39,467 nucleotides of DNA from a virus. The notes below the pieces were generated by a model. The model made no database searches and was not told the DNA's origin. It worked only from the letters and a program-made list of their open reading frames with translations. Location: the IMG/VR virus record IMGVR_UViG_3300048042_000025, positions 1-39,467 of that record, one strand, 5' to 3'. This document shows positions 1 to 39,467 of the stretch, piece after piece. The first letter of the stretch is position 1, and every line of letters starts with the position of its first letter. A program made the translations under genes and the position numbers.

Positions 1-61
1 TTTCATGGAAGGCCAATAACCACAACAATATCAATAAGTTATCTATTTTTTGAGAAGATTT

Positions 62-83
62 CGGGGTAAACACTCGGGGTAAA
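62..83. repeat. Direct repeat CGGGGTAAA x2 near left edge
   Basis: The nonamer CGGGGTAAA occurs at 62-70 and 75-83. The related GGGGTAAAC occurs on the minus strand at 6407-6399, in the leader of the HslV-like gene. It could be an operator or promoter element of a gene lying left of the window; this is inference only. The first 60 bases are AT-rich and contain no gene that I can support. Confidence 0.25.
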
Positions 84-101
84 ATTCAGAGAGCAACTGT
101 C

Positions 102-204
102 TTAACTGGGTCTTCGGAATTGAGCTTGAGCTAGGGTCTTGATCTCACCGTCTCCGTCCAGCCTGATATAATGCAAGGGCATTCCCCCACAGGCATGTGG
201 CCCC
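102..204 (-). pseudogene. Remnant of the 3' end of an HslV-like gene
   Basis: Read on the minus strand, this stretch encodes a C-terminal fragment containing GMPLHYIRLDGDGEIK, then a short tail and a TAA at 104-102. The peptide matches the C-terminus of the intact HslV-like protein at 5870-6358 (GMPLHYIKLEGDGEIK). At DNA level 131-185 matches 5878-5932 in 47 of 55 positions, in the same orientation. Upstream of the matching part the similarity ends at once and no start codon belongs to it, so this is a fragment and not a gene. It may be a leftover of a gene duplication, or an attachment-site-like duplication made when the intervening 5.7 kb was inserted. Confidence 0.65.
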
Positions 205-349
205 TCGGAAAAAGAAAGACTATGGATACCCAACCGGGTACAGCTCCGCTACAATCGCCTCAAAAGCCAGGGAGCCCAGATCATGGAAAGCGGGAGAGGC
301 AAATCTTTCCCGACAGCGTGGAATCCTCGGAAAGCTGAAGTTGCAAAAT

Positions 350-673
350 CTAAACTTCGGGAAGAGGCTCAAAGCTCATCTCCAGTCGAAGCTTGTTGCA
401 GACTTCAGGACCTCCCAATCCTGCCCAGTCAACCAATTTCTTGATCGCCATATCCTTGGGACCTGTCCTATTGGCGTCCAGAGCGACCATCACGACGAGA
501 ATAATCCCCGCTAGTCCCTCGTCATCTGGACTCGGTTGCATGATCCTCCGATGCAGTTCTGCCGCTTTCTCAGGATCATCGACAGCTTCATAAATCTCTT
601 CGAGCGCTTTCTGTAGAGCTGGTCCTCTCGGCATAGGTTCAGAGGAGTCGAAGTTGTTAAACATCTTTGTCAT
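350..673 (-). CDS. Hypothetical protein, 107 aa
   Basis: I do not recognise the family. The protein begins MTKMFNNFD and has a helix-prone acidic middle (about residues 20-60, rich in E, A, K and D), then a short hydrophobic segment near residues 54-66 (LAGIILVVMVALDA) and a mixed C-terminus. An SD-like AGGGGA lies about 7 bases before the ATG. The preceding small ORF stops two bases before this ATG, so the two are probably cotranslated. Both begin with the same MTKMFN peptide and similar leader DNA. It is likely a real small gene of the accessory region; function is unknown. Confidence 0.5.
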   Translation of the reverse strand: MTKMFNNFDSSEPMPRGPALQKALEEIYEAVDDPEKAAELHRRIMQPSPDDEGLAGIILVVMVALDANRTGPKDMAIKKLVDWAGLGGPEVCNKLRLEMSFEPLPEV

Positions 674-675
674 GA

Positions 676-831
676 TTAGTCCCCTATGCCCCGCTCATCA
701 GTGCCGGTTGGGCAATCCGACAGACACGGCAAGTCGTGTTTCGCTAAAATCAGTTTCCTCAGGCTCGGCGTTGAGGAGGGACACTTAAGACATTTTCTGA
801 TTCGAATATTGAAGTTGAACATCTTGGTCAT
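676..831 (-). CDS. Small ORF, 51 aa, start region similar to the next gene
   Basis: A short reading frame begins MTKMFNFNIRIRK and has a good SD (GGAGG about 7 bases before the ATG at 831). Its stop lies two bases before the start of the 107-aa gene downstream. The composition is basic with several cysteines, and I recognise no domain. The frame is open further upstream to 1083, but the SD and the shared MTKMFN start favour 831. It could be a leader peptide or a remnant of a duplicated copy of the next gene. Bases 832-1097 upstream hold no gene that I can support. Confidence 0.35.
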   Translation of the reverse strand: MTKMFNFNIRIRKCLKCPSSTPSLRKLILAKHDLPCLSDCPTGTDERGIGD

Positions 832-1100
832 GATTTGGCCTCCGTTGGTTGAAACTAAGGAAAAGACGGGTCCCCTATTTCGTGTGAGAGGAACCCAGCC
901 ACTCGTTGTCACTCGCCCGCCATTTCGGGACACAAGCTTAGTTAAATTTGCCAATTTCAAACGCCATGCGGGGCGGGGGCTTACATTAGGTTTGTGGGAG
1001 CCGACAAGCCGGGGGATGGCTAGCGAAACTTGTTGTGACCCCCCTTGACCCCACATGATGACTCTTAGTAGCATGTGAATCATTATGCTCAGGAGCCATG

Positions 1101-1997
1101 ATGACGCCGCTTTTACTTCAACCGATCCCGTATCAAGGAAGCAAAAGGGCTCTAGCGCCTAGAATTTGCGAGATTTTCCCTGACAGAATAGAGACGTTAT
1201 ACGAACCGTTTGCTGGTTCCGCTGCCATAACGATTTATGCAGCTCACCACGAACTTGCGCGTTCGTTTGTAATTGGTGACGTCTTCGAAGAGTTAGTCGA
1301 TCTATGGGATTTGATTATTCACAAACCTGCCCTCGTTTCTGATCGATACCTCGCACTGTGGACTGAGCAGTTTGATAAGGGCCACGCGCACTTCAATGAA
1401 GTGCGCGCACGATACAATGAAAACCGAGACCCCATCGATCTCCTCTATCTGATTGCTCGCTGTGTGAAAAACGCCGTACGCTTTAATCAGAAAGGACATT
1501 TTACCCAATCCGTGGACAAGCGGCGCACTGGTATGCAGCCTGATAAGATGGCCCGCACGGTTCATGCTGTCAGCAAGTTGCTGCGTGGTCGCACTCGCCT
1601 TTTCAAAGGCGATTTCCGAGACTGCATTGCAACCGCCAAGGCCAATGATCTCGTTTATATGGACCCTCCATATCAGGGGACGACATACGGTCGTGACAAA
1701 CGATACGCCGCGCAGTTATGCAGGGAAACCTTGATTGATGCTCTTCACGAGTTGAATGCGCGTGACGTTTCCTATGTGCTGTCTTACGACGGAAAGAGCG
1801 GCGAAAAAAGTTATGGCGACCCCCTGCCCCCGAGTATCAACGCTTCGCATCTGTTGCTACATGCGGGCCGTTCCTCTCAGGCGACGCTGAGCGGACGCGA
1901 CGACGAAACGATTGAGAGCTTATATGTTTCAAAGGCATTGGATGTTGCACATGCCGACATTTTCAAACCAATGCCAGTCCAAGCGTCGCTATTTTAG
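1101..1997 (+). CDS. D12-class (Dam-like) DNA adenine N6-methyltransferase
   Basis: Transfers methyl groups from S-adenosylmethionine to adenine N6 in DNA, as the protective half of a restriction-modification system. Numbering from the ATG at 1098, YQGSKR (12-17) is the N-terminal D12-family signature, EPFAGSAA (36-43) is SAM-binding motif I, and DPPYQGTTYG (189-198) is catalytic motif IV. The length of about 299 aa is normal for the family. Two ATGs stand in tandem at 1098 and 1101; AGGAG at 1091-1095 is better spaced for the second, so I place the start there. The gene converges on the HNH nuclease gene and the two 3' ends overlap by 9 bases. Target specificity cannot be read from the sequence; GATC is only a guess from the class. 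A free-standing phage methylase is less likely given the neighbours. Confidence 0.9.
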   Translation: MTPLLLQPIPYQGSKRALAPRICEIFPDRIETLYEPFAGSAAITIYAAHHELARSFVIGDVFEELVDLWDLIIHKPALVSDRYLALWTEQFDKGHAHFNEVRARYNENRDPIDLLYLIARCVKNAVRFNQKGHFTQSVDKRRTGMQPDKMARTVHAVSKLLRGRTRLFKGDFRDCIATAKANDLVYMDPPYQGTTYGRDKRYAAQLCRETLIDALHELNARDVSYVLSYDGKSGEKSYGDPLPPSINASHLLLHAGRSSQATLSGRDDETIESLYVSKALDVAHADIFKPMPVQASLF

Positions 1998-2726
1998 ACG
2001 ACCCTTGATGAGAACCGGAATTGACACCCCTTCGCTTTGGGCCGCTGCCTTCAGGCTTTCATACTGACGGACTTCCTCGTCTCTCCACACAATGTCCACC
2101 CGCCGAGTTGGCTGCATAGCTATGTGCTCATAGTCCTCAGGAGACGCCCAGAAGCAATTCTGGCACGTTTTCACCTCGTGCAGGGAGAGGAAGTTTTCGC
2201 AGTGCTCGCATGACCAGCTCTTCGCGCGTTGCGACGACGCATCGAGCAGCATGTAATTTTCTGGGTTTTGATCGTTGCCCTCAGCGCCTACCTCGTACGG
2301 AACGCGATGATCGATTTGCAAATAGCGTTCGTCGAGAAGCTCGCCTGTGACCACGTCGCGCGAGCCATACATACTGATGAGTGTTTGCTTGAATGGCTTC
2401 GAAAAGGCTTTCCGACCGCCTATCCTGCCGTGCTTAATTTTGGTGACGTCGTCGAAGGTATATGCGCCAATTCGGCGGCCCGTTTTTGGGCTTGTCACGC
2501 GACTCGTGAGGAGCGGAATCCCGCTCTCCCTAACATCGCGGATGGCCCGAGGCGGATGGTCATAGCCGTATTGCTCGCTTAAATCCTCGTTGGTGATAAT
2601 CCCATGCTTCAGAATGTGATCGATCACCGTGCGCGCGCGCTTCGCAATGACGGTTTTACAAAACTGGACAAACTCAGGCGGCAGACTCTTTTCGGGGGTG
2701 AGTTGGACGCCCTCGAATTTAGTCAT
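1989..2726 (-). CDS. HNH endonuclease, probable restriction enzyme of the R-M system
   Basis: Probable type II restriction endonuclease of the HNH (beta-beta-alpha metal) fold. A winged-helix-like N-terminal part (about 30-75, with PPRAIRDVRESGIPL at 58-72) precedes the nuclease core. The core has D139-H140 (QIDHRVPY), then NPENYMLLD with N154 and N157, and two CxxC pairs (C173/C176 and C188/C191) typical of a structural zinc site around the HNH centre. The gene overlaps the controller gene by 8 bases at its 5' end and converges with the methylase. A controller, nuclease and methylase side by side is the classical layout of a type II system. Nuclease activity and cut site are inferred. Confidence 0.85.
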   Translation of the reverse strand: MTKFEGVQLTPEKSLPPEFVQFCKTVIAKRARTVIDHILKHGIITNEDLSEQYGYDHPPRAIRDVRESGIPLLTSRVTSPKTGRRIGAYTFDDVTKIKHGRIGGRKAFSKPFKQTLISMYGSRDVVTGELLDERYLQIDHRVPYEVGAEGNDQNPENYMLLDASSQRAKSWSCEHCENFLSLHEVKTCQNCFWASPEDYEHIAMQPTRRVDIVWRDEEVRQYESLKAAAQSEGVSIPVLIKGRLK

Positions 2727-2946
2727 GAGGCACCAGCAATTCTTTTACGTCTAAATTCAGTGCTGTTGCTATAGCCTCAAGTGTTGATATAGTAATGTTG
2801 CGCTCCCCGCGCTCAATCGCGCCGATGTAAGTTCGGTGATAACCGCAAACATCGGCGAACTCTTCCTGCGATAGACCGAGGGCCATGCGTCGCCGCCGCA
2901 CGTTATCGGCCACGATTGCTTGAAGAGTTTTTGGGTGTTGCGTCAT
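2719..2946 (-). CDS. XRE-family controller (C) protein of the R-M system
   Basis: A 75-aa single-domain Cro/C1-type helix-turn-helix protein. The HTH spans about residues 20-60 (LGLSQEEFADVCG, then HRTYIGAIERGERN), and the LSQEEFA...YIG.IERG pattern is diagnostic of the fold. Its size fits the C proteins that time expression of restriction genes. It overlaps the start of the nuclease gene (2719-2726), so C and R form one transcript. There is no clear SD before the ATG, and C genes are often leaderless. A C-box-like double operator lies 36-61 bases upstream. Expected role: activate and then limit its own and the nuclease's transcription, delaying restriction until the methylase has acted. Confidence 0.85.
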   Translation of the reverse strand: MTQHPKTLQAIVADNVRRRRMALGLSQEEFADVCGYHRTYIGAIERGERNITISTLEAIATALNLDVKELLVPHD

Positions 2947-2981
2947 AGACCGAATCAGTTTTGCTTATTCTTCGCTATGAC

Positions 2982-3007
2982 GACTTTGAGTCTACAGACT
3001 ATATGTA
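2982..3007 (-). promoter_or_regulatory. C-box: double operator for the controller protein
   Basis: The sequence GACTttgAGTC, then TACA, then GACTataTGTA (plus strand) forms two tandem half-palindromic operators around a near-palindromic centre (AGTCTACAGACT). It resembles the published C-box pattern of C-protein systems (TATAGTC, YGTR, GACT), seen here on the minus strand as TATAGTCTGTAGACT. The TATAGT inside it also resembles a -10 element. It lies upstream of the C gene and in the divergent gap to the 3057 gene, so it could influence both. Confidence 0.6.
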
Positions 3008-3056
3008 GCGGCGCAGCGGAGATTCGGTCAGAGCCTTGAGGTGGAGAGGAAGGTGT

Positions 3057-3371
3057 ATGTCGCGGAAGATGCTTTCTAAATCGGCGTTCGACGCATTGGT
3101 TGCTTCACAAGGGGCAAATAGCTTTCACTTAGTTGTCTATTGGTACTCGCACGCGCCCTCCCGCGCCGACGCGACGGCCTTGTTCACCGCTCTTCTGAAC
3201 GGCCAATTTTCAATGTCACTTGATCGCTCAGGAGACTTTTGCACGGTCGCTTTTTTGCGTGCAGATGACGCCGAACGCATTGCCGCCGCTTGCCCGTCAT
3301 TTGAATGGTCAGAAAAGACAACCGGGCGTGTTTACATTGGGGACTTGGAAGAGCTAGTCGGCAACGGGTAA
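3057..3371 (+). CDS. Hypothetical protein, 104 aa
   Basis: I recognise no family. The ATG at 3057 has an SD-like GGAGAGGAAGG just upstream; a TTG at 3036 in the same frame is less likely. The protein is a small mixed alpha/beta type with a hydrophobic strand (FHLVVYWY near residues 20-27), then an alanine-rich helix and FEWSEKTTGRVYIGDL near the C-terminus. It lies divergent from the C/R genes, so the C-box region may carry its promoter. AlkA follows on the same strand after a 141-base gap. Confidence 0.55.
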   Translation: MSRKMLSKSAFDALVASQGANSFHLVVYWYSHAPSRADATALFTALLNGQFSMSLDRSGDFCTVAFLRADDAERIAAACPSFEWSEKTTGRVYIGDLEELVGNG

Positions 3372-3512
3372 CGATCCCACTTAATCCATGCAGACCCCAA
3401 AGCGCGAAGCTGCTTTAGGATCGCGGTTTGACGTAGAATCGCCCGAGGTATTCGCTCCGCCAAATCTCGCGCGCGGTAGCGTTGAACTGACAGACGGCCA
3501 AGGGGAAGGCGA

Positions 3513-4145
3513 GTGATCTCGATCAACCACCTTTCGACCCAAACGATAGGTATCGCCGAGCAGCATCTTAGCCAATCGTGCGCGGTTATGGCACGTTTGG
3601 TTCTGGCGCATGGCCGTTGTCCTATCGTCGAGCGCGATTTATCCCCGTTTCAGACGCTAGCGGGTTCGATCATCAGTCAGCAACTTTCCTCCAAAGCGGC
3701 TGACACAATCAAGCGCCGCGTGTTGGAGGTCGTGCCGAGCTTCACCCCCGAAGGGTGTCTAAGCGTGTCGTTCGATGTCTTGCGAGGCGCAGGGCTTTCG
3801 GCCCGAAAGACCAGTTACATCATTGAATTGTCCCGTCGGGTGCATGATGGTCGGCTTGACTTCGATGCCCTAGCGGGGCAGCCGGACGATGACGTTATCA
3901 CAGCCTTGGCTGCACTTCCCGGCATTGGCCGGTGGACTGCCGAAATGTTCCTGATATTTGGCCTCAAGAGGCCCAATGTACTGGCTTTGGGGGACACCGG
4001 GTTACAGCGGGCCACTCGCCTTCTGTACGGCGAGGATGCAGAATTGGAATCGGTCGGTCGCGCTTGGCAACCATATTGTTCTGTTGCCTCTTGGTATCTC
4101 TGGCGACATCTCGACGCCGCAGCCTCATTCGTGTGCGTCCGTTAA
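3513..4145 (+). CDS. alkA: DNA-3-methyladenine glycosylase II (AlkA-like)
   Basis: Base-excision repair enzyme that removes alkylated purines from DNA. It belongs to the HhH-GPD superfamily: SIISQQLSSKAADTIKRR (52-69) is the conserved early helix pair, LPGIGRWTAEM (135-145) is the helix-hairpin-helix that grips DNA, and ALGDTGLQRA (158-167) holds the catalytic aspartate D161. The length of 210 aa matches the short bacterial AlkA form, which lacks the N-terminal domain of the E. coli enzyme. The start is a GTG with AAGGGGAAGG upstream. It is probably a host-type gene, and nothing ties it functionally to the neighbouring R-M system. Confidence 0.88.
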   Translation: MISINHLSTQTIGIAEQHLSQSCAVMARLVLAHGRCPIVERDLSPFQTLAGSIISQQLSSKAADTIKRRVLEVVPSFTPEGCLSVSFDVLRGAGLSARKTSYIIELSRRVHDGRLDFDALAGQPDDDVITALAALPGIGRWTAEMFLIFGLKRPNVLALGDTGLQRATRLLYGEDAELESVGRAWQPYCSVASWYLWRHLDAAASFVCVR

Positions 4146-4215
4146 GGACTCTCGACACGAATCAAAAAGGTCGTCAGGCTGGGTGGATGCGCGGCGCTGC
4201 GCAACGAGCTTCCGG

Positions 4216-4716
4216 ATGGATTTGTCGCCAACATTTCTGTGGACTGCGTTCGCGTCCATCACCCCTCCAGCCAGCTATTGCGGCTGGCTAGCGAAGCCTT
4301 TTCTCGATTTCTGGCGCTTGAGACGCGAAGTGCATCAGGAACTCATTTTTAGAGCAAACATCATCAATGCAGGCACGTTCATCTATGACAAGGAGGCAAT
4401 AGCTGCTCTGCGCCGACTGGGCATAAAAATGCAGGACGTATCTCCAGCACTTTTACGTTGGGGACTTGCCCAAGTCGGATATGACGTTGCCTGGGCTGGC
4501 GGCAATTTGATTGGGCTATCTAATGCTCTACTTGATCCTGATCTAGAGCGCGACTGGCGCATTCTTAACACTCATGAAATTCAGGTGGGTCTGAAGCTCC
4601 GCCCGCGATTTTATACAGATGAATTCCTATCTACTTTAAAATGCAAGCGCGCTCCCACCGGAAGAACAATTCCGTATCCCTCACAGATCCTGTCTCGCTT
4701 AGCACGGGCTTCTTGA
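4216..4716 (+). CDS. Hypothetical protein, 166 aa
   Basis: I do not recognise it with confidence. The chosen ATG (4216) begins MDLSPTFLWTAF, and the frame is open well upstream into alkA, but that part reads as non-coding. The first 45 residues are aromatic and hydrophobic (TPPASYCGWLAKPFLDFWRL) and may bind a membrane. The rest is helical with LRRLGIKMQD and LLRWGLAQVGYDVAWAGGNLIGLSNALL. A 7-bp inverted repeat AGCCAGC/GCTGGCT lies inside the 5' part (4269-4289). There is no obvious SD. The gene follows alkA after 70 bases. Function is unknown. Confidence 0.45.
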   Translation: MDLSPTFLWTAFASITPPASYCGWLAKPFLDFWRLRREVHQELIFRANIINAGTFIYDKEAIAALRRLGIKMQDVSPALLRWGLAQVGYDVAWAGGNLIGLSNALLDPDLERDWRILNTHEIQVGLKLRPRFYTDEFLSTLKCKRAPTGRTIPYPSQILSRLARAS

Positions 4717-4778
4717 AGGATCGTTTTAATCTCTAAAGTCATCCTCATGAATCGACATCGATTTTTGGACAGTCTGAC

Positions 4779-4784
4779 TATAAT
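4779..4784 (+). promoter_or_regulatory. Candidate -10 box (TATAAT) of the secreted-protein gene
   Basis: A perfect TATAAT at 4779-4784 lies 33 bases before the chosen ATG at 4818. No good -35 lies 16-18 bases upstream; TTGGAC is present at 4765-4770 but only 8 bases away. This is a weak call. Confidence 0.3.
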
Positions 4785-4817
4785 ATGTCATTTTATTTTC
4801 AAAAAAGGTTTAGCGTT

Positions 4818-5264
4818 ATGCGTTGCATTTTCATCCTCGCATTCGTGGGCCTTGCCAGTGGTGTCAGCGCTCAGCAAGCGCCGAGGCTGAAGTTGTCGAA
4901 ACCAGCGTGCAGCACCGTTTGCGAGCAAGCATCACTGGAGGAACTAACCGGCGAAGCTAAAGACCTTTTCAAACGTTGCATCGCTGCATCTCTCTGCGTC
5001 CGATGGGCACCACCCATGGCCCGGACCCCTGTGCCACTTCGATCCATTGGATTTGGATACGTGCCGGGTCGGCACGTTGCGCTTGGGTATCCGTATTATG
5101 CATATGAGTATAGGTACGGGCCATACGTCGGGCGCTCGATGCGCTGGCATTATGGATATTATGGATATGGAGGACTTGTGACCAGGCGCTCACCTGCGTT
5201 TTACTATTATCATCACCATCACCATAAATATCGCTATTACCGTCACCCTAAATGTCACGAATGA
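4818..5264 (+). CDS. Small secreted Tyr/His-rich protein
   Basis: Starting at the ATG at 4818 gives a clean signal peptide: MRC, then a hydrophobic core (IFILAFVGLASG) and a VSA cleavage site after residue 18. The mature part has four cysteines in its first half (CSTVC, RC, LC), and a second half dominated by Tyr, Gly, Arg and His, with YGYYGYGG, a run of five histidines and the terminal HPKCHE. It probably acts in the periplasm or outside the cell. The His/Tyr/Cys pattern could bind metal, which is inference from composition. It resembles many small lineage-specific alphaproteobacterial secreted proteins and looks host-derived. An in-frame ATG at 4785 would put a charged extension before the signal peptide and is rejected. 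Confidence 0.6.
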   Translation: MRCIFILAFVGLASGVSAQQAPRLKLSKPACSTVCEQASLEELTGEAKDLFKRCIAASLCVRWAPPMARTPVPLRSIGFGYVPGRHVALGYPYYAYEYRYGPYVGRSMRWHYGYYGYGGLVTRRSPAFYYYHHHHHKYRYYRHPKCHE

Positions 5265-5291
5265 TGGATCATCGAAACGGCGGTGTAAACG

Positions 5292-5825
5292 ATGGAAGAC
5301 TTTAGCCCGGTTTCATTTACCATTATTGAGCTAATCTATCCGATAATCCTCGCACTTATTTTCGCACTTATCTTCGCGACAGCCATTGCCTTCGGAGCTG
5401 CGGTTTTCTTTCGAAAGGTTGCAACTTTTTTTTCAGAATTCCTTGTAACTCTCCGAGACTACTTTCCTGTCAGCGTTCCGGTTGCTCTCATCGGCTACTC
5501 GGTTGGCTTTCTGACCGGCATTAGTCGAAGTCCTGCGGTTGGAACTGTCATACCTGCGGTGCTCGCCATAATTGGTGGTCTAAGCGTCTATGCCTTCGGA
5601 AGTGACAACAAGTACAAATTTGTTGTTGGCTATAGCGTTAGCCTTCTAGTGGTAAGTCTCTTCTATGGTGTGGAAAATGGTTCTTCTGAACGTGAGTCCA
5701 GCCGCGAAAATCGCCTTATAAACAACTTCCAACTTGAACATAGGCTTCGCAAGTATCGGAAAAGCGCGGACCTGCCTGAACAGTCCCCCAATTGGCTCTT
5801 GCCGGGAGAAGCCGGTGACAAGTAG
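5292..5825 (+). CDS. Hypothetical integral membrane protein
   Basis: A 177-aa protein with four hydrophobic stretches at about residues 11-40, 60-78, 82-102 and 109-126, then a hydrophilic, charged C-terminal tail of 50 residues (rich in R, E, S and N) expected on the cytoplasmic side. I recognise no family motif. It lies 27 bases after the secreted-protein gene on the same strand, so the two may form a unit. A GC-rich hairpin at its stop codon may end the transcript. Confidence 0.6.
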   Translation: MEDFSPVSFTIIELIYPIILALIFALIFATAIAFGAAVFFRKVATFFSEFLVTLRDYFPVSVPVALIGYSVGFLTGISRSPAVGTVIPAVLAIIGGLSVYAFGSDNKYKFVVGYSVSLLVVSLFYGVENGSSERESSRENRLINNFQLEHRLRKYRKSADLPEQSPNWLLPGEAGDK

Positions 5826-5838
5826 CAGCCCCCGCTGC
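5825..5838 (+). terminator. Short hairpin at the end of the membrane-protein gene
   Basis: GCAGC-CCCC-GCTGC forms a perfect 5-bp stem with a 4-base loop directly at the stop codon. No T-run follows, so intrinsic termination would be weak at best. Confidence 0.3.
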
Positions 5839-5869
5839 GAGCCCGATTTGATAATCCCTCATATATAGG

Positions 5870-6358
5870 TCATCTCGCTAGATTCTTGATCTCGCCGTCC
5901 CCCTCTAGCTTGATATAATGCAACGGCATTCCACACGACGAGACCCGCTTGCAAGCAATCCTCGCAGCCTGAATGGCTGTGGCTCCGTGCTCCATAGCCC
6001 CTAAGGCGAAGTGAGCCCCTGACCCTATCGCAGCAAAGCCCCCAATCGTCAGAGCTGGGATTGCTTCGCCCTCCTTGCCTAAGACAATGAACCAGCCTTC
6101 CCCAGAAGGGAAGACAAGGAGACCTTCAGATTCAATCTTGTCAAAGGACTTTAATTTGATGGAGGTTGGAATCTTCTTTGGTGTTGTCACCTTGTCGAGG
6201 AGCTTGACCATGAACCGAGCATCAGCATCGCCAGTGAACCCAAGGAGACATCCCGAAGAGAGTCTCATGATCTTGGGTGTGAGCCCCCAGATGACATCAT
6301 CTTCAGATAGTCTGGAATCCGACACGAGAGTCCCATCCCTATAGGTCACTACGGACAT
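5870..6358 (-). CDS. HslV-like Ntn-hydrolase (proteasome beta-type peptidase)
   Basis: Resembles HslV/ClpQ, the peptidase subunit of the HslUV protease, and the HslV-like proteins common in rhizobial phages. The alignment is readable by eye: VSDSRLS with D14 stands where HslV has its GDGQ aspartate, LTPKIMRL with K29 matches the HslV catalytic-site lysine region, GFTGDADARF matches GFAGGTADAF, and AIGSGAHFALGA (about 110-121) matches the IGSG..A motif. After Met removal the N-terminal residue would be Ser2 and not the usual Thr; B. subtilis CodW is a known Ser-type relative. The length of 162 aa is slightly short against about 175. No HslU lies in the window, so it would need a host ATPase or work alone. 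It lies left of the lysis genes and is divergent from the HTH gene. A partial copy is at 102-204. Confidence 0.72.
   Translation of the reverse strand: MSVVTYRDGTLVSDSRLSEDDVIWGLTPKIMRLSSGCLLGFTGDADARFMVKLLDKVTTPKKIPTSIKLKSFDKIESEGLLVFPSGEGWFIVLGKEGEAIPALTIGGFAAIGSGAHFALGAMEHGATAIQAARIACKRVSSCGMPLHYIKLEGDGEIKNLAR
5878..5932 (-). repeat. 55-bp direct repeat (copy of 131-185) flanking a 5.7-kb block
   Basis: This is the 3' end of the HslV-like gene. A copy with 47 of 55 identical bases lies at 131-185 in the same orientation. Between the copies are the R-M genes, alkA and the secreted and membrane protein genes. Duplication of a gene's 3' end on both sides of a block is what site-specific integration leaves, but the copies have diverged and no integrase lies between them. 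Confidence 0.6.
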
Positions 6359-6414
6359 CCTCGTCCCCCCTCATACCCAGAGGGAAATAATAGGTCGCGT
6401 TTACCCCTTTTGCA

Positions 6415-6451
6415 GTGAATTTGCGAGACGTATCGCAAATTGACGATTCAC
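6415..6451. promoter_or_regulatory. Nested inverted repeat, probable operator
   Basis: AATTTGCGA (6418-6426) and TCGCAAATT (6433-6441) form a perfect 9-bp inverted repeat with a 6-base spacer. Outer arms GTGAAT (6415-6420) and ATTCAC (6446-6451) are also complementary. It sits in the divergent gap between the HslV-like and HTH genes and abuts the -35 box of the latter, which fits a dimeric regulator site. Confidence 0.55.
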
Positions 6452-6467
6452 CTTACAAATGTTAAAT
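6440..6467 (+). promoter_or_regulatory. Candidate promoter of the HTH gene
   Basis: TTGACG at 6440-6445 (5 of 6 to consensus), a 16-base spacer, and TTAAAT at 6462-6467 (4 of 6). Transcription would start near 6474, 10 bases before the SD (AGGAGA) and 24 before the ATG at 6498. It overlaps the right arm of the inverted repeat by two bases, so a protein bound there could control it. Confidence 0.5.
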
Positions 6468-6497
6468 GAGAGAGTTTCAACACTAGGAGATACAGAA

Positions 6498-6842
6498 ATG
6501 GTAAAGACAATCGCGAAGAAAATGACACCCGCCCCTCAGCGCCGCTCATATTCGGATGAGATAAAAGCTAAGGCCGTCGCCAAAGTGGAATCTGGCGAGA
6601 GCATGACGAAAGTGGCAGCGGACCTTTCCAAGGAACTTGGTTGGAAAATAAATTTGAACAACGTCAGCAATTGGGTCATGAAGGCCAAGGGGATAGACAG
6701 AGGTGAGGGTGCATCTGAACCCTCTCCGAGAAGTGAAGCCCCGGTCCCTAGGGAGAACAAAGCCTTGGCGAGAGAAAATCAACTTCTGCGCTTAGAGTTG
6801 GACTACTTGCGAAAGAAGGAGGCCATTCTCCGCCGCCGTTAG
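6498..6842 (+). CDS. HTH plus coiled-coil DNA-binding protein, IS3 OrfA-like
   Basis: A 114-aa basic protein. Residues about 15-60 (YSDEIKAKAVAKVESGESMT, then VAADLSKELG and NNVSNWVMKAKG) form a transposase-type helix-turn-helix as in IS3 OrfA. Residues about 83-112 (NKALARENQLLRLELDYLRKK) form a leucine zipper. No OrfB, terminal repeats or target duplication are present, so it is more likely a domesticated regulator than an insertion sequence. The ATG at 6498 has AGGAGA 8 bases upstream; an upstream in-frame ATG at 6459 lies in the promoter region and is rejected. Its stop overlaps the stop of the convergent lysis gene (TTAG, 6839-6842). The nearby inverted repeat suggests autoregulation, which is inferred. 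Confidence 0.6.
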   Translation: MVKTIAKKMTPAPQRRSYSDEIKAKAVAKVESGESMTKVAADLSKELGWKINLNNVSNWVMKAKGIDRGEGASEPSPRSEAPVPRENKALARENQLLRLELDYLRKKEAILRRR

Positions 6843-7186
6843 AATGGGAGATCGATGCCCGTGGTCTGGGAGATAGCTTGACCGATGCCCGCACTATTCC
6901 GCCAATACCATCCAACGAAAGCACAGAGCGGGGCGAACACGAGAATGATGAAAGCCATGACGCCCTGTGCCTGCCATTTGAAGCTTTCGAGCGCACTCAA
7001 TCGCATATCCACTCGCTCAAACATGTGGTCCAGCTTATCATTGATATGATCCATTTTGACAAAGATGACATCAATCTTTTTCTCAATTGCAGTGACCGAA
7101 GTCTCAAGGACCGCCGCTCTTTCGCAGACCCAATAGCCAGAGCGAGGATCTTGCCTGTCACAAATTATTTTTTCTAACTCAGTCAT
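6839..7186 (-). CDS. Coiled-coil plus single-TM protein, holin or lysis accessory candidate
   Basis: A 115-aa protein with a soluble N-terminus, a heptad-like helix at about 28-68 (IEKKIDVIFVKMDHINDKLD), one strong membrane helix at about 75-95 (GVMAFIILVFAPLCAFVGWYW) and a short tail. This layout resembles XhlA-type phage membrane proteins that work with an endolysin, and the amidase gene lies just upstream in the operon. A classical holin with two or more TMs is not seen elsewhere. I start at the ATG (7186) with GGGGG upstream; a GTG directly before it is the alternative. Role is inferred from topology and position. Confidence 0.55.
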   Translation of the reverse strand: MTELEKIICDRQDPRSGYWVCERAAVLETSVTAIEKKIDVIFVKMDHINDKLDHMFERVDMRLSALESFKWQAQGVMAFIILVFAPLCAFVGWYWRNSAGIGQAISQTTGIDLPF

Positions 7187-7212
7187 CACATGTGCCCCCT
7201 TGATTTGAGAGA

Positions 7213-7797
7213 CTATGCCGCCTCTAGAAACCGTTGATTATATTGAATAAGACCTTCATAAATAGCGCTTGCCACAAGGTCAGGATTATTTTTGAAGCGC
7301 TCGACATCATCACGGCTGGATATGTAGTAAGGCTCAATAATCACCGCGTCACACATGGTCTTGCTGAGGAGGAGATCGACCTTGCAGATATGTCCAGAGA
7401 ACTTCCCCGCCTGGACTTGAGCTGGGGTGATCTTCTTGAACCATCCAATACCAGACCAACGGGATTCTGAATGAAGGGTATGCTCACAGCCGTCTAGGAG
7501 AGACTCAGCGAGTTGGCGAGAATTGCCGCCGTCACTGTAGAAAGCCCGCGCTCCCGTTAGGTTCGTGTTCGTGTTACCAAGATGGACCTCGACAGCGCAA
7601 TCCGGATCGATGCAGTTGATCTTATCGACCTTGTCATGAAGCTTCCCCCCGACCTCATAGACATCGACGTCTCGGTTCGCCCTAAGCTTCTTGAGGAGTG
7701 CCTTCGTGATACTCGCGCAAGTCTGATGTTCGAAGACTCCATTCTTCGAACAGCCGGGAAAGTCGGGTGTATGCCCCGCCGCCAGTACGAGCTTCAT
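7213..7797 (-). CDS. N-acetylmuramoyl-L-alanine amidase (Amidase_3), endolysin
   Basis: Zinc-dependent amidase that cleaves the bond between MurNAc and L-alanine in peptidoglycan; as a phage endolysin it would release progeny. Family residues are visible in order: AGHTPDFPGC with H9, FEHQ with E23, VEVHLGN with H72 (the zinc triad H-E-H), and IIEPYYIS with E155 as catalytic glutamate. At 194 aa it is a bare catalytic domain with no cell-wall-binding part and no signal peptide, so export needs a holin. Its ATG overlaps the stop of the upstream gene by 4 bases (ATGA type), indicating translational coupling. Confidence 0.85.
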   Translation of the reverse strand: MKLVLAAGHTPDFPGCSKNGVFEHQTCASITKALLKKLRANRDVDVYEVGGKLHDKVDKINCIDPDCAVEVHLGNTNTNLTGARAFYSDGGNSRQLAESLLDGCEHTLHSESRWSGIGWFKKITPAQVQAGKFSGHICKVDLLLSKTMCDAVIIEPYYISSRDDVERFKNNPDLVASAIYEGLIQYNQRFLEAA

Positions 7798-8075
7798 GGC
7801 TTGAGTCTCCGAACCGCCGTCTTCAACTTTGGATCGAAGACGAGATCGAAGTCATCAGGATTCGCGACAGGGTCTAGCTCTTGGAGAGCCGCGCCAACAT
7901 CATGCCAGAATTGATTGAGAGCGTGTTGGAGGTCTGACTCTCTTTGAAGGATGAAGTTGGATTGCCATTGCTTCAAGCTCTCCAGCGCTTGACCATCTGC
8001 CTGAAGCGCATCGAAACGATTTGAAAAGAAGGGAAGGGGAATCGGCTTGTGATCAACTTTTTTCTTTGCTGCCAT
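7794..8075 (-). CDS. Hypothetical phage protein, 93 aa
   Basis: I do not recognise a family. It begins MAAKKKVDHKPIPLPFF, followed by one long amphipathic helix (about 22-65: LQADGQALESLKQW to LNQFWHDVGAALQEL), and ends with the basic AVRRLKP. There is no TM and no signal peptide. It sits between the last fibre gene and the endolysin, overlapping the latter by 4 bases, so it could be a fibre-associated or lysis-timing protein. TTGGGAGA precedes its ATG by about 9 bases. Confidence 0.65.
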   Translation of the reverse strand: MAAKKKVDHKPIPLPFFSNRFDALQADGQALESLKQWQSNFILQRESDLQHALNQFWHDVGAALQELDPVANPDDFDLVFDPKLKTAVRRLKP

Positions 8076-8105
8076 ATCTAAAGTCTCCCAATATCTGTCT
8101 TGTTT

Positions 8106-10202
8106 TTAATACGATCCTAATCCCGAGATCTGCCACGTCGAACCATTCCAAAGGAAGGATGCATATTGCCCACTCGTGAGGGCCTGCCCTTGGACAGTGA
8201 AGGAGAATCCATTCATTGCCCCTGGAGCGATGACGCGGAAGTAACTTCCGGGATACGTGTTGACGTTCGTAAGACTGACCACAACGTTCCCCGTGAGCCC
8301 GCCAGTGAACATCTGAATGTTGCTGTTCTTGAGAACCGTCAGAGAGATGTTTCCGAATGTGTCTCCTCGCGCGAAGAACGATTCCTCATTGATACGCCGC
8401 CAGACACCCTTGGCTGATTCGAGGAGAGCGGGACCGCCCCCGAGGTCAGAACATTGGATGAGTTCACCGTCGCCAATAGGAGTCGGAAGGTTTGCGAGTT
8501 GAACAGCGGGACCGAGTTGTAGTGTTGCCATGTTGGTATCTCCCGAGCGAGTGACTCCTTGGGTGAAAGTGATCGTGCCTCCAAAGAGCGTGACAATGGT
8601 TGACCCGTCCGCACTCTCGAACCGACAATCATACACAAAATTCCCGAGGAAATTCGCCATTGCCCCAAGGGGAGCTGTGAGCGTCAGTATCCCGCCCGCG
8701 CCTTGCAGTGTCGCACCTGAGAGGGTGACGTTCGTGCTCGATGCCGCAATGGCATATTGATTGCCGAGAGTTCCCGCGTTGACGTACTTCACATTCAAAG
8801 TGCCAGAGCCGCTTGCAGAGTATGTCGCCAAGCTGATTTGGGGGTCTGTCGATGCATTGAGCATTGCGAGCAAGTTCGTGAGCGTCTGGGGAAGATTGGC
8901 TCCCACAGGAAGAGTGTTCGTGCTTGCCGTCGCCGTCTGAACTCCAGACTGAGTGAGACCGAAGAAGACCGGAGCCCCTCCCGGTGTCGCAGAGACTTGG
9001 AATGTAGACGACTCAATGAGAGGCTGAAGGACATAATACTTCACACCCAGGACCAATGGAGTCGGGAGCGTTCCCGTGGTTGCAAAAATCACCGGCTCGT
9101 TTGGCGTGAGCCCATGAGTTGTCCAAGAGACCGTGCTCGATGCGATGCCCGTCTGGACCCCAGAGACCGAGCCCCCAAGAGTGATGTCATTCAAGCCTGT
9201 TTGACTGTCAGCATAGGTCGCAGCAATCGTGAATGAGTTCGTCGCGAGGACATTCGCCCCTGAGCCGACTGAGACATAATAGATCGTGCCGAGAGCCAAC
9301 GGAGCCGGAAGATTCCCAGTCGAGGTGAACTGAACCGGAGTCCCTGCCGGGAGATTGTGCGAGGTCCAGTTGATGACCCCCGGAGTTCCTAGAGTGAATG
9401 TGACCGTCGCCTGTGGCCCCAGAGAGACCACGTGACCGGCGATAAGTGATTGCGTGCCCGATTGTGCCCCCGAGACAATCAAGGGCGTCCCGCTTGGCGC
9501 TGTGGCGAGCTGGAAGCTGTTTGTCGAGAGAAGCGAACTCAGCACGTAATAGATCGGCCCGTTGGAGAATGGCAGAGGCAGAGTGTTGGTTGTGTAAAGC
9601 TCGACAGGAGTGTTCGCAACGAGACCATGAGCTGCAAGGACAACCGTCGAAGGAGCCTGACAGGATAGCTGCCCGCTTTGTGCTCCACTTGTGTTGATCG
9701 ATGCCCCGCCAGATGTCGCGCTGAATTGGAAGGAGTTCGTCGTCAGGCCCGTTGCGCTGATGTAGTAAAGCGTCGAAGCTGCGATGCCAGTTGCGAACGA
9801 TCCTGTCGTTGAAAAATAGATTGGAGTGCCCGCTGGCAACCCATGGTTTGTCCAGCTCACGACTCCGGGAGAAGCTAGCGTCACACTCACATTCGCTGAA
9901 GGAGCGATCACGATTGTCGGACCAGCCGTTGTGAACTCGACCGCTGAACTTCCCAGCATGATCGTGTCGCCGGGAGATGGGTTCGAAGCGAAAGTCAATT
10001 GACCATTCGCAAACGTCTGGGTATACGCTGCCAACCGGTTGTCGCTCGACCACTCAAAATATGTCACGTTGTCCGTCAGCGCCGCCCTCATATGCATACG
10101 AAACTTTCCACTCGACAGCGGATAGACATCGGCCCATGGTGTAAGCACGCGAGAGAAGACAAAGCTGGAAGTGTTCAATGCACTGATGTTGACCGTGTCC
10201 AT
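8106..10202 (-). CDS. Tail fibre/structural protein with four repeated beta modules
   Basis: A 698-aa low-charge, Thr/Ser/Gly-rich virion protein. The N-terminal 100 residues (with FRMHMRAALTDNVTYFEWSS at 34-53) form a unique domain. Residues about 105-430 contain four imperfect copies of a 75-85-aa module, each with a WTxHGLPAGTPV-like start, a TTGxLPxPL..GxxYYV middle, a TNSFQ.SATPGGA strand and an SG.QSG.Q end. Next comes a segment resembling beta-sandwich domains of phage structural proteins (about 435-510), and a C-terminal part ending SGQYASFLWNGSTWQISG. Related modules occur in the fibre at 15751-17940. Likely role: host-surface contact or tail decoration. Fibre identity is inferred from composition, repeats and position. 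Confidence 0.7.
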   Translation of the reverse strand: MDTVNISALNTSSFVFSRVLTPWADVYPLSSGKFRMHMRAALTDNVTYFEWSSDNRLAAYTQTFANGQLTFASNPSPGDTIMLGSSAVEFTTAGPTIVIAPSANVSVTLASPGVVSWTNHGLPAGTPIYFSTTGSFATGIAASTLYYISATGLTTNSFQFSATSGGASINTSGAQSGQLSCQAPSTVVLAAHGLVANTPVELYTTNTLPLPFSNGPIYYVLSSLLSTNSFQLATAPSGTPLIVSGAQSGTQSLIAGHVVSLGPQATVTFTLGTPGVINWTSHNLPAGTPVQFTSTGNLPAPLALGTIYYVSVGSGANVLATNSFTIAATYADSQTGLNDITLGGSVSGVQTGIASSTVSWTTHGLTPNEPVIFATTGTLPTPLVLGVKYYVLQPLIESSTFQVSATPGGAPVFFGLTQSGVQTATASTNTLPVGANLPQTLTNLLAMLNASTDPQISLATYSASGSGTLNVKYVNAGTLGNQYAIAASSTNVTLSGATLQGAGGILTLTAPLGAMANFLGNFVYDCRFESADGSTIVTLFGGTITFTQGVTRSGDTNMATLQLGPAVQLANLPTPIGDGELIQCSDLGGGPALLESAKGVWRRINEESFFARGDTFGNISLTVLKNSNIQMFTGGLTGNVVVSLTNVNTYPGSYFRVIAPGAMNGFSFTVQGQALTSGQYASFLWNGSTWQISGLGSY

Positions 10203-10212
10203 GATATCTTCC

Positions 10213-10773
10213 TTATGTAATGATAATTTCTATTTCGCCGTTTGCCCCGACGCCGCCGTTCCCATAGAAGCCGCCGTGCTGTCCCCCGACTCCGACGATA
10301 AATGGAATCTCAGTTCCAGGGAGAAGTTGGAAAATGGAGTAGATCCTCTGGCAGAATGCGCCGCCGCTTCCCCCATATGTATAGGTGCTTTGTCCAGCGC
10401 CGCCGCCCCCAGGGAAGTTACCGGGAGTCGAATATCCCCCGTTTGCTGCGCCACCGTTTGGAGAAGCTCCTCCAGGCAGATTATTGCCGCCAGATTGCCC
10501 AGAAAGATTTGTAGTCCCTCCTGTGGCAACACCCCCCGCACTATTATATCCCCCGCCCGCTGTTGGGTTCCAAATCCCATCTTCGAATTCAGAAGCCGTG
10601 CCAGCTTGAGGATTGACGTTCCCTGATTGCCAAGAACCACCGCCAGATCCCCCGCCCCATAAATTGACTGTGAGGGTGTTGTACACAGGAACGAGGAAGG
10701 TCCCGTTCGAAGTGAAGTAGAGCGTCTGAGGGATAACTGGATGAGAGCCTGGAATCGCTAGGGTGAATTTCAT
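10213..10773 (-). CDS. Glycine-rich tail tip/adhesin-like protein
   Basis: A 186-aa protein. The N-terminal 45 residues contain YFTSNGTFLVPVYNTLTVNLWGGGSGGG, the usual entry to a phage glycine-rich domain. A long glycine region follows, with runs such as GGNNLPGGASPNGGAANGGY and FPGGGGAGQS, and the end is FYGNGGVGANGEIEIIIT. Such domains, with polyglycine helices, form receptor-binding tips in some phage adhesins. I choose the ATG at 10773 because it overlaps the stop of the upstream fibre gene (ATGA) and is translationally coupled; the frame is open further upstream. Co-expression with that fibre suggests a shaft-tip partnership, which is inferred. Confidence 0.65.
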   Translation of the reverse strand: MKFTLAIPGSHPVIPQTLYFTSNGTFLVPVYNTLTVNLWGGGSGGGSWQSGNVNPQAGTASEFEDGIWNPTAGGGYNSAGGVATGGTTNLSGQSGGNNLPGGASPNGGAANGGYSTPGNFPGGGGAGQSTYTYGGSGGAFCQRIYSIFQLLPGTEIPFIVGVGGQHGGFYGNGGVGANGEIEIIIT

Positions 10774-11942
10774 GCAAGCGCTCCGCAGACAACCCAAGTA
10801 TTTAAGGCGCGACAATATAGACTTGCGCTCATATACTGACCCGAGAGGATGAGATACCCATTCGCTGAAAGCAGAGTGACCCCAGCTCCAGCGACGATGG
10901 TTGTTGCCCCCGCTCCGGTCTGAACAATGTCGATCCGAGTTGGGTTAGCGCCATAAGCAAACGGCACAGAAGACCACGGAGGAACTGTGCATGTGTTCGG
11001 CGTGGCGACATTCATCTCAACAATCTTGCCAGCGTCCCCAGCGACCAAAACATAACTTGCCGTCTGGGTATTCAATCCGTTCGCTGTTGCAGCCGCCTCA
11101 GCTCCAATCGCAGAAATAGCCGCCGCAGCATTTGCCGCTGTGAAGAGTTCAGCGCCTATTGTCGTGCCCCCGAGATACCCAACAGCCGCCGAAGCGCTAG
11201 TCGCCTCGAAGAGTTCAACGCCAAGAGTTGTTCCGCCAAGATCGGTCAACACAGCTCCAGCATTTGCCGCTGTCATTAGCGTCTTGCCGATTGTCGTTGC
11301 ATCAGTGATGTCCGTGCTTGCGATAGTAATCGGTCCTAAGCGACCGCAGACCGAGACAACACGTGACTGAACACCAGGGACAACACCGCCAGAGTCAAGA
11401 GTAGCCGCGCCGGAGGCCCCGCCCGCTGTCAACACAGCCGCTGAACCAAGACCAAGATTTGAGCGAGCCGTTCCTGGAGACGAGAGATCGGAGAGATTAT
11501 TCGCCGCCGTCAATAGACCAATTACCGCACCACCTTGACCATTCACAGATAGGACAGCGCCTTCCGCCGCCGCAGCAATAGCAGAGTTGATAGAGGCAAC
11601 CGCCGCCGTGATCGTGTTGTACATCGTGGTCATGGACGAGAAGGTAGATTGGCTCGAAATGATCTGCCCATAGATCACCGCGATCTCGGCCATCTGTTGC
11701 CCGAGTGTCGCGAGAAGTGCTTGAGCTGATGCCAGAGCCGCTGTCGATGTATTCGCGTTTGATGTCGCTGTCGCAGCCGATGCAGCCGCATTAGTCGCAC
11801 TGACCGCAGCCGCCGCAGCTTGTGCAATGGCGATATTCAAGTTCGTCGTTGCAATCGTTATCGCGTCCCCGAGTGTAGGAGAGATGGGATTCGCTGCATT
11901 CGGATCTGGGCTCCCCGAAACCGCATAAGCTGTATCCGTCAT
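10770..11942 (-). CDS. Tail fibre protein with Ala-rich coiled coil and spike-type C-terminal domain
   Basis: A 390-aa fibre. Residues about 30-150 are a long Ala/Thr/Ser/Asn helix (IAIAQAAAAAVSATNAAASA), typical of trimeric fibre shafts. A middle part has LSDLSSPGTARSNLGLGSAA, a motif common in tail fibres, and repeated TTxGxELFxAxxAxAA units (about 230-275). The C-terminal 102 residues (289-390, from GLNTQTASYVL to ALNTWVVCG) are about two-thirds identical to the C-terminus of the gp45-like spike at 21504-23102. The stop overlaps the start of the glycine-rich gene. Probably a side or tail fibre. Confidence 0.72.
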   Translation of the reverse strand: MTDTAYAVSGSPDPNAANPISPTLGDAITIATTNLNIAIAQAAAAAVSATNAAASAATATSNANTSTAALASAQALLATLGQQMAEIAVIYGQIISSQSTFSSMTTMYNTITAAVASINSAIAAAAEGAVLSVNGQGGAVIGLLTAANNLSDLSSPGTARSNLGLGSAAVLTAGGASGAATLDSGGVVPGVQSRVVSVCGRLGPITIASTDITDATTIGKTLMTAANAGAVLTDLGGTTLGVELFEATSASAAVGYLGGTTIGAELFTAANAAAAISAIGAEAAATANGLNTQTASYVLVAGDAGKIVEMNVATPNTCTVPPWSSVPFAYGANPTRIDIVQTGAGATTIVAGAGVTLLSANGYLILSGQYMSASLYCRALNTWVVCGALA

Positions 11943-11969
11943 GAGATGAATTCCCTTTCTAACAGAGAC

Positions 11970-12524
11970 TTACGAATTCGAAGGCCAGGGCATCAGAGGA
12001 GCCGGAGGATTGTTAACTTGTCCCGGCGTTGTGATTGTCCCCGTGTTGATTGCCCCGATGACCGCCGAAAGAACGTTAGTCACAGCCGTCCAGAAATTTG
12101 TGATGCCCACATATGCAAGAGCAATCTGCGCCGCATTGAGAACCACTGGACCATTCTGGAAGCTGAAGAGCTGGGTATATTCCGGGTTCGCTTGCGCCAT
12201 AGAGCTTGCGATTTGGAGCTTCGTGACCGTGGTCGCATCCGTCGCACAGAAGACAAAATTGGGTTTCCCCGATGGAGCGAGATTGATCGTGACACCCCCC
12301 GCTTCAACAGTAGTCGCCTTCTGACCTGCATAAGCAATCAGATTGCTCCTCAATTGCTGTGCGGCCAATGCAGTGTACCCCGGAAACCAAGTCTCCAATT
12401 GCTGAGGAGTTGCAGGCTCCCCAACAGAAACTTGCTCCCCTTGGGCAGCCACATAATCGGGAGCGACCGTGTGCATAGAAAGTCCAGTTGTGGGATTGTA
12501 TGAATAGCAAAATCTTGCTTGCAT
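11970..12524 (-). CDS. DUF4376-type protein, probable fibre assembly partner
   Basis: A 184-aa protein whose C-terminal half (about 85-180) fits DUF4376: VEAGGVTINLAPSGKPNF, then TKLQIASSMAQANPEY, FSFQNGPVVLNAAQI and INTGTITTPGQV. This domain is usual in small proteins that follow tail-fibre genes, and an assembly role is presumed for the family but not proven. The start at 12524 has AGGAGATATTTCG before the ATG; an open frame upstream to 12713 runs into the preceding fibre gene and is rejected. It lies 14 bases after the 719-aa fibre gene, its probable partner. Confidence 0.68.
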   Translation of the reverse strand: MQARFCYSYNPTTGLSMHTVAPDYVAAQGEQVSVGEPATPQQLETWFPGYTALAAQQLRSNLIAYAGQKATTVEAGGVTINLAPSGKPNFVFCATDATTVTKLQIASSMAQANPEYTQLFSFQNGPVVLNAAQIALAYVGITNFWTAVTNVLSAVIGAINTGTITTPGQVNNPPAPLMPWPSNS

Positions 12525-12538
12525 CGAAATATCTCCTA

Positions 12539-14698
12539 TTAAATTGAAAGCCGCCCACCAGTGACCTGACAGAGTCCAGCGGACTGAGAATCGGCCCACA
12601 CTGTCGCCGGGGTTTCGAATGTGAGTTCGCAACGCTGAGAGATCACAACATTGGTCATGACCCAAGAGTTCGCCGTTGCCGACATGTATTGAACATACCC
12701 GCCGTAATCCCACGCATAATTGTAAGACGCATTGGGGTAGATGAAGACTTGGTTATAGGCCAATGCGAGAGCGCCGAAGATGAACATTGCGGTATTGCTC
12801 TTCAGAGGAACAACGCCGACCAAAGAGACTTGTGTGCCGTAACCTTCGAAGGTTCCAAAGCCCCCGACAACAACGTCCGGGAAACATGTGGTATTCGTGC
12901 TGCCATATGCCTGAATGACATACTGCCAATCGGTATCGCGCTGAATGATCTTCCACCAATTTTTAGAAGCATCAACACGCTGCCATCCGAAGCGCTTGTA
13001 ATAAGTGTAACCGGATGGAGGTGTGGTCGCATTGCCTTCGATAGTTGCCCACGCCGCTGTCGCCCGTGTAGTTGGATTGTAACCAACATACAATTCATAG
13101 GCTGTGCTCGCCGTACATGATCCTGTGTCGATACCACCTGCCCCCGAGGAGGCATTATTGATCTGAACAGATACCGACTGAAGACGAACGGTGACACCTG
13201 CCGAATTCGGAAGGGTCAAGGAATCCGCCGTAATCGCGAGAGTCGAGTTCGGAGAGCCCGAATAGTTCTGAATCAGAAGTCCAGAATATCCACTTGGCGC
13301 AGATGAGACACGAGCGAAGACCGAAGGCCCCATAACCGAATGAAGCGAGTAGACCGTTCCGTTCCACGAGATGAGTGCTGGGCACGAAGCAGGCCAGTCA
13401 TTCGGAGCAAGGGCAGATCCGTCAGCCCACTGGAGAGCCCCCGAAGTTCCCATGACAGCTAGAGTCATTGTCGAGGAGTTTGGAGCGCTTGACTTCGTGA
13501 TCTCGAAGAGCTGCCCAACCGTGATTGATGTCGTCGCCGGAGAAAGAGAAGCGACCACAGCCGCGTTTGCAGCGCCGGTATCTGTTCCCAGACGGAGACC
13601 AATTGGAGTGTTCCGCTGCCACACAGTAGGACCAATGACGGAGAGAATATTATAATGCGTGCCGTCATACTGAATGAGAGCATTCGTATTTGCTGGCCAG
13701 TCTCCAGACACGAGAGCCGAGCCATCTGCCCATTGAACCGTCGCCTCGATTGTGAGAATGGTGCAAGCAATTGGGCCTGTGTTCGACACGCTTCCCTTCG
13801 TGACATCGAAGATCATTCCGGAAAGGACAGTGGTCAAAGCCGGAGCAAGTGTGCTGACCGTCATTGTGTTGGCTGTCACGCTGACATCTGTGCCAACATA
13901 GATCGAAGCAGTTCCCCCTTGAGGGTTCAGCAACTGAGCTTGCGTTCCGTCGAAGATGACAACAGAGATTTTCCCGACTTGCATATCTCCCGGAAGAAGA
14001 GCACCGCCCGCCGCGCGTGTGATGTTGACGTTGCTGAAGCCATTAAGCTCCATGTTGCTCGATGTCGTGTTGGTATTCGCGCAAATGAAGGAGACCACAA
14101 GTCCTTGAGACCAAGAGGTTCCAACGCTGTCTGTCGTGACATTCACAAAGTTTGGAACGGTCGAGACATCAACACCAAAGTGCCAGAGGTCAATCACGGG
14201 AATCGACGGAGGAGCGATGGATGCGATTTGCCCGTTAATCAGTTGGAAGTTCGTTCCGTCGAAGCCAATCAGGTAGAGACCCGGAGCGTTCAACAGCCCC
14301 TCAGGGATCTGGACTTGAGATGGCATCAGAAGTTGCTTAGCGGGAAGGCCAGAGACAGACACATCCACATTGCTCGAATTTGGATAGGCTAGCTTCACGA
14401 CGAAATATTGGGGCGTCGTGTAGGCCGAGATTGCAGGAGCCGGATTGATGACTATGTGGTTGACCGAGCCAGAATCTGTGCAATAGGGAATCTTGCCCAG
14501 AAGCTCGATTGCCTCCATAAGCTGATACAGATCGTTGTTGCTAGGAGTTAGCCCCGCCGCCGTGATCGCATTGACGATTTCCCTCTGCGGATATTCCATC
14601 ATCGCAGCCGGAGGAATCGAGCCAGGGGTTCCCGTCGAAGGATTTCCGTTGATGTAGGGGGCATTCGTCGCCGCGCCAAATGGCTGATTATATTGCAT
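12539..14698 (-). CDS. Large tail fibre protein
   Basis: A 719-aa protein. The N-terminal segment (MQYNQPFGAATNAPYINGNP to about 75, with EYPQREIVNAITAAGLTPSN) is the virion-attachment type often seen in tail fibres of proteobacterial phages. The long middle has at least two related units (about 315-360 and 395-435), each ending QWADGSALxxxDWPA, with a beta-rich composition. The C-terminal third (about 470-719) holds SGYTYYKRFGWQRVDASKNW and many aromatic residues, as expected of a receptor-binding head. There is no chaperone-cleavage motif that I can name. SD AGGAGAT; partner DUF4376 gene downstream. Confidence 0.75.
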   Translation of the reverse strand: MQYNQPFGAATNAPYINGNPSTGTPGSIPPAAMMEYPQREIVNAITAAGLTPSNNDLYQLMEAIELLGKIPYCTDSGSVNHIVINPAPAISAYTTPQYFVVKLAYPNSSNVDVSVSGLPAKQLLMPSQVQIPEGLLNAPGLYLIGFDGTNFQLINGQIASIAPPSIPVIDLWHFGVDVSTVPNFVNVTTDSVGTSWSQGLVVSFICANTNTTSSNMELNGFSNVNITRAAGGALLPGDMQVGKISVVIFDGTQAQLLNPQGGTASIYVGTDVSVTANTMTVSTLAPALTTVLSGMIFDVTKGSVSNTGPIACTILTIEATVQWADGSALVSGDWPANTNALIQYDGTHYNILSVIGPTVWQRNTPIGLRLGTDTGAANAAVVASLSPATTSITVGQLFEITKSSAPNSSTMTLAVMGTSGALQWADGSALAPNDWPASCPALISWNGTVYSLHSVMGPSVFARVSSAPSGYSGLLIQNYSGSPNSTLAITADSLTLPNSAGVTVRLQSVSVQINNASSGAGGIDTGSCTASTAYELYVGYNPTTRATAAWATIEGNATTPPSGYTYYKRFGWQRVDASKNWWKIIQRDTDWQYVIQAYGSTNTTCFPDVVVGGFGTFEGYGTQVSLVGVVPLKSNTAMFIFGALALAYNQVFIYPNASYNYAWDYGGYVQYMSATANSWVMTNVVISQRCELTFETPATVWADSQSAGLCQVTGGRLSI

Positions 14699-14733
14699 GG
14701 GTTTTTATCTCCTATTCAATAAATACAAAAAAC

Positions 14734-14743
14734 AAGGTCATGA
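14734..14743 (-). repeat. Variant copy of the post-stop element (TCATGACCTT)
   Basis: Five bases after the gp48-like stop, on the minus strand, TCATGACCTT differs at one base from the TCACGACCTT found after other late genes. Here the local sequence AAGGT-TTCATG-ACCTT can also fold as a 5-bp hairpin. Confidence 0.4.
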
Positions 14744-14747
14744 AACC

Positions 14748-15722
14748 TTATGGCGTCCCGGCCATTGCGCCCATCGCTGTGAGCCCAGAATAGTCAAAAT
14801 AAACTTGGGTATGCGCTGGCTTTAGGCAATTGATTCTCGTCTCAAGGTCTGTGTAGAGCGCGACCCTCAAATGAGGATCTACGCCAGCCTGCCCACTGCC
14901 CGCTCTGAACCAACTGAGACGAGGATTAAGGACCAGTACGCTCCAGTAAAAACGGATATTCGGCCCAAGGTCTCCAGAGCACTCCCATCTGAATCCCGCA
15001 TCAGGACCAGAGAGCGCCCTAGTGTCCCCGGCTTGGGATATTCCAGCCATAAACGGGGAATGCTCGATGATCTTGATCTGGTATCCAATCGCCGCCGCTT
15101 GGTTCACAAAGAACTGCGGATCTTGAGATCCAAGAAAGCGATACTTATTCGCCAGAGCCCATTGTCTGGCCTCGACGGTCATAGGCTCAGAGACCCCCGG
15201 ATCGGGAAGAGCCCAGCACCGTTCCCAGTCCGCCAGCATTTCGACGGTTGCTCTCGGGTCCGCCTCAAGCTCAATGAAATCCGCAGCACGGGAATCGACA
15301 TCCCCCCAGATTCCAGATTGCCCTAGGAGGAACTTGTATAGTGTCGTGTCATTCAGACGAGGCCATGCAGATCCTTGTGGAAGCAGGTTGTACCAGCCGG
15401 TCACATAATCTGTATCTGCCCGCCTATTGACGATAGGAGCCGAAGCGGGATAGTCCGGAACAGCGCCAAGGGTAATGAATGCCTTGAAGGAGTCCAGGGC
15501 TTCTGTCGCCATCCCCGAGCCCTGGAATGTAGAGAACCCCGTCCCTGTCGCGATGACCGAATCCAAGACTTCGGTTATTGTCATCGAGCCAAAGATTGGC
15601 GATTGATTCAGTCCCGTACCAGCGACAGTATCGTTTGCTTCAGTGACTGCCCCCGTTAGCCATTCAAGCCATGAGGGTTCTTGGCCTAGAGGTGATCCAC
15701 TGAGAGCTGAAAAGCAAAACAT
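14748..15722 (-). CDS. gp48-like tail protein (DUF2313) with long N-terminal extension
   Basis: Relative of Mu gp48/YmfQ, a baseplate-to-fibre connecting protein. The family part begins near residue 98 (NRRADTDYVTGWYNLLPQGS, then AWPR) and includes ELEADPRATVEMLADWERC (about 150-168) and ARQWALANKYRFLG with a typical C-terminal beta part. The first 97 residues are unusual: they contain two similar units (MTITEVLDSVIATGTGFSTF near 47 and MATEALDSFKAFITLG near 71). Family members are usually near 190-200 aa, so this extension is extra. In-frame ATGs at those units might be the true start. Position beside the fibre genes fits. Confidence 0.78.
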   Translation of the reverse strand: MFCFSALSGSPLGQEPSWLEWLTGAVTEANDTVAGTGLNQSPIFGSMTITEVLDSVIATGTGFSTFQGSGMATEALDSFKAFITLGAVPDYPASAPIVNRRADTDYVTGWYNLLPQGSAWPRLNDTTLYKFLLGQSGIWGDVDSRAADFIELEADPRATVEMLADWERCWALPDPGVSEPMTVEARQWALANKYRFLGSQDPQFFVNQAAAIGYQIKIIEHSPFMAGISQAGDTRALSGPDAGFRWECSGDLGPNIRFYWSVLVLNPRLSWFRAGSGQAGVDPHLRVALYTDLETRINCLKPAHTQVYFDYSGLTAMGAMAGTP

Positions 15723-15750
15723 GTGCTCTTTATCCTATCTTGAATTCACC

Positions 15751-17940
15751 TCACTGCCACGCGACTACGGTCAGACCGCAAGTCTGTTGACCGCCTCCAG
15801 CCCCATAGAAAGTTGTTGTGTTTGTCGAGTCAGACGCTTCAAGAGCCAGAAGGGTATGCTGCCCGATGCCCGGCCTACCTTGCCATGAAGCATACATCTG
15901 CCCATAGGACGCGACCGCAGTCTGGGAGACCGTGTATCCAACGATACATTCTGTCGCGAGAACAGAGACTGAATCCAATCCAATACCGCAGAGGGCATAG
16001 AGACCGGCTGTTGCCGCCGTCGATGCGACTTGAGCATTCTCAACATAGACAATGTCTTCCGAGACACCAACAACAAGGGATACCCTATTTGTCGAAGTCG
16101 ATGCATCCGTGGCGTGAAAAGCAGCGAGGGCATATGTCCAGCTCGCTTTGTTGTCCAAGGAAGTGATTGTGAATTCCTTCCGGTTGAAATAATTCCAAAC
16201 GTTCAGCGCTCCATATTGACCCCCAGAAGCCGCAGTCGTTGGCATGGTCATATCAACAGTGCCAGATGCGTTCGTCGCGATTGTCCCGAGATAGAGACCA
16301 TACCCAGCCGCTGGGCCGTTAGTGATGCTTGCTGTGTTGCTATAGAACCCATTGACCAATCCGATAGCCGCTGGAGTGCCACGAGAGAATGTTGCATTAC
16401 CAAGGGAGCCGTTTGCGACACCATAGACAATCGTCATCGTGCCTGTGCCGGTTGACGATGTATTGATTGCAGTTCCGCCAACTGTCGCTGAAAGCTCGAT
16501 TGTCGTACTGCCGTTGGAGGCCACAGCGTAGTACATTGTGTTCGCCGTGAAGCCTGTCGGAACTGTACCGCTAGACGTGAGATAGCATGGAGTCCCATTC
16601 GGGATATTGAGTCCTACCGTGAGAACGCCAGGGCTCGCACTTGTACACGTGAATGTCGTGCTTCCGGACCACATTGGACCACGGCTGAGAGTTGGCGTGC
16701 TACCGTTCATCCAAACGAACAAGTCTGCAAGAGCATTACCAGGCATTGCATAAGGCGAATGAGTCGCGTCAGCGAGCGTTTGGCTCAGTTCAGTGAATGT
16801 GCCAAAGGTCCAGATCGAACCGTTCCAGTACAGGGTCTCATTGCCCAAATATGGCGTGAGATAAATCGTGCTTGCTCCAGAGACTGAAGCCGTCAAGACT
16901 GGAGTCGCTGAGGTCAAAGTCAACCGACCTGAGGGAGAGTTATTACCAGAGCTTGCTTGAACGAATGCGGTAGTCGCTAGCGCCGTTGAATTGGTTCCGG
17001 TCGCCTGCGTGACACCCGTTGTTCCTGTCGGCAAGCTTGGAGTTCCGGAGAATGTTGGGGAGGCGAGCGGAGCATAGGTTGACGCCGCAGTCGTTGTCGT
17101 CAGGAAGCTTGCTGTCACGAAGGCTGTGGTCGCTAAAGATGTGTTGTTAGTTCCGGCGATCTGCGTCGTGGCTGTCGTGCCTGTCGGCAAACTTGGAGTT
17201 CCGCTGAAAGTTGGCGAGGCGAGAGGAGCAAATGAAGTCGCGACAAAAGCTGTAGTCGCAATCTTGGTCGAGTTGTCCCCTGCCGTCTGTGTGTTCGTGA
17301 CGGGGCTCGTCCCGAACGAGGTTAGAGATGAGGCTGTGACGTTCGCCGCGAGAGTCGTCCCGAGCATTGACGCCGCTTGGTTGAAATCATTGCTATTGCA
17401 TGTCAGATAGACCAGCGCCAAAGCAGATGCGCTCATTGCCAAATTCGAATTGGACGAAGCAATGATCGTCGTGCGTGCTAGTGCATCGACCGTTACAGAT
17501 TGAGTTCCTGATTGCGAACCTGTCGTGTTGACCGCAGCGCCTCCCGGAAGAGCGGAGATCTGGAATGCTCCAGAGCCAAAGCCTGCCGTGATAATCCAGT
17601 ACACTTGTCCAGCGACGATACCTGTCGGAAGTGCTCCAGTCGTGCTGAAGATCACAGGATTGCCGACCACCTGTCCATGCGCCGCGAGGGTGACGACAGC
17701 GGGAGAAGCAATAGAGATCGTGACCGCTGATTCAGCAATGGTGTAGAACGTCCCCTGCCCTATCTCCCAGTTCGCGCCATCTTCGATTGTATATGAGACG
17801 AGATTGCCATTCGCCGCTCCCGCCGCGAGGAAGGTCTGATAACCAACGGAGGCAATGTTCAAGGGAATCGTCCCGACAGAAGGAATGCCGGTGACAGTCA
17901 TCTTGGCGCGATTGAACATTAAAGAAGGAGTATAGGTCAT
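15751..17940 (-). CDS. Large tail fibre protein with repeated shaft motifs
   Basis: A 729-aa protein. The N-terminus (MTYTPSLMFNRAKMTVTGIP) is a virion-attachment segment, followed by one copy of the module with AAHGQVVGNPVIFSTTGALP and YWIITAGFGSGAFQISALPG (about 70-150). Residues about 225-345 contain shaft repeats of the kind APLASPTFSGTPSLPTGTT and (N/D)NxTxxATTAFV, a well-known tail-fibre motif present three times. A second module copy (GTPCYLTSSGTVPTGFTANT) lies near 450-510, and the C-terminal 170 residues are probably the receptor-binding head. The gene sits between baseplate genes (DUF4376-like and gp47 upstream, gp48 downstream). Confidence 0.78.
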   Translation of the reverse strand: MTYTPSLMFNRAKMTVTGIPSVGTIPLNIASVGYQTFLAAGAANGNLVSYTIEDGANWEIGQGTFYTIAESAVTISIASPAVVTLAAHGQVVGNPVIFSTTGALPTGIVAGQVYWIITAGFGSGAFQISALPGGAAVNTTGSQSGTQSVTVDALARTTIIASSNSNLAMSASALALVYLTCNSNDFNQAASMLGTTLAANVTASSLTSFGTSPVTNTQTAGDNSTKIATTAFVATSFAPLASPTFSGTPSLPTGTTATTQIAGTNNTSLATTAFVTASFLTTTTAASTYAPLASPTFSGTPSLPTGTTGVTQATGTNSTALATTAFVQASSGNNSPSGRLTLTSATPVLTASVSGASTIYLTPYLGNETLYWNGSIWTFGTFTELSQTLADATHSPYAMPGNALADLFVWMNGSTPTLSRGPMWSGSTTFTCTSASPGVLTVGLNIPNGTPCYLTSSGTVPTGFTANTMYYAVASNGSTTIELSATVGGTAINTSSTGTGTMTIVYGVANGSLGNATFSRGTPAAIGLVNGFYSNTASITNGPAAGYGLYLGTIATNASGTVDMTMPTTAASGGQYGALNVWNYFNRKEFTITSLDNKASWTYALAAFHATDASTSTNRVSLVVGVSEDIVYVENAQVASTAATAGLYALCGIGLDSVSVLATECIVGYTVSQTAVASYGQMYASWQGRPGIGQHTLLALEASDSTNTTTFYGAGGGQQTCGLTVVAWQ

Positions 17941-17957
17941 CTGAAAATCCTTTTATG

Positions 17958-18464
17958 TTAAATCGTTATCGAAGCTGAAGGCCAATTCACCGGATTGCCA
18001 ATACCGAGAACCCCCCGAGCAAGATCGACAGCCGCGACATAATCAGCGATAGCCGATGCGAAGGCTTGAAATTGCGATGTCGTGAATCCTGAATGCGGAT
18101 TGCCGTTGATGTCTTGCCAAGAGATTGTCGTCTGACCTGCCGGGAACTTTGAATTGACTGTGATATAAATGGAGACGGAGGCGAGGTTCTGTTGCGTCGT
18201 TGGGTCTACTGGATAGGTTCCGCTTAGCGCAGAGTTCGCAGTGAACGTGATACTGAGCCCTTGGGTCAGATCGGGAGCGGAGAGAGCGCTTGTCATCACA
18301 GGACTTTCAGCGACAGGGAGAGCCGTTGTGTCGAGAGGCATCCAAGTCCCCGCACCATCCCGGAGGATTTCCCATGCCGTCAGGTCAGATGGATTGCCGA
18401 CAGAGACCCCATAAATAGGAGGGCAGAGAGCGGCAAGGACGGAATGAACAAGAGCGAGGTCCAT
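17958..18464 (-). CDS. Hypothetical tail protein, possibly DUF4376-like
   Basis: A 168-aa protein. The C-terminal half (LSGTYPVDPTTQQNLASVSI, later FPAGQTTISWQDINGNPHSG and FQAFASAIADYVAAVD) resembles small phage proteins related to DUF4376 that accompany fibres. The N-terminal half has WEILRDGAGTWMPLDTTA. I start at the ATG (18464) with AGGAGATATTG before it; a TTG one codon earlier is possible. It lies between baseplate J and a fibre gene, so a structural or assembly role is likely. Family assignment is tentative. Confidence 0.5.
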   Translation of the reverse strand: MDLALVHSVLAALCPPIYGVSVGNPSDLTAWEILRDGAGTWMPLDTTALPVAESPVMTSALSAPDLTQGLSITFTANSALSGTYPVDPTTQQNLASVSIYITVNSKFPAGQTTISWQDINGNPHSGFTTSQFQAFASAIADYVAAVDLARGVLGIGNPVNWPSASITI

Positions 18465-18474
18465 CAATATCTCC

Positions 18475-19575
18475 TTAAAGAGTTATGGTGCCAAGGACCG
18501 CGAGAGCGCCTTTTGAAGGCGGGACCACGTCCGTCATGACCAAATCAAAATATGAAACGCCAGCCGCTTCTAAGAGAGCTTGATTCACCCAAGAGCTATA
18601 GATTGTCGTTGGGGGAACCGGAAGACCATTGAGACATGAAGCAGGGGCGGAGACTTCCTTGAGCATCGAAGAAACACTCGCTTCGATATTCGCCATCGTT
18701 CCCGAGTCAGTCGCATTAAGGTTGTTCAGAGTAAAATTCACGGGAAGCGGGATAGGGACAACAACAAAGCAATCGATTGCTGTCACCGGACGAACCGTGT
18801 TGATGTAGGCTTGGAGAATTGCGACATCGCCGGGAAGCGGGAAGCCCCCATTCGAAGCGCGAAGGTCATCACACATGAAGCGGACAGTTACAGTACCCAC
18901 ACCCATTTCACATGGGGAAACCCACGCCCGAGTGACGCCAGGAACACTGAGCGCCCATTGCTCGTAATCCGTCCCATTCCCCCCGCATGGAGGTTGCTGA
19001 ATACGGAGTAGAACACGAGCCCTAAGCTCATCATTAGTCTCTTGTTCAGCTCCCCCCGTGAGACTAACAACTGTCGCAATGTTCGCGACATTGGGAATTG
19101 CGGGAGCAAGAGCGAGAACCGTCCCCGGATCTAGATTTCCAATGGTCCCCGAGTAGGGAGAGATCGCGACCACAGGAACTGTGACCGGCGAGATGCCCAC
19201 GGTGATTTGCGCAGTCGATGCGAAGACCGGACCATTGCCGCCCCCCGCTGTAAACTGTTGCCCGAGGGGAATGATTGCCCCAGATGTCGCTGTGACTGAG
19301 ACCGTCCCGTTTGCATAGAAGGGAGGCTTCCTTGGCTGTAGAAGCCAAATGTCTGCAAAGCGATCAAGGAATGCATCTTCCGCCGTATCCGGGAGAAGCT
19401 GATTGCTCAGATATTGGATATACATGAGGGTTAGAAAGGCGAGCCCCGCGTTCGAATCTGCCAACACTCGGCCAACCGAATTCGGAAGCATCGGCGCAGC
19501 ATGGAGCTGCGAAATAATCGCGTCTCTATTCTGCGCTCTAACTTGATCTAATGTTTGGACCACGAAACTCGACAT
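18475..19575 (-). CDS. Baseplate J-like protein (gp47)
   Basis: Relative of Mu gp47/P2 gpJ, which forms the baseplate wedge of contractile tails. Visible family features are the N-terminal helical region with LLPDTAEDAFLDRFADIWLL (60-79), SVTATSGAIIPLGQQFTAGG (beta domain), GGAEQETNDELRARVLLRIQ (174-193) and YEQWALSVPGVTRAWV, all characteristic of baseplate J. The length of 366 aa matches the family. Position: after gp46 and a small structural gene, before a fibre. SD AAGGATATTTCGA. Confidence 0.9.
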   Translation of the reverse strand: MSSFVVQTLDQVRAQNRDAIISQLHAAPMLPNSVGRVLADSNAGLAFLTLMYIQYLSNQLLPDTAEDAFLDRFADIWLLQPRKPPFYANGTVSVTATSGAIIPLGQQFTAGGGNGPVFASTAQITVGISPVTVPVVAISPYSGTIGNLDPGTVLALAPAIPNVANIATVVSLTGGAEQETNDELRARVLLRIQQPPCGGNGTDYEQWALSVPGVTRAWVSPCEMGVGTVTVRFMCDDLRASNGGFPLPGDVAILQAYINTVRPVTAIDCFVVVPIPLPVNFTLNNLNATDSGTMANIEASVSSMLKEVSAPASCLNGLPVPPTTIYSSWVNQALLEAAGVSYFDLVMTDVVPPSKGALAVLGTITL

Positions 19576-19609
19576 TCGAAATATCCTTTATCTAAAAGAA
19601 AATCGGGTT

Positions 19610-19987
19610 TTACGGTGCCGCTGTGAGGGCCACTCCAGTCACGGTCGTCACCTGTCCAGCGACAAGGGAGACCGAGTTCAAGACGATATCGGTTCCAGAA
19701 GTGCCAACCGTCAGACCCTCAACCCACCAAGTCGAGTTGCCGTCTTGCAATTGGGCGAGAGCCGCCGTCCCTGATTTTGCGCAAATGCAGCTCAGAGGAA
19801 CTCCGAGCATCGTCAGAACTCCGCCAGAGAGACTGAAGGAGGGCTTCTGAAGGGTGATCGTCGCGAGGATATCCGTATAACTCGCATCGAAGATGACGAG
19901 CTGAGCGAAACCAGACTGGGCGTCTAGACGTGTTTGGACACAAGCCATCCGGTCATTCTTTAGTGGAGGTGCGTAATTTGCTGCCAT
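19610..19987 (-). CDS. Small phage structural protein, 125 aa
   Basis: I recognise no named family. It is a beta-rich, low-charge protein: DAQSGFAQLVIFDASYTDIL, ATITLQKPSFSLSGGVLTML, then TWWVEGLTVGTSGTDIVLNS and a hydrophobic C-terminus (VTTVTGVALTAAP). It is inserted between gp46 and gp47, which are adjacent in Mu, so it may decorate the baseplate. GGGAGATTTTCCAG precedes the ATG. Confidence 0.6.
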   Translation of the reverse strand: MAANYAPPLKNDRMACVQTRLDAQSGFAQLVIFDASYTDILATITLQKPSFSLSGGVLTMLGVPLSCICAKSGTAALAQLQDGNSTWWVEGLTVGTSGTDIVLNSVSLVAGQVTTVTGVALTAAP

Positions 19988-20021
19988 CTGGAAAATCTCC
20001 CTTTATAAAGAGTGTTTTGTT

Positions 20022-20031
20022 AAGGTCGTGA
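20022..20031 (-). repeat. Post-stop element TCACGACCTT
   Basis: One base after the stop of the gp46-like gene on the minus strand; identical 10-mer to those at 35383-35392 and 38309-38318. The flanks TTAA/TTAA allow a short AT stem. Confidence 0.5.
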
Positions 20032-20032
20032 A

Positions 20033-20548
20033 TTAAATCCGTTGCTGCGCCTGAAGGGGATAAAGCTCATTCCAGAGCGCTGCGAATTGCAGAGACAGCA
20101 ATTGCTTAGGACCGCGATACATAACGATCTGAGCGTAGATCTTGGACCCCTGTTCTTCCCAACAGTTGATCGTGATGTTCGAACAGACCTTCAGATCGAT
20201 GAATGGCTGAAGGGCTTGGGCAATGTAAGTTTGAACCCGAGTCAGAGTTGCCCCCTCCCTAGCCCCCGCATCCACAATCTTCGACCTCTTGAGGAGCCAA
20301 AGCTTCGACCCTATAGGCCACGCCCCCGGCCAGATTGCTCCAGCGTTTTCATCTGCCCACCATCCGCGAAGGTCTGTTGAGCCTGGAGTTGGTAGCGTGT
20401 CTGACTCAGATGCGACCGCGTCGGAACAGAGAGCGACAAGGACAGCCGATTCCAGCTCAGCCGTCTCATCCAGTTGACCGAATTCATTCATGAGAAGATC
20501 GTAAAGGATGACCCCTTCCGAATTGATAGGCGATAATCGAAGGTCCAT
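20033..20548 (-). CDS. gp46-like baseplate protein
   Basis: Relative of Mu gp46 (P2 gpW role), a baseplate wedge component. It begins MDLRLSPINSEGVILYDLLM. The family signature STDLRGWWADENAGAIWPG (about 57-75) with the downstream GSKLWLLKRSK is clear. The C-terminal half (YIAQALQPFIDLKVCSNITI) matches the wedge fold shared with T4 gp25-like proteins. At 171 aa it has about the family size. The F5/8-type gene lies 12 bases upstream, with AAAGGAGA before the ATG. Confidence 0.85.
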   Translation of the reverse strand: MDLRLSPINSEGVILYDLLMNEFGQLDETAELESAVLVALCSDAVASESDTLPTPGSTDLRGWWADENAGAIWPGAWPIGSKLWLLKRSKIVDAGAREGATLTRVQTYIAQALQPFIDLKVCSNITINCWEEQGSKIYAQIVMYRGPKQLLSLQFAALWNELYPLQAQQRI

Positions 20549-20560
20549 ATCTGGTCTCCT

Positions 20561-21493
20561 TTAAAGCGTGACGTTCGTGAGGTAAGCTTGCCAATTGGCG
20601 GGAGGGTTCTGAGCGACCCCGTTTATAAAATACTCAAGATAGCTCTCGACATTGAGTCCATCCCCCGCGATGCCGGTGTATGTGAGTATTGGGGATGCTA
20701 GAGTTCCCGTGCCAATCAGAATGTAAAAATAGGACGAACCCGTGAATGGCTGTGTATAGGTCAGATTGCATTGATACCATCCGTTACCTAGGTACGTCAT
20801 AGTGGCAGTACCGCCAGAATTGCCCGAGCACTGCCCCGAGTTTAGGTCATAGTAACCACCAAAATTATAGGTGCTTCCGGAGTACCCTTGGAGGTTCATG
20901 ATGTTCCTAGCGCCTGCCTTGGTCCTCAGACTCAACACGATCACCTGACTCGTCGTCAGTGAGATAGCAGCCGTAGATCCGTAATGCGAGACAGTAGCTG
21001 TCGCCGTCTCAAGGATTGGGGTCCATAGCAGAGGCGCAGAGGCATTGAAGATTCCCCATGTGCTCGCTGCCCAGTAGTATGTCTGGGAATATGTGACTGA
21101 CCATGCCGTGTACCAAATGAGCCCATCATCAGAGAATTGAACGGAGAAGGCATACGGATAATAGGACCCAGAGGAATACGGAAAGATGGCCACCTCGACA
21201 ATCGCGAACCTATTCCCCGCCCCGAAGTCATACGCAATCCATTGAGGAACAGCCGCTGTCGAAGCCTGCCAATACGTCGCCGTGTTTCCGTCAAAGGCAA
21301 GGCCCACCGCCTGAGACCCATATGTCGTCGAAACGGATGGTGTGCCAGAGCAGCAGACATTCGAGCCGCCGATGACTGTGCGCAACTGCAACTCTTCAAT
21401 GACAAGACCTGAGCCCCCGTTCTGGGTGACGTAGACTCGCCAGTACCGATGCGCAGAGATTTGGGTTTGGTTGAAGCTCGTGTTCATCTTCAT
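20561..21493 (-). CDS. F5/8 type C (discoidin-like) carbohydrate-binding virion protein
   Basis: A 310-aa protein with two parts. Residues about 14-150 look like an F5/8 type C/discoidin domain: HRYWRVYVTQNGGSGLVIEE, then AFDGNTATYWQAS, WIAYDFGAGNRFAIVEVAIF and FSVQFSDDGLIWYTAW. This is the pattern RYWRV / DGNxxTxW / YDFG / VQxSDDGxxW of the family, which binds sugars. Residues about 195-290 (YLGNGWYQCNLTYTQPFTGS, then a GDGLNVESYLEYF end) look like a second carbohydrate-binding-type jelly roll seen in phage proteins. It lies between the spike (gp45) and gp46, where Mu has no gene. Likely role: reversible binding to host glycan at the baseplate, inferred. Confidence 0.72.
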   Translation of the reverse strand: MKMNTSFNQTQISAHRYWRVYVTQNGGSGLVIEELQLRTVIGGSNVCCSGTPSVSTTYGSQAVGLAFDGNTATYWQASTAAVPQWIAYDFGAGNRFAIVEVAIFPYSSGSYYPYAFSVQFSDDGLIWYTAWSVTYSQTYYWAASTWGIFNASAPLLWTPILETATATVSHYGSTAAISLTTSQVIVLSLRTKAGARNIMNLQGYSGSTYNFGGYYDLNSGQCSGNSGGTATMTYLGNGWYQCNLTYTQPFTGSSYFYILIGTGTLASPILTYTGIAGDGLNVESYLEYFINGVAQNPPANWQAYLTNVTL

Positions 21494-21503
21494 ATCAAGG
21501 ACC

Positions 21504-23102
21504 TCATATCAATGACCCGGTTGCGACCCAAGTATTGAGTGCCCTTTGATAGAGATTGACCCCCGTGTACTGCCCGTTGATTATCATTCCGTTGTTGCTC
21601 AGAATGGTGACTCCCGCTCCAGCCACGAGAGTCGTAATCCCAGCTCCTGTTTGAACAACATCAATTCGAGCTGGGGGAGCATATGAGAAGGCAACGCTCG
21701 AATGAGGGGGAATTGTCAGCGTGTTTGCGCCCGCACAATTCATTTCGATTATCATGCCGGAGTCAGAAAGCTGAAGGACATAGGAAGCCGTCTGTGTGTT
21801 CAAGCCGTTGGCGACCGGCCCGAGTTCAACTTCCATGTTGTTGACGGTTGCTGAAGTGCTCGCCGCGAATGTGTCTGTCGTTATTCCGTGCGTGACAGCG
21901 AGAGCATCGTTCGCTGAGATAAGACCGCTTGCTGTCAGTGTATCTGTCGCTGCGCCATTGGTGACAGCAAGGCCCATCGTCGCCTGAACAAGTCCTCCCG
22001 CACTATCTGGAGCGACCACAAGAGCGCCGGTTGACATTCCCCCTGTCGCAGAGAGGGACCCCAAGAGAGAAGTGAGCCCAGAGACATTTAGGTTTTGAGT
22101 GATGCTTGTATTGCCTTGGAGGTTCGTGTTCCCCGCGTGATTGATGTTGGGCGCTGTATCGCTAATCCCCTGAGCCGCCGTCCGGGAATGAGAAGCAGAC
22201 GTGTTGTCTATAATCCCCTTGATCGCGTCGATGATGCGAGTGTGTTTTCCCCCAGCGACAGAGTCAGTTATCCCGCCTCCAGATTGTGGGTTCATCGTTC
22301 TGGAGTGTGTGTTATTCCCGCCGTTGCCGACAGAGTCCGTGATGCCCTTATCCGGATCTACCGTCCGAGTGTGCTTGCCTTTGTTAATCGAAAGGATAGA
22401 ACCCTTCTTCTGGTCGAGGGTATTCGAGTGAACAACCTTCTTCTTGCTCGCCTGGATCGTTGGGTCCTTCGCGTCATTCGCGTCCCAAATGTTGTGAATG
22501 ACCGTGCCAGGGTGAGATGTCGTGCGTGAGGTTTTGTCGATGCTATGATATGCGAACGGAGCTTGCTTGTTATTCGCAATGAGAGTCGCCCATGGAGTCT
22601 GACCAAACTGAGATGTCGCAGACTGAGTTCCCCCGCTCGACCCTCTCTGTTGTTGATCCTTGTTCATTGCCGACGATTTGTCAGGCATGATTTGATGGGT
22701 ATGGCTCTGTGAGTTAAGGACGGTTGTGACCATTCCCTTTCTCGTCAGATGAAGTTGCTGACCTTGATCGTCATGGAGAGCGACCTCACCCGGAGCGAGG
22801 TTCATCATGCGATAGCGTCTATCCCCCGAGACTAGGGAGACGGGATGCGAGCGATCCGAAGACATGTAGACGATGAAGGATTCCGCCGCCGTGTTGGAAC
22901 CTGTCGCCCCTTGTGTTGGAGGCTGGACATTGGAGACGAGACCGTATGGCTGGACGTGCTCAACATCCTGATGTTGTTCCCCGGATTGGACGTTCAACCC
23001 TACTTGCTGAAACAGATGAGAGTCATCAGTCGATGAGATCGTGGACCGTGACGCTGAATTCACGATCCGGTCAGAAGAGCTGCGAGGAGTCGAATGTCTC
23101 AT
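21504..23102 (-). CDS. gp45-like baseplate spike with long C-terminal extension
   Basis: Relative of Mu gp45 (P2 gpV), the membrane-piercing tail spike. The N-terminal 150 residues match gp45: QVGLNVQSGEQHQDVEHVQP, ESFIVYMSSDRSHPVSLVSG, YRMMNLAPGEVALHDDQGQQ and SQSHTHQIMPDKS near 131. A Ser/Gly/Asn/His-rich stretch with imperfect repeats of the form H(T/S)R(T/I)xxxxxGI(T/I)D follows (about 235-320). Then comes a beta-helix-like region (LQGNTSITQNLNVSGLTSLL), and a 100-aa C-terminal domain (433-532) shared with the fibre at 10770-11942. Mu gp45 is about 200 aa, so over 300 residues are extra. This might be a spike fused to a host-contact domain. Confidence 0.78.
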   Translation of the reverse strand: MRHSTPRSSSDRIVNSASRSTISSTDDSHLFQQVGLNVQSGEQHQDVEHVQPYGLVSNVQPPTQGATGSNTAAESFIVYMSSDRSHPVSLVSGDRRYRMMNLAPGEVALHDDQGQQLHLTRKGMVTTVLNSQSHTHQIMPDKSSAMNKDQQQRGSSGGTQSATSQFGQTPWATLIANNKQAPFAYHSIDKTSRTTSHPGTVIHNIWDANDAKDPTIQASKKKVVHSNTLDQKKGSILSINKGKHTRTVDPDKGITDSVGNGGNNTHSRTMNPQSGGGITDSVAGGKHTRIIDAIKGIIDNTSASHSRTAAQGISDTAPNINHAGNTNLQGNTSITQNLNVSGLTSLLGSLSATGGMSTGALVVAPDSAGGLVQATMGLAVTNGAATDTLTASGLISANDALAVTHGITTDTFAASTSATVNNMEVELGPVANGLNTQTASYVLQLSDSGMIIEMNCAGANTLTIPPHSSVAFSYAPPARIDVVQTGAGITTLVAGAGVTILSNNGMIINGQYTGVNLYQRALNTWVATGSLI

Positions 23103-23104
23103 TA

Positions 23105-24223
23105 TCAGCCCCCCAGAGCAATTGGATTGATCATCGGCGCACCATTACCCAGACCTTGCGGGATGCAGAGAGAAATATCCGTTCTCGTGCCGCCCTCGTT
23201 GTCTTGCATCAACTTTGTCCCCTTGATGAGGAGTCCAGCATAAGCCGTCCCGAGAGGCATGATCATAGGGGAATATAAAGAGACAGAGTTCCCGATGAAG
23301 TTCGACCAGAGCTGCCCAGAGGGAGCTAGCCATCCTTGAACAGTGATGACCACGTCGAACTGTTGCAGATTGATCAAAGACATCTCGTGATTGGCACGAA
23401 GTTGAGCCTCTGGAATCGAAGCAGTATGTTCCATCATCAAAGTGAAAGGACGAGGAGGCCCTTTGTAATTTGAATTGGTCGCTGTCGCTAAGACTTGCGC
23501 CGCCGTCGAGCCATTGTTGTCATCGGTTCCCTTCTGAGATCCTTTCACGTTGATCTGAGGGACCTGAAGATTTGCTTGTTGAATGGAGCGAGCTGCGAGA
23601 ATGTTCTGCCCCTCAACGAAAGATAGACCAGAACCCGAAGGATTATCCCCCGGCCTGCCATAGACGAGAGTCCCGTTTGTATCATCGACCGCGTGAAGGT
23701 CCCTCATACTCGCGAGACGATTGACAAATTGAATGCGTGTCTCTCCGTTACCGACAGAAGCAGCCTCAAACGGAAGATCCGCCCCTTGTGGATTCCGCGC
23801 GACCTTCACAGTGACATTGCATTTCTGCATGATCGCTTGGGCAATCTGAATGAAGGTCTGGTTAGAGAACTGACCCCCTTGCCCATCAGTTGCCGGATCT
23901 ACAGTCGAGGCATCCGCGTTGATCGTGTTACTCGCGACACGGATTTGGACCTGATGAGATTCCTTGTCATAGATGACTTGCCGCAGATCGATCATCCCAT
24001 TGATGACCGGCTGTCCCGCGAATGTCGCTGTGGCTTGCTGCATGACAGCGAGCTGTTGGTTGCTCCAGCCCGGCACGTTCTGCCCCGGCTCAGCGACAGA
24101 GAGAGTCAAATGCGATATCGGCTCACCATATGTCCGCTCGAAAGCAATTGAGTTCCAGTAGGTATAATTCCCGCCCGATGTCGAGACTTGCGCGACTAGA
24201 TTTAATTGAGGGGCAACGGCCAT
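23105..24223 (-). CDS. gp44-like baseplate hub protein
   Basis: Relative of Mu gp44/P2 gpD, the hub that closes the tail tube and carries the spike. Visible features are WNSIAFERTYGEPISHLTLS (24-43), GQPVINGMIDLRQVIYDKES (about 70-89), VQIRVASNTINADASTVDP with the family's ASxTxDxxD pattern, FIQIAQAIMQKCNVTVKV, and RIQFVNRLASMRDLHAVDDT. The length of 372 aa agrees with Mu gp44 (379). Its stop lies two bases before the spike start. SD AGGGGGGATGAGAT. Confidence 0.87.
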   Translation of the reverse strand: MAVAPQLNLVAQVSTSGGNYTYWNSIAFERTYGEPISHLTLSVAEPGQNVPGWSNQQLAVMQQATATFAGQPVINGMIDLRQVIYDKESHQVQIRVASNTINADASTVDPATDGQGGQFSNQTFIQIAQAIMQKCNVTVKVARNPQGADLPFEAASVGNGETRIQFVNRLASMRDLHAVDDTNGTLVYGRPGDNPSGSGLSFVEGQNILAARSIQQANLQVPQINVKGSQKGTDDNNGSTAAQVLATATNSNYKGPPRPFTLMMEHTASIPEAQLRANHEMSLINLQQFDVVITVQGWLAPSGQLWSNFIGNSVSLYSPMIMPLGTAYAGLLIKGTKLMQDNEGGTRTDISLCIPQGLGNGAPMINPIALGG

Positions 24224-24236
24224 ATCTCATCCCCCC

Positions 24237-24908
24237 TTATTGTGATAACGCGCGAACAGGACTCTCAAGAAAGAGAGGATGAACTGCTTGGTTCTCTAGA
24301 GCCAATTGACGTTCGCGCGTTCCATCTTGATAAATTCTCTGAGCTAGCCAGAGACTCGGCATGGCATTCGGAAAGCTAAAATAGACTATCTGAGGGAGCG
24401 TGATCGATTGCGCATTGAGAAACTCAGATGTCGCCGCAGCCACAGCCGTCAGCGTCTGATATGCCACGGAGTCATAAGCATTCGCCGCCGTCTCCAGAGC
24501 CTGATTGAATGCTGCATTGATTGCGTCAATTGCCGCGTCGATGTCTGGACGAGCCGTGAATGTCGTCACTGAGAGAATTTGCGATTGCTCGACAAGACAC
24601 ATTTGAATGCTGAAGACTTGGAGCGCAATCGCAGTGAGACTCACCGGAGACATTGCGAGAAGAACCTGCCTGATTGCTTCGAATTGCGGAAGTGTCGCGC
24701 CTGTAGTCCGCGTCTCCTCAAAAAGATTGGAGAGACTTGTGAGAACTGTCTCCCCAGTGATTTGCGTCGCGAGTGTCGCCAGAAGCAGACCCCCGTCATA
24801 GACGAGCCGCCCACCATCGATTGAGCTTCCGCTTACAGTTCCGATCAAAGCCTTAATGACTTGTGTCGCGAGGGAGACCGATTCATTGAGCGCTTGCTTC
24901 GTGATCAT
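24237..24908 (-). CDS. C-terminal half of a split DNA-circulation (gp43/gpN-like) protein
   Basis: A 223-aa, mostly helical, Ala/Leu/Thr-rich protein. It corresponds to the part that follows the DNA_circ_N domain in Mu gp43, here as a separate gene. The C-terminal segment (PSLWLAQRIYQDGTRERQLA, then LENQAVHPLFLESPVRALSQ) is the conserved end of this family. The start overlaps the stop of the N-terminal gene by 4 bases (ATGA), so the pair is coupled and together is about 420 aa against 491 in Mu. Likely a baseplate/tail component despite the family name. Confidence 0.72.
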   Translation of the reverse strand: MITKQALNESVSLATQVIKALIGTVSGSSIDGGRLVYDGGLLLATLATQITGETVLTSLSNLFEETRTTGATLPQFEAIRQVLLAMSPVSLTAIALQVFSIQMCLVEQSQILSVTTFTARPDIDAAIDAINAAFNQALETAANAYDSVAYQTLTAVAAATSEFLNAQSITLPQIVYFSFPNAMPSLWLAQRIYQDGTRERQLALENQAVHPLFLESPVRALSQ

Positions 24909-25498
24909 GAGAGACTCCCGTAGGGGCTTGATGATGTCGGAGCCTGAGATCCAGAGAGACCAAACCCATTCGTCCCGACTGAAGGAGTCGTTGGAGCAAT
25001 AGACGCCGCCTGCATGGTCGAGGATTGCGTGAGAGACGTGATCGCGTTCTGCGCCGCTGTCGCGACATTCACGACAGGATTCGGAGAAGGCTGAGACTGT
25101 GAACCCGCTTCAATGAACTCCATTTCAAATTCGCAGAAGCCGCCTTTCATTTTGTTCTCGACCACATTGTAGTGCTCGACATAGACCGTAGCCTGACCCA
25201 TCGTTGGGTGAATGAGTAACCCTGAACCATCCGCCTCAAGTGCTGTCGCCAGAGTATCTCGGGCCGTCTGGTAATCGGTCATGTCAGTCATGTTCTGGAC
25301 GATGTAACCTTGGACACGATACCTCTTAAGACGCCGCCCCATGTCTTCGACAAAATTTGTATTACTTTTAGGAAACTCGAAAGGAACTAGGCGACGGCCT
25401 CCCGATCTCGACCCAGTGTCAACCTTGAAGCCAGCCCCCCTGAAGGAAGCCGGTTGAAGGTCTTGACGCCATTTTTCTCCGAATGTAGGTATCGTCAT
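24905..25498 (-). CDS. DNA circularisation protein N-terminal domain (gp43-like)
   Basis: Matches DNA_circ_N: WRQDLQPASFRGAGFKVDTG (10-29), GRRLVPFEFPKSNTNFVEDM, GRRLKRYRVQGYIVQNM, then LLIHPTMGQATVYVEHYNVV and GGFCEFEMEFIEAG. In Mu this is the start of gp43 (N), a baseplate protein required for tails. Here the gene ends about 60 residues after the domain in a Ser/Thr/Ala-rich tail, and the rest is encoded by the overlapping next gene. The ATG directly follows the TAA of the tape measure. Confidence 0.85.
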   Translation of the reverse strand: MTIPTFGEKWRQDLQPASFRGAGFKVDTGSRSGGRRLVPFEFPKSNTNFVEDMGRRLKRYRVQGYIVQNMTDMTDYQTARDTLATALEADGSGLLIHPTMGQATVYVEHYNVVENKMKGGFCEFEMEFIEAGSQSQPSPNPVVNVATAAQNAITSLTQSSTMQAASIAPTTPSVGTNGFGLSGSQAPTSSSPYGSLS

Positions 25499-28342
25499 TT
25501 AAGCACCTTGAGCGAATGGAGATTGCTGCCCGCGATTGATGAGCACGTCTTTAAAGACACCCCCAACGCTAGCCGCCGTATTTGTGTTCTTCGGGAGATT
25601 CTTGAAGTTGATATGGACCGCAGCGTTGCCCTCAATCTGATGAGTCATTGCACCTGCCATCATCTTGCCCATGGACCCGCCAAGGAAGCCCATCGGACCT
25701 CCTCCCCTGCCCATCAAGGAACCAAGAAGACCGCCGCCCCCGCCTCCCATTCCGCCAAGGAGTGAGGATAGGATCGAACCGAGTCCGCCAGTGCCGAAGA
25801 GCATCCCCAAGAGCCCCATGCTGCCAAGAGAGCTTGCTGAGGATCGCATCGCAGCCGCTGACTGAGCGACCGGAGAAGAAGCCCCGCCGCCAGAATTTGC
25901 CGCTGCCGCATATTGCCGACCTAAAGGACCCCCCGGAGTCGGATGAGAATTCTGATAATCCGGAAGCTGAGGTCCATAAGAGGTATCAACGCCCGAGTGA
26001 CCATAGCTTCCCCGACGAACATCATCTCGGAGGGATTCCCAACCATGCGTAACCATGTGGCCCCCAGAACCGTCACGAACGTCACCCTCAATGACTGGAA
26101 TGCGTCCGTTGACCGCTGGACCTGTGGCTATTGCGACATGACCCCCGCGAGAGCCGGGAGCGCCGCCCCTGCGATTGACAACAACGTCACCTTTTTGGAT
26201 GTTATTTTTATCTACCGCCTGACCCCAAGTTGACCAAGCTGAGGCAATCGCCCCCGCGCCGTCCCCTTGACCCGCCGCCTTGACAGATGCCGCGACAAAA
26301 TCAGCGCACCAATCCCGCCCAACATTTGCGCCAGAGTTTCCCTTACCAAGAAATTCATTGATGAACTTCTTTCCTTCGGTTGTGTGGTCCCTCATACCGA
26401 CGAGATGTTCCCCAGCGTCAGCCGGAGTCGAGCCTCCCGAAGAAGACGCTCCAGATATTGGGGTATTGTAATGCGCTGAGTCAGGACCGTTGACACCTTG
26501 CCACTGAGAAATTCCGTGATCGCGAGCACCATGCCAAGGAATCCAGCCGCCCTCTTTCACGCGCTTCATGGTGTAGTCTATTTGGCGTTGCACTTCCTCT
26601 CGTGAGGATTCAAAGGGACTATGCCCTGTCTCTTTCTGGTATCGGTTCCCTTCGCCCCCGCCCATGAAGAGTTGATAGACACCGCCCGATTTGCCGTGAT
26701 CGCCGCCCGCATCATTCTCACCAAAATGATAACCCTTAGCGCCTTCATTCGCAGCGACTTGCAAAGCCGTGTTAGGATCGATGCCATGAGCAATTGCTGA
26801 TTTGCGGATCATGTCCGCGATCTCAGGATCTACTCCCGCACCGGGATTTCCTGTGACTCCCTTGTTATCAATGCGCCCTAGCCCGCCAGAGCCGCTTAGA
26901 ATTTTCCTTTGGCCTTGCTGACCTCCCCAAGTGCCACTCGCACCTGAACCTCCGGATACACCGCCCCCGCCAGCATAACCGCCAGTCCCATAGCCGGTGA
27001 CTTTCTTAAACATCTCTTCGATGCGCAGAGCGCAAAAGAGAATCAGCTTGGATGTCGTCTCAGTCGCGAAATCTAACTTGCCAAGTGGGATGACAGCTTC
27101 AGGCCCCGCCTCCCCAATCATGCCCACGCTTGGGCGTGTGAAGATGCCGCCAGCCGCATGACGAGGGACCTGACCGAATTTTTCTTGTTGCTGTGCTATC
27201 CAGTCTTCCTTAGAGACAGCCTCAGCCGCCCCCTGTTTACCGAGAACCTTCTCCCGAATGGCTCCGCTGACCTTACCAGTGATTTCGTCCCAGTGCTTAT
27301 AAGCTTCGATGGCCGTTACAATCGCAGCGGCAATGAGGCTAAAGGTGACGACAATAGGACTTAAGGCAAAAGATAAGACCGCAGCTCCCGCTCCTGCTAC
27401 AACGAATGCAGCGCCCACCGCACCTATAGCCGTGACCAGCTCTGGATTCTTCTTGGCAAAATCAATACCCCAATCGATCCACTCTTTCGCTGGACCCTCA
27501 ATGAAGTCTGAGATCGCATCATAAATTGCCGTCATTGCCGGAGCGAGCTTTGCCCCGATCTCAATCGAGAGATTCTGAACAGCCTCTTTCATTTTAAACC
27601 AAGCAATCGCCCCCGCCTTACCTGCCTGGATTTGAGCCTCTGTTAGTTTCGGAATCTTCGCCGTGATCTCATCGAGGTCTTGCTTGGTCATAAGTGCCAT
27701 AGCCGGATCAAGACCCAATGCGTTGAGCATCATCTTCTTATCCGCGACGGTCTTGAGTTCCTTCAACTCCGCGATGACCATCGGGATTGCAGTCTGTGTG
27801 TCCTTGCCCTGAAGGGATTTGTAAAACGAGACGATCTCGGGTCTCTGATTCCGCATAGCCTCGACTATGGCCCCTCGACCGGCTCCCCATTGTTCAAGGT
27901 TCTCTGCAAACTTCTGAAGTCCGATATCCATCGCTTCAGCGGATGAACCGAGACGTTCAGCCTCTTGCTCAAGAGCAACAAGCGAAGTCACGCTCATCCC
28001 GGTCTCTGTTCTCAATCGAGTCAGATGTAAGGACAATTCACCAAATGATTTAATTGAAGTTGTCAATCCAGCGACAGCCGCCCCGACAGATATCGCCGTC
28101 AGACCAAGACCAGCCAAAGCGGGAGTCAAAATGTCTTTGATATGCTTGCTCGTCTCACCCACGCCCTTCTTGAGGTCTTGCATTGCAAAAGCGTGTTTTT
28201 GCGCAAGTTCAGTACCTTGCTTATGTGACTTCGAAGCGTACTTATCGAACTGAACGAGCGAATCTTGAATTTTCTTCAAAGTAGGAGACATCTCATCTCT
28301 GATGGATGCAATCAGTTGTAGAACGTCGCCTTCGGATGCCAT
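25499..28342 (-). CDS. Tape measure protein with lysozyme-like and CHAP-like domains
   Basis: Sets tail length and is threaded into the cell at infection. The N-terminal 280 residues are helical, with a hydrophobic block at about 302-347 typical of tape measures and the common PSVGMIGEAGPEAVIPL motif at 404-420. Residues about 505-630 form a lysozyme/transglycosylase-like domain (IDPNTALQVAANEGAKGYHF with E533 as candidate catalytic residue, SGGVYQLF, GISQWQGVNG). Residues about 645-780 form a cysteine-peptidase (CHAP/TIGR02594-like) domain with DWCADFVAASVKAAG (C679) and GGHVAIATG (H735). A Gly-rich C-terminal part follows. Both enzymes are expected to open peptidoglycan for tube passage. 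947 aa. Confidence 0.9.
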   Translation of the reverse strand: MASEGDVLQLIASIRDEMSPTLKKIQDSLVQFDKYASKSHKQGTELAQKHAFAMQDLKKGVGETSKHIKDILTPALAGLGLTAISVGAAVAGLTTSIKSFGELSLHLTRLRTETGMSVTSLVALEQEAERLGSSAEAMDIGLQKFAENLEQWGAGRGAIVEAMRNQRPEIVSFYKSLQGKDTQTAIPMVIAELKELKTVADKKMMLNALGLDPAMALMTKQDLDEITAKIPKLTEAQIQAGKAGAIAWFKMKEAVQNLSIEIGAKLAPAMTAIYDAISDFIEGPAKEWIDWGIDFAKKNPELVTAIGAVGAAFVVAGAGAAVLSFALSPIVVTFSLIAAAIVTAIEAYKHWDEITGKVSGAIREKVLGKQGAAEAVSKEDWIAQQQEKFGQVPRHAAGGIFTRPSVGMIGEAGPEAVIPLGKLDFATETTSKLILFCALRIEEMFKKVTGYGTGGYAGGGGVSGGSGASGTWGGQQGQRKILSGSGGLGRIDNKGVTGNPGAGVDPEIADMIRKSAIAHGIDPNTALQVAANEGAKGYHFGENDAGGDHGKSGGVYQLFMGGGEGNRYQKETGHSPFESSREEVQRQIDYTMKRVKEGGWIPWHGARDHGISQWQGVNGPDSAHYNTPISGASSSGGSTPADAGEHLVGMRDHTTEGKKFINEFLGKGNSGANVGRDWCADFVAASVKAAGQGDGAGAIASAWSTWGQAVDKNNIQKGDVVVNRRGGAPGSRGGHVAIATGPAVNGRIPVIEGDVRDGSGGHMVTHGWESLRDDVRRGSYGHSGVDTSYGPQLPDYQNSHPTPGGPLGRQYAAAANSGGGASSPVAQSAAAMRSSASSLGSMGLLGMLFGTGGLGSILSSLLGGMGGGGGGLLGSLMGRGGGPMGFLGGSMGKMMAGAMTHQIEGNAAVHINFKNLPKNTNTAASVGGVFKDVLINRGQQSPFAQGA

Positions 28343-28345
28343 CGT

Positions 28346-28942
28346 TTATTTCCTTGCTGTATCCATGGCGTGCTTGACCGCCTTGGGTAAGTCAGTGCTC
28401 ATCCTATTAGTCATCACCCTCCGGAAATCTTCTTCAAAGGGAACGTCCTCAGGTATTTTGACAACTGTTTTGAAGACATAAAATAGCTCCAGAGAACCCC
28501 CGGACCCGATGAAGATACCTCTCGGAGTGACACGGAGAGCACGCTTGGGTGTGCTGGCGATAAGGGCTTTTGGACGCTGTTCTTTCGCAATGCCTTTCAT
28601 GCCCCGGACAAGTTGCCCAGAGACTGGAATTGCAAGGTGAGCGATGCGAGGGGATTTAACTCCGCCGAAAGCATGGAGCGCGAGAGACGCCCTCCCCATG
28701 ACATCATTGATTTCGACTTGCAAATTGTGCTTGTCTGCAAGATTGACGCGGAGAGCGTTGGTAAGGAATCTGGGATTGTGGACTTGTACAGAGCTAGGCC
28801 AAGTGACCTGAGTCAACTCGCGTCGAGCTGCGAATGCCGCCGAATTGAGCGTGCTCGCAAGCGCGAAGGGAACTTGCTCTATTGAAGCTCCGAGATTCCT
28901 AGCAGCTCGTTCGAAGGAGGATGAGTCGAATTGTAGAAACAT
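28346..28942 (-). CDS. Minor tail protein, possibly gpZ-like
   Basis: A 198-aa basic protein. MFLQFDSSSFERAARNLGAS, then VPFALASTLNSAAFAARREL and TWPSSVQVHNPRFLTNALRV resemble the N-terminal part of phage minor tail protein Z-type families that connect to the tail tube end. The C-terminal part has a basic helix (MTNRMSTDLPKAVKHAMDTA). It lies between the chaperone and tape measure genes with a GGGGGGA SD. The family call is tentative and the structural role rests mainly on position. Confidence 0.55.
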   Translation of the reverse strand: MFLQFDSSSFERAARNLGASIEQVPFALASTLNSAAFAARRELTQVTWPSSVQVHNPRFLTNALRVNLADKHNLQVEINDVMGRASLALHAFGGVKSPRIAHLAIPVSGQLVRGMKGIAKEQRPKALIASTPKRALRVTPRGIFIGSGGSLELFYVFKTVVKIPEDVPFEEDFRRVMTNRMSTDLPKAVKHAMDTARK

Positions 28943-28951
28943 GCATCCCCC

Positions 28952-29137
28952 CTAATCTTGACTCTCCGCTTCTATCTCTTTCATGCGCTTCGCCACTAAC
29001 CTAGCTAATCTATTGATCTCATCTCCATCTCTCTCCAAGAATTCGTAAGGAGAGCATTTGAAAATGAGGGCGAGATCAATCGCGTTATTGATCAGGCTAC
29101 CCCTGGCCTCGGGAGAAAATGCGGGGTCAGTGTCCAC
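28952..29137 (-). CDS. Chaperone frameshift extension (gp41/E+E' type), or separate 61-aa ORF
   Basis: As a stand-alone gene it would start at GTG (29137) without an SD. The same frame is open upstream to a TAA at 29231-29233, so it overlaps the end of the gp41-like frame by up to 139 bases in the -1 register. This is the arrangement of tail-assembly chaperones made by -1 frameshifting in contractile and lambda-type tails. The part after the zero-frame stop (SLINNAIDLALIFKCSPYEF, then LERDGDEINRLARLVAKRMK) is helical and charged, as in such extensions. Location just before the tape measure module fits. No canonical X XXY YYZ heptamer is present in the overlap; the closest is T TTT CTC at 29119-29113. 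Confidence 0.55.
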   Translation of the reverse strand: MDTDPAFSPEARGSLINNAIDLALIFKCSPYEFLERDGDEINRLARLVAKRMKEIEAESQD

Positions 29138-29487
29138 GCAATGTTCATGAGATCCGAAGTGTCCATCAACCCAATAGATACCGTCGAGAGCCCAGATAAT
29201 CTTGCGATCATCTTGACCATCGCTGGCATGTTATGAGAGATTTTTGGAGGATCTGAGATAGGATCGAAATTGACGGGAGAGTCAACAACCGCGACCGAAT
29301 CCTGTCCACAAGGCTTGCGCATTTTGATGACATCTGTTTCACCCTTGCCAGTCTGAATTGCTCTACTCAGATGGACGGTGATGAACTTCGGATCATCCTC
29401 TTCTTCGACAGCGACCGGAGCCGCTGTCTCTTCGATTTCCTCGCCTAGTGAGACGATCTTCGCATCACGCGGAATGTGTTTTGCCAT
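29092..29487 (-). CDS. Tail assembly chaperone (gp41-like, Mu/P2 E type)
   Basis: A 131-aa protein with KFITVHLSRAIQTGKGETDV (about 34-53), VIKMRKPCGQDSVAV and MVKMIARLSGLSTVSIGLMD (88-107) followed by DTSDLMNIAWTLTPHFL. The last region (IxxLSGLxxxxIxxMDxxDL) is the signature of phage tail assembly protein E/gp41. It keeps the tape measure soluble while the tube polymerises. The N-terminal 33 residues are acidic. It follows the tube gene after a 35-base gap and has AGGAGATATTTGAT before the ATG. The -1 frame overlaps its 3' end. Confidence 0.8.
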   Translation of the reverse strand: MAKHIPRDAKIVSLGEEIEETAAPVAVEEEDDPKFITVHLSRAIQTGKGETDVIKMRKPCGQDSVAVVDSPVNFDPISDPPKISHNMPAMVKMIARLSGLSTVSIGLMDTSDLMNIAWTLTPHFLPRPGVA

Positions 29488-29522
29488 ATCAAATATCTCC
29501 TATCTAAAATACATACGGTATA

Positions 29523-29897
29523 TTACTGGGTGATCAATTCCTGCATTGTCATACCCTGGAACTCAATGCCGACTTTGCCTTCGTGAGCGTCGATGCTGAA
29601 TGCTGACGTGACCCAAGCGTCAGAAAGCATGTAGCTCATGCCGTTCGCCAGAGCGACGAGGACGGTTGCATTCGTAATCTGTTCGAGGGTAACGATGCTG
29701 AGTTGGTTGCCGATGCTAACGTCCCCCTTGATAGATGGAACGATAGGAACTTCGACATACCCATGAACACCGTCGAGTCCGGCGACACCGTCGCGCTTAA
29801 CTGTCGGACCAGTGACCGTGAAATTGCCGCGAGCCTCAAGTGTGTTGCCGTCATAGCTGAGCGCCATGGTTCCGCCGATACGATTTGAAGTAGCCAT
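29523..29897 (-). CDS. Tail tube protein (gpM-like)
   Basis: Relative of Mu gp40 (M)/P2 FII-type tube protein that polymerises into the inner tube of the contractile tail. The family start RIGGTMALSYDGNTLEARGN (6-25) is clear, followed by FTVTGPTVKRDGVAGLDGVH, GYVEVPIVPSIKGDVS and EGKVGIEFQGMTMQELIT at the C-terminus. The 124-aa length fits (Mu about 118). Immediately after the sheath gene as in Mu, separated by a stem-loop at 29930-29959. SD AAGGAGATTTTCAA. Confidence 0.92.
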   Translation of the reverse strand: MATSNRIGGTMALSYDGNTLEARGNFTVTGPTVKRDGVAGLDGVHGYVEVPIVPSIKGDVSIGNQLSIVTLEQITNATVLVALANGMSYMLSDAWVTSAFSIDAHEGKVGIEFQGMTMQELITQ

Positions 29898-29929
29898 TTG
29901 AAAATCTCCTTACATAAAAACCTTTGGTG

Positions 29930-29959
29930 AAAGGAGGGAACCACAGGGGTCCCCTCTTT
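29930..29959 (-). terminator. Stem-loop between sheath and tube genes
   Basis: On the minus strand AAAGAGGGGACC, loop CCTGT, GGTTCCCTCCTTT pairs over 12 positions with one G-T pair and one bulged C. There is no U-run after it, so it may stabilise or process the mRNA or partly terminate it, setting the sheath:tube ratio. Confidence 0.5.
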
Positions 29960-29973
29960 CTGAATAAATCGCC

Positions 29974-31500
29974 TTACAGATTCGCCGGAGTTGCAGCCAA
30001 GAGACGGAACTGAGCAAGAGCCGCAAAGATACGGAGCTGGCCAGCCAACGTTGGCGGGAACAGAACATTCACGCGGTTCGGGTTCACGCTGTCGATCTGA
30101 ACAATCAGGTTCTTAATGAAGGAAGGAAGATCCTGCGCAACGCCGTCATAGACCAGACCCTGATATTCAGCGACGAGTTCCGCTTGAATCATTGCTGGGG
30201 TGACGATTGCCTGACCCGGTCCAAATGCCGTTCCCGATGCAACGAGCTTCGAGCGAGGATACTTGCTCGTGATCGATGCCTTCAGGTTCGCGAGAATATA
30301 AGCAAGAGTCGAAAGCACTGTGCAAAGACCGAATGCAGTATCCCCCTGTCCATAGGCATTCTTGAGGTACGTGGTCTGCTCGACCATGATCGCCATGTTG
30401 CCATTCGGAGCCACAGCCTGAACCGCAAGCCCACTGTTCGCGAGGTTGTTGATCTCAGCCTGAGAGAAGCGATTGCTCTGGGATGCCGGAACGATACCAA
30501 TCAGTTCAAGAGTCTGAAGTGGGCGAGCCGGATCGTCAGAGAAACCAAGAGCCGCATTCGCAACGTAACCAGCCGCGACTTCCCACACCGGAGAAGGTGT
30601 AAGAGGCTCAATGACCATCGTGCTCATCTGAGGAGCATTCGGACCCCCGTTGCCGAACGTGATCGCATCCGAATAACCATCGCGAACAGCGTTGAAAATC
30701 TGACCGTATTGCTGACGGCTGTAGTTCCAACGTCCGCCGCTTGCGAAACCATACTCGGTATTCCAAGCGAGTTCCGATGCAGTATCCGTGTACGGCAGAC
30801 CTACATACAGATATGGGAAGGCCGCAATGTTCGTGATGAGGTTCGTGAAGACCGGCTCCGAAGTGCCCCCAGACATAGCAACTACCGTCAGGGTGAGACC
30901 CTTCGGGAAGACCTGCCCGCTGTTTGGACCTTGGAAGTTCGGGATGATTGTAATGTCATTGCCCGTGAGGCCCTTCCAGTTACAAGTCAGCGTGACTTCG
31001 GCTGAAGCGACAGTCGCAGTGACTGGCAATTGAACCATTGCGTTAATCGCCGCTGCAAGATTGGTTGCCACAGTGCCAACGATATCTGTCGAGCCGACTG
31101 CAACCTGAACCAACTGACCAGCGATGGTGACGAAGAGAGTGCCGGAAGCTGTTGGAGCCGTCGCAATGGTGATCGAACCTGTCGCCTGTTCGCCAGCCGA
31201 TGGGTCAGCAACCGCCGCCGCATAGAGCATCTGCCCTGTGTTGCTGTTGAAGAACGCTTGGATCATGCGATCAAGCATGGAGCCCGCGCCGAAGTAGAAT
31301 GTGCCAAGAGCGGGAGAGCCGATAGCAATTGGCGTGTCCATTGTCGTCACCGTGCCAGCATTCGCTCCAGTCGTGTTCATTTGACCGACGAGAAGAGCGG
31401 CTTGGTTCTGTGTGAGATTGCCAGCCATCGAGCCGTCCACCGTCGCATAAAACAACGGGATTTTTTGGCTCTCAGGAACCTGTGTTGAAATCGATCCCAT
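29974..31500 (-). CDS. Tail sheath protein (gpL-like)
   Basis: Contractile sheath subunit of Mu gp39 (L) type. The N-terminus (KIPLFYATVDGSMAGNLTQN near 13-32, QAALLVGQM) is typical, followed by ATGSITIATAPTASGTLFVT (a beta insertion domain, about 106-125) and GGTSEPVFTNLITNIAAFPY. The C-terminal polymerising domain includes MVEQTTYLKNAYGQGDTAFG (about 371-390) and QIDSVNPNRVNVLFPPTLAG, a signature of the family. 508 aa is in the expected range. Together with the tube gene it shows that the phage is a myovirus. SD AAAAGGAGTCCTATC. Confidence 0.92.
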   Translation of the reverse strand: MGSISTQVPESQKIPLFYATVDGSMAGNLTQNQAALLVGQMNTTGANAGTVTTMDTPIAIGSPALGTFYFGAGSMLDRMIQAFFNSNTGQMLYAAAVADPSAGEQATGSITIATAPTASGTLFVTIAGQLVQVAVGSTDIVGTVATNLAAAINAMVQLPVTATVASAEVTLTCNWKGLTGNDITIIPNFQGPNSGQVFPKGLTLTVVAMSGGTSEPVFTNLITNIAAFPYLYVGLPYTDTASELAWNTEYGFASGGRWNYSRQQYGQIFNAVRDGYSDAITFGNGGPNAPQMSTMVIEPLTPSPVWEVAAGYVANAALGFSDDPARPLQTLELIGIVPASQSNRFSQAEINNLANSGLAVQAVAPNGNMAIMVEQTTYLKNAYGQGDTAFGLCTVLSTLAYILANLKASITSKYPRSKLVASGTAFGPGQAIVTPAMIQAELVAEYQGLVYDGVAQDLPSFIKNLIVQIDSVNPNRVNVLFPPTLAGQLRIFAALAQFRLLAATPANL

Positions 31501-31551
31501 GATAGGACTCCTTTTAAAATGTGAATTAAATATCTCTCTAGAAAATCATGC

Positions 31552-31581
31552 CGCTATCCCTAGCGATAAAATAGGTCGTGA
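31552..31581 (-). repeat. Post-stop element TCACGACCT plus small hairpin
   Basis: After the tail terminator stop on the minus strand comes TTTCACGACCTATTTTAT (element at 31581-31573), then the hairpin CGCTA-GGGA-TAGCG (31565-31552). It sits in the gap before the sheath gene. Confidence 0.45.
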
Positions 31582-31584
31582 AAA

Positions 31585-32148
31585 TTATGCCCCCAGTAAA
31601 GTAATCCTCTCCTCTACAATAGGAGTCCCCAAAGGTTCCTCAATCGTAACATCAACCAACGTGAGGCTGTTTGGTGCGTAAGGCTCATACCGACTGCGAT
31701 AAGATACCGTCAGACTGACCCCGATCTCTGCAACGTAGCTTTCCCCTTCCTTCTTGAAGGCGAAGGCCCGCTTGACCCTCTCGACATATTCGAACTGGGC
31801 AAGGAATGTAGGGTCCGTCAGAAGGGTGTCATAAACAGATTGAGCGAATTCATCGAGGCTCCCATCAATGAACACTGGATCTGACGCCATGACGGTAAGA
31901 GCAATCATCAATTCCAGAGAGACTTTGAATTGCGGAATGGAGACGTTTCCGTCCTGAACTCCGGTCTCAGTGACGATGTAGACCCCCAACGCTGGCAATT
32001 GATCCGGCTGTATCGTCTGTATCGGGACTACCCGACTTGACTTGAGAGCGACCCCATTGACTGTCATAGGGTAGATGCGCGAAAGAACCGCATTCCGGAT
32101 CGTCACACCTTGTCCCGAAGGAAACCCAACAATGAAGGGAGTGGTCAT
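31585..32148 (-). CDS. Tail terminator/head-tail completion protein (gp37/gpU-like position)
   Basis: A 187-aa protein with PALGVYIVTETGVQDGNVSI (about 51-70), FKVSLELMIALTVMASDPVF, LDEFAQSVYDTLLTDPTFLA and a C-terminal beta part (YVAEIGVSLTVSYRSRYEPY). This order, with PxLGVY...and DxLLxDPxFL, is that of phage proteins placed just before the sheath in Mu/P2-like tails, which cap the tube and join it to the head. Its ATG overlaps the upstream FII-like stop by 4 bases. Family name is assigned from motif style and location. Confidence 0.68.
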   Translation of the reverse strand: MTTPFIVGFPSGQGVTIRNAVLSRIYPMTVNGVALKSSRVVPIQTIQPDQLPALGVYIVTETGVQDGNVSIPQFKVSLELMIALTVMASDPVFIDGSLDEFAQSVYDTLLTDPTFLAQFEYVERVKRAFAFKKEGESYVAEIGVSLTVSYRSRYEPYAPNSLTLVDVTIEEPLGTPIVEERITLLGA

Positions 32149-32579
32149 AGTTCACACACCCTCTTCAAGATGATGAGACAGCTTCCATCCCCCTTGAATT
32201 GAAGATCGTCAATATTGAAGCTGACCGTTGTCCCGAGAGCAATTCCGGCAAAGAAGGATTCGGTGTCACTCACTAATGAAATCTCGTCTCCTTGAACTGG
32301 CGGAATTGCATACTCAGAGAGCCTGATCGAAATCGAGAGAGTCCTCGTCGTCAGTCTGGCTCCGTCTTCGAGAAGGACCTCAGTGATATTCGAAGACCAC
32401 ACACCCCGGCCTGTGTATGGAACAGGCGGAACAGCGGGAACATCCGGAATAACAGGATCGTGCCCGTGAGCTGGGATATCAGGAGTCCCCGGTTGAGAGA
32501 CCGTTGGAATCACCGTGATAGGTTTCGCGAACGTGTTCTGTCCCGGAGCCACGAGGAGGGCATCGAAATCAATTGCCAT
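32145..32579 (-). CDS. Head-tail adaptor, lambda gpFII-like
   Basis: A 144-aa protein (start at the ATG 32579, after GGGAGGGGCGTTG; a TTG one codon upstream is the alternative). It begins AIDFDALLVAPGQNTFAKPI and ends LQFKGDGSCLIILKRV, which resembles the phage attachment/FII family (VxxxP...FGxP..Y.P). A proline-rich insert (about 29-57: PGTPDIPAHGHDPVIPDVPA) sits in the middle, then VWSSNITEVLLEDGARLTTR and IRLSEYAIPPVQGDEI. It is translationally coupled to the tail terminator. Role: joins the filled head to the tail. Confidence 0.65.
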   Translation of the reverse strand: MAIDFDALLVAPGQNTFAKPITVIPTVSQPGTPDIPAHGHDPVIPDVPAVPPVPYTGRGVWSSNITEVLLEDGARLTTRTLSISIRLSEYAIPPVQGDEISLVSDTESFFAGIALGTTVSFNIDDLQFKGDGSCLIILKRVCEL

Positions 32580-32602
32580 CAACGCCCCTCCCTTGTTCTC
32601 TC

Positions 32603-32995
32603 TTAGACCGTGGTCAACTTCGTATAGAAGACGAGAAGGAACCCGCCTGTCGTGTCGGTATGCCCAGTGTTGTTCACCTTGCCTGCCGAGAGCGTGAATT
32701 CACTTGTGAGATCCACAACACCGGAGACGATGGAAGTCGCACACGGGAAATAGATGACCGCGTCGAGTTCATCCCCTGACTTAGCCGCTGAAAGGGTATG
32801 ATCCCCAGCCGCCCCGCCAGCAATGAGAGCGTGCTTGTTGAAGCCGCCCGCATGGATACCAGCGCCTGTGACTACCGGCTGAAGAGCAGTAGCAGCAAGA
32901 GCACCTTGAGCCCCCGTTGCCAAAGAGTCCGTGATTCCATAGCCAGCGAGAGTCGTTGGCTTGTATTGAATTTCGCCCCATGTCCAGAATTGCAT
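32603..32995 (-). CDS. Small fibre-like protein in the head module
   Basis: A 130-aa protein. The N-terminus has IQYKPTTLAGYGITDSLATG (9-28), a motif (KPTTLAGYGITD) found repeatedly in tail fibres, then an Ala/Gly-rich stretch and a beta-rich C-terminal half (DELDAVIYFPCATSIVSGVV, LTSEFTLSAGKVNNTGHTDT). It lies between the major capsid gene and the head-tail adaptor, where a fibre is unexpected. It could be a head fibre, collar or decoration protein. GGGGGGACTGAC precedes the ATG. Confidence 0.6.
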   Translation of the reverse strand: MQFWTWGEIQYKPTTLAGYGITDSLATGAQGALAATALQPVVTGAGIHAGGFNKHALIAGGAAGDHTLSAAKSGDELDAVIYFPCATSIVSGVVDLTSEFTLSAGKVNNTGHTDTTGGFLLVFYTKLTTV

Positions 32996-33019
32996 GTCAG
33001 TCCCCCCTAAATGTTCTTG

Positions 33020-33053
33020 AGTATCGGCTCTGAGAAATGCCCAGAGCCGACTA
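33020..33053 (-). terminator. Stem-loop after the major capsid gene
   Basis: TCGGCTCTG (33050-33042) and CAGAGCCGA (33032-33024) form a perfect 9-bp stem with a 9-base loop, extended by AGT/ACT with a bulge. No U-run follows, so an mRNA 3' stabiliser or processing site is at least as likely as a terminator. Confidence 0.55.
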
Positions 33054-33068
33054 TTGATTTAAGGAGTC

Positions 33069-34136
33069 TTACGAATAGACCGCATCGCAAGCGACGAGCG
33101 AGGCCACTGCGTTTGTACGCGAAGGAATCACAATCGGGCTCGACTGCATCATGACATACCAAGCAGCCGGATCATGGGAGACCCATGACTTAGGAGCGAA
33201 TGCCATTGGCTCGTAATTGAACTCTGGGTCAAGGATCTGACCGAAAGCCCGCGTTCCTTGAAGGTCAGGACCGCCGACGATCACCATGCCGTCCGTCAAC
33301 ATTGGAACTTCGACATCGCTGTCATTGACGAACCAGTCATTGTAGAGCCACAGAGAAAATGCGCCCCATTGCCCTTTGTACACAGCGCCGAGTTTTTGAT
33401 CGGAACCAATGTTGATCGAGTTGCCGTAATCGCCCAGTTTCGGGAAATAGATCGCCTCTTTGAGTAGGGGATCACAAATGAAGCCATCCCACGAAGAAGT
33501 CGTGAAGATGATGCGATCAACCTGTGCGCCAGAGAGCTTCAGAACATCCCGTTGAAGAGCTTCGATGTCCGCTACTGGGTGCGCAGTGCCCGCCGCAACG
33601 TTCGCCGCAGTCCATTTCGTCCCGCCCGAGTTGGTAGCGATCAGAGATGCGTCACGAAGGAAGTTGATCGTGACTTCCGGGAAGCCTTCGCCAACAATCA
33701 CGACAGTGCCCGTCTGAAGGGCAGAAGCAGCCATCCATTCGAGTCTGCGCGTCAAGCAACGGATCTGATCCGTCATCTCAGCTTCGATATTCGCGGCCCA
33801 GCGAACCGGACCATCCTTGTCGCCGCCGATGCGTTCGCCGATCATGCGACGGAGCGGACGCCTCACGTCTGGCACCCTTTTGTCCTTCGTATAAGCTGGC
33901 TTGAAAACGTTAGTCGTGTAAGCGAGAGACTCGACCAGCTTGCCTTCAACCATTGGGCTCACGAACGGAGACATCCGACGCTTGCCAAGTTCAATGTCGA
34001 TGGAAACGAATTCGCTATCCGCCAACACTTGATTCGGGAAGAAGGAGTCCAGCAAGAATGATTGCGGACGAATGAGAGTGGGAATGACCTGAACAAGAGT
34101 GTTCGTGTCATAAGGGGTAAAACCTGTAACAGCCAT
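33069..34136 (-). CDS. Major capsid protein, lambda gpE family
   Basis: Builds the icosahedral head. The family is recognised from FTPYDTNTLVQVIPTLIRPQ (6-25), LLDSFFPNQVLADSEFVSID (28-47), then KRRMSPFVSPMVEGKLVESL and TNVFKPAYTKDKRVPDVRRP, the usual N-terminal arm and E-loop region of pfam03864 proteins. The C-terminal half has FGQILDPEFNYEPMAFAPKS. 355 aa is about the lambda gpE length (341). Its gene sits after gpD, with stem-loops on both sides, consistent with high and separately set expression. Confidence 0.93.
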   Translation of the reverse strand: MAVTGFTPYDTNTLVQVIPTLIRPQSFLLDSFFPNQVLADSEFVSIDIELGKRRMSPFVSPMVEGKLVESLAYTTNVFKPAYTKDKRVPDVRRPLRRMIGERIGGDKDGPVRWAANIEAEMTDQIRCLTRRLEWMAASALQTGTVVIVGEGFPEVTINFLRDASLIATNSGGTKWTAANVAAGTAHPVADIEALQRDVLKLSGAQVDRIIFTTSSWDGFICDPLLKEAIYFPKLGDYGNSINIGSDQKLGAVYKGQWGAFSLWLYNDWFVNDSDVEVPMLTDGMVIVGGPDLQGTRAFGQILDPEFNYEPMAFAPKSWVSHDPAAWYVMMQSSPIVIPSRTNAVASLVACDAVYS

Positions 34137-34161
34137 AATGAAATCTCCCTAAATGGGAGGA

Positions 34162-34176
34162 GGAGACTGGGTCTCC
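34162..34176 (-). terminator. Stem-loop between decoration and capsid genes
   Basis: GGAGAC-CCA-GTCTCC, a perfect 6-bp stem with a 3-base loop, lies in the 82-base gap after the gpD-like stop and 26 bases before the capsid ATG. It is followed by TCCTCCCATTT. Mild terminator or processing signal. Confidence 0.45.
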
Positions 34177-34218
34177 CCCAAAATCGAATGAAATATCTTT
34201 TGGATGAACTGCATCATG

Positions 34219-34632
34219 TTAGTGAGCGTTGTCAGCCGAAACGAAGGACTTGAGAAAGATCCCGTATGGACGGAGAGCTGTCTTCAAAGTCACCAAGGAC
34301 CACGAGGCATCAAACGTCAGTGCATCCCCGTTGAATTCGCCCGCGATATAGACAGGACCAGTGACATCGCCGCTAGTCGGATCAATGTAATCCGCAGCAA
34401 TTGCGACCGGGATCTGAGAACCGTCAGAAGGCCCACCCGTCACACATTCGATGTAGAGCCCAGAAGCAGTGATCATGCCGAGCACAGTGCCGCGTTGGAT
34501 AGCAGCGGAACCATGGACCGTGACCGAGTCTGTGACAATCGTCTCAGCCTTGCCAGCAATGAGCTGATCGGGCTGGAAGACCTCAGTCGCCATAAACGGC
34601 TGTTGGGGATTCTCGTAATATGAAGTTGCCAT
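34219..34632 (-). CDS. Head decoration protein, lambda gpD-like
   Basis: Trimeric protein that caps and stabilises the expanded capsid. YYENPQQPFMATEVFQPDQL (5-24) is the N-terminal arm, followed by GSAAIQRGTVLGMITASGLY and PVAIAADYIDPTSGDVTGPV, then YIAGEFNGDALTF, all standard for the HDPD family. 137 aa from the ATG at 34632, which has AGGAGG upstream; an in-frame ATG at 34665 lies before the SD and is rejected. It lies next to the capsid gene as in lambda (D-E). Confidence 0.88.
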   Translation of the reverse strand: MATSYYENPQQPFMATEVFQPDQLIAGKAETIVTDSVTVHGSAAIQRGTVLGMITASGLYIECVTGGPSDGSQIPVAIAADYIDPTSGDVTGPVYIAGEFNGDALTFDASWSLVTLKTALRPYGIFLKSFVSADNAH

Positions 34633-34705
34633 TTTATGGCCTCCTATGTTGAAATGAAAAATCAAATACCTTGGTTAAACGTCCCCCGCCTTTCAGCGGA
34701 CTGAA

Positions 34706-35329
34706 TTAGATCTTGCCCCGTCTCCATTGACCGGCGAGAACGATCTCACGAGCCCGAGGGTCTGTGGGAAGATTGTCTTCGGCTTTGGCGTTCGGATCAC
34801 CGGGAATGAGTGTCGCCGCTGGAACAGTTTCCATCTTCTCAGAGAGACCCTGCTTCTTGGCTTCCGGAGCCTTCGCGAGAATCCCAAGAGCGACTTCGAC
34901 AGACAGATCGGTCTCATAGGCGAGATATTCCGCCTGTGCTCCGCCATGAGCCATGATGGACTTGATCCGGGAGCGCTCAGCCTTGCGAGCATCTTCCTTT
35001 TTCTCGTCGTCATCATCTTCCTGTTTGTCTTCGGCTTTCTCGTCGTCTTTTTCGTCGTCTTCAGCCTTGACTTTCTTTTTGCCCTTGGCCTTTTTGCCCT
35101 TTTCGTCTTTCTCGTCATCCTTGTCTTCGGGCTTTTCGTCTTCAGCCTTTTTGGCGTCTGTATCTTCGTCCTCGACCTTCGGGCAAGCCTTTGCGTCTTT
35201 CTCGTCTTCAGGCTCTTTCTTGTCGTCATCCTTGTCTTCGGCAACCTTCTTCGCAGTCGGGCGAGCGCCGCGCGTCTTGAGGTGCGCAAAAGGAGCTGGC
35301 TTGACGATCTCTTGCAATTCAATGGTCAT
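34706..35329 (-). CDS. Acidic/lysine-rich scaffold-like protein (Nu3-like role)
   Basis: A 207-aa protein. Residues about 27-115 are almost entirely D, E and K (KKVAEDKDDDKKEPEDEKD style). The C-terminal 90 residues hold ERSRIKSIMAHGGAQAEYLA and YETDLSVEVALGILAKAP, a motif known from the C-terminal scaffold part of S49-type head proteases in alphaproteobacterial phages. In lambda the scaffold Nu3 is the C-terminal part of the protease gene; here protease and scaffold are separate adjacent genes. The end (REIVLAGQWRRGKI) is basic and may touch the capsid. A K/R-rich frame overlapping it (34693-35322) is a by-product of the repetitive codons, though it is oddly long. Confidence 0.68.
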   Translation of the reverse strand: MTIELQEIVKPAPFAHLKTRGARPTAKKVAEDKDDDKKEPEDEKDAKACPKVEDEDTDAKKAEDEKPEDKDDEKDEKGKKAKGKKKVKAEDDEKDDEKAEDKQEDDDDEKKEDARKAERSRIKSIMAHGGAQAEYLAYETDLSVEVALGILAKAPEAKKQGLSEKMETVPAATLIPGDPNAKAEDNLPTDPRAREIVLAGQWRRGKI

Positions 35330-35382
35330 AATTATCTCCTTTTGGAGGATTCAAATTGGTGATCTATCTAAAGACAATTAAT

Positions 35383-35392
35383 AAGGTCGTGA
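35383..35392 (-). repeat. Post-stop element TCACGACCTT
   Basis: Five bases after the protease stop; AATAA-TCACGACC-TTATT can fold with a 5-bp AT stem exposing the conserved octamer. The remaining gap to the scaffold gene (35330-35382) holds only its SD. Confidence 0.55.
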
Positions 35393-35397
35393 TTATT

Positions 35398-36186
35398 TTA
35401 CTCTGTCTCCATCTCCTCCATGAAGCCCACGAGAGCCTCATCAAGGGTCATGACAGCATCACAGAGCCCCGCATCGACAGCCGCCTGTCCAAGGAACGTT
35501 CCCGCCTCCATGGCTTTGACAGCATCGACATCAAGGTCTCGGTTCTTCGCGACAAGCTCACAGAATTGCTCTCCAAGAACATTCACGTCAGCTTGGAGAC
35601 GTTTTGCCCCCTCTTTGGTGAGTTCTGTCGTTGGATAGGAATCCGTCTTGAAGTCACCAAACTGAAGGTGAGTGATCTTGACGCCCGCCTTCTCCATTGC
35701 CCCTGTAATATCCGAGCGAAGGGCGATGACTCCGATACTTCCCGCCCCGCCTGTCGAGGGAAGGGTGATCATGGATGTTGCACAAGCAAGACAATAGGCT
35801 GCGCTGTATGCACAATCATCAAGAACAGCGATGATTGGCTTCACTTCCCGAGCCTCTGCAATCTTGTCTGAAAGCTCGAAGCAGCCGCTGACATCCCCGC
35901 CGCCCGAATTGAACACGAGAGCGATGCCCGTGACATCAGGATCTGAGACCGCAGCGAAAAGAGAGTTCGCTAGGTTTGAATAGAGTGTCTCACCAAAGTA
36001 GTTGTAATAATCATGGACAAGGACGCCCGAGATTGGGATGATTGCCACGCCCCGAATGAATTCGAAGGGCTTCCCCTCGACCATCTTGCCGCCGATTACT
36101 GCCTTCTTCGTGTTCTCTATGAGGTGAGAGACCTTAGAGGGTTCAAGGAAGAGAGGCTTGTTCAAGAAGCATGGGTTAATTTCCAT
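35398..36186 (-). CDS. S49-family head maturation protease (lambda gpC-like)
   Basis: Serine/lysine-dyad peptidase that processes head proteins. A 262-aa protein from the ATG at 36186 (SD GGGGGAG upstream; it overlaps the portal by 11 bases). Visible features are VAIIPISGVLVHDYYNYFGE (about 47-66), FNSGGGDVSGCFE (oxyanion region, about 92-104), CAYSAAYCLACA with the nucleophile S128, and LQFGDFKTDSYP with the general base K180. S49 order is Ser then Lys, as here. The chain ends soon after the catalytic core, without the usual scaffold tail, which is a separate gene downstream. Adjacent to the portal as in lambda B-C. Confidence 0.88.
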   Translation of the reverse strand: MEINPCFLNKPLFLEPSKVSHLIENTKKAVIGGKMVEGKPFEFIRGVAIIPISGVLVHDYYNYFGETLYSNLANSLFAAVSDPDVTGIALVFNSGGGDVSGCFELSDKIAEAREVKPIIAVLDDCAYSAAYCLACATSMITLPSTGGAGSIGVIALRSDITGAMEKAGVKITHLQFGDFKTDSYPTTELTKEGAKRLQADVNVLGEQFCELVAKNRDLDVDAVKAMEAGTFLGQAAVDAGLCDAVMTLDEALVGFMEEMETE

Positions 36187-37891
36187 CGGACTTCTCCCCC
36201 TCATCTTTTGCATTTGCAGCATCCATCGCCGCGTCCGCCGTCACCGTCTTCGCCTGAGCTTCCTTCGCTGCATCGACATTGGTCCATTCCGGAGCTGGGA
36301 TTCCCAATTCCTTGAACTTGTTGATCTCATAGGCGCGTTGCTCAAGAACCTCCTCGAAGTCCTGACCCTGTTCAGCGCAAACGTCGCGAAGTGTCGTGAA
36401 GCCCGCCTCACACTTCATCTGATCCCCCTGGACTTCCGCGACTGGATCGATCCATCCTCTCGGAGGTCCGCACCATCTTGCCTTGGCATATGCGCCACGG
36501 AATTCGATGAAGCTTGGAGCCCCCTTAGGAAGAGGCAGGTCTTCAGTCTCGAAAAGTTCTTCGAGAAATGCGTTTCGGATCGGATTAGGCATCCGAACAC
36601 AGAAGTCCTTCAATCGACGATGCAGTGTCTTGTGGGCTTCGAGCATCGCAGACCGGCTGGAGCTGTAATTCACCTTGGAGAAGTCATTGGAGAATTGAGC
36701 CGCTGAAATGCCTAGGGCCGAAGAACAGTTGTTCATCACAGCGCTCTCGAACCCAGCGAAGTTAGTTGCGGGACGATTAGCGCTCACACTCTTGATCTCT
36801 TCTCCAGGGAAAAGAAGTGGAATTCGCGCATTCCCAAGGACGATCTTGGAGTCCTTATGAAACTCCCCCCGAGACTCCTGATAGAAGTCGAGGTGCTCAT
36901 CATCATCAAGAGCGTCCGCGACCAAGTCTTTGTCGAAGGGGCTTTGGATGTATGCGGCGAATATCGAATTGATGATTGCTGAATCAAGCTCAGTCGAATC
37001 GTACTTCGCCAGCATCTTGATACGTTGAAGGATCGGGAGGAAGATTCCGCCGACTCCGCGATGCTGATAAAATCTGTTGGGTTCAAACGCATGAATGATA
37101 ATTGGACGGCTCCATGAGGTTTCCCTCTCGACACGAGTCCAAGTAAGAGCCTTCGCCGCCGCCCACCAATCCCCCGCGTGTGCCTCCCGGATGTAATAAG
37201 CCTTTGCGACCCCGTCTGCATCAACCTCGACACCTCCCCTCATCGTCTCATTGTCGAAGCGGAGTTGCGGATTGCTGAGTCGGTCAGGATCGATACCCTC
37301 CACGCAAGTAGCGAAGCGAGCCTTGCCCATCCCGATTCTCTTCGGGAGCCATCTGAGCCTTGCGATAGCGTCCCCATCCACAAGGAGATGTCTGAAAGCG
37401 AGAGCCATCATCTGAGTGAAGTTGTTCAGTCTGTGGACATCGCAATACAGACCAGTGTCCGTCTCTGCCCAAGACTGCCAATGAGCGTCAATCGCCTTGC
37501 TGAATTCACGAGCCCATGTGTGATCGAAGGCTTTATTCCCCGTCACGAGGGCAAGATAGTGATAATCCGGATTGGGGATTGGGCGAAGATGCGCGCCAAT
37601 GGCGGAGTCGAGGATGCGTGTGACTGCGCCCGCTGCCCAGCCGTCATTCCGCACAAGATCCCGGACGCGAGCTGTAATTCGGTCACGATAGACGTTCTCT
37701 GAATCGACAGAGCCTAGATAGGGCTGCCAGTTCTCAAAATGCTGATCTGTTAGACTTGCCGCGTCATAAGGACCGTTCCAAGATCGATTGCCCCCGCCTG
37801 AAAGAGCACGATTGCGAGAGCGAATGGCATCGGCCCGCTTCGTTGTGTTAAGGGGATTGCCATCAGGGCCGAGAATCATGCTTGGAGGCAT
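36176..37891 (-). CDS. Portal protein, lambda gpB family
   Basis: Forms the dodecameric DNA gate at one vertex of the head. A 571-aa protein with YRDRITARVRDLVRNDGWAA, GAVTRILDSAIGAHLRPIPN (about 88-107), MALAFRHLLVDGDAIARLRW, YYIREAHAGDWWAAAKAL and FEPNRFYQHRGVGGIFLPIL, all typical of lambda-type portals (Phage_portal_2). The C-terminal tail (DAAMDAANAKDEGEKSDGN) is low-complexity. Located between gpW-like and the protease, as in lambda W-B-C. The 3' end overlaps the protease start. Confidence 0.92.
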   Translation of the reverse strand: MPPSMILGPDGNPLNTTKRADAIRSRNRALSGGGNRSWNGPYDAASLTDQHFENWQPYLGSVDSENVYRDRITARVRDLVRNDGWAAGAVTRILDSAIGAHLRPIPNPDYHYLALVTGNKAFDHTWAREFSKAIDAHWQSWAETDTGLYCDVHRLNNFTQMMALAFRHLLVDGDAIARLRWLPKRIGMGKARFATCVEGIDPDRLSNPQLRFDNETMRGGVEVDADGVAKAYYIREAHAGDWWAAAKALTWTRVERETSWSRPIIIHAFEPNRFYQHRGVGGIFLPILQRIKMLAKYDSTELDSAIINSIFAAYIQSPFDKDLVADALDDDEHLDFYQESRGEFHKDSKIVLGNARIPLLFPGEEIKSVSANRPATNFAGFESAVMNNCSSALGISAAQFSNDFSKVNYSSSRSAMLEAHKTLHRRLKDFCVRMPNPIRNAFLEELFETEDLPLPKGAPSFIEFRGAYAKARWCGPPRGWIDPVAEVQGDQMKCEAGFTTLRDVCAEQGQDFEEVLEQRAYEINKFKELGIPAPEWTNVDAAKEAQAKTVTADAAMDAANAKDEGEKSDGN

Positions 37892-37903
37892 TCAATTTCC
37901 CCT

Positions 37904-38152
37904 TTAGAAGTATGGGCGAAGGGCGCGACGTGTGCGCTTTCCCGAGAGCTGGGCTTGGAGCATTGCGATCCACTCAGTCAATTTTGCAGAATCTGCCGGG
38001 GTATAGCTGACGTTTTTGCCCTCATAGCTCACAGTCACTACCTTCGCCCCCATCATGAGGTCAGCCATCGCTTGCTGAGCCTGTGTGAGCCATAAGGTGA
38101 GAGTGTCGCGAGAGACGCCAGCGAGGATGGAGTTGTTTGGATTGTACCTCAA
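37904..38152 (-). CDS. Head-tail joining protein, lambda gpW-like
   Basis: An 82-aa protein of the gpW family, which fills the portal and connects the tail. RDTLTLWLTQAQQAMADLMM (15-34), GAKVVTVSYEGKNVSYTPAD (35-54) and LTEWIAMLQAQLSG agree with gpW (helix, beta hairpin, helix). The start is TTG at 38152, overlapping the TGA of the small membrane ORF (TTGA), with AGAGGGG upstream. Between terminase and portal, as in lambda A-W-B. Confidence 0.85.
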   Translation of the reverse strand: MRYNPNNSILAGVSRDTLTLWLTQAQQAMADLMMGAKVVTVSYEGKNVSYTPADSAKLTEWIAMLQAQLSGKRTRRALRPYF

Positions 38153-38265
38153 TGGCCCCTCTTTCTCTTATGTACTAGGACAAGAACCGGGGCTCGAATA
38201 AGGAAGCCGGTATAGACAAAAATAAAGACCGCTATTGGGAGAAGAGACAATGCAATTGGACCCAT
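38149..38265 (-). CDS. Small single-TM ORF (38 aa) between terminase and gpW
   Basis: MGPIALSLLPIAVFIFVYTG is followed by a hydrophobic FLIRAPVLVLVHK and the charged KRKRGH. It has an excellent SD (GAGGGGGA 7 bases before the ATG). Its TGA overlaps the TTG of gpW by sharing the bases TTGA, so translation of gpW may depend on it. It is too short for family recognition; function is unknown. It could be a membrane-active peptide, or simply a leader cistron. Confidence 0.5.
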   Translation of the reverse strand: MGPIALSLLPIAVFIFVYTGFLIRAPVLVLVHKRKRGH

Positions 38266-38276
38266 AATTGAATCCC

Positions 38277-38301
38277 CCTCTCTAGGGCTACACCTAAGAG
38301 G
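38277..38301 (-). terminator. Stem-loop between terminase and downstream genes
   Basis: On the minus strand CCTCTTAGG, loop TGTAGC, CCTAGAGAGG pair over 9 positions with one bulge. It lies upstream of the SD of the 38-aa ORF. Termination is not certain because no U-run follows. Confidence 0.4.
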
Positions 38302-38308
38302 ATTTTAT

Positions 38309-38318
38309 AAGGTCGTGA
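38309..38318 (-). repeat. Post-stop element TCACGACCTT
   Basis: Fifteen bases after the terminase stop, preceded by an A-run; ATAA-TCACGACC-TTAT can fold as a small hairpin. The adjacent stem-loop at 38277-38301 suggests a structured 3' leader. Confidence 0.5.
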
Positions 38319-38333
38319 TTATTTTTTTTGAAA

Positions 38334-39467
38334 TCAGTGAGGCAACATGCTCGAAATAGAGCGCCTCTTCCTGATTTGTTGAGGGAATAGATTGTCGAGA
38401 TTAACCTCAGATGTCGGCTCATTCTTCGCCAGAGGCTTGCCTGAGACAGCATCGACATAGACCGGCTTAGGGGGCTGCATCATAGAATCTGAATGGGGAA
38501 GTGATTTGTATGCCGCGAAGGCATAGACCATGCAGTCGAGGACCTCATTTCTCTGGTTTTTCTTGAGAATCCACTTCCGAGAGGAGCGCCCCGCCTTCCA
38601 GACCGTCTGACATGTCTCAGAAGTCAGTTGCTTGAAGAAATCTTCGTCACAGACCCCCGCTGGGAAGTGAATGAAGCCAGGACCTCCCATTTTATCCATG
38701 CGCAAGTGAGCATAGAGGATGTCTTTCGCCTGAGACGTGCCGACATTGTAAATCAGCTCGTTATTCTTGTTCCGCTTGGCAACCCGAGGCCAGACTCGCC
38801 CGTTCTCAATGCCCTTAATGGGGAAGATCGACCGCCCGATGCGTTTCTTACAGAAGTCATAGACGGCAGAGCCAAAATGTCCGCCTGTGTCTATCGCCCC
38901 GGCCCGAATTCGCAGCTTTTGACCGTCCTCCCTGATGTATTCGCCATAAAGGAAGTGATCCAAGTCACCCCATACCTGAGGACCTTCCCCCGGTGAGCCA
39001 TGAAAAATCTTGTAATCGATCACCCAACACTCTTCTTTCGGACCCCAACCGAGCACAATCGTCTCAAGTCTGTTGTCCTGAACGTCAGTGCCGAATGTCA
39101 GTGTCGTCACTGGGAGAGGAACCGTCGCCCCGTCATAGTTCTCGATCCTGCGAATAAGGGAATTTGAATCGACGGATTCCCCGGATTCCTCCCATGTTTC
39201 CCCTAGAGTCGTGTTGGTGAAGGTCTTGCGAAGCAGGATGTCTTCCTTCGCCGCGATATGCTCCTCAGCGATCTGCCGCCACGTCGCATTCGCTGAAAGG
39301 CTATAGGCCGTCCAGATAAAGAAGCCCGCATGACCGAGAGAGGGTTTGGTCGCCCGCCACTCCCCAAGCGAAAGCATTTTTGCCTTGTGCTTCTCCTCGA
39401 TAATGCAGCCGTTCTTCTCGCAGACGAAGTGCGCCGTCTCAGGATGGTGAGTGCCGTCAGCGTCTTT
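38334..39467 (-). CDS. Terminase large subunit (lambda gpA-like), 5' end cut by window edge
   Basis: C-terminal part of the DNA-packaging motor. The frame is open to the right edge, so the N-terminal ATPase (Walker motifs) lies outside. Near the edge, FVCEKNGCIIEEKHK is the Cys-containing region. Downstream come TWEESGESVD, GTDVQDNRLETIVLGWG (first nuclease aspartate), GAIDTGGHFGSAVYDFCKKR (second aspartate) and QRNEVLDCMVYAFAAYKSL (third acidic cluster), the RuvC-like nuclease of gpA terminases. About 377 residues are in the window. The packaging signal (cos/pac) and small subunit are not visible. Confidence 0.93.
   Translation of the reverse strand, partial: KDADGTHHPETAHFVCEKNGCIIEEKHKAKMLSLGEWRATKPSLGHAGFFIWTAYSLSANATWRQIAEEHIAAKEDILLRKTFTNTTLGETWEESGESVDSNSLIRRIENYDGATVPLPVTTLTFGTDVQDNRLETIVLGWGPKEECWVIDYKIFHGSPGEGPQVWGDLDHFLYGEYIREDGQKLRIRAGAIDTGGHFGSAVYDFCKKRIGRSIFPIKGIENGRVWPRVAKRNKNNELIYNVGTSQAKDILYAHLRMDKMGGPGFIHFPAGVCDEDFFKQLTSETCQTVWKAGRSSRKWILKKNQRNEVLDCMVYAFAAYKSLPHSDSMMQPPKPVYVDAVSGKPLAKNEPTSEVNLDNLFPQQIRKRRSISSMLPH

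Follow-up and report, generated by a model that had tools for sequence, protein, structure and literature searches.

A short word in an A/T-rich island recurs behind the stop codons of five late genes in a capsid-E, Mu-tailed phage and possibly marks internal late promoters

The window analysed here is an entire viral record of 39,467 bases with a G+C content of 53%. Its minus strand carries a late operon that runs from a terminase gene, cut by the end of the record (the frame is still open at position 39467), to an amidase gene. The intervening order is gpW connector, portal, S49 protease, scaffold-like, capsid (phrog_29), tail terminator, sheath (phrog_165), tape-measure-like, GP46, baseplate J, Gp48 and fibre-like genes. 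The gpW connector gene shares its start region with an overlapping 38-codon ORF that has a hydrophobic stretch. The small gene behind the tail tube gene is followed by a long and strongly folding gap; the placement of this gap hints at a tail assembly chaperone extension made by frameshifting. The record also holds a type II restriction-modification cassette, assigned from PADLOC, Pfam and NCBIfam matches and composed of a Dam-like methyltransferase (plus strand), a restriction enzyme and an HTH control protein (both minus strand). An HhH-GPD (AlkA-like) DNA glycosylase gene near this cassette is possibly host flank or cargo, and another protein has a weak proteasome-type (Ntn hydrolase) match under the Pfam cut-off.

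The word TCAYGACC-T(T) has five occurrences, each on the late (minus) strand and each in a gap, 1-15 nt past a stop codon (Table 1). These placements agree with the sequence-only reading, which had described an element 1-15 bases behind the stops of five late genes; the measured distances are 15, 5, 1, 3 and 4 nt. The cassettes downstream of the sites are those for connector/portal, scaffold/capsid, sheath, baseplate J and fibre. Sites A and B are identical over 19 bases.

Table 1. Coordinates of the five sites and of other features of the window, with the copies of the junction element found in two other prophages (numbered in their own loci)
Feature	Position	Strand	Sequence of the site	Word and its position	Context
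Site B	38302..38325	-	aaaataa-TCACGACC-ttataaaat	TCACGACCTT, 38309-38318	15 nt past terminase stop; 45 nt upstream of the 38-codon ORF
Site A	35376..35399	-	aaaataa-TCACGACC-ttattaatt	TCACGACCTT, 35383-35392	5 nt past S49 protease stop; 55 nt upstream of scaffold-like gene, itself ahead of capsid gene
Site C	31565..31588	-	ataattt-TCACGACC-tattttatc	TCACGACCTA, 31572-31581	3 nt past tail-terminator stop; 73 nt upstream of tail sheath gene; a CGCTA-GGGA-TAGCG hairpin comes next
Site D	20015..20038	-	atttaat-TCACGACC-ttaacaaaa	TCACGACCTT, 20022-20031	1 nt past GP46-family stop; 36 nt upstream of ORF 19610-19987
Site E (weakest)	14727..14750	-	taaggtt-TCATGACC-ttgtttttt	TCATGACCTT, 14734-14743	4 nt past Gp48 stop; 37 nt upstream of long fibre-like gene
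38-codon ORF	38265-38149	-			overlaps start of gpW connector gene
Major capsid gene (phrog_29)	33069..34136	-			query for finding relatives
Tail sheath gene (phrog_165)	29974..31500	-			downstream of site C
ORF	19610-19987				precedes baseplate J gene
Long fibre-like gene	12539-14698				after site E
Restriction-modification cassette	1098-2946				type II
HTH control protein	2719-2946	-			within the cassette
DNA glycosylase gene	3513-4145				HhH-GPD (AlkA-like)
Protein with proteasome-type match	5870-6358				under Pfam cut-off
Hairpin-bearing gap	34137-34218				adjoins capsid gene
Hairpin-bearing gap	32996-33068				adjoins capsid gene
Hairpin-bearing gap	29898-29973				separates sheath and tube
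Long folding gap	28943-29091				after the small gene that follows the tail tube gene
Junction element, prophage L052	5755-5793, 9931-9969, 12407-12445, 13983-14022, 20207-20245				five copies
Junction element, prophage L057	5644-5682, 9927-9967				two copies

The bare count of five TCAYGACCT is moderately unusual, and it is the placement that is decisive. Dinucleotide shuffles of the whole window yield an expected 0.74 occurrences of this 9-mer, with at least five in 1 of 100 shuffles. In the 25 late gaps (623 nt in total, the 18 nt upstream of each start being excluded), the 9-mer TCACGACCT is found in four, and with all words considered, no 9-mer common to four late gaps appeared in 200 dinucleotide or 20,000 mononucleotide shuffles. 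This supports the proposal that a genuine cis element recurs along the late operon. The distances to the stop codon are shorter than under uniform placement within the gap (p = 0.007); the gap of site B was taken 5 nt too short in both the late-gap shuffles and this test, and the longer gap would make the stop anchoring slightly stronger. Equal frequency of the motif inside coding regions had been named beforehand as a finding that would speak against the element. Instead, all five copies are in gaps, coding sequence has none, and nothing of that quality occurs inside genes. A 24-position weight matrix recovers exactly the five sites (28.9, 28.9, 25.6, 25.6 and 17.3 bits, site E scoring lowest), the runner-up in the window being noise at 11.2 bits and the top of 20 shuffles reaching 16.6; as the matrix was derived from the same sites, these scores describe them and do not test them.

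The element is larger than first described. In the seven bases before and nine bases after the octamer TCAYGACC, 75 of 80 positions (94%) are A or T, compared with about 61% in the other late gaps (p < 1e-5), and the element is best written W7-TCAYGACC-W9. Chance recurrence of a short word is very improbable. The whole-window shuffles that reached five copies once in 100 are what can be said for it, and the late-gap shuffles, the A/T island and the confinement of every copy to gaps all stand against it.

The sequence-only reading had also proposed that at several sites AT-rich complementary arms flank the octamer, which would then form the loop of a small hairpin. The flanks are indeed A/T-rich overall, and complementary arms are present at two sites: five pairs can form at site A, four at site B and none at the other three. 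The hairpin itself is not borne out, since four of the five sites fold no better than shuffled sequence (z-scores of -0.30, +1.14, -0.05 and -1.36). Site E folds well (z -2.37), but its hairpin is another one, in which part of the octamer is base-paired. The octamer has a mean unpaired probability of 0.72, against 0.42 in control post-stop octamers, an accessibility expected from the A/T-rich flanks. Intrinsic terminators were considered at the sites and set aside: a weak one is present at site C only, and strong hairpins (about -25 to -28 kcal/mol) occur in long, motif-free late gaps, two of them adjoining the capsid gene on either side and one separating sheath and tube.

These folding results bear on the possibility that the octamer acts in the mRNA, where it would be bound or cut (processing, protection or antitermination) and so separate the messages of successive cassettes, with A/U-rich flanks keeping it single-stranded just behind the terminating ribosome. 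The accessibility of the octamer and its anchoring to stop codons are consistent with such a role, as is a covarying hairpin at equivalent junctions in two other prophages (described below), which indicates that RNA elements at such borders probably exist. Nonetheless, the sites have no common structure, Rfam gives no match for the element, and the accessibility follows from base composition. We regard a site of this kind as unlikely.

The reading judged most likely, albeit tentatively and at somewhat less than an even chance, takes W7-TCAYGACC-W9 for an internal late promoter of compact build, made of a single element and read by a specificity factor of the phage. This factor, a sigma-like protein or activator whose gene would lie outside the truncated record, would recognise the octamer in concert with the RNA polymerase of the host. 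Melting would take place in the A/T-rich 9 nt directly downstream, and transcription would start about 6-9 nt beyond the octamer, giving short leaders that keep the ribosome-binding site. Five such starts would renew transcription, one ahead of each of the five structural cassettes listed above. The observations behind this proposal are the sites, their orientation, the A/T island, the spacing to the next gene and the lack of a sigma-70 -10 box at a fixed distance; from them we infer that the octamer is read as DNA, by a factor of the kind just named, and that RNA starts there. As expected of such promoters, one compact conserved element stands ahead of several late gene groups, oriented with transcription, and an A/T-rich candidate melting segment lies just downstream of it. 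About 20 nt separate the octamer from the beginning of the ribosome-binding site at sites D and E, which leaves room for a start 6-9 nt downstream.

Two described promoter types share this anatomy of one compact element and no -35, and it is on this likeness that the ranking of the promoter reading is based. Late promoters of T4, which depend on gp55, consist of an 8-bp box followed directly by an A/T-rich segment (PMC2988020). They resemble the window sites in both features and in serving late genes, but the T4 box is of the TATA type and occurs at about 50 sites with transcripts of either polarity, whereas the window has a G+C-rich octamer at five sites on one strand. The middle/late promoters of phiEco32 read by gp36 have a single element, tAATGTAtA, at six sites, with the start 6-8 bp downstream (PMC8948821). 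Like the window sites, each lies upstream of a gene group with one conserved element; the differences are that phiEco32 has an A/T-rich element and a known, tested factor, whereas the window has an octamer of another sequence, for which a factor is only predicted.

Several observations weigh against the promoter reading. The octamer, being G+C-rich, differs in composition from the boxes of T4 and phiEco32. A conserved initiating base at a fixed distance downstream was not found, and the element was found in no relative. Furthermore, the tie to stop codons (p = 0.007) holds even in longer gaps, which is not required of a promoter. The scan of window genes recognised neither a sigma factor nor an RNA polymerase, in a record that ends inside the terminase gene. 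In favour of the reading, a single-element promoter needs no partner element (-35 or -10) at a set distance, and none was seen, the downstream -10 box searches giving p = 0.21 and 0.91. A sigma-70 promoter with the word as its -35 was tried and dropped, as the expected -10 hexamer some 17 nt downstream is lacking. At sites D and E, spacing by itself excludes a conventional -35 role: the start would fall beyond the ribosome-binding site and leave it out of the message.

A different DNA-level role would be that of a stoperator-like site, in which the asymmetric octamer binds a phage repressor that, in the prophage, blocks RNA polymerase through the late operon; the sites would lie near stops and thus outside coding sequence. 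An asymmetric, intergenic, gene-end site in a single orientation relative to transcription is the hallmark of the L5/Bxb1 stoperators (PMC3029335; PMC9283540), and the window sites display it. Stop anchoring (p = 0.007) fits as well, and a temperate phage is likely from the occurrence of late-gene relatives in bacterial genomes, as expected of prophages. Copy number argues the other way, with five sites in the ~31 kb late operon compared with 23-36 per genome in cluster A phages; five in 39.5 kb is below the two to three dozen expected of stoperators, which would also stand at early promoters, in a record that is without the early region. L5/Bxb1 stoperators are moreover 13 bp long with a known cognate repressor, whereas the window copies sit in an A/T island, which this reading leaves unexplained, and no such repressor gene was seen in the window, the HTH protein resembling restriction-modification control proteins. 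This interpretation is rather unlikely, slightly more so than a site acting in the mRNA.

Less probable again is a stop-codon-anchored punctuation element that would couple termination at one late gene with fresh expression of the cassette behind it and be read by a phage factor. On this doubtful account, a factor recognising a G+C-rich octamer in an A/T island would represent a form of late-operon control not yet described. An architectural or recombination site, either an IHF-like host bending site or a short shared border sequence favouring module exchange, is more improbable still. Sites A and B match the IHF consensus WATCARNNNNTTR at 12 of 13 positions, the sites lie at module borders, and A and B have their 19 bases in common. 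Against this, GACC, four bases that IHF leaves free, is invariant in the sites, C and E fit poorly, and no relative carries the same word at module borders. The word also resembles the 3' tail of 16S rRNA (8 of 10 bases); this likeness was dropped, as pairing with the downstream ribosome-binding sites would extend over about four bases only.

If the sites are indeed promoters, a phage with a capsid-E and a Mu-type tail would transcribe its late operon from several starts and not as one transcript from one start. The octamer would then offer a new recognition sequence, by which its factor could be sought and the late-gene programmes of uncultured phages could be read.

The array looks lineage-specific, judging by the sequences compared. 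There was no nucleotide match to the window, and the nearest entries in the annotated phage collection are at most 41% identical in the sheath and 56% in the capsid. Viral relatives were gathered by capsid, sheath, baseplate J and terminase, and 80 bacterial-genome loci by capsid alignment (49-66% identical); the word as an array in gaps is absent from all those scanned. Portal-gene scans turned up no relative, and the best result of order-wide genome searches for nearer relatives was about 50% sheath identity over the full length. Viral contigs were also scanned for exact 14-15-mers of the motif with its flanks, and among the matches listed there was no further post-stop array; the repeats of one contig proved to be coding sequence or A/T-rich noise. 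Records very close to the window are possibly missing from the collections searched. Absence of the element from the corresponding gene ends of relatives had been named as counter-evidence, and the relatives at hand do lack it; at no more than 66% capsid identity, they are too distant to refute a lineage-specific regulatory site. Lineage specificity is also a trait of the start-associated sequences (SAS) of cluster K mycobacteriophages, which are likewise short asymmetric repeats of gaps in one orientation. However, SAS lie 3-7 bp before the starts of non-structural genes, whereas the window sites are anchored to late-gene stops, 36-73 nt before starts.

Comparison of junctions with one another within 96 records singled out three: the window phage (17 shared bases), a prophage of the proteobacterial MAG BP5.bin5 (L052; 41 bases) and a prophage of Acetobacteraceae KSS12 (L057; 14 bases). 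The two prophages share an element unrelated to the octamer, with a 5-pair stem, a GTGA or GCGA loop and two covarying pairs, and behind these a conserved stretch that ends in GATGGAG, the likely ribosome-binding site. Some of its seven copies are upstream of connector, capsid, sheath and tube genes. When the window and 42 other loci were searched with a covariance model of this element, no copy was convincing. Unrelated junction elements in these prophages suggest that such borders may be regulated by fast-changing signals. Two further loci, L037 and L058, have terminator-like hairpins at places similar to the hairpin-bearing capsid and sheath/tube gaps of the window.
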